NCBI RefSeq assembly: GCF_032854445.1
Contig: NC_088301.1
Span: 4,701,703 to 4,765,702, forward strand
Direction of reading: 5' to 3'
Length of the DNA: 64,000 nt
DNA from: Liolophura sinensis
Lineage: Eukaryota > Mollusca > Polyplacophora > Chitonida > Chitonidae
The notes under the pieces are model-generated. The model worked only from the letters and a program-made list of their open reading frames with translations. It ran no database searches and was not told the origin of the DNA. The position numbers were made by a program, and so were the translations under genes. This document shows positions 1 to 64,000 of the stretch, piece after piece; within the stretch, counting starts at the first letter, position 1, and the number at the start of each line of letters is the position of its first letter.

Positions 1-281
1 ATATATTCATTTCAAAGAGGGCTAGGATAATTAATGTTGACCTAGTCAGTAGTGTTAAGTCAAGACTAATGATAACTAGGACTTCTTCTATAAACAGCAG
101 CCTGCCCTCCCAAAGGACTCCCCCCATCCCCCAACCGGCTGCATGTTATCTGACCAATTCTGCCTTGCCAGACAGCACTTTACCAATGACCATCAGTCAT
201 GACAAATAGGAAACGAAGATGTTCCCTTTCTTCCCAGTCCTCTACTTTGTTTTTTTTTGTACTGATTTGCTTATCCAACAG
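1..281. other. Non-coding sequence, no feature seen
   Basis: AT-rich sequence with a C-rich run near 120-135. I see no coding exon, RNA gene or repeat here. It lies downstream of the NUDT3-like first exon on the minus strand and is probably part of that gene's long first intron. Confidence 0.4.
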
Positions 282-346
282 GTTTATTTATTTCATTTAT
301 TTGATTGGTGTTTTACGGTGCACTTGAATATATTTCATTTATACAC
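282..346 (-). mobile_element. SINE 3'-end fragment, main tRNA-derived family
   Basis: The segment reads TTTATTTATTT then GATTGGTGTTTTACGG then a degraded TATTTCATTTATAC. This is the reverse complement of the 3' end of the SINE family seen full length at 20172-20433. Only the tail-proximal 65 bases remain and they are diverged, so this is an old, 5'-truncated copy. Confidence 0.7.
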
Positions 347-3099
347 ATACAGTCTTAGCTGGCATAAAACAAGCTTACATTCACTATTTCCTCTCCTACA
401 CTGTACAAAGAAAAATCAGATTATGGATGGTGACATAGGTGTACATTTATGTAAAACACACAGTTCTGTGGACATCTACACTACAGTGTGTATGTACATT
501 ATACATATTTTCATAAAGGCATTTTTCACATTAAATTAACATTAGGCATTTTCTAGACTTTCTTGTTCATGTAAAAAGATTACATATACGATCTAAAAAA
601 ATATACCTCAACAAAAACTACAGAGTGACTGACAGAATGATATGAGATTATGAACTTAGAGTAGAGGACAAAATGCTGAAGTAAGTGGAAATCCCCAACA
701 CCTGCATGACACAAAATCAATAAATATATTTCGGGCAGCTCAATTTGCAACTGTGCAGACTGCAGTCTCCAGTGATCAGCACGTAGCCTAACTGGCACAG
801 TCCTCCACATAAGATTATACTGAATAGCTCAGTTTATAAGCATCTCGCTAATCTAAAAGAAATGGAAAAAAATGTGTATGGCTGGGTTTCACAAACTCAT
901 TGGGTGAAACAGCATTAGGTACAAGAGATAACTAAACAAGCATTTTATGATAAAAGAGGAGACCTGTAATGAAAGCTTTGTCATTAGTTCAACAGTGTTT
1001 TCTGTCAAATGATTTTGATTAACTTGGCACTAAAGTCTTCAAGAGACATTGTGTGAAAACGTCTTTTATGAAAATAAAAACACACCCATTGGACGTGGAT
1101 GTGGTCACTGAGCGAAACCTTTTCTTGTTCGGTAAATCTATACATTTCAAATCTTGCTAACTGCTAAAACATCAGCTTTCTTCAGAGCAAGCTTAAGTCC
1201 GTGTTGAGAAGACAAAATACGTGAGTTAAACTGGAGCGAGATCAATACCAAATTTTATCTGTAACATGTGCGTGCTTGGTATTGTACGAAAATTTTACAA
1301 TAAATAATCATTCTAACTGTGAAGACCAAGATGAAGCAACATGAAGCAAACAAGATACTTATCCTGTGAGATCAATAGTTGCCAATATATTGTGAATTTT
1401 TTTATTCTTTTTCCCAATGAAAAATTTACACTCAAAAATATAGGACTGTTCCTCACCTATGCTGCTTTTGGATAATTGACCACGAATTCATGAAAACAAG
1501 TCTTCCAACTTTACGAAGCTGTGACTGGTTTTACAAAGACTGGTTTTGCCTGGTTTGCATCGAAGACCAATTCTCCACACCCCTCCCTCAAAAAAATCTA
1601 CAGCACATAAAACTCCTCAGATTTTGCACATGGACATGCAAACATTTATACATCTGATTTGACTTCTTCTTACAATGGCATTTAAAAGTTTGGCTGGATA
1701 ATCACTGAATCAAGAGCAATTTTATGAGTGTTATTAAAGTAAGAAGTTGTTGTCCATGACTAGTAGAACATGTAAATGCACTTCCTGTTCTTTGATCTGT
1801 CTTCTATAATGCATGTGGCATGTTCTTTCTTTTCGCATTGCTCCACAGACCAAAACTGCCAAGGCTCCAGAAACCAAAATTGCAAGGCCTTAAATCCAAA
1901 AACATGCAATGCTCAAAAGAGCAAACATGCAAATTATGCAACACCTCAAAGACAAAAATCTGAAACCCTCCAAAAGCCAAAACATGCAAGACGTTATCCT
2001 TAAAGCCAGGTTACTAGCAAACAGGGTAATTCACCAGTGTGTGACATGAATTAAACTATGTTGACTTTTGTTAAATCAATTTCCATACACTGAATTTTTT
2101 GCTAGATTTGTATAACAGATCTCACAAACAAGACTTTCACTCACATAAAGAATATCAAGTTTAATTTTGATGAACCTTGCACCACCAGGTACAAGGACAT
2201 CCACACCTGAGAAGCCAAGCCCCTACTCATACAAGAACTTGTCCTGGACTAGATGGACTGTAGCCTATTACCTTTGATCACTCAGTCAGCCTTGGCTCCT
2301 TCACCATGTCCATTCACAAATCAATGTTAAACAGGAGAACATCAACTCATGAAAAATTGGTCAATCTCTGAACATATGCTGCATTTGTGGTCTTTTTTCG
2401 TCAACAGTTCCCCTGAGATATTAAGCCCTAATTCAAACCACAAAACATCCATTTTTAGATCTAATGCAGTGTGACACTGTTTTAAACACCTTTCTTTCTT
2501 CCTCATTTTTGTATAATTTACAAAGACAGACAAAAAACCAACAAAAAAGAAAGTGTTGCTGGCATCAGAGTGGCTATGGTAAATTAATCCCTCATTATTA
2601 AACCTGTGAAAAGAAATATGTGATCTCTCTTCATCGAAAACAGGATCACTCGATGCCAACAGGTTACCATACAGACAAACTCAAAATTACCACACTGACA
2701 TTTCTTTCTAACACTTTGTTAAATAAATAAATCAGCTTTCAGAATTACCTTTAAGTGTGTAACATTTCAGTCAAACTACAGCTACAGTTTGCTACACCTT
2801 CAATATTATTTAAATATCACAGCTGAATGTGAAGAGTGGACCTACTTGTACAGTATCTGTATGTTATTTAACCTCTTGGGAAATATAAAAGCAAATACAG
2901 AAATTTTTAAACATGAAATGTGTCAAACGAAGAAAGAAAATATTTGTAAGCCAAAAGTTGCATTCATATTTATGTGTTTCTGTTATACCAAGTTTTTACC
3001 CCTTGTCTACATGTATACATGCTGGTAAACCTCAATTTGTGTGTCAATATAACATCAATTCACAGAATGCTTCTTTTCGTCCTGTAACACCCAAACCTA
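347..3099. other. AT-rich non-coding stretch (probable NUDT3-like intron)
   Basis: No convincing exon on either strand. The open frames here are short, lack family resemblance and have no flanking splice signals. At 1850-1990 there is a loose periodicity of CCAAAA and ATGCAA words, perhaps a decayed minisatellite. The interval is downstream of the minus-strand exon at 7869-7967, so intronic sequence is the simplest reading. Confidence 0.4.
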
Positions 3100-3650
3100 T
3101 ATGGAAACTAAGGTCCTGTGGAAACTAAGGTAGTGTAAAAACTAAGAACCGAAGGGAGACACTAATGACCCTGTAACAGACAAGACCCAAGAGGAGAAAC
3201 TAAAGTCCTGTAAAAGCCAAGACTCAAGTGAAGAAACTAAGGTCTTGTGAAAGCCAAAAACCAAGAAAATAAACTAAGGTCCTGTAAAAGTCAAGGGCAA
3301 AGAGAAGACACTAAGGTCCTACAAAGGTCAAGAGCAAACAGAAGAAACTAATATCCTGTAACAGACAAGGCCTAAGAGAAGAAACTAAAGTCCTGTAAAA
3401 GCCAAGAACCAAGAGAAGAAACTAAGGTCCTCTAAAAGCCAAGAACCAAGAGAAGAAACTAAGGTCCTCTAAAAGCCAAGAACCAAGAGAAGAAACGAAG
3501 GTCCTGTAAAAGCCAAGAACCAAGAGAAGAAACGAAGGTCCTGTAAAAGCCAAGAACAAAGAGAAGACACTAAAGTCCTGTAAAAGTCAAGAGGTACATG
3601 TACATGTAACAGCAAAAATTAAGGTCCTGTAAACACAAAGAACCAAAAAC
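3100..3650. repeat. Minisatellite, about 37-bp unit
   Basis: Tandem units of the form AAACTAAGGTCCTGTAAAAG followed by CCAAGAACCAAGAGAAG repeat across this span. Units around 3370-3560 are nearly identical, and units towards both ends are diverged, with decay continuing to about 3790. The period is 37 bp for the cleanest copies. No protein is implied. Confidence 0.9.
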
Positions 3651-4084
3651 GGAACCTTTCACACCTGTAAATGCTAAAAATGGAGACTAGAAACTAATAC
3701 CTGGTAAAACCTGAAAACAGAGAGGGGAAGCTAGTCCCGCAAACGCTCAGAAGCACAGAAGCTACTGTCTTGTAAACAGCACAAGCCAAATGAAGGAGCC
3801 CTAAGTGTCAATTACATGTATGTCCTGGCTCAGTGTTGTTGATTTTGTAAGGTGTAGCAGGTACTTTGATCAGCACAAAAGTCCTTAAACTTCTCTGCTT
3901 TATTGAGAGTGTGCCACACATGTTGTGGGTCCCTCCTTGACCAACAAATGATACATTTAACTCCGCTTAACTAAGGTGTCCAACTTACTGCCAGGGTACA
4001 GTAACTTATTACTGGAGGATGAGGCATTTGCACAAGGAGACAGCAGGTGATAATGGCCTGTGAACATCCACACTCTGCTGAGAG

Positions 4085-4590
4085 ACAATGTATCAGTCTG
4101 ACAGCTTGCTGATAGATATCTACGTCACAACAGTCTGACAGCTTGCTCATAGATATCTGCCACAACAGACTGGGAAGCTTGCCCAGAGATATCCAAAACA
4201 CAACAGTCTGAATGTTTGTCCAGAGATATCCACAACATAACAGCCTAGAAGCTTGCCCAGAGATATCCACAACACAACAGTCTGAAAGTTTGTCCAGAGA
4301 TATCCACAACACAACAGTCTGAAAGTTTGTCCAGAGATATCCACAACACAACGATCTGACAGCTTGCTCATAGATATCCACGTCACAACAGTCTGACAGC
4401 TTGCTCATAGATATCTGCCACAACAGACTGGGAAGCTTGCCCAGAGATATCCACAACACAAAAGTCTGAAAGTTTGTCCAGAGATATCCACACCACAACA
4501 GTCTGAAAGCTTGTCCAGAGATATCCACATCACAACAGTCTGAAAGCTTGTTAGGGTATCCATGCAACAACAGTCTGGAAGCTTGCCCAG
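4085..4590. repeat. Minisatellite, about 37-bp unit (ATATCCACAACACAACAGTC)
   Basis: About thirteen tandem units of ATATCCACAACACAACAGTC plus TGAAAGTTTGTCCAGAG. Variants carry ACGTCACAACAG or GCCACAACAGACTGGGA, giving a partial higher-order alternation. Because 37 bp is not a multiple of three, three units make a 37-residue repeat, which creates a spurious minus-strand open frame at 3971-4600. The array runs directly into the SINE at 4590. Confidence 0.9.
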
Positions 4591-4822
4591 CACGGCACAA
4601 TGATGCAGGAGCCCCTAACCAAAACAGTCACTGTGGCTGTGAGTTCAAGTCCAGCTCATGCTGGCTTCCTCTCCAGCCATATGTGGGAGATGGGAGCACC
4701 TTGCAGATGGTTGTGGGCATTCCCCAGGCTCTGCCCAGTTTCCTCCCACCATAATGCTGACGCTGGCTCATTTCGTAGAAGTTTCTTGAGTACGGCGTAA
4801 AACACCAATCAAGTGAATAAAA
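4590..4822 (+). mobile_element. SINE, main tRNA-derived family, 5'-truncated
   Basis: Contains the family body in order: ATGATGCAGGAGCCCCTAAC, GTGAGTTCAAGTCCAGCTCA (B-box region), CTTCCTCTCC, GGCTCTGCCCAG, CTCCCACCATAATGCTG, TCTTGAGTACGGCGTAAAAC and a short AATAAA tail. The 5' A-box region is missing. It abuts a minisatellite on its left, so its target-site duplication cannot be defined. Confidence 0.85.
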
Positions 4823-7800
4823 ATGATCCTATATAAACATATATAAAAGTTCAAAAAAGCTTCTCAGTTTTCTTCTTGGGCGTAAAAATTACCTGAAACT
4901 ACAGTATTCCACGTCCCAATCTGGACATTGAATAGCCTGACTTATGTGATGTCCGTGGTGATAGCTGTCACAACAACATTGTTGGGGGCGCTAAGCTTAT
5001 CTGCCTTTCCCAGTATGTTCAACAACGACATCATTTCCAAATATTCCGGACTATTGACAGAAAATTTTTATGCATGAAATAGAGGGGTTATTGAAAAATA
5101 TGCTTCACAAATGAAATTTTTCTCGGATTTTGTTTGGCACATATCTTTGTTGATGTTACTTAAATTATAGTTTTTTTTTTATCGTACCTTTTCACGCATC
5201 CTTTAAGTGGACAGGTTTTATATATGATTTACATGGTCTACAGTTCTGCAGTTTGAGTAGAATATACATATTCAACAAAATCTCTGTGTTTTTTGTGTAC
5301 ATGCATGTATTTCATCAAGCAACTTCTACATTTCCTCCAAATGGCTTAATAATTATACAATGTTTTGAAGGGGCTTTCCCAATTGGTTTACAAACTTAAA
5401 ATCTGTCATGAAGGTAGGTCATCGACTACATGTAGCTTATCTGACTTTAACTTTGAAACTCGCCATTCCCAGACAACCACAGCTGTCTGTTAAAAACATG
5501 CCATCAGACGAAGTAATTTGGTAGGATCTCATTGTGACATACTGACATCAGTAATGTCAGTCAAACATGTCACAGGTCAACAAATTAAACTTTCCTTTTC
5601 TTCTTTACATCAAACATCAATTTTTTCCTGCCTTTATGTCGTTTTATTCACAGGCTCTATCTGCTAGTTTGATACATGAAGTTGTAGTATTATATGTATG
5701 TATCCGATAAGCTGCCGGGTAAATTTGAGCATTCTGGTGATATATGACGTAAAGGTAACAACCCAATCAAATGCCGTAGTTCTGCTGATAACTCCTGTCT
5801 AAACTGCATGTGAGCTGATATGTGAAATATAACAACTGCTGCAGGTTGGTATTCACAGATACAATGGTGATAAGCACTGGTATAAGAACCTTGAACATTT
5901 GTTATCACTAATATATATGTTATTACACAAATGTGAACGAGAAATATGTGTATTTTCACATTAATTTCCTTGTTTAAAATAGTGATGTCTTTATCTACTA
6001 TTAGCAGTAAATCTTCCTGAACTGCACTTTACAGAGCGTGAATGATTGTGCCAAATCCCCGAGGTCACCTTAGCTGGGTTGCCTAATTATCTTGGCTGGC
6101 AAGCAGGGCTGTAAAACTTCACTCATGCTCATTACTTACAATCCCCAAAATACACATCATTATATATGTATAACCACATGAAGTTCACTTCAGATGCAAA
6201 CTCTTCTCTTGCAAGAACTGCAACAATTTGCAAGGACATACGACTGAACTGTTTGAAAATGAAGCCATGAAAACTATCCCACATGATTTTGCATGAACAT
6301 GAACAGTTTCCAGTTCACTTTTATGTGTTTTCTTCAGGTTAGTGAAAAACAACTGACTTCTGCCCCTATACAATGAATAGCAAATGTTGATAAAACTGAG
6401 CGGGTCTTAATTTGCAGCTAGTCTGGAAACATGATTAGAATGTGAGTCAAACAGATATTTGTAGTTCATGGTATTTTATAAAACATGCCATGTACTTGTA
6501 TTTGGCCATAGCCATTTGTAATAATAACAAACAAACATCAAAAATCATAAAGAATTTAGAAACAATTCTGACAGTCAGATACAGAGTTTTTTACACTTTG
6601 AGTCTCATGACATGAGCAAAATAATGACACATCTATAAAATAAGAGTCAACCACCGATCTTGGGCTAGTTACTAATGAAATTTCTAACATGAGGTACAGA
6701 TGTGAAAACCATATTTGAGGAAGTTATCTTTAATGCAAGCGGGTACACCAGCGTTGTAGACCAATTACTGTCACTAAGTCCCTACAAGCAGCAGGACGGG
6801 TTGGGGTTGGGGGTGGATTTGTCAATGTTCAAAATCCCTGCTAAAAGCTGAGGTTAAACAGCACTCTTGTGTCTTAGAGATTGAAAGGCAAACACCTCTA
6901 ACCACTAAACCACAAATGCATGTAAAAAGTGACTTCCCTCCATACTTTGAAAATTTACAGTACACAAATGTCGTCACATGAGAGTAGTAATAACATCCAC
7001 TCAGGTTTGCTCTAAAGTTAAATATTTCTGTGGTGAGAGGGCAGTGTTGCGGTAAGGCATACTGCACAAAAATTCTGAGGCATGCTTTGTTTTATAACTC
7101 AATTAAGACATCAAATAGGCCTTCTAATAAGTATGCCGGTGACATAAAAACGGCTTGAATAATGTAATAATTATACAGACATGTCAGACATGTTATAAGG
7201 AATTTCTGACCACAGTTTGCTTCAGTCTAAGGCCTGTTGCAATCTGTAAATTTTAACACTATTAAAAATTGGTGGAAACTTTCGCATGATTTCATCAGGA
7301 TTGTAGTAGGACTATTCTTACCAAAGGCAATACAGTTTTAGAGTACCAATAAACACATGATGGTTATAAACAGGTCATAACAATATAAACAATAAGGATT
7401 TATAATATCCCCTCCACTACAAACAAAACAAAACAAGAAAAAAAACCCCCAAAAAACAATAGAATAATAAATATATGACTAATATTATAATCGAGTAAAA
7501 GGAATCACTATACAGGCAATGGAATTTTACTGTGGTATCAGCACGGTAAAGGTATTCATGTGTTGGTCTGCTTAGCTAAAGTGGTACCTTCGATTTGGAC
7601 ACGATTTCCATATTCTCTTACATGTACTTACGGTAATTATATAAGAAAATTAAAGAGATAAAACACAAAAGCTCTGATGATTTCTATGGCCATTATTACG
7701 GGGAAACTCGTAAAAAAAATTACAGCGGGAGAAATACAACAAACTATTCAGTTTGGTCAACTGACCACAAACAATCTGACAGCTGCAAACACGAGTTCAA

Positions 7801-7868
7801 GTGAGGAGTCGAACATGAGCGTCGAGAGAAATTTACAACACAACAGCAGTCAACATATGATTACGAAC
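4823..7868. other. Non-coding stretch (probable NUDT3-like intron 1)
   Basis: AT-rich sequence immediately 3' of the NUDT3-like first exon on the minus strand. I searched both strands by eye for the Nudix box and for the conserved text after exon 1 of the family and found neither, so exon 2 is probably beyond base 1. A G-rich word occurs at 6797-6815 (GGGTTGGGGTTGGGGGTGG). Confidence 0.45.
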
Positions 7869-7967
7869 CTCTTGTTCGCTCGCATCCTTAAAACACAAAC
7901 AAGCCGCTCTTCTTCGAAACCCGTCTTCGTCATACGTTCGGACTGAATTCGGTTTCTCTTTCACCAT
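7869..7967 (-). CDS. NUDT3-like: Diphosphoinositol polyphosphate phosphohydrolase (NUDT3/DIPP-like), first coding exon
   Basis: Reading right to left, ATG at 7967-7965 opens 33 codons: MVKEKPNSVRTYDEDGF then RRRAACLCFKDASEQE. The exon ends in phase 0 at GAG, followed by a GT donor (gttcgt). The vertebrate NUDT3/NUDT4 first exon has the same order (RTYD-x-DG, then RAACLCF) and the same 33-residue length before the next exon begins with VLLV. Family members are cytosolic Nudix hydrolases that remove the beta-phosphate from PP-InsP5 and also cleave diadenosine polyphosphates. The Nudix box itself lies in later exons, which I cannot find in 1-7868, so only the N-terminal strand region is visible. 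The start has a good context (ACACCATGG). The donor is acceptable but not strong. The gene is divergent to the IP6K gene at 39 kb. Confidence 0.82.
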
Positions 7968-8230
7968 GGTGTTCTCCCAGAAAATCCGAGCAAAGACATC
8001 AAGACTTGGGATGTTGTGCTGTGCGCGCTGTTCGCGGTTTGCCAGCCATCTTCAAAATTGACATCCAAACGCACATGTATGCGGTCTAGTGAGAGTTCGG
8101 CAAACCAGGGTTACCTCCCCTGGATTTCATTCTCTCTGAACGCCACGTCCACCATGGCTGCCTATCGGCAGAGTTCTTTTTATCTGTCCTTGTTGAATTT
8201 GATCACCGTTATGTCTCGATAAAGGGGATT
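7968..8230 (-). promoter_or_regulatory. Probable 5' UTR and promoter region of the NUDT3-like gene
   Basis: The 260 bases upstream of the NUDT3-like ATG (minus strand) are richer in CG dinucleotides than the surrounding AT-rich sequence, with CGCGCTGTTCGCGG and several CGCA/CGTC words. This is what one expects of an animal housekeeping-type promoter. No TATA box is evident and the transcription start cannot be placed from sequence alone. Confidence 0.4.
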
Positions 8231-8380
8231 CGTGGAACACCAATTTTATTCATTTCATCAATGAGTCAGTCATGTTAAGTGAAAAAAGTATAGGCCTATT
8301 TTCAGTGCAAAACGGTTTTCTTTAATACCTAGTTACTCCTAGGATGTCCATACTATATCCCAAGTTAATCTTACATTTCT

Positions 8381-8568
8381 CTCCAGCTCATGCCGGCTTC
8401 CTCTCCGTCCGTACGTGAGAAGTTCTGTCAGCAACCTGCGGGTGGTCGTGGGTTTCCCCCGGGCTCTGCCCGGTTTCCTTCCACCATAATACTGGCCGCC
8501 TTCGTATAAGTGAAATATTCTTGAGAATGGCGTAAAACTCCAGTCAAATAAATAAATAAATAAAAAAA
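8381..8568 (+). mobile_element. SINE, main family, 5'-truncated
   Basis: Begins at CTCCAGCTCATGCCGGCTTC and continues through CTGCGGGTGGTCGTGGGTTT, GGGCTCTGCCCGG, CCACCATAATACTGGCCGCC, AAGTGAAATATTCTTGAGAA and ends in a clean AAATAAATAAATAAATAAAA tail. The tRNA-like head is absent, which is typical of incomplete reverse transcription. Confidence 0.88.
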
Positions 8569-8901
8569 TTTCTCCAAGTAATATAAGCCCAGGCCATGAG
8601 ATTAGAATGTAGGCCTACATAGGTTTACACAAATTATGATTGCCTTGTGAAGGTTTTAAAGTTAAAACATTATCTTCTAAACCGCTCTCGTTAAATTCTG
8701 CAGTGTGGTCAGCCTATTAAAAATAACTTATCGGTAATTGAAAGATACACGCCTATATACAGGTCTATGCCTAGGCGCCAATTAAGTAATCAATAATTTT
8801 AAGGGTTGTGAAGTCCGAATCTCTACCCCTGAAGGGATTTCACAAAAAAGGCCCTGAATTGTATTCCTGAATCAAACCAGGTACTGTGCATAGCTTATAT
8901 C

Positions 8902-9162
8902 TTTATTTATTTATTTGATTGGTGTTTTACGCCGTACTCAAGAATATTTCACTTATACGACGGTGGCCAGCATTAGGGTGGGAAGAAACAGGGCAGAACC
9001 CAAGGAAACCCACGACCATCCGCGGGTTGCTGCAGACTCCCACTTAAGACCGGGGAGCAAGCCAGCATGAGCTGGATTTGAATTCACACCGACCGCATTG
9101 GTGAGAGACACCTGAATCATTGTGCCGTATTGGCGTGCTAACCTCTTGGACACGGAGGCCCT
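8902..9162 (-). mobile_element. SINE, main family, nearly full length
   Basis: Reverse-orientation copy. It starts with TTTATTTATTTATTTGATTG and runs through the family body to the reverse complement of the tRNA-like head (GCGTGCTAACCTCTTGGACA, then CGGAGGCCC). Several substitutions mark it as older than the copies at 20172 and 21587. Confidence 0.88.
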
Positions 9163-11150
9163 CACACGCCTTTCTACGTGATCGTGCGGTACCAAGACAA
9201 GGCTAGTGTATAGATGGGCGCCATCAGCCCAGTGATTTCCCCCCAGATTTGGCGATAATTGTTGACTTGTGTAGGGGCAGAAGTCAGATATTTACAGATT
9301 CCTTGAGTCTAAATCTGAATGAATGGTATAAAATAAAGCAACTACCTGAATATGAATTGATCGAAAACATCCAAAGTAAAAATGAACTATTTATTCACTT
9401 ATTAGCAAATGAATATTAAATTACTCAACAGGGCGCCGCCCACAAAGGTCAGCATGAAAAGAGAGTTCGAAGAAGTTGTCGAGTATGCCACGGCAAGTGG
9501 TGGCATTTCTGTAAAGTCAAAGCATGTCTTCGCTCTTCGTGCCGGATGTGAGAAAAGAGATGTCATTCGTAAAAGTCATATGGTAAAAGTCTTGTATATC
9601 AGCTTATGCCTTGGGTCATCCAGCGTCGAGAACACAGTGAAGAACTCAGGATAACCATTGTTGTATCCCCAGTGAATTGTGTTACGCAAAAACAAGTGGT
9701 AAGTGTGTAAATATATTTAAATTGCCATGGTTCAGCTTGAGCACGGAGATGATAGGCCTAATAGTACCTACGGACATATGTAAATAACGCACTGCTCAAC
9801 AGTTCGTTACCTTCATCATCGCGTGCAGTTGTTTACATAAGGCGAAAGAAGTCATCTCAGATTTATAAAAATGAGTAATGGTGACGCAATGTATGAGCCT
9901 CGCTTTCGACGTCACTGTTGTAAAAAGTATGACGCCCAAGTCTATTAGAGATGTTATCTGAACCGATGCAGTTGGTATGTTACTTATATTTATAGGAACT
10001 ATAATAGGCCCTACAGGCCTACGTGTAAGACTATGCTGGAAGGAAATGTAGAAACGTGCTGCATAAGTAGCCTACCATTGGAAAGATCATCGAAAACCCT
10101 TTCTAAAAATATTTATACTTAAGTTTTTGTATATTCTGTAAGACGGATCGGAAGCGAGAGACCGTGTGATCTCCTTGGTAACAAACGGAGATATCCGTTG
10201 GGTTTGTATCATTTTCAGCTTTCCAGATAGCCTGAGTATTTCTGCAGAGCTTTCGTGATGTTATTTTGTACATCTAGACGATGTGGCAAAAAGTGACCTT
10301 TGACCCCCAATGCTTTAACATTATTGCCTCTCACAATAGATGACGCTAGTGTGACAAAGAACTTGCACGTCACAAGTCTTTTGTTGCGCGACGCACAGCA
10401 CGTTGCGTGCTGTGGTTTCATCTGTGACGTATTCGGCCTACCCACTGTGATGTCCCGCTGTGGACGCTGTAGTGGAATCTCCAGCGTCACTGAAATGACG
10501 TAATACGTCCCACTTCGAACTTCTGTCGGTATCCCATTGGGTCGTGTCGTTATTCCGGATACACGAGCGCTTACGACCCTATGCAACAATCGAGTTGAGA
10601 TGAGTTGGGTCTTATTAAGTTCCCGTAGCCGAGGTTCGTATGTCCATCAGCTGAGCTGCGCCGTTGTCTAGCATATACAGGTACGAGAGTTTAGGGCCCG
10701 AATCGAGTTGAGCTGATATGGGTCATAATGTCCCGCATGTGCCGATCGAGAGTTTGGCTCGCGATACCCATTAACCAACTATGACCAAGTCGACAGAGTC
10801 AACTTATACGTTTATGCTTAAGTCGATATGTTTGACAAAACCTTGCAATCGTGAACAAATCTGACCAACTTAATTTGACCAGCTCGATTGATGGACGGAA
10901 CTGAGCACGACTGGAACGAGCGCCCGATGGGATGCTCCGCGTTGCTTCCGTCATGGAGGTATATATACAACTACGTGCTTCCATATACTGGCCCCTGCCC
11001 ATGTATTTGCTTCCATGTAGTGATTTCCGGTTTCTACAAGTCGTCGAAAACCTAATTCCTCCCTGATGAGAGGTTTTACGCCCGGCTTAAATCCATTTTA
11101 TCATCCTGACGCTATATACAATTGTCGTCCGTAACCTTAAATAGGTAATT
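9163..11150. other. Non-coding stretch, CpG-richer at 10.1-10.8 kb
   Basis: No recognised gene. A splice-acceptor-like CTCAACAG precedes 9433, and one frame after it encodes CRVCHGKWWHFC and KACLRSSC, but I cannot assign this and it ends quickly. From 10140 to 10800 CG dinucleotides are frequent, with a TGACGTAA CRE-like word near 10495. Two partial copies of AATCGAGTTGAG start near 10588 and 10692, a weak duplication. Confidence 0.35.
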
Positions 11151-11159
11151 TGTCACCCT

Positions 11160-11580
11160 ATATAGTGCCTTTTGTCGTACTGCAGCACATTTGACATTCT
11201 ATAGCACGTACATTTGTCGTCCTGTATAGCACATTTTGTGGTCTTGTATAGCACATTTGTGCACATTTGTCGTCCTGCAGCACATTTTGTCGTCCCATAG
11301 GACATTTGACGTCCTGTAGCACATTTTGCCGTTCTGTAGCACATTTGTCATTCTATAGCATATTTTGTCGTCCAATAGCACATTTGTCGTCCTATGGATA
11401 TATAGCACATTTGCAGTCCTACAGCAAATTCATCGTCCTACATAGCACATTTCGTCGTCCTATATTACACATGTCGTCCTATATATAGCGTTTTTAATCG
11501 CGCCTTAACGCACGTCGTCGTCCTATGTGGCAGTTTGCCGACCAAATACCTTTTGCCGTCCTAAATACTTGCTGTCGCCA
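11160..11580. repeat. Minisatellite, about 19-21-bp unit
   Basis: Tandem units of CGTCCTATAGCACATTTGT and close variants (CGTCCTGCAGCACATTTTGT and similar) run for about 20 copies. Units to the right become TGCCGTCCTAAATAC. Unit lengths vary by one or two bases, so the open frames over this region (methionine- and cysteine-rich peptides) are by-products. Confidence 0.85.
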
Positions 11581-11867
11581 TATATAAGCCAAGTTTTTGT
11601 CACTATTTTTTTCGGGTGTTTTATAAGACTTCATCGTTTTCTTCAGTTCCACTACTGACAATGGTTACCATTTATGGGATGTTTCCATGTTCATCGAGTT
11701 GTCTGAATTTGTCATTAATGACATCTAAGTGAAATTCGGGGAAACCATGTATTAACAGTGTATTGGTATTTCGACGGGTACAACTTGTGACCCTTATTGG
11801 CTGGCCTATACCTGTTATCGTATGGGTCTCACCAGGCCACTTCTGTCTCATTCACGAAAACGTATAT

Positions 11868-12600
11868 TGATGATCTGCTACAGCTTTAAGCAATCCATAC
11901 ATAGAAAAGACTGTGGCATATATTTACTGGCCTTCGCTGGATTTATAGTAAACCACAAACTCTCCACATGGTAGATCTTATCAGGACCTATATTTGTACA
12001 AAGATCTAAACGATTCCCTCTCTCGCAGACTTTACGATAAAAAGGGATAGTTTCAATTTTGACATTGTAAATAATCCTTATTTGGACACCAATATACCGA
12101 AGGGTCCTAGTTATAGCGTGTACGTATCTCGTCTTGTGGCATTTGTTAGATCCCTTGTGTCGTGTGACGGGTACAACTAACGTCACAAGTCGTCACTGTA
12201 AAAACTGGTATTTCGAGGTTATTCCATCAAACACTTTAAGTTTCTCTAAGTTTCTTCAGTTTTACAATGAGTATAATTTTCTTGTATGTAAATATGGCGT
12301 TCCGCTTCATGATAGTGTCCTAATCCGCGGTTGAGAGCTGTATTTCAACGGTACACGATCTGAATTTTGATTTCACTCATTCACCTATGAAACTCAACAT
12401 GCCTTGCGTCTTTCCAACACCTTTGAAAACTGTTCACTGCTTCTCTTTGCGCGATTCCGCCCTAATTTCGTACTTTATATACTTTCTTAGTTCTTTGGTC
12501 TTGGAAATAGGCCTTGCGATTATTGACCTGCAAGGAACATCCGTCCTGATTGACGGCTACTACATGAATGTCTGTTTCGACGCATAAATTTCCTGAAAGG
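11868..12600 (-). repeat. Unclassified interspersed repeat, copy 1 (inverted partner at 27.8 kb)
   Basis: Read on the minus strand, this segment matches 27823-28620 on the plus strand along its whole length with many substitutions and small indels. Shared landmarks in the same order include CGTCGAAACAGACG/ATT, AACTAAGAAAGTATAT, GGATCTAACAAATGC, GGACCCTTCGGTATATTG, AAAGTNTGCGAGAGAGG and GGATNGCTTAAAGCT. Both copies give related short peptides (RTLRYI, IIYNVK, RKVCERGNR), but each is interrupted. I do not recognise the family. It could be an old DNA transposon or a fragment of a longer element. Confidence 0.75.
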
Positions 12601-13795
12601 AGAGTTATACGTATAGAACATGCAAACTGCCCATCGCAATGCATTATCTTGCCGAGCAATATTTCTCGATCAAAGAAAAAAATGTTTTCAGTCCCTGCAT
12701 TTGCATGGTTACCCTATAACGCAAAATGTCATAAGATAATTTTCACTCCTGTATTGTATGGAATCCGTTAGCGTCTACTCGCCATCTCACCCATTTTGAT
12801 CCACACATGTGTGGTCACCTTCGAATGGTGAAAAAATGGCACGTCCACGTGGTAAATTTCCAAATCCACGTTGCTTAAAAAATTTCCACTGGGACAATGC
12901 TTACATAACACATTGTCATTATGTAGAAAAGTATAGGCTAAAATTTCGTGATTGTTTAGATTCATGCACAGTCGCGTGATTGCGTCACAAAATTTTGCGT
13001 CATACCGTCATGTTGATATCTTGTTTATGGCTTAACTGTCTATTAATTGTTAAGGAATAGTTTTGATTTTTACGATCTACAGACATCACAAGCCAAGCAT
13101 AAACAAGTGTTCGATAAAACTACAAGTTTTCAGATTATTACTAACACACGACAACTGTTCAGGAACCATATTAATTTCGTGTGGTTCTGTCACGGGTATA
13201 TCGGAGCATGCTCTACTCTTCTTCAAAAGAATTAAAATACCTGGGTTACCATAATAAAATGGAAAACGTTACATTTGAAAATCAATCAACGCAATGATGA
13301 TTCCACCATTACTGTCCCAAGCAGCGAATCCAGTACTGGTCGTATATGATGAAGTATAGATATTCGTTTATTCTGCCATGCAGAATGATCTCCCTTTGTG
13401 TGGGTTGTGTGCATATCTGAGAGACCAATATTATGCACATGCACACTGTGAATGACAAGCCTCTAGTTTGTATATTTCATTCCAGCTATAGGAAGCATTT
13501 ACATGTGAAAGCGAAAGACGTCCCATTGTTATGACCTAATTTGAATATTCAATACGCAGTTTGTCAAATACTAGACAATTCACTTCTGTTATCATCAGCA
13601 GTACACCCGGCGAAGCCTATCGGAAGTACGGTTATGAAAAAAGTAAAATAAAACATACATGGATATATACAAGCATACAGACAGATAAGCTGAATTAGTT
13701 ATTACAGATGTTCCACACCATGCTCAACAATATTTAACCCTATAAACGAAGTATGGTTGGTCAGCGGAGAGGAAGCACCCTCGCCTCGCCTGGAA
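12601..13795. other. Non-coding stretch, no feature seen
   Basis: Moderately AT-rich with only short unrelated open frames. No SINE, array or exon with convincing splice borders was found. Confidence 0.35.
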
Positions 13796-13925
13796 CCTGA
13801 CAAGACTTCTATGTCGTAAAGCCTCATCTTGTAAAACCTCGTGTCGTAAAACCTCATGTCGTAAATCCTCATGTCTTACAACCTCATATCCTGAAGCCTG
13901 ATGTCGTGAAGCCTGATGTCGTGCA
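13796..13925. repeat. Minisatellite, 15-bp unit
   Basis: About eight imperfect units of CCTCATGTCGTAAAA. The unit is a multiple of three, so the minus strand shows a five-residue periodicity (RHEVL-like) in an open frame. That frame is best explained as a repeat by-product. Confidence 0.8.
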
Positions 13926-14109
13926 ATCCTCCGGACGTAAAGGGGTAATTTAAGGTCATCAGAAACAGTGTATGAAAACACCTCGATCGAATCAGGAATT
14001 GTTTTGATCAGAACCGGAAAACACCCCAAGAGTGCAAATTTCTGCTCTATGACGCTAAATGACCAAATTCTCTCACCACAGACAATGGTCTCATAGCCCA
14101 ATCTCCAAC

Positions 14110-14760
14110 TGAGGAAGAATCTTTAAAAAAACGACTCGGATCCTAGACTCGGATCACCACCAAAATTCAATAGTTTAATTGGTCCTTAAAGCCCAAGGCC
14201 AATACGTTCATGAATTCCATCCAAATTTGCACAAAGCTTTCCTCACAAACTCTTTTATAGACAGACGAGTAAATGTCGCCAAAACATGTACTTATTTATC
14301 AAAAAACATTAGGAGGCGCGTCTGCCCTAAGCCACAGCCAAATGGACGGCTTTACTTGCGTGGTGTGCGGTATGGAGCAATGATGCAACGGTAAAGAATC
14401 GTTTTAAAAAATTTCTGTATCTAGACTAAAATACAATGGATTGGTGCTTGCATTAAGGCCAAACTACACAAAATTTCATCAAAATCTCCGAATAACTTCT
14501 TTCCGAAAGGTGGCAATGGTGCAACTTTAATTTCAAACAAGATTTCGAGCCATAAAAAAAACCTGATGGAAAAATGAAATTAGTGGTTGGCGCTTGTCCC
14601 AAAGCTAAGAGGCACACAAAGTTTCACCAAAATCCGCGAATACGTCCTCATAAAGGTGCTAGTTGTCACATTTGATAATTTGCAGAATCGTTAAAAATGT
14701 CCTGACCCCGGATCCAAATACAGATCCAAGGCCAGGGAATGCCTTCCACGAATTTAGCGT
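14110..14760. repeat. Dispersed invertebrate repeat, three diverged tandem copies
   Basis: Three segments (about 14130-14275, 14395-14530, 14570-14720) share the order: GGATC or AAT word, TTGGT/TTGGCGCTTG, CCAAGGC, CACAAA, TTTCATCAAAAT or TTTCACCAAAATC, then CGAATA and CGTCC/CTTCT. The wording GGATCACCACCAAAATTCAA followed by CCATCCAAATTTGC resembles a repeat I recall from many invertebrate genomes, but the name is not certain. Confidence 0.5.
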
Positions 14761-15016
14761 GTAAGTGACGCATGTAGGCCTACGTCACTCGTTGGGCTTG
14801 ACTCTCTCTAAAAATTGAATAGAAACTTTGTTGTCGATGTCTGAGCGATGCTTGAATGTATTGACCAGTTTATTCTATTAATTCAACATAAAGGTTATTT
14901 CACTAATAGGATGTTATCTTAAATATGACACAGTATTATATTATAATAACAGAATACATTATAATATCAGACCACAGATGTTCCGTTGAAATCAACAGAT
15001 TATATTTTTGAGTGTT

Positions 15017-15200
15017 TATTTGATTGGGTTTTTCGCCGTGCTGAAGTTTCACGTCTACATACATGTATGACGACTGTCAGGTATACCTGGGTTGTAGAAG
15101 ATCAAAGTGCTCGAAGTAAACTCCGACCTTCGGCAAGTACATAGTAATCCCCTCGAACACACGGCCTCATTGGTCATGGAGATGACACTCGCAGCAAGTT
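15017..15200 (-). mobile_element. Strongly decayed SINE relic, main family
   Basis: TTTATTTGATTGGGTTTTTCGCCGTG followed by TTTCACG and TACATGTATGACGAC resembles the reversed 3' end of the main SINE. The remainder (CGGCCTCATTGGTCATGGAG) only weakly resembles the middle and head. The call rests mainly on the first 60 bases. Confidence 0.45.
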
Positions 15201-16329
15201 GAGGAGTTTTTAGCTGACTAAACATGTGGTGTTTCAAGAAATCTCAAGAAATTTGTGTCAATTTTTTGCACGTTTAATCATATTCATGGGATAAAAAAAA
15301 AACATCACTTATGATGCTACATATAGTCTACGCTATATGTTCTCACAGATATCAAATAAAGGCCGGTGTATTGTTGAGAGATTTATCCCCTCAATCTGTG
15401 ATCACTTCTCGCAAAATTCCATAGTTCTTGCGAAGTTTTCCGGGAGGCGAATACCAGTTATTGTTTAGCGTCGGGTACTTTTTTCGGAAACCAGCTCCTC
15501 TTTATACCTGAATGCGTTTCCTGTTTCCTTGCTCTTTTCTGTAAGTACCGAACGCCAAGGAAGGCAACAATTATCATTTTTCTGGTATAACCCCACCCGG
15601 GTTAGATCCCAGGTATACGGACTTCGAGGCGAACACTCTATAACCATAGATGACCGAGGTCGTTCAGCAGCATATATATTTTGGTATAGAATAACCCGTT
15701 GCACGTAACAAAAAAATATTATATCTGAATAACAGAAGAAGTCATACATAACATAATATAGCTTTCAGTAATAACATACTATATTCTGCCATCACTCAGA
15801 AAATATACTATTCTGTAAGTGGAAAAGACTACTTTTTAGGGTGCAATGTCCCGATACAAATAGAGTGTGTATGTATGGGTGTATAACGATGTATCCGTAA
15901 ATCATAGGCAGGAAATCCCAACAAACCACCCAACGTTAAGATACAGTCAACTCAGCCTTCTAATATAACATAACATATAATACAAAGGGTTGTGTTTCAC
16001 ACTACGTGTATATTTTAACATACTTTGTAAATGGACGCATGTATGATTTCATAGAAGAGCTATTTAAAATCAGGTGTATGACCTTCCGGCAATCAGGCTA
16101 TGAGAAGAGGAAAAAAGACATTGAATCAATGTTTAAACTCTTTGGATTTAATTTTTAACGGGCCCATTTTGAATGACTTCGTATTTCAAACAAAGAAAGT
16201 CACAAAGATGGTGTTCATCGTGTCCAGAAGTAGACCCGGGTTTCATCAAGGCTCACTGCGGATTTACAATACTCATTAAGGACATGTCGACATTTACCGA
16301 TAAATTTAACAAAATGCATTAATAGTCCA
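15201..16329. other. Non-coding stretch, no feature seen
   Basis: AT-rich. Several ATAACATA words occur between 15750 and 15990, but no clear tandem unit, exon or mobile-element body is visible. Confidence 0.35.
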
Positions 16330-16465
16330 TTTATTTGTTTGTTTATTTATTTATTTGAATGGTGTTTTACGCTGTACACAAGAATATTTCACGTATACGA
16401 TGATCGTGAGCATTATGGTGGGAGGAAACCGGGCAGAGCCGGGGCAAACCCACGACCGTCCGACA
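16330..16465 (-). mobile_element. SINE, main family, 3' half
   Basis: Begins with TTTATTTGTTTGTTTATTTA then GAATGGTGTTTTACGCTGTA and proceeds to GGTGGGAGGAAACCGGGCAG and CCCACGACCGTCC in reverse orientation. It stops in the middle of the body, so the 5' half is missing. It lies just left of the DIRS-like element. Confidence 0.85.
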
Positions 16466-16559
16466 CATTTCACAATAGTTGTGCGAGCAATATATAGTGT
16501 GTTGTTTTCAGCGCGTTTGGCATGAAACATCCCCCGACCGGTGCTATATACCAGTTATA

Positions 16560-16607
16560 GCAAGGACGTATATGCATGCTGCATGACATGGTTAATTTCC
16601 GAAATAT
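16560..16607 (+). repeat. Candidate A1 direct repeat of the DIRS/Ngaro-like element
   Basis: Shares AAGGACGTATAT, GCATGAnAnGGTTAATTTCC and GAAAT with 21993-22035 near the right end of the element. The similarity fades after about 45 bases, so the true left boundary is uncertain. Confidence 0.5.
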
Positions 16608-16917
16608 GTTTCTATAGTCAAAGCATCGATCTTTCTTTGACTACCTGTTTATCTTATATTATTATATATCGGAAGACAATACTATTTATTTATTCCAAAC
16701 TAAGGTTTTACCTTTTAATATGTAATCGATCATAATTTTTATTTTGAATATCTGTATATTATTTTCTAAATACCATTTTCCAAATGTTGAAATTAAATGT
16801 AAATAATCCTCTTGAGGAAAACCCCTCGTGGCCATTGGCTATATGAGCAATCCTCTATAAATAAAAAAAAGCATTAAATTAAATTAAACTCTCCTTTTAG
16901 CTTTTAACATAAATTCA

Positions 16918-17340
16918 AAGTATGAAGCCAAGATCTATGCCAACGAGTATGATGATTTTAACCAACTTCTTAATCGTGACGACGAACCACTAATCAAACT
17001 GTTCAATCATATGAGTTCGGACATATTATCGCAAAATCGTGCTCCCAGGCATTTAATATTTTCACGTCTATCTATTCGGCTAAATATCGAGACCTGATAC
17101 TGGACCTAATTAAATACGAGAACACAATAAGACTCCCGAACCAGCATCAGGAAACTGCGCGTCTTTCAACCTCTGCCATAGGACGAAATACGCGATGAAC
17201 TTTAGAAGCTGTGCTCACTGAAATCTTCACTACCTCATTCTACCACAAGTTCAATCCCACGGCAAACCTCCTTTCGAAGTCAAAAGAATTATCCGTTGCC
17301 AGCAGGATTCTGCTGGCGTTACCGCCGATCTGGCAAGTGT
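16918..17340 (+). pseudogene. Gag-like region of the DIRS-like element, broken
   Basis: One frame from 16921 reads YEAKIYANEYDDFNQLLNRD then DEPLIKLFNHMSSDILSQNR before a stop near 17097. A second frame downstream gives LEAVLTEIFTTSFYHKFNP and ASRILLALPPIWQV, ending at the SINE insertion. The position upstream of the reverse transcriptase suggests ORF1. Frames are disrupted and no domain can be named with certainty. Confidence 0.45.
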
Positions 17341-17341
17341 G

Positions 17342-17495
17342 ATTTTTTATTTATTTATTTGATTGGTGTTTTACTCCGTACTCAAGAATATTTCACTTAT
17401 ACGACGGCGGCCAGCATTATGGTGGGAGAAAACCGGGCAGAGCCCGGGGGAAACCCACGACCATCCGCAGGTTGCTGTCAGACCTTCCCACATAC
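17342..17495 (-). mobile_element. SINE inserted inside the retrotransposon, 10-bp target duplication
   Basis: Reverse-orientation, 5'-truncated copy of the main SINE (TTTATTTATTTGATTGGTGT to CCATCCGCAGGTTGCTGTCA). It is flanked by GGCAAGTGTG at 17332-17341 and again at 17496-17505, a perfect 10-bp target-site duplication. It separates the gag-like region from the RT region, so it arrived after the retrotransposon. Confidence 0.93.
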
Positions 17496-17519
17496 GGCAA
17501 GTGTGCTTAACCAGACTGC

Positions 17520-18400
17520 ACCCACAAACAGAGCTGTTTCAAATGCCAAGGGAAACACAGTCCATGTGTGTGTAAGCGAAAGATCAATTCAACTCTTACT
17601 CAGCTTGTTCCTCAGTTACCAACACCAATTGATGTAGCACTTGTAGCTTCTTTCCTAGACTTCCACGGCACAAATAGCTGTCTGATTCAGCGGCTTTTGA
17701 ATGGCTTCCAATTGGGCGTGGAGGGCAGTCCTTCTCACACACTTTTTAAGAAACACAAATCAACAATTGAGCACTCTGTTTTTTCATTGAAATTCGAAAT
17801 ATCTCGCGGACGAATTTCTGGTCCATATTCTGCACAACCACTGTCAAACCTAATCTGTTCTCCATTAGGTCTCATTCCCAAAAAAGAAGCCGGAAAATTT
17901 CGCCTTATCCACGATTTATCATTTTCTGAAGGTCAATCAGTTAATTCATTTATATCAAAGGAATTTTCAACAGTTCAGTATGAATCAGTTGAAAAAGTTA
18001 TTTCCCTGGTTCGACTATATGGCCGACACTGTCTTATGCCTAAAACAGACATTGAAGACGCTGTCCATCTGATCCCTATACATCCAGAGGATTACACATA
18101 CTTAGGCTTTTATCTTGATCAGTTTATCGGTTAGGCTTATCTTGACAGATGTCTACCAATGGGATCTTCATCTTCCTGTAAACTATTTGAAAGTTTAAGT
18201 AGCTGTCTTTAATGGATTATACAACAACATTTTGGTGTTAGAGGGATTTCACATCTCATCGACGACTTTAGATTCATTTCTGTTCCACGATCACCAAAAT
18301 GTGCACAGGACATTTCCAACTTTATTGAGTTGTGCAACCGTCTAGGAATTTCCATCAAATTAAAAAACATTATTTCGAAATTGTCGTCAAAGTGTAGGGA
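17520..18400 (+). pseudogene. Reverse transcriptase region of DIRS-like element
   Basis: An open frame to 18134 contains NLICSPLGLIPKKEAGKFRL then IHDLSFSEGQSVNSFI, the fingers/palm signature of DIRS and Ngaro RTs (PLGLIPKK and KFRLIHDLS). After a stop at 18132 the frame resumes with CLPMGSSSSCKLFE and the catalytic box ISHLIDDF near 18250. Upstream, in frame, lies CTHKQSCFKCQGKH, a zinc-knuckle-like cysteine cluster. The interrupting stops show it is dead. Confidence 0.85.
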
Positions 18401-18719
18401 ATAAAGGTAGGTTCAGAGAATATGGAAGTAAGATTACCGACGGAGAAGTTAGATAAGCCAGGGTCTTTTTTCCAAATTTAGGTGAAAACAAATTGTGACC
18501 TTAGCAGTCCTTACTCGGTTATCTTAACTTCTGTTGTTCAGTAATTATTCTTGGAAGAGCTTTTCTACGCAGACTGCAGAACTAAACGAAAAATCACATC
18601 ATTACATTCGTCTGAATAATGAGGCTAAGGCCGATATCGAAACTTGGCGGACTTTTCTGAGCTCTTTTCTTGGTAAATCATGTTTCTTATTTTCAAACTG
18701 GTCAACATGAGACTCCATA

Positions 18720-19158
18720 AAATCATATACAGATGCTGCTGGGGTTCACGGAGGTTTTACTTCCATTCTAGGCAGTTAGTAGCTTACTGGTTCATGGAAT
18801 CCCGATATGTGGTGCAGCTAGCATAGCTGCTAAGGAACTATTTCCAATTGCCATCCCTCCTGAGACATGGGGCGTCAAACCAAAAAATCACAAAGTTCTC
18901 TTTATGACAGACAATTCTTCCATTGTAGACATCATAAACAAAACATCTTCGAAATGCTCAACTATCATGAGGCTGATAGGTAGATTAGTATCAGCAAGAT
19001 TACAACAGAATACGTATTTCCGTGCTAAATATGTCCCAGGTAAATCAAATGTTGTTGCTGACCACCTTCCACGGTTTCATTTCTATCCTGCAACACAAAT
19101 AGCACCTTGGCTGGCCTCCAGCCCAGTAGCTATTACACCAGAAAATTACAAGCTGTAG
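18720..19158 (+). pseudogene. RNase H region of DIRS-like element
   Basis: Contains SYTDAAGVHGGF (first catalytic Asp region), then KNHKVLFMTDNSSIVDIINK and the family ending YVPGKSNVVADHLPRF. These correspond to the catalytic TD, the D-N-x-A/S-x-V segment and the G-x-x-N-x-x-AD-x-LSR tail used by DIRS-type RNase H. A stop after GS near 18777 interrupts the frame. The last part, 18904-19158, is open. Confidence 0.82.
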
Positions 19159-19249
19159 CCACATATCCACTATGTTCTTCAATGTTACAGAGTAGCATTC
19201 GTTCTTACAAATGTATCGCTAGTCAGATTTCTATCTGTCAGAAATCTGT

Positions 19250-20085
19250 CCGTATGGGTGGAAGTTTTTCCATCGACAGCTAAGAAGCTCGCACTTCACA
19301 TTGCCTTTTATTTCAAAAGAAGCGCGGTTCTGCTACTGCCTGTTCACATATTTCAGGGATAGCCTTTATATACAAAGCTGGGTTTTTTGATGATCCATCT
19401 GACTGTTTCTATATTAGTAAGATCTTGAACTCTTCGGGCTCTCAAACCTATTTAGGATATACGCCTTCCAATAACCATGGCTATTCTAGACCAGATAGTC
19501 ACGTCACTACATCATGTGATTCCCTCCCACACACACAGGTCACTTTTCAAGGCAATGTTTCTTTTAGCTTTTCATGCGTTTCTCCGTGTCGGGGAGATCA
19601 CTGTGACCATAAATAACAGCAACAACAAGACAGTTGTCGTGAGGACATGATGTTCCATTCTCATGGTGGGGGACTATGACCACTATAAGTTCCATCACCT
19701 TAACCCTCTACCACTTCAAAAACAGTGACTGACACCCTGTAAATATCAACATACCACTATCAAAAACAAAAAAAAAACTAGTTTGTGTCCGGTACGGGCC
19801 TTGAGTAACGCCTTGTTCCTCTGAGGCATTGCTATTTCAACTAAGCTCCGGGACTCCTGTAACATATAAACACATTTGTAACATATTGACAGCGGCCCTT
19901 AAGTTACTGACCTGGATTCCAAACACTACAACGGGCATAGTTTCCGTTTTGGTGCCGCAACCACAGCTGCGTCCCTAGGTATTCCAGAATCGGTTTTTCA
20001 GAAACTTGGGCGGTGGAAATCCATAGCACTGAACCGATACATTCGTATCAGTATATTCTCCATTCTTTGAAAGAGTTGTGGATAT
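19250..20085 (+). pseudogene. Tyrosine recombinase of DIRS-like element
   Basis: The catalytic residues are visible across broken frames: RLPITMAIL near 19460, MFLLAFHAFLRVGEIT with the first catalytic Arg near 19555-19600, HSFRFGAATTAAS with the H-x-x-R pair near 19944, and LGRWKSIALNRYIR with the nucleophilic Tyr near 20040, then a stop near 20070. This is a complete R...H-x-x-R...Y set of a phage-integrase-fold enzyme, the hallmark of DIRS-order elements. Internal stops near 19365 and 19650 inactivate it. Confidence 0.88.
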
Positions 20086-20171
20086 TCAACTAATTGTCTA
20101 GGAACCCTGTCCAATTATTTAAGGCAAGGATTCCACTTCTCTGGAAGTGTTACAAATTTATCTTAAGCTTG

Positions 20172-20433
20172 GGGGCCTCCATGGCTCAGTTTGTTAGCGG
20201 GCTAGCGCAGCGTAATGACCCAGAAGCCTCTCACCAACGCGGTCGCTGTGAGCTCAAGTCCAGCTCATGCTGGCCTCCTCTCCGGTGGTACGTGGGAAGG
20301 TCTTGCAGCAACCTGTGGATGGTTGTGGGTTTCCCCTGGGCTTTGCTTGGTTTCCTCCCACCATAATGCTGGCCGCCGTCGTATAAGTGAAATATTTTTG
20401 AGAACAGCGTAGAACACCAATCAAATCAAATAA
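20172..20433 (+). mobile_element. Full-length SINE, main family, 12-bp target duplication
   Basis: The best complete copy. Head: GGGGCCTCCATGGCTCAGTT with A-box-like TGGCTCAGTTTGTTAGCGGG, and B-box-like GTGAGCTCAAGTCC. Body: CTTCCTCTCCGG-type segment and CTCCCACCATAATGCTGGCC. Tail: AATCAAATCAAATAAA. Flanking copies of ATCTTAAGCTTG at 20160-20171 and 20434-20445 form a perfect 12-bp target-site duplication. tRNA-derived SINEs are transcribed by RNA polymerase III and copied by a partner LINE. Confidence 0.95.
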
Positions 20434-20554
20434 ATCTTAAGCTTGTATAGATGAGCAGTATTTCTCAGCTGCAATTTATTATACTTGGGCTATATTTCTG
20501 GGTAAGTCAAATACAATTTCCCGGAGGAAAGTATTTGACTAGTTCTGGTATTTA

Positions 20555-20960
20555 TTTTTACTTATTTGACCAATATGCACACTTCGATTAATTTGTACAG
20601 TGTGTAAAAATGTCCACTCATCTGCACCCAGGGTGTGCCGGACGGGGGTGGGGGGTGTTTTTGACCGCTCGGTATAATGTGTGTCGTCAAAATTGTTTTT
20701 CGAAAAGGCTGACTTACTTTTATTGATCAGTTGATTTTTTATAATGTGTAAAATGTCCATCTGTTTGCACTCAAGGTGTATGAAGAGGCCATCATTTGAC
20801 TGTTCCTTATAATGCGTGCTGTGAGAAATGTTTTTGAAAACGTACTAACGTACTGTTTTTGACCAGTTAATTCTGTATAATGTGAGGCGTGCGAGGAGGC
20901 CAGCAATAGCTTCTTACAACGTGTCTTGCCAAAATTGTTTTAGAAAGAGGCTAACATACA
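20555..20960. repeat. Three diverged copies of a roughly 140-bp unit
   Basis: Three successive segments share TTTGACCAGTTnATT or ATTGATCAGTTGATT, TGTATAATGTG, GTCCATCTG, GGGTGTG or GGTGTATGA, GAGGCC, CTTATAATGCGTG and TTTTTGAAAAnG. Copies begin near 20560, 20705 and 20855. It lies between the recombinase region and the first B repeat, so it may be part of the element's 3' non-coding region. Confidence 0.65.
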
Positions 20961-21320
20961 TTTATTGATTCCATTATTTTGACACCTGTAAATATCGTGT
21001 TATTTTTGTCTTTCATGTTGTTTTTCACCGATTTGGGAAACATATTAGCAAGCCAGATTCTATTGTATACAGATCAGCCTGAACTCCCCTAATGCTAGGA
21101 ATTTTCTGGGAGGCCAGTAAATGACTGCTCCTGATATTTTCCCAATATTTGTAGTACGTTTATTACCATGCATTGTGATGTTGCACTTAAACGGTTAAAA
21201 AGGATATGGATTTATTTTCAATTTCTTTAACAGGCTATTTCTTAATATCAAGTCTGTTTGCCTAAAGTGATCAGAGACTCGGTGGAGTGATAACAGTTCT
21301 GCTGTTATCTCTGGCCTTTC

Positions 21321-21490
21321 TTTCGCCCCCACCTTTGCGGGTTATAATTGTTAACATATATTCATTACAAAAATTCATAAGATATTTTAGTTTGGGATTA
21401 ATATTTTAATCTCCATGAATTTGTCATTTTTACTAAATGACCTTATAACACAGCCACCCGTAGGCCTCGGACCGGTTCTGTCCCTTGTAT
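21321..21490 (+). repeat. Candidate B1 direct repeat of DIRS/Ngaro-like element
   Basis: Matches 22107-22328 in the same orientation over its full length, except for a 45-base extra segment in the right copy. Both copies start at CGCCC and include the CTTTGCGGTTATAATnGTT block and GCCACCCGT. Confidence 0.7.
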
Positions 21491-21586
21491 AAATTGTAGC
21501 ACAGATGTAATAGTTTTTATGTTGGGACGGTGTACTTACTAAATCAAGGTATATAGATTTTTTCATTGGCTTTTATCTGGCTTTAA

Positions 21587-21808
21587 GGGGCCTCCGTGGC
21601 TCAGTCGGTTAGCGCGCTAGCGCAGCGTGATGACCCAGGAGCCTCTCACCAATGCGGTCGCTGTGAGTTCAAGTCCAGCTCATGCTGGCTTCCTCTCCGG
21701 CCGTAAGTGGGAAGGTCTGCCACCCACCATAATGCTGGCCGCCGTCGTATAAGTGAAATATTCTTGAGTACGGCGTAAAACACCAATCAAATAAATAAAT
21801 AAATAAAT
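21587..21808 (+). mobile_element. SINE, main family, internal deletion, 12-bp target duplication
   Basis: A very clean head (GGGGCCTCCGTGGCTCAGTC, then GGTTAGCGCGCTAGCGCAGC), B-box region, then a jump from GGAAGGTCTGCC straight to ACCCACCATAATGCTGG. The segment containing the CCGGGCTCTGCCCGG part is missing. The tail is AAATAAATAAATAAATAAAT. ATCTGGCTTTAA flanks it at 21575-21586 and 21809-21820. It lies between the B1 and A2 repeats of the DIRS-like element. Confidence 0.95.
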
Positions 21809-22106
21809 ATCTGGCTTTAAAAGTTACCTCCCCTTTTTTAACAGCTGTCTCCCATTATCAGATGTATTTACACTGTATTACCCTTATTCGTCACAGGATA
21901 CCTTGTGCTGCCATGGTAATATTCACATATACGATAGCTTCATGGCTGTGTTATAGTCCTTTGGGGTCCTTTTCTGTGTTATCGTGAACCGAGAAGGACG
22001 TATATATGTGCATTCTGCATGATAGTTAATTTCCGAAATCCCACCCTCCTATCCATTTGGGGGCTTTAAGTTCTCTGTTTTTTTTCCCGTATCTTATGTT
22101 GCCTTT

Positions 22107-22328
22107 TTTTCGCCCTCGCCTTTGCGGTTATAATCGTTTTAACATATATTCATTACAAACAATGATTTCATAAGATATTTTAATTTCGGTTTAATATCTT
22201 AATCTCAATAAATGAGTCATTTTTACTAAATGACCTTATAATACAGTTCTGCCAATTTTGTGGTCTATCTGTCACTAACCACCTGTAGGTATGCCACCCG
22301 TGAGACTCTGACCAATTCCGTTCCTGGA
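22107..22328 (+). repeat. Candidate B2 direct repeat of DIRS/Ngaro-like element
   Basis: Right-hand partner of 21321-21490. It ends with CTCTGACCAATTCCGTTCCT, comparable to CTCGGACCGGTTCTGTCCCT in B1. It probably marks the right end of the element. Confidence 0.65.
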
Positions 22329-22372
22329 CACGCTACTGATTTACAGCACTTTAAATGTGTCTAGTCCTCTAA

Positions 22373-22545
22373 TAGTATGGAAGGGGATATCCGCCAAAAT
22401 CGTATGCGTGCAACTTTGAACAAGTTCTACACTGCTATGTAAGTTTGCAGCTTCTGCTATTTGTCTACCGACATTCGGCTATGTGGCTACCGAAATGTGA
22501 ATATGGTATGTAATCTGAACATTGTAAATTGTGATGCCGCAGGCT
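22373..22545 (+). repeat. Repeat arm, inverted partner at 24070-24235
   Basis: GGAAGGGGATATCC, TGCGTGCAACTTTGAACAAG, CTTCTGCTATTTGTCTACCG, ACATTCGG, CTATGTGGCTACCGAAATGT and GGTATGTAAT occur here, and their reverse complements occur in the mirrored order at 24070-24235. The two arms enclose about 1.5 kb, which includes a SINE and a strong hairpin. Confidence 0.8.
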
Positions 22546-23416
22546 CTGTCTTTCGATGGCGTGCATTTGTTTCCACCATTGCAGTTCTGGCTATGGATGA
22601 GACGCATGTGCCATTGTGACAACAGGAGGCGCTGTAATCAACTAAGCGAAAAAATAATAATCGCTCCCAATCCTGGAAGTACAGTTCACTTTGCGGCAAA
22701 CTGTTCAGTTGTCGTTGTTATTGTTAAGATAATAAGATGTCGGTTGGATGGTTGGTAGTTTGTTTAATGGCGTTTCATTTCTAATGAATAATGCACGCCA
22801 CGATTAGTGCTGAAACCAAGTAGTGTTTACACTAATGCATTATAACATAGGCCCCTAGTTATGAATAAACTATTCTCAAAATTTTCTCCTAGCATAAGGA
22901 AGCAGGAACCTTACTGTAGCTTCGAAGACTACCATTATTCTTGTCAGGCCTTAAAACATTGACGTCAATCACGGATGAGTTAAGCTAATGACACAAAAAA
23001 TTACCAGAACTTTTAGTAGTTTTGCTGTTTATTTCATTGCAAGTGTTGCGGTGTTTGATAACCCTTTTGAATTTGTAATGAGATTATGAGGGTTGTTAAT
23101 ATTTCAGCAGTTGATTCAAATCTGTTGTTGCTTACATTTTGGTCGAAGTAGTCCCTATAGTCATATGTGGCAGGCGACAACCCACATGTTTGCCCAGGCG
23201 CCCATGATAATATTATGGTTAGACATGTTAGAGTAAAGACGTACAGCCCTGGTGCCTAGGCAATTAACCCGATATACACAGAAACATTTGAAATAGGTCC
23301 CCTTATGACATTGAAACATTAGCATTTTGTATGCTAATGGATACTAAGCATGTTGAATGGGGGACTCACTTGAAATGTTACAAACAATGTGTATCAGGTG
23401 GTATTCTTCACATTTG

Positions 23417-23687
23417 ACCGGCCCGATAGCACAGTTGGTAAAGCGTCCGCTTCGGGAGGCGGTCAATCCTGGGTCGAGTCGCACCCAAGACCTTAAAGGA
23501 GAAAGTTGTAACTTCCTCGCTTGGTGTTCGGCATGAAGGGGATGGTGCAACGACTGGTTGACCCATATCAGTATAATGACTTGGGTAGGGCAGCTTACTT
23601 GCCTTCGGTAAGGTGTCTCAGTGAAGCAGCCCTAGATAAAAAAGAGCGGTGTAAAAAAATTAAGTAAACCCCAAGCACTCACTCACT
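23417..23687 (+). mobile_element. Second tRNA-derived SINE family, target duplication
   Basis: Head GGCCCGATAGCACAGTTGGT then AAAGCG (A box), and GGGTCGAGTCGCACCC (B box). Body: AAAGTTGTAACTTCCTCGC, CAACGACTGGTTGACCCATA, TTGCCTTCGGTAAG. Tail: CCCCAAGCACTCACTCACTC. It is flanked by CTTCACATTTG (23406-23416) and CTTCATATTTG (23688-23698), an 11-bp duplication with one mismatch. The family is unrelated in body sequence to the main SINE. Confidence 0.9.
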
Positions 23688-23904
23688 CTTCATATTTGCT
23701 CACTGAGTATTACTTTCGCTTTCAAGGACAACAACAACTGTGCAAAAACATAAAGTCCAATAAATTTACATTTCACCAAAAGAAAATATTTCTTATGAAG
23801 TAAGAAAGAAAAGTGCACACAACTACGTCCGAACATGGGAAATCAGCTGAAATGAAATGTAATTCTTGAGTCGGGGGCGGTTGTTATTTCAATTTACCAT
23901 TGAC

Positions 23905-24003
23905 AGAAGCTTCCCCTGTTGTCATAACGGGGTATCGCCACAGATGAGAGCAGCTCGAGCGCTCATCTGTGGTGATGCGCCGTTATGACACCAGGGGGCG
24001 CTA
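23905..24003. repeat. Long imperfect hairpin
   Basis: Left arm GTCATAACGGGGTATCGCCA then CAGATGAG is followed within about 14 bases by the right arm CTCATCTGTGGTGATGCGCC then GTTATGAC. The 28-base arms pair with three mismatches, and pairing extends outward with CCCCTGTT against ACCAGGGGG. The centre contains GCTCGAGCGC. It sits between the two inverted arms at 22373 and 24070 and looks like a small foldback or MITE-type element. Confidence 0.85.
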
Positions 24004-24069
24004 ATTCCTCCCTTGAAATTTCAACGCGCTTACAAGCTTTCTCGTTGGAAAGAGAGAACATGCGGTATC

Positions 24070-24235
24070 ACAATTTGCAATCTTCGGATTACATACCATA
24101 CCCACATTTCGGTAGCTACATAACCGAATGTCGGTAGACACATAGCAGAAGCTCCAGACTTAGACAGCAGTGTAGAACTTGCAACTTTCAAAGGTTACAC
24201 GCATACAGTTTTGGAGGGTATCCCCTTCCATATAA
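24070..24235 (-). repeat. Repeat arm, inverted partner of 22373-22545
   Basis: Reverse-complement match to 22373-22545 with roughly one in six bases changed: ATTACATACCATA, ACATTTCGGTAGCTACATAA, CGAATGTCGGTAGACACATA and CATACAGTTTTGG are mirrored there. Either these are the long terminal inverted repeats of a DNA element or two independent inverted copies. Confidence 0.8.
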
Positions 24236-24980
24236 CTGGTGGTCGATATCACACCACATGCAGTGCATTCCCTTGACAGTGGTCAGACATGACATCTGTG
24301 ATATGCACGCTGGCAAGGCGGCAATCTATGCCCACCCTGTGATTGATCAGTATCAGATTATGTTTTAATATCTTTAATATCTTTATACTAAGTAAATCAT
24401 TGTGGCATTCACAGATGTCACCTGTCGTCAATACAAGTTCATGCTCGGTGACAGTTCCTATGATTGTGTTGAATAGACATTCCCACATTTAGATTGTTTC
24501 AGCACCTTGATAAATTAGTTTGAACCCATGGTACCAAAATTTATGGCACCTAGTTAGAATGAAGGCCAGAACTATTTTGACGGATTGATCCTCTATGGAG
24601 ATACATAAGCCCTACAGAAAAGTGTCCGGAATGCAGTTTACAGAACAAAACATTAGCACGGAAAGGAGGCCAGAATGACAGACGGGCTAAGCACATAGAC
24701 AGGATTACAAGGGGCGGGTAAACTGAACCATGTAACATGCACGTTCATCATAAACTACTGCATGGACACCCATCAAGAACACATACTAAATAAATCGCGC
24801 CTCAAACTACTCAGAAATGATTATGTACTATATCAACTGTTTTTACATTATTGGTTCGATATCAACGACCTCACTGAAGAAGAAGGCGACCGAGATCGCT
24901 CGGCTCGGAAGTCGTATTGTTCGAGTTGGCCTGACCACAACGGCAAGACAAGTTCTGTCGGTAACCAACTGAAGATGGCC
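24236..24980. other. Non-coding stretch, unassigned
   Basis: Short open frames exist on both strands (24249-24488 minus; 24762-24998 plus), but neither resembles a family I can name and neither has convincing splice borders. Confidence 0.3.
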
Positions 24981-24994
24981 TCCGTGGCCAACGA

Positions 24995-25360
24995 GTGAGT
25001 GAGTGAGTGCTTGGGGTTTAACGTCGTACTCAACAATTTTTCAGTCATATGACGACGAAGGAATCTTGAGGGTGCATGTACGTGTAATGTGCCTCCTTGT
25101 AGCAGGACGGATTTCCACCGCTCTTTTTATTTAGTGCTGCTTCACTGAGACGACTTACCGAAGGCAAGTAAGCCGCCCCGCCCGAGCCATTATACTGATA
25201 CGGGTCAACCAGTCGTTGCACTATCCCTTTCATGCTGAACGCCAAACGAGGAAGTTACAACTTCCTCTTTTAAAGTCTTAGGTGTGACTCGATCAAGGAT
25301 TGATCCTGGATCTACCGGTCCCGAAGCGGACGCTCTACCAACTGTGCTATCCGGGCCTGT
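24995..25360 (-). mobile_element. Second SINE family, long form, 14-bp target duplication
   Basis: Reverse-orientation copy related to 23417-23687 but longer. The extra 3' part includes GGGTTTAACGTCGTACTCAA, TTTTCAGTCATATGACGACG and GTGCATGTACGTGTAATGTG. The head on the right reads CCCGAAGCGGACGCTCTACC then AACTGTGCTATCCGGGCC. TCCGTGGCCAACGA occurs at 24981-24994 and 25361-25374, a perfect 14-bp target-site duplication. Confidence 0.95.
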
Positions 25361-25519
25361 TCCGTGGCCAACGATTCCGGCCATTTCCGATAGAAATGGT
25401 TTGCTTGATGGATGTTAATTTACAATAATTTCTGCCTTACTGAAACTTACAGCCTATCGGTCATTGCGTCTTCACACCGACCTAAGAGATCTTTCGAGAA
25501 AAAGTTTACTATATAAGCA

Positions 25520-25862
25520 TTAACGTATAAAGCTCGTTATCGAGAGAATGTTAAGTTCAGTCTCGGCATCCTGAAGAGGTGATCCCAATTCTTGCTCTTT
25601 TCCTGCTACGCCCTTAGGAGACTTCACGCCCTGGTCTGTTGCTGGTTTGGTAGACTTGCGCAGATGGTGAAGCTCAGACACTATCTGCTGTGTGTGGCTC
25701 TCCACAATTCATTTTGACTGTGGATCAGTCAACCTTTGGCCGTTGACATACACGTCAACGGATACCTCGACGTTTTCACGAGAAATCAGGACATCTTTGC
25801 AGAAGTGTATGAATGACTTCGGAATTACCTTCTTGGATGTTTTGCCTGCTGAGTCAAAAGAC
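25520..25862 (-). pseudogene. Exon-like reading frame with one in-frame TGA, unknown family
   Basis: On the minus strand a strong acceptor (nine T, CCTGAAG) precedes a frame that reads SFDSAGKTSKKVIPKSFIHF, then CKDVLISRENVEVSVDVYVN, then GQRLTDPQSK, a TGA at about 25709-25711, and continues in the same frame with IVESHTQQIVSELHHLRKST and KPATDQGVKSPKGVAGKEQE to a TAA at 25520. The frame is otherwise open for 114 codons with protein-like composition. A CGA-to-TGA change would explain the stop. I do not recognise the protein. It may be a decayed terminal exon, a processed fragment or a transposon ORF. Confidence 0.4.
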
Positions 25863-25879
25863 TTCAGGAAAAAAAAACT

Positions 25880-27455
25880 CTGATTAATATTAATATATCG
25901 CAGCGTACTTAATTAGGAGTAGACATTTTGCGAAGCTCTACATGCGACATTGTTTCTCACAAAAAACATTACACAATCATAATAACACAAATGTTAAATG
26001 TTTCATTTTAACTATACAACTGTCTTTGTATGAACATTTTTCTGATGCGAACAGGAAGGTCATCTGAAAGCTGATCAACTCCCTGGATGCCGAACACCTG
26101 ACCGGGTCATGGAGTTAACCTTAATCCTAGCGCAAAGGTAAACAAGAATGAAACTTACGATGAGTCCACGAGTGAACCCTAGTCATGGGATGAGATAAGT
26201 TGTTTTGCCCTCCGCCTTTCAGGTCCCCATTATTTACTCATTACATGGTATGGACGTGTTAAACTTCTTATTGGCAGACGCAGTAAACCAGTTATGGCAT
26301 CAAATTATACCACACAGTTTTAGCAATTTGTGTCTTAGGTAGAATATCAATCTATTCCTGTTTTCCTGACAGAAATGGGAATGTTTGGTGTCTGTTTCAT
26401 CTTATGGGAATAAAGTATTAGCTCGGCGCATTTCATTGACGTGACATAAGCATGGCCTGCATGAATCGCAGAATTACGCTCACCCATGTACACCACTAGG
26501 ATATGTTGAACTATGTAATATTTTGTGAATATGGTGGCAGGGTGTTATTGTAATATGACTTAGCACACGACCTTGAAATATTCATTATTAATTTTATTTC
26601 CAAAACGTAACACACTTAAAGATATGTCAAAATGAGATACGGTTTGTTCTCAGTTTTCTCTAGTGCTGTTGGAATATAGTAATTGTTATAGTACATGTAA
26701 TATACACGTTATTAAGAAATATCTACAGCAGATGTCAATTTCTGTACTGCACAGCAATTTTGATGAGGTTGACAGGAAAAAATTTTCTTGTATTTCTGGA
26801 AACTATGCAAAAATTATGATTGGATCTCTAGACCTCCGTTCGACCATAAACTGATTCGATTTTATACAACTTGCAGTCGATATCGAAGTGTTTGGGGATA
26901 TATTTGTTACATTCAGCGTGTGAACTATAAGTTTAGCGGACATGTGTATGGAGAAACGACTGCATAAATAAATGCTGTTCATTCAAACTTTTAAAAAAAA
27001 ATATAACACGTGTTGTTTCAACATAGGTAACGTTCCTGAATGTAGACTAGTTTGATGACCTATTGTATCTTACACATGTACGTACATCTCTAATGTTTGC
27101 TTTCATGAAAAACATATAGATTCTGTGCTGTACTCCTCCTCTCAAAGTAAACTTTCAAAATTGTATTTTTGATTTCTGGTTACTCTTATGGGTTTGATTG
27201 TAACGAATTTGGAAACACATGTACCTGGCATTCGTGGCTTAGTTTTATCTAGTTTTACAGTGAATTCAAGGTGTCTTGAGGGAAAGGTCATTCACTCCGA
27301 ACCGGTCCGATATAGTTGTACTGGAAAATATCATTGCGCACCATGCTAACCACATCAATCTGTCCTGCTAGCCTAAATCGAGGTAATGTATTACGAATTC
27401 AAAGGATTGATGTTGAGTAGTCTACACCGATAGTAGTTTAATCCGTTCAATATCT
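25880..27455. other. AT-rich non-coding stretch, no feature seen
   Basis: Only short, unrelated open frames. No SINE body, array or exon with paired splice signals was found. Confidence 0.35.
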
Positions 27456-27461
27456 TCTTTG

Positions 27462-27625
27462 CGTGGATGCTAATGTCTCGCGCCGTACACTACGTATGGG
27501 CGTAATTATTACGCCCCGAGCGCTAGGCTTGGTCATAATTCGAACTGTCGTCCCGTGCCAGTCCGGGTCGTAATTCTTACGCGCCTGATCGGAGTGATCG
27601 CGAGAAAGGAAGGCTATATAGCAAA
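27462..27625 (+). promoter_or_regulatory. CpG-rich patch with four sites spaced about 33 bp and a TATA-like motif
   Basis: Related sites begin near 27465 (GGATGCTAATGTCTCGCGCC), 27498 (GGGCGTAATTATTACGCCC, a perfect 9+1+9 palindrome), 27531 (GGTCATAATTCG) and 27565 (GGGTCGTAATTCTTACGCGC). Their spacing of 33-34 bp is about three helical turns. A TATA-like CTATATAGC lies at 27614. The arrangement resembles an upstream activator array before a core promoter, but no transcribed gene can be identified downstream, so function is inferred only. Confidence 0.4.
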
Positions 27626-27822
27626 CCGCCTGCCCGTGTTAACAAGACAAGCAGTGATATTGTAACGGCAAAGATCGTTTACATGAAATTTCAGCTCAGA
27701 AAGGAGATGGTGTTTCTAATTTACGAATAAATTTACTAAATATTGTTATTAATTTGGAAATTGTACGTTTCCCCATTCGCTTAACCATCTACGTATATCA
27801 CCTGTTCCATTAATTTTAAATT

Positions 27823-28620
27823 TATTCGTCGAAACAGACGTTGGTATACCAGTCGTCAGTCATAAATGACGTTCCAGGTCAATAATCACCAGGTCAGTTA
27901 CCTAAATGACATTCAACATAAACAACCAAAAACTAAGAAAGTATATTAATTACGAAATTAGGGTGGAATCATGTAAAGAGACACAGTTAACAGTTTTCAA
28001 TGATGTTGGAAAAACGCAACGGATGTTTCTAGGCCACTTAATGAGATCAGTGATAATCAAAGCACGTATCTCAGTTGCGCTTTGATTGCAGTTGATCATA
28101 TATCCAACGTGGCGATTTAATTCAACACGATGAATACACAACCCTAGCATCTATTTAAGCACAATTATGAAGCAAAGCAACAGAGATTCTGAAGGCTCTG
28201 TCAGTATTTTCCTACAACAGAATTATATTCATTGTAAGACTAAAGAAACTAAAAGCGTTCGATGGGATAACCTCGGCATGCATGTACCAGTTTTCGCAGC
28301 AATAACGTTGACTGAAAACATCACACAACACACAGGATCTAACAAATGCTACACAGGGCGGGATACATGTACGTACACTCCATTTGCAGGACCCTTCGGT
28401 ATATTGCTATCCAAGTAGGGATAATTTACAATGTAAAACCTGAAACTATCTCTCATCGTAAAGTATGCGAGAGAGGAAACCGTTTTGGTCTTTGTTCAAA
28501 TACTGGTCCAAATAGCATGTGTCATCTGGATAATATGTGATTTCCTTTAAATCGAGCGAACTGGCAAAGGTGAATATATAGCCTTTGCTATATATGGATA
28601 GCTTAAAGCTAGGAGATCAT
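27823..28620 (+). repeat. Unclassified interspersed repeat, copy 2
   Basis: Inverted partner of 11868-12600, with landmarks CGTCGAAACAGACG, AACTAAGAAAGTATAT, GGATCTAACAAATGC, GACCCTTCGGTATATTGC, AAAGTATGCGAGAGAGG and GGATAGCTTAAAGCT. Short peptides (RTLRYIAIQ, GIIYNVKPETI, RKVCERGNRFGLC) parallel those of copy 1, but frames are interrupted in both copies. Confidence 0.75.
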
Positions 28621-28724
28621 TAAAGTAAAGGAAAGCTAAAATATGAAGTAAGATTCATCAGATAGACGAAACACGAAAAAAAGACGGATACATAAAAAAA
28701 CTAAAACGTAAACTACTTTTATTT

Positions 28725-28925
28725 ATTTTTTCAGATTTTTTGAAGAGTGTTGAAAGGCATTCAAACACTTGAATACTAGGTGGGCTTTATGAGCCATAAT
28801 GACGGTATCTCGGAACTCTGAAGTCACATCACATTTTTTCCAGATGTTCACCAGAGGGAAGGAATCTTTGGGAACATTATATCTCTGTTGATATATGGTT
28901 TTCCCGAATTTCACATAGGTTCTAT
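28725..28925. mobile_element. Foldback/MITE-like element, partial copy
   Basis: GAAGAGTGTTGAAAGGCATT, GTGGGCTTTATGAGCCATAA, GGAACTCTGAAGTCACATCA and GATGTTCACC correspond to parts of both arms of the larger inverted-repeat element at 36560-36905. Only one arm plus the centre is present here. Confidence 0.65.
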
Positions 28926-29504
28926 TAATGAGAAAGCCAATTAACTGGATAAACGACGAAACGTCCCAAGAATTGTAAACCTTGTACGTAGTGGAACCGA
29001 AAAAGGCTTTGTTGTCTCTGACGTTAATGTAACGGTGCCTACCGCAAAAATTAGCGATGATATTCTACCAATTAAGTCTTAGTAAGGAATAGCAGTGTAG
29101 ACAGAAGAGTGTATTTGATTGTTTAGTCCTTCAATGAGACGTTTTGACGAAGTTGACGCCTGAAGCTTTTCGCAATTTCACAATAGTACGTTTTTCAAAA
29201 TGCTTCTTGATCTCGCAAGCGTATGAGAGTTTGTGTATTTTTGGAATCCAGTATGGTGTATCGGTGTGACGGGACAAAAGCTTCTCTCCGTGCATAATAG
29301 ATTCATACTCCTATTCCAGCTTAAAGCTAAATATGTTTTTGTGCCTTGGAGTTTTTCAGGCGATTGCTCTTCCTTTGATTGCACTAATTATACCAGCTTA
29401 AAATGGTTAAATATAATCTTAATTAGGAATAGTTCTGTGGAAAGTAGAGAATCCTCACGTGGATACACGTTCATAATGACATGGACCATACATATGCCAC
29501 GCTT
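28926..29504. other. Non-coding stretch, no feature seen
   Basis: Short open frames on both strands without recognisable motifs. It ends where the 26-28-bp minisatellite begins. Confidence 0.3.
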
Positions 29505-30560
29505 TATAATCTGCTCTACTACATGCTACACTTAATCTGGTAAACATGCCACGCTTAATCTGGTGTACTACATGTCACATTTAATCTGGTATACAACTTA
29601 CCCCACTTAATCTGGTGTACAACATGCCCCACTTAATCTGATGTACTACATGCCACACTTAATCTGGTGTACTATATGTCACACCTAATCTGGAGTACTA
29701 CATGTCATACTTAATCTGGCGTACTACATGTCACACTTAACCTGGTGTACTACATGCCACACTTAATCTGGTATACTACGTGTCACGCGATACATTCCAC
29801 ACTTAATCTGCTCCACTATACATATCACACTTAACCGGCTCCACTATACATGTCCCACTTAATCTGATCCCCTATACATATCACACTTAATTTGTCCCAA
29901 TGTACACGTCACACTTAATCTTCTCTACTACATGTCACACTTAATCTGCCTTACTGTACATGTCACACATAACCTGTCCCACTATACATGTCACACTTAA
30001 TCTTCTCTACCACACGACACACTTAATCTACCCCAACATACCCGTCGCACTTAATCTACTCCACTATACACGTCACACTTAACCTGCCCCACTACACTTC
30101 GCACTTAACCTGCCTCACTATACATGCCACACTTAATCTGCTCCACTATGCATATCACACTTAATCTGCTCCACTATACATATCACACTTAAACTGCTCC
30201 ACTATACCGTCACACTTAATCTGCCCCACTAAACACGACACACTTAATCTGCCCAGTATACACGTCACACTTAATCTGCCCCACTATACATGACACACTT
30301 AATCCTCTGTACTTCAAGCCAAACTTAACCTGCCCCACTATACATGTCACACTTAAACTGCCCAAATGTACACGTCAGACTTAATCTGCCTCACTATACA
30401 TGTCACACTTAATCTGCGCCACTATACATGTCACACTTAATCTGCCCCACTATACATGTCACACTTAATCTGCTCCACTACACATGTCACACTTAATCTA
30501 CCCCACTATACATGCAATACTTAATCTGCTCCACTATACATGTCACACTTAATCTGCTCC
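29505..30560. repeat. Minisatellite, about 26-28-bp unit, roughly 39 copies
   Basis: Units of CATGTCACACTTAATCTG plus GTGTACTA (left part, 26 bp) change to CTCCACTATA (right part, 28 bp). The left-to-right drift in the variable half suggests several rounds of local expansion. No extended open frame results. Confidence 0.93.
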
Positions 30561-32804
30561 TCTTCATATCCTTTTTGGGCTGACCTGGTTCCCATGGCCA
30601 TCCTTCCACGCGCTTGTGTTCTAATTGCCAATATACTTAAGCACTCACGTTTTTTAAGACTTGTACGTTTGTATGTAGCCAGGAAGTACTGCTAACGCGG
30701 CCCCGGCAAGCTTGGCTCAAGTTCACAGAACACAAGTCATGGGTTTAGCCATACATATAGGCCACGTCTGTGACCTGCATCATCTGTGCAAAATCCGACG
30801 GAGCTGTTAAGGCGCACGTGCTTGGCTGGTGAGCAATCGTGTGTCATCTTACACGAAGAAAACCATGTCTGGCGAGGAGATTTAGAAGTGGGCGTGTTAG
30901 TAACACTGTTACAGAGTGGAGGAAAAGGTAACTGTTAACAAAGCTGAGGTAATTAGACTGAACCATGCCACAATTTCCTTAATAGCCCAACGTGTGAAAT
31001 AATTGAGCCAGGCGTGGCGTGCTACTTTGGGAAGTTACACACAGCAAGGGTACAGTTGAGATAACAGTTCTCAGTGACTTTTTGTTTAGATTCACCCTGT
31101 GGCCCTGTATTTAGTATTGAGTGATAAACTGTGTTTTGTTGACAAATGCATCTTTCTTCTTATGTAGGATTTTCACACATATATCATATATCCCATTCAG
31201 TTGTCCGAGACTTGTAAATTAAGTTTATGGGTCTGCTGATGTGATATTTGTCAGAAAATGTGCCAATCTGCACGTTTGACCCTGCTCTTAACAGCCCAAT
31301 ACCAAGACCTTATATCAAGACTACCGGTATGTACCTAATATCAAGACTATATATGGACTAATTAAATCCTTTCTACTTGTGTTGTATTATATTGTAAAAA
31401 ACAATGATATGGACTAGAATATACAGAAGTTTATGAACCCTTAACTTAATGACCCAGGCTATGGCACAAAACAAGCCTTCTGTATGACTAGTGCATGCAC
31501 TTACATTTATGCAAATTTTTGACAATAGCAGTGTCAAATTCATCATTCAGAATTTACTGTTCATGTCATTTACATTTCTTTAGCTGTTTAGTAGTATAAA
31601 ATATGATATTTAAAAAAAAAAAAAAAGTGGGATGCCTCACTTGGACACGTGAGAATTCTTTTAAATAATTTACTCATCTGTATGAGAAATGGAAAGAGAT
31701 ATGTACATTTTACTCCATACCATTGTGTTTAGAAGATAATTAGATTAATTTTAATTATTGATAACTTAATATATATTGCATATTTTCAGTGTTTGCTATA
31801 GAATTTTTTTAGCTCTTGATTGGCATTCTCTCAATCTTTGAGGTTACTGTCATGCACAATTCGGGCAATTGGATCCAAGATTTGCCTCTAAAATGAGAAG
31901 TGGAGGAGGACTGATTATGTTGTTGATGCACAATAAATTTCTGCACTGTGAGCTTGCACCTAACTAAAATATATCAGAAGTTTGTCTGTTTTGGACAGAA
32001 CTGAAAACTTTTGTGCCAGTGTTACTTCCCACCCCCCTGGGGGTTACCAAAGTATTAAACACAATACTTTGACTCCACTTCCAGCAACCACAGTTCCAAA
32101 AAATGGTGGTCATGCTGGGTAAATTTTTTGATATGTTGTTGAGATAAGTGCAAGCTGCATGAGGTGGAATGGCGTTGTAGCACATGAAAGCTAGGGCATA
32201 TATATTTTGCAGATTGACAAATTTACTCCATGGTCAGGTAAGGAAAATCAATGCACTCATGTAACATGTACCGTGTTTCAGCTAAAGATTAATATTTTTC
32301 AGCTGATATACTTTGCTTGATTCTGACCAATTCATCCACCATGTAAGGCTACTTAAAGAGTTTTTCCTGAAGTACCGGTACTTAATATCTTATCAGAGAA
32401 ACATGTCAGGCGGTGGTATCAGAAGTGTCATTTTGAGGCCTTTGTGTGTTTCTTAATATGCATTTTTACATACTTTAGGTGACATATACCTGTACTGTTG
32501 AATCAGATCTGAGCACTTAACATGATCTGTTTGCATAATATGCTATAATATGTACTTCCTAGTTTACAGTTCACTGGTCATGTCCTTGTATCATGCTAAA
32601 AGTATCGCACTAACAAAGCATCCCACAAGCTGTGAAATCAACACAAAGGATGAGCGAGAAATGCACGGGTTAGTGTCTATGGTGGTAGTTGTAGTTACGT
32701 GCATTGGCCAATTCATGATCATTGATCCAGGTCATGTTCTACTCTGTACAGAATTAAGAGAACATCTATTAAAACTGTTTCTTTAGTCAGTTTAAATCGA
32801 GTTA

Positions 32805-32810
<6 letters not shown>
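30561..32810. other. Non-coding stretch, no feature seen
   Basis: AT-rich sequence with an A-run at 31612-31626. No exon or mobile-element body was recognised. Confidence 0.35.

Positions 32811-32873
<63 letters not shown>
32811..32873. repeat. (TA)n microsatellite
   Basis: About 28 uninterrupted TA dinucleotides followed by TGTATATGA. A perfect run of this length is expected to be polymorphic. Confidence 0.97.
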
Positions 32874-32940
32874 GACCTAGAAACCTAGCCTGTGTGCTCA
32901 CTAGGTTGTAGTTTTGCACTGATTCTTCTCCCATCAGAGT

Positions 32941-33172
32941 GTTGGCCTCTGTGGCTGACAGATTTACAATTAACCTAGCCAGGCACAATGATCAGGGAGC
33001 CTCTCACCAATGCAGTCTGTGTGAGTTCAAATCCAGCACATGCTGACTTTTTCTCTGCTTGTACGTGGAAAGGTCTGCCAGTGATGTGAAGATCATCATG
33101 GGTTTCCATGGGCTTGGCCCGGTTCGCCTCATTAATATGCTGTCATTAAATATATAAATGAAATATTATTCG
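32941..33172 (+). mobile_element. SINE, main family, diverged
   Basis: TTGGCCTCTGTGGCTGACAG marks a decayed head. GGGAGCCTCTCACCAATGCA, GTGAGTTCAAATCCAGCACA and CGTGGAAAGGTCTGCCAGTG mark the body. The 3' part is poorly conserved and the tail is ATATATAAATGAAATATTAT. Confidence 0.75.
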
Positions 33173-33284
33173 GGTAGGTAAACATACTGGTTGGTGTGTT
33201 GTGTGACACACTGGATATTGTTGGAAAGGTCATCTCTATTTAATATGTATGTATGCACATGGCCCACAACTAAACGCAGGGTAG

Positions 33285-34815
33285 AATTGTCACCTACGGA
33301 GACTTACAGGTGTTATTACCTGTGGAGACGTACGGGTATAACTATTGTCACCTGTGGAGAAGTACAGACTATTGTCACGTGTGGAGACGTACTTGTACTG
33401 TCACCTGTGGAGACGTATGTGTATTGTCGTCTGTGGCATCATCCAGATATTGTCGTCTGTGGAGACGTACTGTCACCTGTGGAGACGTATGTGTACTGTC
33501 ACCTGTTGAGACGCACAGGTATTGTCACCTGTGGAGACGTATGTGTACTGTCACCTGTGGAGACGTACTGGTATTGTCACCTGTGGAGACGTACGTGTAC
33601 TGTCACCAGTGGAGACGCACAGGTATTGTCACCTGTGGAGATGTATGTGTACTGTCACCAGTGGAGACGTACTGGTATTGTCGTCTGTGGAGATGTACAG
33701 GTATTGTCGTCTGTGGAGACGTACAGGTATTGTCACCTGTGGAGACGTACGTGTACTGTCACCAGTGGAGACGTACTGGTATTGTCGTCTGTGGAGATGT
33801 AAAGGTATTGTCGTCTGTGGAGACGTACTGGTATTGTCACCTGTTGAGATGCACAGGTATTGTCACCTGTGGAGACGTACGTGTACTGTCACCAGTGGAG
33901 ACGCACAGGTATTGTCACCTGTGGAGACGTATGTGTACTGTCACTAGTGGAGATGTACTGGTATTGTCATCTGTGGAGATGTACAGGTATTGTCGTCTGT
34001 GGAGACGTACAGGTATTGTCACCTGTGGAGACGTATGTGTACTGTCACCAGTGGAGACGTACAGGTATTGTCACCTGTGGAGACGTATGTGTATTGTCAC
34101 CAGTGGAGACGTACAGGTATTGTCACCTGTGGAGACGTATGTGTACTGTCACCAGTGGAGACGTACTGGTATTGTCACCTGTGGAGACGTATGTGTACTG
34201 TCACCAGTGGAGACGTACTGGTATTGTCGTCTGTGGAGATGTACAGGTATTGTCGTCTGTGGAGATGTACAGGTATTGTCACCTGTGGAGACGTACAGGT
34301 ATTGTACCTGTGGAGACGTACGTGTACTGTCACCAGTGGAGACGTACTGGTATTGTCGTCTGTGGAGATGTACAGGTATTGTCGTCTGTGGAGACGTACA
34401 GGTATTGTCACCTTTGGAGACGTATGTGTACTGTCACCAGTGGAGACGTACTGGTATTGTCGTCTGTGGAGATGTACAGGTATTGTCGTCTGTGGAGACG
34501 TACAGGTATTGTCACCCGTTGAGACGTACAGGTATTGTCACCTGTGGAGACGTACGTGTACTGTCACCAGTGGAGACGTACTGGTATTGTCGTCTGTGGA
34601 GACGTACTGGTATTGTCGTCTGTGGAGACGTACTGGTATTGTCACCTGTTGAGACGTACAGGTATTGTCACCTGTTGAGACGTACAGGTATTGTCACCTG
34701 TGGAGACGTACAGGTATTGTCACCTGTTGAGATGCACAGGTATTGTCACCTGTGGAGACGTACATTTATTCTCACCTTTGGAGACGTACAGGTATTCTCA
34801 CCTGTGGATTAGGTA
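33285..34815. repeat. Minisatellite, 26-bp unit, about 58 copies, open in three frames
   Basis: The unit is GTATTGTCACCTGTGGAGAC plus GTACAG, with a few linked variants: ACC/GTC at the TGTCxxC position, TGTGG/AGTGG/TGTTG, and GTACAG/GTACTG/GTATGTGTAC. The unit contains no stop triplet in any forward frame, and 26 is not divisible by three. Each forward frame therefore reads the same 26-residue peptide over three units, producing long overlapping open frames of up to 500 codons. These have no independent coding support. Confidence 0.96.
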
Positions 34816-35590
34816 TTGTTAACTGCTGGAAAGCTCATTCTATACACAGCCCATGCACGCTTGTATGCACAATTTTGCTGATTTCACTGCACATATTCTT
34901 TTCATTTAGAAAAGGGGCTCTTTTGATAATACATTGAAATGTGCATACATAGTCAGGATGGCGAGCCACAGACATGTTAGACGTGACATTTATAGGGCAC
35001 GTTCCCTGACTTGGCAAAGGTCTGCAGAAAAAAAAAACAAGAATTCAATGAAACATAGTTAGAGGAATGAGGATATCGGCTACATTAATTAGGCAATAGC
35101 GGAAACCTTTTTTAAAAGGTCTTTTTCATGTGCACATACTTGTGTATTGTGGTAATAAGCTCGAGGAGTTTTGATAGTACAGGCCTACTCCAATAAAATA
35201 CCTTGATTATGCCTTAAGAATAGTGACATGTTTTCATAAAAGAAAAAAAAGTTATAATTTTGTTTGGGAGCAGTACAGAAATGATTTTATGGAATATTAA
35301 AAGTAATATTAGATTTTTAATGCATTATTTTTTTATTCTTATATCAGAATGTTTGAAGTTAAGATCCCCTGTTAACAATGTATGAGCTGCTAAAAGAAAA
35401 GACAACACCAGACCAAATGTACATCTGTGAAGTATCAGAAATGAAGCTGAAAAACATAACTTTTTGTCTTTCTGATGTTGCTGTCACAACAATGACATCG
35501 CGGTTCATAGTAAGCGTAATCATGCATCCCATCAGACAAGCATTGCCCTGTTATCAGATTTATCCAATGAGGCAAAAACTATTTGTATAA
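34816..35590. other. Non-coding stretch, no feature seen
   Basis: AT-rich spacer between two minisatellites. No exon or mobile element was recognised. Confidence 0.35.
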
Positions 35591-35599
35591 CCTGAGGGT

Positions 35600-36215
35600 G
35601 CTTCTGTTTCCATTTAGGTCACTGAACCGTATTTTGCCTTGTAACAATGAGTGATGTGACATATTTAGACCAGTGAACCGTATTTTGCCTTGTAACAATG
35701 AATGATGCGACATATTTAGGCCACTGAACAGTCGTTTGCCTTGTAACAACAAGTGATACAAAATATTTATGCCATTGAAACATGGTTTGCCTTGTAACAA
35801 TGAGTGATGCGACATATTTGTGCCACTGAACAGTCGTTTGCCTTGTAACAATGAGTGATACAAAATATTTATGCCATTGAACCATGGTTTGCCTTGTAAC
35901 AATGAGTGATGCGACATATTTGTGCCACTGAACAGTCGTTTGCCTTGTAACAATGAGTGATACAAAATATTTATGCCATTGAACCATGGTTTGCCTTGTA
36001 ACAATGAGTGATGCGACATATTTGTGCCACTGAACCATGGTTTGCCTTGTAACAATGAGTGATACAAAATATTTATGCCATTGAACCATGGTTTGCCTTG
36101 TAACAATGAGTGATGCGACATATTTGTGCCACTGAACCATGGTTTGCCTTGTAACAAAGAGTGAGGCGACATATTTAGGCCATTGAGAACTGCTTTGCCT
36201 TGTAACAATGAGTGA
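35600..36215. repeat. Minisatellite, 51-bp unit with alternating A/B types
   Basis: The conserved core TTTGCCTTGTAACAATGAGT is followed by either GATGCGACATATTTGTGCCACTG (type A) or GATACAAAATATTTATGCCATTG (type B). The types alternate over the central part, a 102-bp higher-order unit. Because 51 bp equals 17 codons, two minus-strand frames stay open for 173 and 241 codons with 17-residue periodicity (SLLQGK and SLIVTRQ type). Coding is not supported by any start, splice or family evidence. Confidence 0.95.
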
Positions 36216-36559
36216 GGTGACATTGTGTTTCTGACTGCTCCAACATTGCGTGATAAAGAATTCCTTATTACAAGTGGATTTATATAGTTACTAAATGCGT
36301 CCAAATAAAAAATGCCTGTGCCAGTTTATACCAGTTTGCTACCCTCATCCTAATTAAGTCAGGTCATATTATTTGTTGTCTTTTCATGAAACAGATGTTT
36401 GTTATACACTGCATGAAGCTAAGTAAATTAAACTGGGCCATCATTAAAAATATGTCTGGTGGACATAATCCATGCAACCAATCCTGTGAAAAATGGGGAA
36501 TGGGTGAAGTTTTTATGTAGATTTTAAGAAGAGAATTTGAACTTTTTTTTTCTCTCAGT

Positions 36560-36905
36560 GTTAAAGTAAAAGAAAGGTAAAATGTGAAGTTAGGTTCTTC
36601 ATTTGAATAAGAAGGTGGGCTTGTGATCTAGCCATACTGATGGTACCTTGGAACTCTGACGTCACATCACCTTTTTTTCCTGATGTTCACCCGAAGGAAG
36701 AAATTTTTGGGAATCTTTTATGAGTAATCTTTTACTCATGGGTAAAAAGTGTTATTCCAACATTTAGTGTTATGATAAGAATTGGGAAAACTTCCTGTGA
36801 CATCAGAATTCCTAAAGTCTGATAGTATGGTCCATAAAGCCCATCTTAGAATTCAAATGCTTAAGCGCCTTTAACACTCTTCATAAAAGACAAAAAATAA
36901 ATAAA
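36560..36905. mobile_element. Foldback/MITE-like element with long inverted repeats
   Basis: The left arm (about 36567-36690) contains GGTGGGCTTGTGATCTAGCC and GGAACTCTGACGTCACATCA. The right arm (about 36765-36893) carries the mirrored CCATAAAGCCCATCTTAGAA, CTTCCTGTGACATCAGAATT and TAACACTCTTCATAAAAGAC. It has no coding capacity and ends with AAATAAATAAATAAATGAAA. A partial relative lies at 28725-28925. Confidence 0.75.
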
Positions 36906-38780
36906 TAAATAAATGAAAGTATATTTGTGTGTAGTTTTAAGTGGTCTATTTAGTGATGTCTACTTTGATTTTTAGAGGTCTTTTCCTTGAAGTTTATTAA
37001 AACTGTTTTTTTTTTCATAAACCAGAATAAAAAATAAAGATTTCTCTAGTTTTGACGATTGGATTGTCTTACGCCATTTTTTGAGCTAAGGATATGCTTA
37101 ATAAATGTCCAAAAGAGAATTCTTATTATAAAGGCGCGTAAGTTACATCGAATAAATATAAAATGAACAAAGGTCTTAAAGTTGAAATCACTCTAGGTTG
37201 GAGTCCCCCCCCCCACTTTATGTGTTTATTTAAAGAATTAAGTGTCACCCAGTATTACCCATTTTAGGTCTAACAGACAAATGTCTCCCATATCTAGCTA
37301 AGTACTGTTACATTATATGTGCCCTGTGTATAGATTATATAAATAGGATAAGTGGAATGGACTTGGTTTGACCCGCAGTCATGACATAGCCCGGATAACA
37401 ATTGCATGCCTTAGTCAAACCGCCCCGCCCCCACCTCACTCAGATCAATGGAGACCCAGCCGACTTAATATGGGTCATCAGAGTGAGCAGGCCATTGCAG
37501 TCCAGCTCAGAAGCATATGGCGATGTTTACAGCTGGTCTCCCAGCCTGTGTCATTGCTGGTACCAACAGCTATATCAGGCCTCCCTGTCTGGACCATTTA
37601 CATGGTAACTAGTCCTGATTCTAATCCAAACACTAACTAATCCTGCACAGAAGCATATGGCCATTTTTACAGCTGGTCTCCCAGCTTGTGTCACTGGTCT
37701 GGACCATTTATATGGTAACTAGTTCAAACACTAACTAATCCTGAACAGAGGCATCCAGCGGATTAACTTGTCCAAAGGGGTCAACATCTGTACATTTACA
37801 TGTACCTGTGTAAGTATAGGCGGAGGTGTGGAGTATTGGTAACTCTAACCTGTTGTACCATGGCTATTCATTTACCTGGTTGTGTTCTGTGGTCGTTATT
37901 ATATACCTGTGTAACAAATGCATTATTGACAGAATTCTTTGTTTTCTAATGTTATAATTATGTATGGCATGATATTTCTGGTGAGAATTCGGCACTAGTC
38001 GGCAATCTCGAATAGCTAGACATAGTACCGGCATAGGCTTCACAAACGATTAGGGGAAATGGCTACGTAATGGATCAGGTACAAAGGCATTACATGTATT
38101 GTGCATGCATGTTAGCTCAGGTCGAAGTGCATGCTGTTAGGCAGTATTTAAGCTGAACTTTGGAATTAGGGTCAGTTTCACGAGCTGTTTTGTTGTGCAC
38201 AGCCAGGGAGTTAGATGTATGCTATCTCAGATCAGAGTGTTAATGAATGACAGCAGGTGCTATCACATTCACAGCTGTGCTCTGCACTTTTAATCAGGCA
38301 CAGGTAAGTTGTTTACCTGAATTATACACCACAGGTATGTTTATATGTTTACAGTATTGTACTTAAATGCAAGCATGTGTATTTTGTACTTATTATATAC
38401 CAGTATATGTATAATGATTGAGGATGGCATAGATACATTGTATGAATATGCTGGGATAACAGATACAAGGTAGTTCTATGAATATCTTATCACAAGAGCT
38501 GATAACTTTATGGTAAAAATTATTTCAGGCTGTTGCCATATATTCCTGTTGCAGACTTAGTTCTGTTTATGTTGTTTATTTTTTTTGTTGATATTTTTAA
38601 TTTTTAACCCCCCCATCCCAGTCGTTTTCAGGGCCTTATGTTGTTTTAGCTTGAAGAGCTGTTAAGCTCAACTAGTTGTACCATAAAATTGGGCATTATG
38701 GATCATGTTTTTCTATTGTAATTGTACATTTTTTCTTAATACAGGTAGATCTTCTTGCCTTTTAAAGTCACTTTTTGAGG
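36906..38780. other. Non-coding stretch upstream of IP6K
   Basis: Contains a C-run at 37206-37216 and a local duplication (GAAGCATATGGC, ACAGCTGGTCTCCCAGC, GGACCATTTA, TATGGTAACTAGT) at 37508-37612 and 37650-37720. A donor-like CAGGCACAGGTAAGTTG at 38295-38311 could close a 5' untranslated IP6K exon, but this is a guess. Confidence 0.35.
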
Positions 38781-38920
38781 GCCTCTTCAGCAACCTGCAA
38801 ATTGTCGTGGGTTTCCCATGGACTCTGCTCAATTTCCTCCCACCATAATGCTGGCCACCATCATATAAGTGAGATATTCTTTAGAACGTTGTAAAACTTC
38901 TATGAAATAAATCAATCAAT
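38781..38920 (+). mobile_element. SINE, main family, 3' half
   Basis: From TTCAGCAACCTGCAAATTGT through CTCCCACCATAATGCTGGCC, ATAAGTGAGATATTCTTTAG to ATGAAATAAATCAATCAATC. The head is missing, and it lies about 220 bases upstream of the first IP6K coding exon. Confidence 0.85.
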
Positions 38921-39098
38921 CACACATTTATTTATATGTGTAGAATAATCTTATCAAGATGAATCCCTCAAAACACACATTAACCTAAATAAATTAATCG
39001 TGGTGATTACTAGTTCAGTTAACATTTAATTTAATTGAAATAGGTGATTACTTGACTACTTGTATTGTTTCAGGCAGTGATTCAGCTTCATAAGCCAC

Positions 39099-39134
39099 AT
39101 GTTAGTGGATCTACACATCAGCCAGGGTGAATGA
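39099..39134 (+). promoter_or_regulatory. Short upstream ORF in IP6K leader
   Basis: After an acceptor-like TTGTTTCAG (AG at 39072-39073), ATG at 39099 opens eleven codons (MLVDLHISQGE) and stops at 39132-39134. The overlapping ATG at 39131 opens a second small frame that overlaps the IP6K start. If the leader exon begins at 39074, both upstream ATGs would precede the main start and could reduce its use. Confidence 0.4.
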
Positions 39135-39146
39135 TACCAGACAACA

Positions 39147-39345
39147 ATGCCCGAACAAAACATGGAGTCTGCGAACACAGAGGGCCAACCTGTAGAACTT
39201 AAACCATTCATCCACCAGGTTGGGGGGCATACGAGCATGTTCCGATTAAACGAGAACACAGTGTGTAAACCCCTGTGTTTACGAGAGTACCGTTTCTATT
39301 CAGCACTGCCGCAGGAGTTACTCCCCTTTACACCAGAGTGCAGAG
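39147..39345 (+). CDS. IP6K: Inositol hexakisphosphate kinase, coding exon 1
   Basis: This gene encodes a 381-residue IP6K in five coding exons (1146 coding bases including stop). IP6Ks phosphorylate InsP6 at position 5 to give the inositol pyrophosphate PP-InsP5. Exon 1 gives residues 1-66: [20 protein letters not shown] then [32 protein letters not shown] and PFTPECRG. This follows the family order (PFxHQVGGH, CKPL, ExxFY, LPxEL, FTPxxxG). It ends in phase 1 before GTATGA. The start chosen is the first in-frame ATG; the in-frame ATG at 39162 has a better context (AAACATGG) and would drop five residues. It is divergent to the NUDT3-like gene. Confidence 0.93.
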
Positions 39346-39629
39346 GTATGATATTATAACCAGGGGTAAGGCCATATATGTATTATTCTGACCGCTGTGG
39401 TCAATCGTTAAGTTGTCCAGTCAGCGTCCGTTGTGGTCACCTCAACAGAACAACAGGAACATTCCAAGCCCCGTGTCATCAACAACAGTTCATTTATTTT
39501 AAACGTTTGTTGTGAGGTCAAGCTATTGTATGCGCAGTCAATTATTTTTCAAGAATCGACACTTGCGAGATAGTGGTCTGAGTGACAACTTGTACCACCT
39601 GAGTGCGCATCCAATTGGTGTGGCAAAGA

Positions 39630-39706
39630 GGGATTCAAACCCACAAACACAGGACTTTAAAAACATTCCAATATCCCACTGAGCTATTTGGGAAGGCCTC
39701 TCAACC
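39630..39706 (-). mobile_element. tRNA-like head of another SINE or tRNA relic
   Basis: The minus strand reads TCCCAAATAGCTCAGTGGGA then TATTGG, with GTGGGTTTGAATCCC further on. These fit the A box (TAGCTCAGTGGG) and B box (GGTTTGAATCC) of RNA polymerase III promoters. The cloverleaf is not convincing and the body is unlike the two SINE families in the window. Confidence 0.5.
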
Positions 39707-40342
39707 TCTTCCTTTTAGACAACTTTAAACGTTCATTGTGACGTCAATCCTTTGTCTAACTTCAGAATGTCATATGTGAAGGGTCCATGCAATTTTCATT
39801 AATGTGAAATTGATTTTCTCACAGTTTCGTTCCTTGCCTTTTTTTCAAATACACCAAATGTTGCCAGTGTGAGGAAAGGTAAAGTGGCGTCATCAATTTT
39901 CTTAGGTAAAAATATGAACAGCAAAACAGAGTTTGTATAAAGGTGAACTGGTGGGTATAATTTGTGGCATTCTGGTTACGAATATTTTGGATATCTTGAG
40001 GCCTTGACATGTCAGTCGTGTAATCTACTGTCAGATTTCACCGTTTATATGTAAGCTTCGTTCAGTTCAGATATAGACCGAGTCACTGTCCATAATCTTA
40101 CACACCCAGTGTATGCTCAAGTATTGGCGTGTGTGGAAGTCGGTATGTCTGCACATGTTCTTTATCTAAGGCGACATGAACTATGCATTTCCTTGTAACA
40201 TGCAGGGGAGTCCTGGTACTGCCAGGGTTATAAAGTAAATGCATTTTTGACTGGCATTTCTTTCCAGATTACAAAAGAACAATAACTGTTGATTCTTGAA
40301 AAATAGCATCGGCAGCTGCATAACACTGGGCTCTGATGTTTA

Positions 40343-40456
40343 AGTAGGAGAAATGCCTTGCAAATGAATATTCTTGAAAAATAATCGGCTCATCACTCCG
40401 CGCCTAGCCCATTATTTTTCAAGAATCGTCATATGCTCGGCATTTCTCTACTACAT
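40343..40456. repeat. Imperfect inverted repeat, about 44-base arms
   Basis: GTAGGAGAAATGCC and ATTCTTGAAAAATAAT on the left pair with ATTATTTTTCAAGAAT and GGCATTTCTCTACTAC on the right, with about 20 bases of loop. Single copies of the core (ATTATTTTTCAAGAATCG) also occur near 39541, and GATTCTTGAAAAATAGC near 40292, so it is probably a small foldback element family. Confidence 0.75.
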
Positions 40457-42815
40457 AACTGTAACCTGGAGAGTGCCCAGAACTCAGAGGTCCTTCCTAG
40501 TGCACTCTCCAGCCCAATCCTAACTTGTCCCTCTTTCAGAGAGCACTGTTTATATATAATCTCTAACAATACAAAGCTTACTTAACCAGAGGTAACCATC
40601 TGGTTGTCATGATGAATACAATAAAATTTTGTTCAGCCAAGTTCATGACCCCAAACTAACTTCAGAGCGCTGTCCACCTGAAACCCTGTAGCAGGTGCTG
40701 TGGCACATTAACCATCAAATTCGTCTCCATGACCACGAGTTTGCAGACACTAATATGTTCCTTATCTCTTCGTCTGGATTTATCTCAAGTACTGTGTCGA
40801 TCAGTTATTTCTTAAGCTTCATGGGCCCAAGATTTCTCATTGTTGCTTAAAGAGATCCACTCTTCTGATAGGTTCGACATATGTGATAACTACATCAGGT
40901 GTTTAAATGGAGCAGGCTCTGACATTGCCATCCTAACGTTGGAGCTGCCTCGGACGAATCATTTTGGAACTTTTGCATCAGAGGTTTTATATGATGCCAC
41001 GATGTTTGATAATTGCTACTTGTTATTTATTCAGGGCTATATGCACTTTGCACAAGCAGTGTCATGTGAGGTATGCATGCAGACTGTACTTGTCGCTTAT
41101 ACAATACACATTGGCAGTGGAACAGGAGGGGCCTGTGGGTGGGGGTGGGCTGGTGGTGGGGGTGTGGGGTGCTGAAGCCACCCTGAAATTAAAGGGGGGA
41201 TGCATACCAAGGAATATTACTTCCACTGCATCAGCTCCCTCAAATTTTATAATGTTCCACGGCTCCTGAAGCATGCAGCCTACATGTATACACGTTACAG
41301 TACACCTACTGCATACCAGGTTCACAGTCTGCACATTGTGTCAGAGCAAGCTGATTTCTGGTTTTGTCATGGCATCACCTCTCCTTGCATGGTGAAGAAT
41401 CATGCCTGTCATCTGAGAGTGCCTGTTGCCTACTAGTGGAAAACTTTATTTATTTGTATTTATTTGTTTTTAAATATTCATTACAATGAAGATGTTAATG
41501 GTGAACATTGTTGACCACTTGCTGCCACCACGCAAAGCCGCTACAAGCACAGTCAGAGCAGGAAAATCTGCATATTCCCTGTCCATAGTCAGTCTTAAAC
41601 CCAAACCTCATGTCTCACAATTCAAAGGACAAGTGTCACACAAACGACTGTCAAATAAGTAAATCTAACTGCAAAAGTACCCCCGCATCAGGATGCATGC
41701 CACACCCCCAAAGGGACATAAATGAATGTGTACAGTCAAAACAAAGATATCTGTATTAATCAGTGCTTTGTTGTATTGATGCATACTATATAATTGTGGA
41801 AGGTAAACAGGTCAATTTACAATGAAACTCTTTTTCCTGTGAAGCCTTCCTACCTTCAGACAAAACTACCACCGCAAAACAGTAAACAAATTGCATGAAC
41901 TTCAGTGACGAATGAGTTAGTCATGATTATGCTTTGCAGTTTGAAAGATTCGGGGTTTAATATACTGATAAATATAGAACTCATTAAAGTGCTTAATCTC
42001 AATGGAAACGAACTGATTTACAATGGCTGATTCTCATTGTGCAAGTCCCCACAACTCTTAGAGGGTATGCATGCACATGTTAGAGTTGTTAGAGGATGTC
42101 TAAGATAATGTACTGATATGCATGTATGATACAGCATGCCTGAATAGGGTGTAATTGACCCTGGAACCTTGTGCTGTTTTTGCTCGTACGTGCTAGCACG
42201 ACTACAGACATGACCTATCATATCTTCATGGCTAGATGTTCTAGAGCTGAGGGTGCATGTACCTTTCAGAAAGATATTCAAGCACCCATATATGTGCTTG
42301 CATTTTAGAGCCCTGTTCTAACTTGTTTCCTGGATACCACTGTTGCTGCCTTGTGACAGTGCTACATTCAGTAATAGTTAAGTACTTGCAATTTCCTGTT
42401 CAACATGGCCCATGAAAACCCCTGGTATTAACAATACTATTATAAAGCCTGCTTACAAGGGCGGACATGAGATGTATATTACTGAGTCATATATATGTAT
42501 GGTATGTAGGCTGCTCCATGCACTCTCTGGTTGTATGTTAATTCTGTACCACAAGCCTTTTAATAAATCTATAAATCTGCTGTGCATTTACAGTTGTATA
42601 GGACCTGTCAGTATCTTATAAATTGTGAAGTGTAACAGAATCATTCAAATATCTCACATTGATGTAGAATTGTGAATAAAATCTCAGCTTATTTTTTATT
42701 TCATAGGCTTACTCTAACAGGATAGATACTTTGGTATATGCATGAAATACATTCTCTTTGTAGTCCACATAAGTCACATCCAGATTGTATCAAAGGATTA
42801 ATGACATTCATGCAT

Positions 42816-44625
42816 TATTACAGCATAATTCACATCTAGACTGTATTACAGCATAATTCACATCTAGACTGTATTACAGCATAATTCACATCTAGACTGT
42901 ATTACAGCATAATTCACATCTAGACTGTATTACAGCATAATTCACATCTAGACTGTATTATAGCATAATTCACATCTAGACTATTACAGCATAATTCACA
43001 TCTAGACTATTACAGCATAATTCACATCTAGACTGTATTACAGCATAATTCACATCTAGACTATTACAGCATAATTCACATCTAGACTATTACAGCATAA
43101 TTCACATCTAGACTGTATTATAGCATAATGCACGTTCAGAGAGTATTATGGCGTAATTTACATCCAGACAGTATTATAGGAAAATTCACATCCAGGCAGT
43201 ATTTCAGCATAATTCACAGACAGTTTTCTGGCATATAATTCACATCCAGACAGTGCTGTAGCATAATTCACATCCAGAGAGTATTGTAGCCTAACTCACA
43301 TCCAGACAGTGCTGTAGCATAACACACACATAGAGACAATGCTGTATCATAATTCACATCCGGACAGTATTATAGCATAATTCACAAACCAGACGGTATA
43401 GTAGCATAATTCACATCCAGACAATGCTGTAGCATAATACACATCGAGGCAGTGCTGTAGCATAATTCACAAACCAGACAGTATATTAGCATAATTCACA
43501 TCCAGACAGTGCTGTAGCATAATTCACATTCAGACAGTATTGTAGCATAATTCACATCCGGACAGTGCTGTAGCATAATTCACATCCAGACAGTGCTGTA
43601 GCATAATTCACATCCAGAAAGTATTGTAGCACAGTTCACATTCAGACAGTATTGTAGTATAAATCACATCCAGACATTACCATAGCATAATTCACATCCA
43701 GACAGTATTGTAGCACAGTTCACATTCAGACAGTATTGTAGTATAAATCACATCCAGACATTACCATAGCATAATTCACATCCAGACAGTACTATAGCAT
43801 AATTTACATCCAGACAGTATTATAGGAAAATTCACATCCAGGCAGTATTTCAGCATAATTCACAGACAGTTTTCTGGCATATAATTCACATCCAGACAGT
43901 GCTGTAGCATAATTCACATCCAGAGAGTATTGTAGACTAATTCACATCCTGAGAATGCTGTAGCATAATTCACATCCAGACAGTGCTGTAGCATAATTCA
44001 CATCCGGACAGTATTATAGCATAATTCACAAACCAGACAGTATAGTAGCATAATTCACATCCAGACAGTGCTGTAGCATAATTCACATCCAGACAGTATT
44101 GTAGCACAGTTCACATTCAGACAGTATTGTAGCATAATTCACATCTGGACAGTGCTGTAGCATAATTCACATCCAGACAGTGCTGTAGCATAATTCACAT
44201 TCAGACAGTATTGTAGCATAATTCACAAACCAGACAGTATAGTAGCATAATTCACATCCAGACAGTGCTGTAGCATAATTCACATTCAGACAGTATTGTA
44301 GCATAATTCACAAACCAGACAGTATAGTAGCATAATTCACATCCAGACAGTGCTGTAGCATAATTCACATCCAGACAGTACAGTAGCATAATTCACATTC
44401 AGACAGTATTGTAGCATAATTCACATCCGGACAGTACCATAGCATAATTCACAAACCAGACAGTATAGTAGCATAATTCACATCCAGACAGTGCTGTAGC
44501 ATAATTCACATCCAGACAGTACAGTAGCATAATTCACATTCAGACAGTATTGTAGCACAGTTCACATTCAGACAGTACTATAGCATAATTCACATTCAGA
44601 CAGTATTATAGCATTAATAACTATC
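42816..44625. repeat. Minisatellite in IP6K intron 1, about 28-bp unit, over 60 copies
   Basis: Unit GTAGCATAATTCACATCCAG plus ACAGTGCT. The left block (42824-43120) is a homogeneous CATCTAGACTGTATTACAGC variant with 26- and 28-bp members. The rest mixes several variants (CACAAACCAGACAG, CACATTCAGACAG). A 135-base stretch is duplicated at 43155-43289 and 43801-43935. The array ends at an assembly gap. Confidence 0.96.
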
Positions 44626-44641
44626 AGTTTGTGGTGTTGTA

Positions 44642-44841
44642 NNNNNNNNNNNNNNNNNNNNNNNNNNNNNNNNNNNNNNNNNNNNNNNNNNNNNNNNNNN
44701 NNNNNNNNNNNNNNNNNNNNNNNNNNNNNNNNNNNNNNNNNNNNNNNNNNNNNNNNNNNNNNNNNNNNNNNNNNNNNNNNNNNNNNNNNNNNNNNNNNNN
44801 NNNNNNNNNNNNNNNNNNNNNNNNNNNNNNNNNNNNNNNNN
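44642..44841. other. Assembly gap (200 N)
   Basis: Exactly 200 N, a conventional placeholder length. The sequence just before (TAGCATTAATAACTATCAGT, then TTGTGGTGTTGTA) reappears just after (TAGCATTAATAACTATCAGT, then TGGTGTTGGTGTA), so the two sides may overlap. The true size is unknown. Confidence 0.98.
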
Positions 44842-45009
44842 GAGAGAGATTAGCATTAATAACTATCAGTTGGTGTTGGTGTAGCATTATTAACTTTTAT
44901 ACAGTATTATAATGTTCATTAGTCACATTAAGCTAGCATTATTGCTATTTCTATAATTTATATTATATCATTATAGCCACATTCAAATAATCTCACAGCT
45001 TTAGTCACC

Positions 45010-45560
45010 CTGGCACCATCATTTTGCCACCACCATTACCAAGATTCAACACCTTCACCCAACTAGCCTGACACCATTATCCCATCATTGAGACACCATC
45101 TTCCAAGCATCCCTGACACCATCATCCAAGCATCCTGACACCATCATCCAACATTCAGACACCATCATCCCATCATTGAGACACCATCTTCCAAGCATCC
45201 TGACACCATAATCCCAGTATTCACACAATCATCCAAGTATCCTGGCACCATCATTCCAGCATTCAGACAGCATCATCCCAGCATTCAGACATCATCATCC
45301 CAGCATTCAGATAGCATCATCCCAGCATTCAGACAGCAGCATCCCAGCATTCAGACAGCATCATCCAGACAGCATCACCCAGACACCATCATCCCAGCAT
45401 TCAGACACCTTCATCCAGACAGCATCATCCCAGCATTCAGACAGCATTATTCCAGCATTCAAACAGCATCATCAGAGCATTCAGACAGCATCATCCAAGC
45501 ATCCTGACACCATCATCCAAGCATCCTGACACCATTACCCCATCATCCTTACATTACCAG
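45010..45560. repeat. Minisatellite in IP6K intron 1, about 22-bp unit
   Basis: Units of CAGCATTCAGACAGCATCAT CC, with CAAGCATCCTGACACCATCA variants on both sides. Short 13-14-bp sub-units (ATCATCCAGACAGC) are interspersed. It ends about 290 bases before coding exon 2. Confidence 0.9.
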
Positions 45561-45853
45561 CCCAGGACCTGGACACCAACATGCCTGCCAGATTCTGCAA
45601 CCAAAACCCCATCATTCAACATCATTATTTCAACCTCTTTCAGACACCTCAGCATCCTAACAACATCATTCCAGCACCGGTGCGTCGCTATGGCACCACC
45701 AACCAAACACCAAACCACCATCCTGTCCCAACCATCTCATCATTTCACAGCCATTATGCTCTATTCCTCGGCATTCTGTAGCTATTATGCCAGCAGGAAG
45801 TGTTCTGTAACCAAACCAACTGGTTCATTGTCTAACTGCGTTATTAATTCCAG

Positions 45854-45992
45854 GTGTTGTACAGGTGAAGGTACATGTATATGGGCAAGGGAAGGGCAGT
45901 TTCCGACTGCTGGCTCACAGGCTGGACCTGAGTGGAGAGAAGCCAGGGTTTGACAACATACACAGGTCCCTGAGACCAGCACAAACAGACAG
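45854..45992 (+). CDS. IP6K: IP6K coding exon 2
   Basis: Acceptor AATTCCAG, donor AG|GTAAGT. It completes Gly67 from exon 1 and gives VVQVKVHVYGQGKGSFRLLA then HRLDLSGEKPGFDNIHRSLR and PAQTD, ending in phase 2. The VV-x-V start matches the strand that follows FTPxxxG in vertebrate IP6Ks; the remainder is the variable middle of the protein. The length of 139 bases (2 + 45 codons + 2) is exactly what the neighbouring phases require. Confidence 0.88.
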
Positions 45993-46059
45993 GTAAGTAA
46001 AGACAACGGAAACAGAATGCGTCAAGAATGTTTCTTCTCCAAGTTTTGTCTGAGTCTTT

Positions 46060-46440
46060 TAAAAAGAAGGAACAAGTTTTTCTTTTGAAGCTTATCTGAT
46101 TGCTTGGTTTTCCTATTTGTGCTTGTCTGATGGCTTGGTTTTCCTGTCTATGCTTGTCTGATTGTTTTAAATATAGAATGAACCAGTTTTCGTATCCTTT
46201 TGTATCTCAATGTTTCAAGTAGAATGAAGCCGTTTTCGTATCCTTTTGTATCTCAATGTTTTAAGTAGAATGAAGCAGTTTTCCGATCCATGCTTTCCTG
46301 AATCAGTCTGGAATGAATCATTTGTCCTATTCATGCTAGCTCAGTGTTTTAATCTGGAATGGACCAGTTTACCTACCCTTGCTGGTCTGAGGGATTCAAC
46401 TGGAATGAATAAGTTTTCATATCCATGCTTATATGCTTAT
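46060..46440. repeat. Minisatellite in IP6K intron 2, about 46-bp unit
   Basis: Two nearly identical 46-base units (GTTTTCGTATCCTTTTGTAT, CTCAATGTTT, AAGTAGAATGAAGC) at about 46182-46275, with three to four diverged units on either side (GTTTTCCGATCCATGCTTTC and similar). Confidence 0.75.
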
Positions 46441-46861
46441 AAATTTAAAACATTTAGGCTGAATATGTCCTGGGCCCACATGCACGAAGCTTGTAACTAC
46501 CATGGCGACATAGTGCCTACAGTGCTGGTAGCCATGGTAGTTATGTGTTCTTAAAGTTAAGAGGGCTTTATGCAAGTGGGCCCTGGCCTTTTTTTTCATA
46601 CCCATGTTAATGTTGATGAAATATAGTACTGACACTTGGACAAAAGGTACCGATTTTTATGAGACCTACATCCTACACTGCTTTCAATAGTGACTTTCTG
46701 CCTGGGATAATGTCTTAAATTGTAGTATATTAACTTGCATTATTCAAGTACCGCTAATTAAATTAAAAAGACCAACTTGAGAAACAACAGGTACTTTTGT
46801 ATGGTGTGAATACTTTGCATCAACATGTATGATCATATGTCTTTGTGATGTTCTGTGAGAG

Positions 46862-47025
46862 GATTGAGAATGAGGAAAATCAGTCCAGTGAGGATCACGA
46901 GGATCATGAGGATCACAATGACCAGGAGGATCAGAGGCCAAAGAATTACTCAGCCAATCAGAACCCGTGGATTGAGGACGTGTTTAATCGTCAGATGAGG
47001 AGGCTAAGTATGGAAGATTCTAACA
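46862..47025 (+). CDS. IP6K: IP6K coding exon 3 (variable acidic region)
   Basis: Acceptor CTGTGAGAG, donor AACA|GTATCC. It completes Arg113 and encodes IENEENQSSEDHEDHEDHND then QEDQRPKNYSANQNPWIEDV and FNRQMRRLSMEDSN, ending in phase 1. The NPW word and the basic stretch after it match vertebrate IP6Ks (NPW before the RxxS region). The His/Asp/Glu-rich stretch at about residues 119-133 is low complexity. The exon start is chosen to keep phase with exon 2; AG dinucleotides two bases earlier would break it. Confidence 0.85.
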
Positions 47026-47217
47026 GTATCCTTCCAATGCGTTTTCTGTGAGATGGTAAAAGGACTTTAAATGTTTAAAGGAAAAGACAATAAATTCATC
47101 TGCCTACCATTTATCATTATACAATGCTGGAGCAGGATATAGCTCTGTGGTTAGGAAATTCGAGCAAGCCCTAGTCACTGGCACAGTCTCTTACACTAGT
47201 ATAATGCACAGACAGGC

Positions 47218-47530
47218 TGTGTTGTGGATTAGCCATGTTGTGGACTGGCCATATCATGGACTGGCCGTGTCATGAACTGGCCATGTTGTGGACTGGCTGT
47301 GTTGTGGACTGGCCATGTCATGAAGTGGCCATGTCATGGACTGGCTGTGTCATGGACTGACCGCGTCGTGGAATGGCCGTGTCATGAAGTGGCCAAGTCA
47401 TGGACTGGCCATGTCATGAAATGGCCATGTCATGGACTGGCTGTGTTGTGGACTGGCTGTGTCTTGGACTGGCCATGTCGTGGACAGGCCGCGTCATGAA
47501 GTGGCCATGTCAAGGACTGGCTGTGTCTTT
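47218..47530. repeat. Minisatellite in IP6K intron 3, 16-bp unit
   Basis: About nineteen units of GTCATGGACTGGCCAT with TCATGAAG, TTGTGG and CTGTGT variants. It ends about 100 bases upstream of coding exon 4. CG dinucleotides occur in several units (GTCGTGG, CCGCGTC). Confidence 0.93.
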
Positions 47531-47629
47531 CAGCTTCAACTCTAACAAATCATTCTTGAGGCACACCAGTAAAGATTGAAAAAGAAAAAACACATTGCTT
47601 CATCTGAAAAATACCTTGACCACAAACAG

Positions 47630-47805
47630 AATTCATATCACTGGAGAATATAGTCGCACGTTACACAAAGCCTTGTGTCCTGGACCTGAAGATGGGACAA
47701 CGACAACATGGTGATGACGCGTCACCAGAGAAACGGCAGCTTATGCAGGATAGATGTGAGAACTCAACCTCCAATCAGCTGGGGGTGAGGGCCTCTGGGA
47801 TGCAG
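47630..47805 (+). CDS. IP6K: IP6K coding exon 4 (inositol-kinase signature)
   Basis: Acceptor CACAAACAG, donor ATGCAG|GTAACA. It completes Lys168 and gives [20 protein letters not shown] then [20 protein letters not shown] and [16 protein letters not shown]. It contains the family signature PxxxDxKxG (PCVLDLKMG, residues 182-190), which binds the inositol phosphate, followed by the conserved QHGDDAS and GVR-x-x-GMQ words. It ends in phase 0. Confidence 0.96.
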
Positions 47806-48292
47806 GTAACACTTTTCTAATGTCCTATTGGAAGTGATGACAGGCATACAGAACGTACATGTAGATTGATGTATAGCCATGTAAACAGTGGGATACAATG
47901 ATTTCCCTCAGAATTTTGAGGAGTCCTCTGGTTCCTTTGTTTAGGTGGCATTAAGTGGTCAAAGGTGATCCCTGGTGTTGCTTTACATGAAGTTTTGGGG
48001 AACTTCCTCCTATGTATGACTTAAAGTGTGTTATGTCACGGTGGAAAAGTTTTACAAAGGTTGTTGGATTAATCTACGCAGTCTGGTTGACTCTGCATCC
48101 ATAATAAGTATGTATACTGGTTTCCTTTAATTTGTATAAGTATAAAACTTCTTGATTTAAAAAAAAACAGTCATCAATTCTTCAACCGGTTTTACAGAGA
48201 TTTCCATGTATTCTGTGGGAAGTATGGCATTCTCATGCGTGGAAGCATTTTCTTCGTATTTTAAATAATATAATACTTTTGTTAACTTTCAG

Positions 48293-48760
48293 GTGTATCA
48301 TGTAGAAACAGAACAATACATCTACTTCAGCAAATATGACGGCCGGGCTCTTAATGCGGAAGGCTTCAAATCCAGTCTTGCTCAGTTTTTACACAATGGC
48401 CAGAGACTACGTTATGAACTTATTGCTCCGATTCTGTTCAAACTCTGTGAACTGAAAAAAGTCGTGGAGACACTGGATACCTTTCGTTTTTATTCTAGTT
48501 CACTGCTGATCATGTATGATGGGATAGATGCTTGTTGGGGGTCCAGCAGTGGGCACCAGAATATGGGGGGAGGGGCTGAGGCTCCCTGTGTGGGGCCCAG
48601 GGTGGATGTTAGAATGGTGGACTTCGCACATTCCACATTCAAGGGATTCATGCGCGAGGATGAGGAGCATATGGGCCTGGACACAGGATACCTCCATGGG
48701 CTGTCTACCCTTATAGAGCTGTTCCAAGAACTGCAACAACTTTCACAAAGACAAACGTAG
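48293..48760 (+). CDS. IP6K: IP6K coding exon 5 (C-terminal catalytic half)
   Basis: Acceptor AACTTTCAG; 155 codons and stop. It starts VYHVETEQYIYFSKYDGRAL (family YxxxxGRxL), followed by FRFYSSSLLIMYDG with the SSLL motif at residues 295-298 and VDVRMVDFAHSTF with the metal-binding D-F-A-H-S at 336-340, and ends GYLHGLSTLIELFQELQQL. All key IP6K residues are present, so an active enzyme is expected. A Gly-rich insert (CWGSSSGHQNMGGGAE) lies between SSLL and DFAHS where vertebrate enzymes have a longer variable loop. Confidence 0.96.
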   Translation: MYHVETEQYIYFSKYDGRALNAEGFKSSLAQFLHNGQRLRYELIAPILFKLCELKKVVETLDTFRFYSSSLLIMYDGIDACWGSSSGHQNMGGGAEAPCVGPRVDVRMVDFAHSTFKGFMREDEEHMGLDTGYLHGLSTLIELFQELQQLSQRQT

Positions 48761-48894
48761 CAGGAACCATGTGACCTGTGCGATTTGGCAAGCATATGTG
48801 ACCTCCTGCCTCTCAGGTATGCTCATGCATCTGTGCATTATTATTATTAACTTAATAAGGTATAACACAGTATTCTCACCGCTACATTATGTAC

Positions 48895-49575
48895 ACAGTG
48901 TGCTGTAAATTGCTAAATGTATGTAAGCAGTAAGTTGCTAGATTATGTAAGCTGTAAGTTGCTACATTATATAAGCTGTAAGTTGCTACATTATGTAAGC
49001 TGTAAATAGCTACATTTATGCAAGCTGTAAATTATGTATAGTGTTTTTGTAAACTGTTGCATTATGCATGCAGTAAATTGTTGAAGTATGTAAGCTGTAA
49101 ATTACTACATCTAACTGATAATACTGGAGATTTTTGACAAAGAATCAATCAGTGCAAATCCAGTTGAATTTTTTTGCTATTTTAAAATAGCCCAAAGAAT
49201 TACTTTTCATGCCAATCCGCCTTATCTGTGCAGGTGTCATGGCTCAAAATCACTAAGAACATGAATAAAGTAGATTTTTAACTTTTTCAGATTTTTCTGA
49301 TTGGCAATAATTTGAGTGATCCTTGGTAAATAGAGAAAATTTGATTGAATTAGCAAATATGTACATTATGTAAGCGGTAAAATGTGACCTGTACATTATG
49401 TAAGCTGTAAAATGTGACATGTATATTATGTAAGCTGTAAATGTGACATGTACATTATGTAAGCTGTAAAATGTGACCTGCACATTATGTAAGCTGTAAA
49501 ATGTGACATGTATATTATGTAAGCTGTAAAATGTGACATGTACATTATGTAAGCTGTAATTTTCTAAATAAGTAT
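48895..49575. repeat. Two minisatellites sharing a core, 3' of IP6K
   Basis: Left block (about 48895-49100): roughly 24-bp units of TACATTATGTAAGCTGTAAG TTGC. Right block (about 49358-49575): 30-bp units with the same TACATTATGTAAGCTGTAA core but an AATGTGACATG spacer. The blocks are separated by about 250 unrelated bases that include a possible polyadenylation signal, AATAAA at 49264-49269, some 500 bases after the IP6K stop. Confidence 0.88.
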
Positions 49576-49583
49576 GCTGTAAT

Positions 49584-49658
49584 TTATTTATTTATTTGAT
49601 TGGTGTTTTACGCCGTACTCAAGAATATTTCACTTATACGACAATCGACCAGCATTAT
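49584..49658 (-). mobile_element. SINE 3'-end fragment, main family
   Basis: TTTATTTATTTATTTGATTG, GTGTTTTACGCCGTACTCAA and CACTTATACGACAATCGACC then CAGCATTATA: the last 75 bases of the family in reverse orientation, well preserved. It abuts the 30-bp array. Confidence 0.88.
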
Positions 49659-49934
49659 ACTAATCGTAACCCTTGTATTTGTATTGTATGCACAACTAAT
49701 GCGTACCATTACAAGCTGATCACATTTTTCACATGGATCAAACTGACTACGGTGAAAATGTTTTAAAGTGTATCTCTTTAAAAATAAAAAAATAAAAAAG
49801 AAACGTGTACAATAACAGAAACATAGAAAACAAATCTAAAACATCAATGCCAAAATTTTAACTACACTGCACTAAGTAAAACTATTTTAGTTATGGTACT
49901 TAACTGAATCAAAAGTTGTTTTTATAGAATTAGT

Positions 49935-50174
49935 TTATTGACTTCTTTCTTTGATTAGTGTTTTATGCTGTGCTCAAGAAATATTTCACTTCTTTGACAG
50001 CCGCAAGCATTATGGTGGGAGGAAAGCGAAGAAAGCTCGGGGGAAACCCACAACCATCCACAGGTTTCTGGTAGACCATCCCATGTATGGTCAGAGAGGA
50101 AGCCAGCATTTGCTGGACTTGAACTCACAGTGACTTCATTGATGAGAGGCTCCTGGGTCATTACGCTGTGCTAG
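49935..50174 (-). mobile_element. SINE, main family, 13-bp target duplication
   Basis: Reverse-orientation copy with TTGATTAGTGTTTTATGCTG, GCATTATGGTGGGAGGAAAG, ACTTGAACTCACAGTGACTT and GAGGCTCCTGGGTCATTACG. The head is lost beyond GCTGTGCTAG. TTATAGAATTAGT flanks it at 49922-49934 and 50175-50187. Moderate divergence from the consensus makes it an older insertion. Confidence 0.93.
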
Positions 50175-50187
50175 TTATAGAATTAGT

Positions 50188-53100
50188 GGTAATTAATATG
50201 TGCTCGTATTTTATGATTGTTAATTGATTGTGTTATCAAAATATGGGTGTGAATATATAGGCCTATTTACCAAGAAATATCCTATATTTGTTGATCTTCT
50301 ATATCACATTTTCATTTGGACCATATATCCTGTGTTATCCTCCTTCGCTAACTTCGTGTAAATTGCTCATCTCTCTCTGTTTCATGTCCTTCAAATTAAG
50401 TTATTTTGTGAGATATATTTTCCTATGGATGTGAATGAAAAAAAAAAAAAGGGTTTTTCTCTTTTTATTTTGGCTGCAATATTTTTTCTTAATGTATTCT
50501 ATTCTGTAATATGGTAAATGTCTTAATTGGAAACAGGTACTTTACACGGACAAACAGTATTTCAGCCAGCAGTATTTTTTTGCATACTGGTAACAGAATA
50601 TAAATTACATGTTCATAAACAGTGTAATTGACATAATTTACATATTAAGTGGGAAGTTACATGTACACGTATATACTTTTACTGTGAATGTGTTGATAAA
50701 CAGAAATGTGTGTCCAGAAGGTCGACATACGTGTGCACGTGTTTGTTAAAATCTTTACTGCCGTAGTCATCTGGTTGTAACACACATGAAATCTGAAATT
50801 CAAGAATCAATACCTCATAAACCTAGGTTGTTGATATTAGGAATTTGTTAAATTATATTTTGCTCCACTTCTGTTGGTGTCAAAGAACAAGGTGTAACAT
50901 ATGGCATATGCATTCTGTTCTGCCAGAGCTCCCGTTGTATTGTCCCATGTGTATACATGTGTCCAGACAGGCAGCATGGGGTCTTGCAAAATTATTTTTC
51001 TGTAGGCATATGTTAGAATACATATCTGCATGCCATGCATGTAGGCCTATAGGTACAGTACACTAGGAATTTGATCCTAAATGTAGGGTTTAGCTGACAT
51101 ACTGGGTCTTGATCACTATAGTTTTCCGAAGCGTATTCATGTGTACATTTGATTCTAAATGTAGGGTTTAGCTGACAAACTGTGTCTTGATCACTGGTTT
51201 CTGAAGTGTATTCATGTGCACATTTGGGTCTTGATCACTATAGTTTTCTGAAGCGTATTCATGTGTACATTTGATCGTAAATGTAAGGTTTAGCTGACAA
51301 ACTGGGTCTTGATCACTGTAGTATCTGAAGTGTATTCATCTGTACATTTGATCTTAATGAAATATTTACTGTAAATCTTCAACATTTTCAACCACTAAAG
51401 CACTTTTTCAGTGCAATTTAAGCATACAATTACATTGTCAAAATGATTCGCTTGTGACAATAAAGGTGCAAGCTTTATAAAACTGTGCCAATTAATTTTC
51501 TGCACTCCATAGCTCTCTCAGAATGTTTCAGGGTTTTGGTGGTAGAGGCAGTTGAAAAGGTTGAAGAATTAAGGTAAATAGCAGTGACGTCAGCAGTAGT
51601 ATTGGAGAGTTGTATTGTACAGGTAGCTGACCTGACACCAGGTCACAGGTGAAAAGTCTGCATCTTTTCTCTAGCACCATGCTGATCCTTCCTTTTATGT
51701 TGCGAACTTTCAACAACTAAATCCTGCAATATTCAGTCTTGACAAGTAGACCACTGTAGCTGTAGGCAGCCTTTATGTGACGGTATCAATACTCCGTTAT
51801 TGATCTCTCATTGTTTATGGGTTATTCCTTTAATTTGAAGGCAAAGAAAATACTAAAATGAAGTTTCAATGTGTATATGAGGTGAAAAGTCCGTGAAACA
51901 CTGTCCAAGAAAATAGTTTGATTTATTTTTAATAGAATGTTTCCAGCTGAGTAAAATGGTTTTAAAACATCAGATTCTATGGTGGCCTGTAGTGAACCGG
52001 ATGGTATCAGTAACTTATCTTTTACTTAAAGTAGTTCGTTCCAAGGTTCATTCTGCGAATGTATTCACATATTCCTGTCTGTACATGTTTAATGATGAAA
52101 TGAAACAGTGGCAAAACCTGATGTGATTTCACTTGACCCATTATTGTCAATAAACTTTCAAATGCATTTTACAAGGTTGAACAAATTCTAAAAAAAAACA
52201 ATCAAACAATTTTTATGGACTGTTTAATGTTATTTCATCTGACATAACACTTCAGGCTAGTGTTTTCTTTGCCTTTAATATGAGATGCGCTTATAGGCAT
52301 TAACCCTTCATCAGTGAAAATGTGACATTACATAATTCCTGTAATCTCTGCTGCATCTGTTCAAGTTTTATTTTTATGGCAGTTAATATATTTAGGTGCA
52401 AACTGTATTTAATTGCCCATGTAATTAAGGCTAGCCTGCTGACCTCTACTGGTATTAACAGTGCTAAGTACGTAGTTAAAGACACTTAAGACTACATGTA
52501 CACCTAATAAATGATTGTCTATAGATTTTTACAACAAGTATTGATGAAAGAGATGATAAAAGTTCAAAAACTCTTTTGAAATGCTCATTTGTTTATGTAT
52601 TTAAAGATGTGTGTATAACATTACAGTGGGATCAGTTTTGCACAAATAATAAGCATGTTCTTATGGGAGATATATTTTTGGCAATGTTTTTAAAGTCAGT
52701 TGTGCTCTTTAAATACCTAAGATCACATTCCAGTCTACTGCTCAAATCTTGTTAACACAGTTATCGCCTGATCAAATATCAGTTGTATGATATAACATAC
52801 CCCTTGTGTATGTGTGTGCTAGAGTTTGTGATGACCGGTGATGGATTGGTGGATTATGGGATTAAGGTGTCAGCAGAAACTGACCTTCCTTTTATCACTA
52901 CTGTGGCACTGCAAAGTATTTCTTGGCTTAATTGCTTTACTGCTCTACATGTAAAATGACTGCAATTATTGAACAAAGTAAAGTTATGACATATTGTATT
53001 TTATTTTTTCCAGAATATGAATGTTGTGTTTATGGAAGCTTGCGGTGTTGTATTTCCCTACAGTAGTGCAGTGAACAAATATTTACCTACATACATGCTT

Positions 53101-54005
53101 TAATATTCAAAGTACCAAAGAAAACTGCATGTGCATTCCAGCCCAATATTTTACAACCAAATTTTGTTTGAAAATAATTTCCTGAGCATGTATTTTGTTT
53201 TGACAATTTTAACAATGCAAAAACATAACAGTGACAGTTAAATGTATAGTTGGTCACATGTGTATGCATGAAACCTTAAATTAATTTAGAGAGGGTATGA
53301 CTACACAATATTCTTTTGGCAGAGGTTTTCTAGGATAGTACACGAGTAAGTTGTCAAAGGATAGACATGAACATTTTGAAAATATGAAGGAAGTCAAATG
53401 TTAGAGAAATGTTTTCACTGAAGAAAGGATAATGTTCAGCAGAGAGGGAAAAATGAAAAACAATGCACTACAGTAATTAAACAAGGATATGGCAATGTTG
53501 CTTAGATATGTATGTGATATTTATCAGTACAGAAAGCCTCACTAAAGTAGATGTCGTGTCCCCTGTATGGTTAGCATGGTGTTCCTTGCTGTATATAGCC
53601 CTACTATTGATTTCTTTTGTACCGGTATTTTAATTTTATGCAATGAATAAATCAATGGCTTTGCAGGAAATAATGACTCATGACTTCTGTTCAGTGTTGT
53701 ACAGGATGACATCGGTTGTAGCACGTAGTCTTCACGAAAGAAACGCCAGGTAAGAGGAAGTTGAACAATGCCAATACAAGGAACTTGGGACATGTTAAAG
53801 ACATGTATAGGAAATCAAGGGAGAGCCATTGCTAAAAGAATACTCGTAATTTTGTCATGGTAAACCAGGGTCAGAATGAACCATGATCAAAAGATAGAGA
53901 ACATTGCCTAGAAGAGACAGGGCATTGTTAAACTTCACAATGCCTAGAAGACATAGGACACAATTGCACTACAGAATGCCTAAAAGACACAAGGCACTTT
54001 TGAAC
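50188..54005. other. Intergenic stretch between converging IP6K and TRPN-like genes
   Basis: AT-rich. It contains three diverged copies of an 80-100-base segment at about 51065-51350 (CTAAATGTAGGGTTTAGCTG, GGGTCTTGATCACT, AAGCGTATTCATGTG). No exon or further mobile element was recognised. Confidence 0.45.
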
Positions 54006-54009
54006 TACA

Positions 54010-54825
54010 GACTGCCTAGAAGACATGAAACACTGAACTACAGACTGCCTGGATGACATAGGCACTGAACTACAGAATGCCTAGGAGACATAAGACACTG
54101 AACTACAGAATGCATAGAAGACATAGGGCACTGTTGAACTACAGAATGCATAGAAAACATAGGGCACTGTTGAACTACAGAATGCCTAGGAGACATAATA
54201 CACCATTGAACAACAGAATGCCTAGAAGACATAAGACACTGAACTACAGAATGCATAGAAAACATAGGGCACTGTTGAACTACAGAATGCATAGAAAAGA
54301 TAGGGCACTGTTGAACTACAGAAGGCATAGAAGACATAGGACACTGTTGAACTACAGAAGGCATAGAAGATATAGAACACTGAACTACAGAATGCCTAGA
54401 AGACATAAGACACTGAACTACAGAATGCATAGTAGACATAGGGCACTGTTGAACTACAGAATGCCTAGAAGACATAGGACACTGAACTACAGAATGCCTA
54501 GAAGACATAGGACACTGTTGAACTACAGAATGCCTAGACGACATAGGACACTGTTGAACTACAGAATGCCTAGAAGACATAAGACACTGAACTACAGAAT
54601 GCATAGAAGACATAGGACACTGTTGAACTACAGAATGCCTAGAAGACATAGGACACTGTTGAACTACAGAATGCATAGAAGACATAGGGCACTGTTGAAC
54701 TACAGAATACCTAGAAGACATAGGACACTGAACTACAGAATGCCTAGAAGACATAAGACACTGAACTACAGAATGCATAGAAGGCATAGGGAACTGTTGA
54801 ACTACAGAATTCCTAGAAGACATAC
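54010..54825. repeat. Minisatellite, 33/36-bp units, about 23 copies
   Basis: Units are AGAAGACATAGGACACTGTT plus GAACTACAGAATGCCT (36 bp), or the same lacking GTT (33 bp). Both lengths are multiples of three, so open frames of over 260 codons persist on both strands. The one on the plus strand repeats LNYRMPRRHR, the one on the minus strand MSSRHSVVQQCP. Simultaneous opening on both strands is the expected result of a stop-free repeat and is not evidence for a protein. Confidence 0.95.
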
Positions 54826-54829
54826 CAGA

Positions 54830-56630
54830 AGAGATACCCTTGAGCTGCAGTATTCATACAAGAACCTAGTCTAAATTATAAAACCAGATGAGTCCAAATG
54901 AAACTGGCCAATTCCTGAAGAAAACTGGACAATGCCAAGGGAAATCCACACATTGCCTGGAGGAAACATGTGGTTGCTTATTATAAGAATAACAGGCAAT
55001 TACTCCAACAGTAAACATTGGTTAAAGGAAAATGAACAAGGTCTGATCGGTGGCTAGTTCCATCTGTATAACATGTTAACAGTGAGCTGTACATGATGCT
55101 GTGAGGAAAGTATACATTGTACGAAAGACATGAATGGCAAGATCAATTTAATTACACAAGAGTTTACTACTGAAAATAATAACTGGATTGAATCTTTAAA
55201 CAAATATATAAAATCAACCATTATATTCAGTAGTGAAGTCTTGTATTTAGAAAATTGTCCAGCTTCCAATGGAAAACAGCTAGCAATGTATACAGAAAAT
55301 CACCAGCACATCCGGGCACGCACAGTAATAAATGTCTCTTCAGTAACTAATCTACTGCAGCCAGCTGGCTCAACAATCACCAATGTTCTTGACCGCAACA
55401 TCATGTATATCAAGTATATTTGAAGTATTAATGATAGAACAAAAAAAGCCGAGACTGCTAAAAGTTTTGATGAACTGCCTTTATTGCACGCTAAAGTTTG
55501 GAACTTGAGTGAGAAGACATACAAACAGAACGTCATAGTCATAGCACTATGTTCTTAATGTGATAATGGCTATTTACATATTCAGGCTGCTATACCTTTT
55601 GCACATACTGAAATATATTACAAACTAGTTTCAAAATACTGATAAAATTTTTTGATAGACGCAGGATGAAAAATATCACCCAATTCAACACAACTCCATC
55701 AATGTTCTGGACATTAGGCTAAAATCATTAAAATATAACCGAAATTTCCAAAGTTATGTGAATGTTTTCCTAAACTGAGGAGGAAACTCAAGGAATGTGT
55801 AAGCTCAAAGGGAGAGACCTGGATTCTTTTAACCAAGATTGAGTTTCCTACTGAGGTTTCTGAGGTCATTTCCTCAAATACTTCTGCTGAATTTTTAACT
55901 TTAAAACAATCGATTCAATTAATCAATGTCCAAACTTTTACAAGTTCCAGTAAAAAGAACGCTTAAAGGCTATGAATTACACAAAAACTACCCTATTTCA
56001 GATCTGGTAAATTTCATAGTCAAGAACCAATCCCGAATAGACCCTAAGAATTAACTGCTTGCTCCTTTGTTTTTACTTTGTTGTTACCAAGTGAAAAAGA
56101 AAATTGAAAGGTGTATTCATAAACTATTTTGATCAGCTCATGGCATATTCTGAGACAAGTCATCCAATGAACATATTTTATGACTCAAGATTTTGCTGTA
56201 CAATCAAACTTACCCCACACAGCCCTGCCCAACTATGTACATGTAGACGTGTTTACAGTTATCTTCAAAATAATGTTACAGATCAATACACAATAATCAC
56301 ATTTATGTACAAAGATTCAGTGGTAGACAAATATGTTCTTGCATTAGAATTGTATTATCACAGACAGTTTCAGTTATCTATTGAGTACAATTATTTAATG
56401 TAACGGTATATATACTGTATTAACACAAGATCTCCAACATGACTAGTGAAATTAAGCCCACAAATTTATACTCATTCATAATGTTTCATTGCATTAAATG
56501 AAAATACTGCACAAGAATATATAATTAAAATGAAATACAGCCTTCACTCATAGGAGTGGATAAACAACACGCTTGTAAATGATCACATACTTTTGGTCCC
56601 AAAACCCTGACCAAATCTTGTCCCTGACTT
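54830..56630. other. Intergenic stretch, no feature seen
   Basis: AT-rich with short open frames on both strands lacking motifs. Confidence 0.4.
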
Positions 56631-56631
56631 C

Positions 56632-56723
56632 CCAGTACCTCTATCGTTCATGCTTACATTTAACCAGCAAATATTCACCAGTACCTCTATCGTTCATGCT
56701 TACATTTAACCAGCAAATATTCA
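56632..56723. repeat. Tandem duplication, 46-bp unit, two copies
   Basis: CCAGTACCTCTATCGTTCAT plus GCTTACATTTAACCAGCAAA TATTCA occurs twice in direct succession without a mismatch, indicating a recent duplication. Confidence 0.95.
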
Positions 56724-57794
56724 CCACGCTGACAATGACAAACCCATATACAAGAATATGTAAATCATTCTCATAATTATTCTATCAAATACATATACTT
56801 GAAAATTCCTCAAATACATTTTTCAGGTTAAAAAAAGGTTTATTAACCTTAAGGCCAGCTTGAGGTAAACTTTGCACCAAAAATTAACTGTTCAACAAAC
56901 CCCCGTTATAATTCAACAGCATTTGGCACTGTTGTCATGAGAACAAACTGTGAAGGTCTGACAGATAATAATGAGACTATGATATAAATCAAAGCCGGTT
57001 AACTCTGGCCATATCATCGAGCTACACCAGAAGTATACTTCACATCACTGCCAAATATGCAATGCATTGTGGGTTCAAAGTGGGATGAAAGCCACCATTT
57101 TGAGTATCAAGTAAATGATAAACAAATCACCGTGCCCAAGACAATGGCTAAAGAAAACAAGAGTTGCGAGTTCTGGAAACTCTTCAATGAAAGGACCAAA
57201 GTATTGGGAATTAATCTTGCAGTCTACACTTTCTAGCTTGAAGGCCAGGAGTTAAGAAGCAAAGTTCCCTAGGATCTTCTCATGGACTTACATGAAAACT
57301 ACCATACACATTCTATACTAGTATTAAAAGGTGCATCTTTTCAGGCAAAAAAGACCAAGACCAAAGTTAGCCTTCAATTAACCTTCCAAAGTGCTCTTTG
57401 GGATAAGATAAAAAAGGGCACTAAAACACCTAACTGAGGCCCTATGATGATACACAACAGCATGTTACTGTTATTCTTGTGTACACTGTAAATACCAGAT
57501 ATTCTATCTGACTGTGCTGCCAACTTTTATACACCACCACCAAAAATGAATGAATGAATATTGCTTAGTGCCAGTTTGTCAATATCTGAACAATAACAAA
57601 GTGAAAATCCCGCTACAGCTTTGTGTGCACATTGAAGACGAAGACTTTCAGCTGTCACATACAAAGACTTGTTATTGGCTACAGAAATAAGGAGGAACAC
57701 AAAACATAGTTATTAATAGCCAAAAAACCCCCCCAAAAAACCAACAAAAACAAAAAAGAGCTATAAATATATAATGTAAATCACTTACTCTTTA

Positions 57795-58135
57795 ACCCTA
57801 TTTTGTGGGGTGCAGCTATACATCACTTGGGGCGAAACGTTATGCACAATGCAGCACTAGCCGCCTTGGGGTGTAGAGTTAATCACCATGCAGTCACTTG
57901 AGGTGTAAAATTATACACAGTTGTGTTATTTGAGGTGTAAAGTTATACGCAATGCAAATTCCAACAACATGCACTTGAGGTATTAAGTTATACACATTTC
58001 AGTCACTTGAGGTGTAAAATTATACACATTATGCGCTGCAGTCATTTGTAGTGTAAAATTATACCCAATGCAGTCATTTCGAGCATGAGGTTATGTACAC
58101 AATGCATACAAGCATCTACTTGACATGTATATAGC
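57795..58135. repeat. Degenerate minisatellite, about 30-bp unit
   Basis: Roughly ten poorly conserved units built on CACTTGAGGTGTAAAATTAT plus ACACAATGCAGT. It lies in the spacer 3' of the TRPN-like gene. Confidence 0.75.
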
Positions 58136-59046
58136 CTTTGTGTCTGAACATTATACACAAGCACTATACTACATTGTTACAAGGTTATGTTGATTGTACG
58201 CAGTTTTACATTTTTGCAACCTATTTCTGCAATTCGCTTATTACTATTCATCATAATCAATGAACCAAAATATTATGATAAAAGAGTCATGGTAATTTCC
58301 TTTTGTGACCAGAAATTGTTAGTTTAAGGGACAATGATTCATTAAGAATATACAATCTTTAGAGATATGAATGGTTATCACTGAGGTTATAACTGTAGTT
58401 ATCTTTAATTTTGCTCCTTTTACAATATCCAAATTTAATGAAATTCACGGTTTAAAAAATGTCACTTTTTTGGACATTTATAATTGATGTTAGATATAAT
58501 TGCCCAATAAAGTCATCCTTTTTCCAAACGTGACTTTTCCTTTAATGTACCAAAGCTGAATATTTCTGGTCATAGAGTTTACAACATGAACATAGATATG
58601 AAAAAATGCTACCATAACTGAGTTAATCTTATCCAAAAATTCAAACTAGGACATATATGACTTCATGTTTAAATATTAACTCCATTTAAAAACGAGATAC
58701 ATATAAAATTAAGACCCATCTGTTCTGAAAAACTCTTCCAGCGAGTCATATTTCACAGCCACTTCAAAGATTTAATAATTAACACATCCTTTACCAGTCA
58801 GTCAGGTTACCCCATCCATTTACCACATGGATGTGAATATGTTCTCAAGAAATCCAGAAATCCAGTATCCACATTCCGATATTGGTCAATACACTTTATA
58901 AACTTATTTGGGTTGCATTACAGCCTGGTGGCATTATTATAGTTACTGTCTCCTCCCATCCTAATTGTAAAGAACTTGGAACCAGGCTGAAGTAAAAACA
59001 TCTGGTCTCCATTGGTTATCTTCAAACTCCACCAAATTCTTCTTAA
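58136..59046. other. Probable 3' UTR/flank of the TRPN-like gene
   Basis: AT-rich sequence immediately 3' of the TRPN-like stop codon on the minus strand. No convincing AATAAA in the minus orientation lies close to the stop, so the transcript end is not placed. Confidence 0.35.
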
Positions 59047-59258
59047 TCACGGCACAAAGCTGTTGTGCTTGACCCCATTCGCCTCACCGTTACTGTTCAG
59101 ATGATCCTCGAGCAGAGTTTCCAGGTTCCACCGTATTTTGTCTTCCTCGTCCACGCTGAAGGCCATCAGGTACTTCCGTACCACCATTTCCCAGTTAACC
59201 ACGTCCTCTAGCCTACGAGGGCCATGATGGTACCCCAGAGGCGCACGCAGGAACCCAA
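59047..59258 (-). CDS. TRPN: TRPN/NOMPC-like channel, last coding exon
   Basis: Acceptor TTGTATGCAG. It joins in phase 1 to the previous exon (split Ile642) and gives GFLRAPLGYHHGPRRLEDVV then NWEMVVRKYLMAF, EEDKIRWNLETLLEDHL and the C-terminus NGVKHNSFVP before TGA at 59049-59047. The VVxWxxVVRKYL motif is the conserved C-terminal element of NOMPC proteins. The length of 212 bases fits the phase exactly. Confidence 0.88.
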
Positions 59259-59653
59259 CTGCATACAAAAATCCACACAGCATATAAAATACTGAACAGT
59301 CTAAACTATCATGTTAAGTAAAATATTGGAAATACAACTTGTATGGAACAAAAAAGATGTGATGATATTAGGTCTGCTGGGTTTAGCCTTATGGCAGATT
59401 TTTCAACCTTTCAATCCATTGTTCACAAATGTATCTAGACCACGGAGTAGTTTTCACACAGTACAATTTCCACAAATTTTGTTGGTTTTGAAAATCAAAA
59501 TTGCTTGAAATTTTTCAGCTCAGGTCATTGAACTAAAAGGTTTCAAAAATGATTGCACATCTGGAATAATGAAAACTTAACAATTAAAAATTTTGTTAAC
59601 ACTGACATATTTGGAAGAAATGTGAAGATGAAAGTGAAAGTAAGCCAGCTTAC

Positions 59654-59803
59654 TGTCTGGAGCAACCTGTGTCGGTCTTCGTACATTGCGTAACCAGGTG
59701 GCAGATGTGTTGGCCAGCATGTCGATAGAGCGCGAGTCCTCATTGCCGTCCATGTCCTCCTCCTCATTGATGTACTCCTGAGCCTGGGCACTGCAGATCT
59801 TAC
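59654..59803 (-). CDS. TRPN: TRPN/NOMPC-like channel, penultimate coding exon
   Basis: Acceptor TGTTGTAG, donor GACA|GTAAGC. It completes Gly592 and encodes KICSAQAQEYINEEEDMDGN then EDSRSIDMLANTSATWLRNV and RRPTQVAPD in the cytosolic C-terminal tail. It is acidic and less conserved in the family, so identification relies on phase (1 in, 1 out), strong splice sites and position between two recognised exons. Confidence 0.78.
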
Positions 59804-59834
59804 CTACAACATGGCCACACCACTGTCCAGTATA

Positions 59835-59998
59835 AACCTGCTGAACTAGATGTGTAACCTGCTTAACTATCTGTGTAATCTGCTTAACTATACATGTAAC
59901 CTGCTTAGCTAGATGTGTAACCCACTGAATTAGATGTGTAACCTGCTGAACCAGATGTGTAACCTGCTTAAATAGATGTGTAACAGTACACAAACTGA
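59835..59998. repeat. Minisatellite, 21-bp unit, in TRPN-like intron
   Basis: About eight units of TGTAACCTGCTTAACTAGATG. The 21-bp period keeps frame, so a minus-strand frame shows seven-residue repeats (QVTHLVQ-like) extending past the real exon. This should not be added to the channel. Confidence 0.9.
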
Positions 59999-60136
59999 AG
60001 AGGCAATCAGGAATGGTAACATTTGACGTCAAACTTAACGAGAAAAAGTGCAATTCTACAAGCTAATAAAGGTCAAAAAATATTATTTTTGGGCCTGGAA
60101 TGGAAATTTTTCTAGTAGGATGTTATCATACCTTGT

Positions 60137-60250
60137 ATTTATTCATTTATTTGATTGGAGCTTTATGATACGCTCAAGGGTATTTCACTTAAAATACAAT
60201 GGCCAGCATAATGGTGGGAGAAAAGAGGGCAGAGCCCAAGAGAATCATCT
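60137..60250 (-). mobile_element. SINE, main family, 3' half, diverged
   Basis: TTTATTCATTTATTTGATTG, GGGTATTTCACTTAAAATAC, CCAGCATAATGGTGGGAGAA and GGGCAGAGCCCAAG in reverse orientation. A second scrap (CCAGTGGCCAGTATTATGGT GGGGG) lies at 60450-60475. Both are inside an intron of the TRPN-like gene. Confidence 0.8.
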
Positions 60251-60838
60251 AAATACAGATCATCAAAACAGCTTTCCAGAAAGATCCAAAAAAACTCTCC
60301 GATTCAGGCAAAATGAGTACCTTGCATGGTCATGGATGAAACTTTAGGCCAAATACAGCATCCAAAACCTCTAATATTGTTGTAAAGTGCAAATCTTTCA
60401 ACACAAGCGTCTACTTAGTTCCCAGTCTGTATCATTAGGTAAACCATTTCCAGTGGCCAGTATTATGGTGGGGGAACTAAATACTTTAAATAACAAATAA
60501 ATAAATCAAATGCTTAATACTACATGCACATTTTTAATCTGGAAAGGTACTGGGCATGCAAGAATCTACCAAAATGTACATGTATATACCACCAATTTTT
60601 GGAATGAGTACTATTGCATGACTTTAAAGGATCAAACAGTGACACAATTCTCATCCATTAAATGCAAGACACCATACGAATGGCTTGATTTGGTTTGTGG
60701 ATAAGACTACAGTATTGGTAGTGTACTGACCTTACGTTTACCCTACTCTACTATAGCAGCACTCCCATTTGTGTTTGTTGTCATCACATAACTGGAAAAA
60801 AGGTTAGGAAAGTACCATGTAAAAGCCTACATACATAC

Positions 60839-62207
60839 CTTTGTGTTTGTAGATGACCCGACAGTATGTAAACAGTTTGGTGAAAAGATTCAATGGTGAT
60901 GGTGTTGCCGAGGTTTTGTTCATGTTTCTGATCAGCTTAGCCCGTCCAAACTTCCACTCTGTGTCAGACTGTTGCTGTATACGCTGGTACGTGTCAGACA
61001 TCATAGCAATAAGCAGATTGATTAGTACGATCAAAGTCACAATTTCATATGTCCCAAAGGTAATTTTGGCAAGCACTATCACCCAGTCAGGACTGCGGTG
61101 TATCAACGGTAAATTGTCTGGGTCAACCAGCCCAAATAAAGAAAAGAACAAAAGTTCGAATAGCGTGTTGAAATCTGCTGTCGAAACGGGTGCACCACTG
61201 CCATCGCCATCACCCATGTCTGTGGCGGGAACAGTCTCGGGGAACACAGGCTGATATATGGCTGCTAGATGACAAGTAAATCCCAGCATAAAGATAGCTA
61301 AAATGACAAGAAATCGTGTCAAGTCTTTCATGAGATCTCTAATAATGATGGCCCAGGGTCCAAACAAGTGGTGGAAAGACAGAAAGTCTAATAGCTGTAC
61401 AAAACTCAGTAGCAGTGCCCAGGCGAAGAACTGATTCCGAAAATACAGGCACACCAATCGGCTGTTTCCTTGAAACGCGAAGCCGACGATATGAAAGGAA
61501 ACTCCCAAGGAGCAGATTCCCAGACTGATGACTCTGATCCACCCCAGTCCGGCGCGGTCACCCGGATTGGTCAGCTCGGACACGAGGAGACCTGACAGCC
61601 AGGCAAGGAGCAGCCATTCCCAGGGCTGTGGGATGAGCGAGCCGGAATCAGGGATTGACACAGGGGGATAGACCACAGTCAGAAAAAACAGCAGGATCAA
61701 GTAGAGGTGAGACACTAAATAGGACAGAAACTTGACAATGGGCACTTTGTTGAAACGGTGTCGAAGGGGAAGCGAAAAGACCAGCCAAACAGGTGGCAAA
61801 CTAAGAAATGCCCAGAACAGCATCACGATTTTCCAGTTGGCCCAACGAAGATTTCCCATCCAAACATCGGAGAGGTATTTCTGCACGGCTGGGTGAGAAA
61901 CTACTTCCTTCTGTTCATTTTCGATGAGAACATCCAGAAATGCTGTCCCTCTGGAATCCATGGCTTTCAAAAGCAGACCAGCACTGTTGGAACTCGCAGC
62001 GATGGCCAGTAAATTGGTGGCCATTTCTTCACAATAATCGCCAGCCGTCAGCAGATCCCGAGATCGCTCTTTCTCCTTGATAGCCAGCAAACGGAAATTT
62101 TTGGAGAGTTTTGCTGCGGTGTCCACCGGAGCTGGTGACAGCAGAATGAACTCTTGGATGCTTCGATTTTTATTCATCTTGCCGACCACCATCAGGTCAA
62201 AGACAAA
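60839..62207 (-). CDS. TRPN: TRPN/NOMPC-like channel, transmembrane-domain exon
   Basis: One large exon (456 codons + 1 base) encodes the linker and whole membrane domain of a TRP channel. NOMPC-type channels are mechanically gated cation channels of sensory cilia. The linker (FVFDLMVVGKMNKNRSIQEF; FLDVLIENEQKEVV; VQKYLSDVWMGNL) is NOMPC-like. Hydrophobic segments lie near fragment residues 260-281, 295-317, 331-347, 358-380, 395-415, 431-453 and 518-539; the pore helix FNTLFELLFFSLFGL is at 481-495. S6 and the TRP region read INLLIAMMSDTYQRIQQQSD then TEWKFGRAKLIRNM, the diagnostic TRPN wording (TRPC, TRPA and TRPV differ), followed by PSPLNLFTKLF. Acceptor ATTTAG, donor AAAG|GTATGT. Confidence 0.93.
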
Positions 62208-62824
62208 CTAAATAAAGAAACAAAGCAAATATGCATTAATTCATAATAATGCTAAAATACGACGGAAGTTTAGCAATTTAACTTGTATTATGTCATTTAT
62301 TGTGTTTTCTGTGAGTTTTCTCTTTACACAAAAATACATGTAAAAAAAAAATACATGAACATCTTGTACCCTAATTCTTCTCATTTTTGGGACAGATATC
62401 TGTAGCACTCAAAAGTGAACATTATATTTCTTTCTCGGCTTTTTTGAAAAGTAAATATGTGAGTATTTTGTTCATTAGATGGTGTAAACGTGAGAAAAAA
62501 GGAACTAAAGGTGCTACATGTGCACTGGCTAAAAAGAGCAGACCAGGTGTCCCAAAAATTAGAAGAAATATGGTGTTCTAATGTCCAAATCCAGCAAACA
62601 TCATGGCTAACTCATGTAGGTGTTGTAACATCCGTAACTGTTCAGCTTAACGTATTTTCCAGGTTAATATTTGGAAGACTAATTTCCAAGAAAGAAAATT
62701 CCAAAGGTTCAACACAAAGCAATCAATAAGGATAAAAAGTAAGAAATTAGGACGGCATCCTGTTATGAGAACTAGTCATCTAGAGCGCTGTACTCAGTCC
62801 CCTGTTTATCCCAGTGATGGGTAC
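62208..62824. other. TRPN-like intron
   Basis: AT-rich intron between the last ankyrin exon and the transmembrane exon. Nothing else is seen in it. Confidence 0.7.
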
Positions 62825-63031
62825 CTTTTTGTCCTCCATCAAATGATATGTGTTATGATCCTGTCTCATCAGATAACTCAGTGTCTCTGAATGTGTCGCT
62901 CCAGCCGAATAGCAGATAGGAACCTTGCCATCCTTTGTTTCAAATTTGGAAGAGGCTCCAGTCTCAGTGAGAAGTTTGACAACATTCAGAAAGCCAGCCT
63001 TAGCTGCAAAATGAAGAGCTGTCCATCCATT
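62825..63031 (-). CDS. TRPN: TRPN/NOMPC-like channel, last ankyrin-repeat exon
   Basis: Phase 0 at both ends, 69 codons. It begins NGWTALHFAAKAGFLNVVKL then LTETGASSKFETKDGKVPIC, a canonical ankyrin repeat (G-x-TALHxAA, VVKLLxxxGA) followed by a half-canonical one, and ends SYLMRQDHNTYHLMEDKK, the conserved NOMPC bridge to the linker region. The acceptor has a run of twelve T before CAG, and the donor is GTACCC. Confidence 0.9.
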
Positions 63032-63790
63032 CTGAAAAAAAAAAACATGTGTTGACCATATTGTAAACTGACTGACTCACTGACTGACTGGCCATCCTAA
63101 AGTAAGATCCCAGATGCCTTATTCTGTAGCTGAGATATTATGTTTGAGGTACACATTTTGCTGTGTTGAAGAAATCACAAAATTCAACATACAAAAGCAA
63201 TATACCCCACTGACAGAACTGTGAAGTTTAGAGAACAATTTGCACAGTTTTATGAATCCTTGCATCTGTAAAAACACAAACAATAGTTTTTAGCATCATT
63301 TTCATAATGAGTACACACATGAAATCCACTGAAAAAAGGGCTTTAGCAGTTGAAAATGTTGAAGACTTACAGTATTTATACATTTATATATTGACTGACT
63401 TGATAACTATTTGTGTTTCTCTGGCATTTTCCAGGCTGTTTATACTTTCCCCTTACAGAGGATTTCCATAAAGATGACAAGCCTTATCAGCACAGTATAA
63501 TAACCAAAAGTAGAACAAAAAAAAAATCCCAACAACCAAAATGGGGCAGATGTTAAATAATACAGCGAGAATGCATCCTCTAACATCCAGAGCTATATGT
63601 GAATGGAAAGCTGATGGAAAGTCACTCTGAGAAATGTTTAACTCTGTGGTTTTATCAACATTCAAGTTTTCACTTTGGGCCATAGCAAATAATTTACACT
63701 TCACATTCCATGCTTCTACTGACTGTCACCTGAATGAAATCTGTTCACTGAAAACCCTCATTTTACCAACCACTTTAATATCTATCATAC
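63032..63790. other. TRPN-like intron
   Basis: AT-rich intron between two ankyrin exons. No other feature was recognised. Confidence 0.7.
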
Positions 63791-63988
63791 CTTGTCACAA
63801 GCATTGATATCTGCGCCCTGCCCCAGCAATAGCGCCACCATATCCAGATGACCGTTGGCCGAGGCCAGATGAAGGGCTGTCCGGCCACGTTTGTCCTTCA
63901 TCTGTATTTGCTGGGTGGACTTACTTAGCAGGAGACTGACCACTGCAGTGTGTCCACTCTGGGCAGCCAGATGCAGGGGGATGGCACC
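63791..63988 (-). CDS. TRPN: TRPN/NOMPC-like channel, exon with exactly two ankyrin repeats
   Basis: The 198-base, phase-0 exon encodes 66 residues, exactly two 33-residue ankyrin repeats: GAIPLHLAAQSGHTAVVSLL then LSKSTQQIQMKDKRGRTALH and LASANGHLDMVALLLGQGAD. Acceptor AATTTCAG, donor GTATGA. NOMPC proteins have about 29 ankyrin repeats that act as a gating spring. The preceding repeats must lie beyond 64000, so the gene is 5'-truncated by the window edge. Confidence 0.92.
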
Positions 63989-64000
63989 CTGAAATTATAC

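Follow-up and report, generated by a model that had tools for sequence, protein, structure and literature searches.

In the chiton Liolophura sinensis, a gene of the inositol hexakisphosphate kinase (IP6K) family and a gene of the DIPP (NUDT3/4-type) Nudix hydrolase family lie side by side and point away from each other. Judging by their families, the kinase would produce 5-PP-InsP5 by adding a phosphate that the hydrolase would take off again. To our knowledge, there are few reports from animals of neighbouring genes for enzymes with opposite actions on the same metabolite. Was this neighbourhood inherited from a distant ancestor, did it arise by chance, or is it held together by common regulation? 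We address this question with a window of 64,000 nucleotides (contig NC_088301.1, here chromosome C7), the remainder of the chiton genome, and the published mammalian maps. Coordinates are those of the window unless a chromosome is given.

The DIPP and IP6K genes

Coding exon 1 of DIPP is on the minus strand at 7869..7967, reading from 7967 down to 7869, where a GT donor follows in phase 0. The initial annotation knew the gene by this exon and proposed that Nudix exons be sought left of the window; they are present within 28.2 kb. Coding exons 2-4 (minus strand, C7:4687091-4686936, 4683451-4683367 and 4681607-4681498) are colinear with exon 1, on the same strand, and 22.6-28.2 kb to its left. 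The joined frame of 450 nt is open, has GT-AG junctions and encodes 149 aa. An intact Nudix box in exon 2, GGVEPLEDPENAAKREILEEAGV, fits the pattern GX5EX7REUXEEXGU. The gene is complete, which rules out a lone exon or a pseudogene.

Pfam NUDIX matches the protein with E 2.5e-19. A PDB search gave 45 matches, the best being DIPP1 (E 5e-57), colinear from residue 1. The best 15 (E 5e-57 to 6e-47) are all named DIPP1, 2 or 3, except 2duk, and DDP1 entries rank next, from E 6e-12. The entry 2duk carries the name MS0616. By this ranking the chiton protein is, along its whole length, nearer to DIPP than to other families of Nudix proteins, and it is a predicted PP-InsP5 hydrolase. It has the full Nudix box of the NUDT3/NUDT4/NUDT10/NUDT11 family and matches human NUDT3 at 86 of 143 aligned residues. 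Its C-terminal tail is shorter than the human one.

The kinase gene, IP6K-b, is on the plus strand. It has five coding exons, at 39147..39345, 45854..45992, 46862..47025, 47630..47805 and 48293..48760, the last ending in the stop codon. The joined frame of 1146 nt is open through all five, with GT-AG junctions, and encodes 381 aa. Pfam IPK covers it over the whole profile (E 3.7e-57). The IPK-fold motifs PxxxDxKxG (here PCVLDLKMG, exon 4), SSLL and IDF/VDF (here VDFAHS, exon 5) are present. Likeness to IP6K1-3 extends to the DFAHS motif, a RQHGDD stretch and the N-terminal PFIHQVGGH exon, which is common to IP6K1/2. Among the nine matches of a PDB search the IPMKs scored best and IP6K entries 4o4b-f next, with no human IP6K among the nine. 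In a tree of six IP6K and IPMK sequences, with variable linkers omitted and human IPMK taken from its PDB match, the IP6Ks separated from the two IPMKs at support 100. By these comparisons IP6K-b classes as an IP6K and not an IPMK or IP3K, and its family makes it a predicted InsP6 kinase.

The initial annotation had also reported no intact gene at 8-39 kb. None was recognised there in a Pfam scan of 41 frames, that is, all stop-to-stop frames of at least 80 aa overlapping the interval; genes of short exons only and non-coding genes are outside the reach of such a scan. One frame exceeded a curated cut-off, with IMS_HHH_1 on 33274-34809, where no stretch passes by itself. We regard this match as an artefact because the frame is built from a 26-base minisatellite. 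A putative decayed retroelement occupies 17206..19616 on the plus strand, with reverse transcriptase and RNase H remnants (RVT_1, E 0.03; RVT_3, E 5e-4) at 17.5-19.2 kb, both under the curated cut-off. The remaining sub-threshold Pfam matches look like chance or repeat matches. A codon-bias scan discriminated poorly, with DIPP exon 1 (6.2) and IP6K-b exon 1 (5.6) both outscored by several stretches of the spacer (best 7.8). Rfam and tRNA searches over the window gave no matches. The identities, completeness, divergent orientation and adjacency of the two genes are supported, and the coordinates given by the initial annotation for the DIPP exon and IP6K were right.

A second kinase copy and the genome-wide context

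A second IP6K gene, IP6K-a, lies 0.46 Mb left of the pair on the same chromosome. Compared with IP6K1-3, the chiton has two copies, in which exon 1 is far more similar than the kinase core: identity between IP6K-a and IP6K-b is 82% in coding exon 1, 55% in exon 4 and 48% in exon 5. Exon 1 is alike as if copied between them. Over the core, IP6K-b is roughly equally distant from its chiton copy and the human kinases, being identical to IP6K-a at 102 of 210 positions, to human IP6K1 at 106 and to IP6K2 at 102. An AU test on the age of the duplication accepted all three topologies (p 0.34-0.62). Faster evolution of IP6K-b alone is unsupported as the source of the exon contrast: human IP6K1 and IP6K2 have the same residue at 124 alignment columns, of which IP6K-a keeps 96 and IP6K-b 88. 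Branch lengths are 0.65 for IP6K-b and 0.35 for IP6K-a.

The interval from IP6K-a to DIPP was sampled in twenty 10-kb pieces, covering 200 of ~416 kb. It contains lipase-type exons, confirmed by Pfam in both cases tried, and three exons that by eye are 5'-nucleotidase-like, with no Pfam matches. Inspection by eye of the top-scoring frames of this sample recognised none of the mammalian 6p21.31 neighbours.

The genome holds at least nine IPK matches (10 of 10 candidates scored; the figure is a lower bound). Four come from IP6K-a and IP6K-b, which are less than 0.5 Mb apart on C7; the remaining five listed are, by motif, IPMK-like (two on C1) or IP3K-type-like (two on C6 and one on C4). DIPP has seven matches, four being the gene at the pair and three a single copy on C11 that is more diverged (69 of 142 residues identical to NUDT3). 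No IP6K was found on C11. PPIP5K has one match, on C2, so that a cluster of the whole pathway is not seen.

With 28,010 genes in random order, two IP6K and two DIPP genes would include an adjacent IP6K-DIPP pair with probability 0.0003, and a pair within 0.5 Mb with probability 0.007. The pair was chosen post hoc, and these probabilities therefore carry no genome-wide significance.

Comparison with mammals

Human chromosome 6 carries both IP6K3 and NUDT3 (PMC4063336). On pig SSC7, ITPR3, IP6K3, LEMD2, GRM4 and NUDT3 are listed within 29.48-31.57 Mb, or ~2.1 Mb (PMC9714057). On mouse chromosome 17, Itpr3 is at ~27.1, Lemd2 at 27.19 and Nudt3 at 27.58 Mb; Ip6k3 is not named there (PMC4203797). 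Mammals thus resemble the chiton in having IP6K and DIPP on one chromosome, and the two are close together in both lineages. They differ in that IP6K-b and DIPP are direct divergent neighbours, whereas the mammalian pair, by the pig list, has other genes between. In human, UQCC2 is between ITPR3 and IP6K3, and RPS10 and TAF11 are near NUDT3. Among the literature matches listed, we found no description of an IP6K-DIPP neighbourhood as such.

The reading that we favour, with confidence about evenly divided, is inherited proximity. IP6K and DIPP genes would already have been near each other in an early bilaterian ancestor; in the chiton line a kinase duplication would have left DIPP between two IP6K copies, and in mammals IP6K3 and NUDT3 would have remained close on one chromosome. 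The chiton neighbours would then be two ordinary, intact, independently transcribed genes, and the arrangement would be explained with no need for shared control.

Coincidence is the strongest competitor, somewhat less likely than ancient proximity and, in our estimate, a real if minority possibility. The chiton pairing would be due to a rearrangement or to the relocation of an IP6K copy, and IP6K3 and NUDT3 would have come close together separately in mammals. The other neighbours speak for it: RPS10, TAF11, ILRUN and UQCC2, four of four, are on chiton C6 and not C7 (ILRUN was confirmed there by PDB 6vhi, E 3.5e-21 vs 0.016 for NBR1). The IP3 receptor, its identity confirmed, has three of its four matches on C7, ~40 Mb from the pair. 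Matches to the mGluR domain are scattered: C7 has two of the 10, at 46.6 Mb, one of them group II-like and the second assignable to either II or III. A search with MSC for LEMD2 gave no matches anywhere in the genome. Of the seven mammalian neighbour families tested, the six with matches have none within 1 Mb of the pair. Chromosome rearrangement is also unusually frequent in chitons, according to one study (PMC12005716), and antagonist enzyme pairs are so many that chance alone will make neighbours of some. Against coincidence, proximity would have had to arise independently in both lineages, at ~0.007 times 0.005 to 0.016; the latter are the probabilities of random proximity in a mammal-sized genome, 0.016 within the documented 2.1 Mb and 0.005 within 0.6 Mb.

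The initial suggestion of an ancient linkage is partly supported. Human chromosome 6, the ~2.1 Mb in pig and the IP3 receptor on C7 agree with it; a conserved 6p21.31 microsynteny block is unsupported, as none of the other neighbour families with matches is near the pair. Since RPS10, TAF11, ILRUN and UQCC2 are on another chromosome, what the lineages have in common is the pair and not a block.

CpG landscape and promoters

Change-point segmentation in 250-base bins delimits a CpG-rich spacer at 7501..31000 (observed/expected 0.87). Depleted blocks flank it, at 0.31 on the left and 0.37 on the right, the right one extending through a TRPN gene to the end of the window. The gene-body-like blocks are separated by ~23.5 kb; the coding starts of DIPP and IP6K-b are 31 kb apart. 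At the right-hand block edge we predict an IP6K-b promoter or non-coding first exon (30600..30930, plus strand), with a candidate GT donor after 30927 and, ahead of the ATG exon, a sequence resembling a splice acceptor. The two promoters are probably ~23 kb apart, each gene having its own. This spacing argues against a shared promoter, and a bidirectional one is disfavoured.

In the oyster, such CpG depletion accompanies methylated, broadly expressed genes (PMC3840415), and by this sign DIPP and IP6K-b both look broadly expressed. IP6K-a is likewise in CpG-depleted DNA; the exon-bearing kilobases of the unlinked C11 copy of DIPP are CpG-rich (0.86-0.90). This pattern, together with the logic of the pathway, could favour selected co-regulation, in which a shared regulatory domain balancing both enzymes keeps DIPP and IP6K-b together. 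We consider that improbable, and no result here shows shared control of the two genes. CpG depletion is a frequent trait of broadly expressed genes and does not signal coupling, the sole PPIP5K match is on another chromosome, and the promoters as placed by the block edges are far beyond the 1 kb limit by which divergently paired genes are defined (PMC2670823). Also improbable is an ancient bilaterian pathway cluster, preserved in molluscs and mammals over more than half a billion years by a shared regulatory domain that balances the two enzymes, with gene conversion across DIPP keeping exon 1 of the two chiton kinases alike.

Significance

The mosaic similarity of the two IP6K genes is a separate, checkable oddity. 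Should the pairing be due to chance, it would illustrate neatly how a post hoc choice can yield striking pairs. If instead the proximity is ancient, the locus would offer an animal example of a metabolic pathway cluster that can be tested, and a simple setting for asking if linked expression sets inositol-pyrophosphate levels.

The DIPP and IP6K genes

The exon at 7869-7967 (minus strand; bare coordinates are window positions) that the initial annotation had assigned to DIPP, a Nudix hydrolase gene of the NUDT3/4 type, is coding exon 1 of a 149-residue gene. Nudix exons to the left of the window had been set as a test of this call, and exons 2 (C7:4687091-4686936), 3 (C7:4683451-4683367) and 4 (C7:4681607-4681498) were found there on the same chromosome (C7), colinear with exon 1 on the minus strand, giving a coding span of 28.2 kb. 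The product contains a full Nudix box, aligns with DIPP1 from residue 1 through residue 143 (E 5e-57) and is identical to human NUDT3 at 86/143 residues.

The kinase gene in the window, IP6K-b, is complete, as had been claimed: five coding exons at 39147-48760 with GT-AG junctions form an open 381-residue frame that matches the Pfam IPK family over its full length (E 3.7e-57), with readable catalytic motifs. Acceptor-like sequence precedes its ATG exon. Its recognised right-hand coding neighbour, which extends off the window, is a TRPN/NOMPC-type channel gene with an exon at 60930-62207 (minus; PDB 5vkq, E 1.7e-134); ankyrin-like frames were seen by eye to the right of that exon, up to 63994. 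Minisatellites lie at 42822-44614 (28-mer, 64.2 copies), with a run of Ns (44642-44841), either a gap or withheld bases, starting 28 bases past it, and at 53905-54824 (36-mer, 26.4 copies).

The interval between the genes

A Pfam scan of all 41 stop-to-stop frames of at least 80 aa that overlap 8-39 kb yielded matches to a retroelement remnant and to minisatellites, and others that look like chance, in agreement with the earlier statement that no recognisable intact gene separates the pair. A retroelement remnant is marked at 17.5-19.2 kb by similarity to reverse transcriptase and RNase H, with scores that stay under the curated cut-offs. The one match above its cut-off among the 41 frames (IMS_HHH_1, E 3.7e-7, 33274-34809) was rejected as a gene: the frame is a 26-base minisatellite, of which no single stretch passes the cut-off alone. 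That repeat spans 33286-34808 (58.6 copies), and the same holds for several further weak matches falling in these repeats. A codon-bias scan trained on 1,390 codons, partly drawn from the DIPP and IP6K genes under study, found no exon chain in the spacer; it discriminates single exons poorly, since several spacer stretches (scores up to 7.8) exceed the true first exons of DIPP (6.2) and IP6K (5.6).

CpG map and transcription units

Segmentation in 250-base bins of the window and 30 kb of left flank gave three CpG observed/expected levels: 0.31 up to 7500, 0.87 at 7501-31000 and 0.37 at 31001-64000. DIPP exon 1 is on the CpG-rich side of the first edge, at a distance of about 0.4 kb; both depleted blocks extend beyond DIPP and IP6K-b, the right one spanning the TRPN gene. 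The sharp edges around 7501-31000 seem to outline gene bodies from base composition alone. An account of oyster links CpG depletion to methylation of gene bodies and finds this methylation strongest in genes with broad expression (PMC3840415). DIPP and IP6K-b, both in depleted DNA, are probably broadly expressed. On the simplest reading of the map, the DIPP unit starts near its exon 1, the IP6K-b unit starts some 8 kb before the exon with its ATG and a spacer of about 23.5 kb parts them. They would then be two separate back-to-back transcription units, with promoters placed about 23 kb apart.

Enzymes of the IP6K family attach a beta-phosphate to InsP6, and those of the DIPP family take that phosphate off; the chiton proteins may be credited with these activities from their families. 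Co-regulation of the two genes is possible, but is not indicated.

Related genes in the genome

A second IP6K, IP6K-a, lies on C7 at 4253746-4248197 (minus), its start 0.46 Mb left of that of DIPP; exons 1, 4 and 5 match clearly, and exons 2 and 3 were recognised by eye. Of nine IPK matches in the genome, four fall in the two IP6Ks; by motif the others are IPMK-like (two on contig C1) or IP3K-type (two on C6, one on C4). The last of these (C4:11649474-11649653) has one internal stop codon in CpG-rich DNA (0.83) and is possibly a diverged or decaying copy. A whole-protein search with IP6K-b (12 matches) revealed no third IP6K, and PPIP5K gave a single match, on C2.

Another DIPP, diverged but with its Nudix box intact, lies at C11:30367179-30349916; three of seven DIPP matches belong to it, including one with an E value of 0.32. 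Its exon 3 is just 28% alike, and it is identical to human NUDT3 at 69/142 residues, fewer than the C7 gene. In contrast to C7 DIPP, its exons sit in kilobases rich in CpG (0.86-0.90), and none of the nine IPK matches is on C11.

Mosaic similarity of the two IP6Ks

Coding exon 1 of IP6K-b (39147-39345) and of IP6K-a (C7:4253746-4253546) are 82% identical in both protein and DNA, in a 204-base alignment ending at most 3 bases from the coding-exon edges; protein identity is 55% in exon 4 and 48% in exon 5. In an alignment with human IP6K1/2, the chiton copies share 54/62 exon-1 columns versus 102/210 in exons 4-5 (Fisher p 2.8e-8). As controls, neither IP6K1 versus IP6K2 (40/62 versus 124/210, p 0.46) nor IP6K-a versus IP6K1 (35/62 versus 115/210, p 0.88) shows a contrast. 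Copying of exon 1, or its gene conversion, following an old IP6K duplication gives the best fit. A possible alternative is that exon 1 is under strong constraint in the chiton lineage. Synonymous differences are fewer in exon 1 (0.54 versus 0.75 per site, p 0.009, from rounded counts), with a weaker trend at four-fold sites (12/23 versus 12/44 identical, p 0.06). A kinase-core tree placed the duplication neither before nor after the split from vertebrates.

Ancient proximity or coincidence

The linkage had been proposed as possibly ancient from a shared human location at 6p21.31, which published material bears out to the level of chromosome 6 for IP6K3 and NUDT3 (PMC4063336). Gene lists elsewhere put both within roughly 2.1 Mb of pig sequence that also includes ILRUN (PMC9714057) and Ip6k3, Itpr3, Grm4 and Nudt3 together on a rat chromosome 20 segment (PMC9416443); a mouse account sets Nudt3 0.4-0.5 Mb from Itpr3 and Lemd2, Ip6k3 being unnamed in that description (PMC4203797). 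With 28,010 protein-coding genes reported for L. sinensis (PMC11068029), random placement brings an IP6K and a DIPP within 0.5 Mb with probability 0.007; for a mammal-sized genome the values are 0.005 within 0.6 Mb and 0.016 within 2.1 Mb.

The IP3 receptor, whose gene is close to IP6K3 in mammals, also speaks for an ancient linkage: three of four IP3 receptor domain matches are on C7, though about 40 Mb from the pair (all 18 PDB hits of the tested exon are IP3 receptors); the C6 match was rejected as a ryanodine receptor. Against it, RPS10, TAF11 and UQCC2, which lie beside IP6K3/NUDT3 in humans, are on C6, not C7, as is ILRUN (identity confirmed). Matches to mGluR domains are scattered (2/10 on C7), and an MSC-domain search for LEMD2 gave none in the genome and so no position. 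Sampling of the stretch from IP6K-a to DIPP in 20 pieces of 10 kb brought to light no recognisable mammalian 6p21.31 neighbour. At C7:4.33-4.38 Mb, between those genes, are lipase-type exons (Pfam E 1.5e-13 and 1.7e-10) and, by eye only, 5'-nucleotidase-like exons.

With four neighbours on C6 and the IP3 receptor 40 Mb off, chiton and mammals have the pair in common but not the block. We consider the chances that this proximity is ancient to be evenly balanced. Separate coincidence in the two lines is a somewhat doubtful explanation; in its favour, chromosome rearrangement is described as unusually frequent in chitons, and L. sinensis as partially duplicated in its genome (PMC12005716), so any chiton-only adjacency carries less weight. 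The observation of the pair is correct, and its evolutionary reading is a plausible hypothesis.
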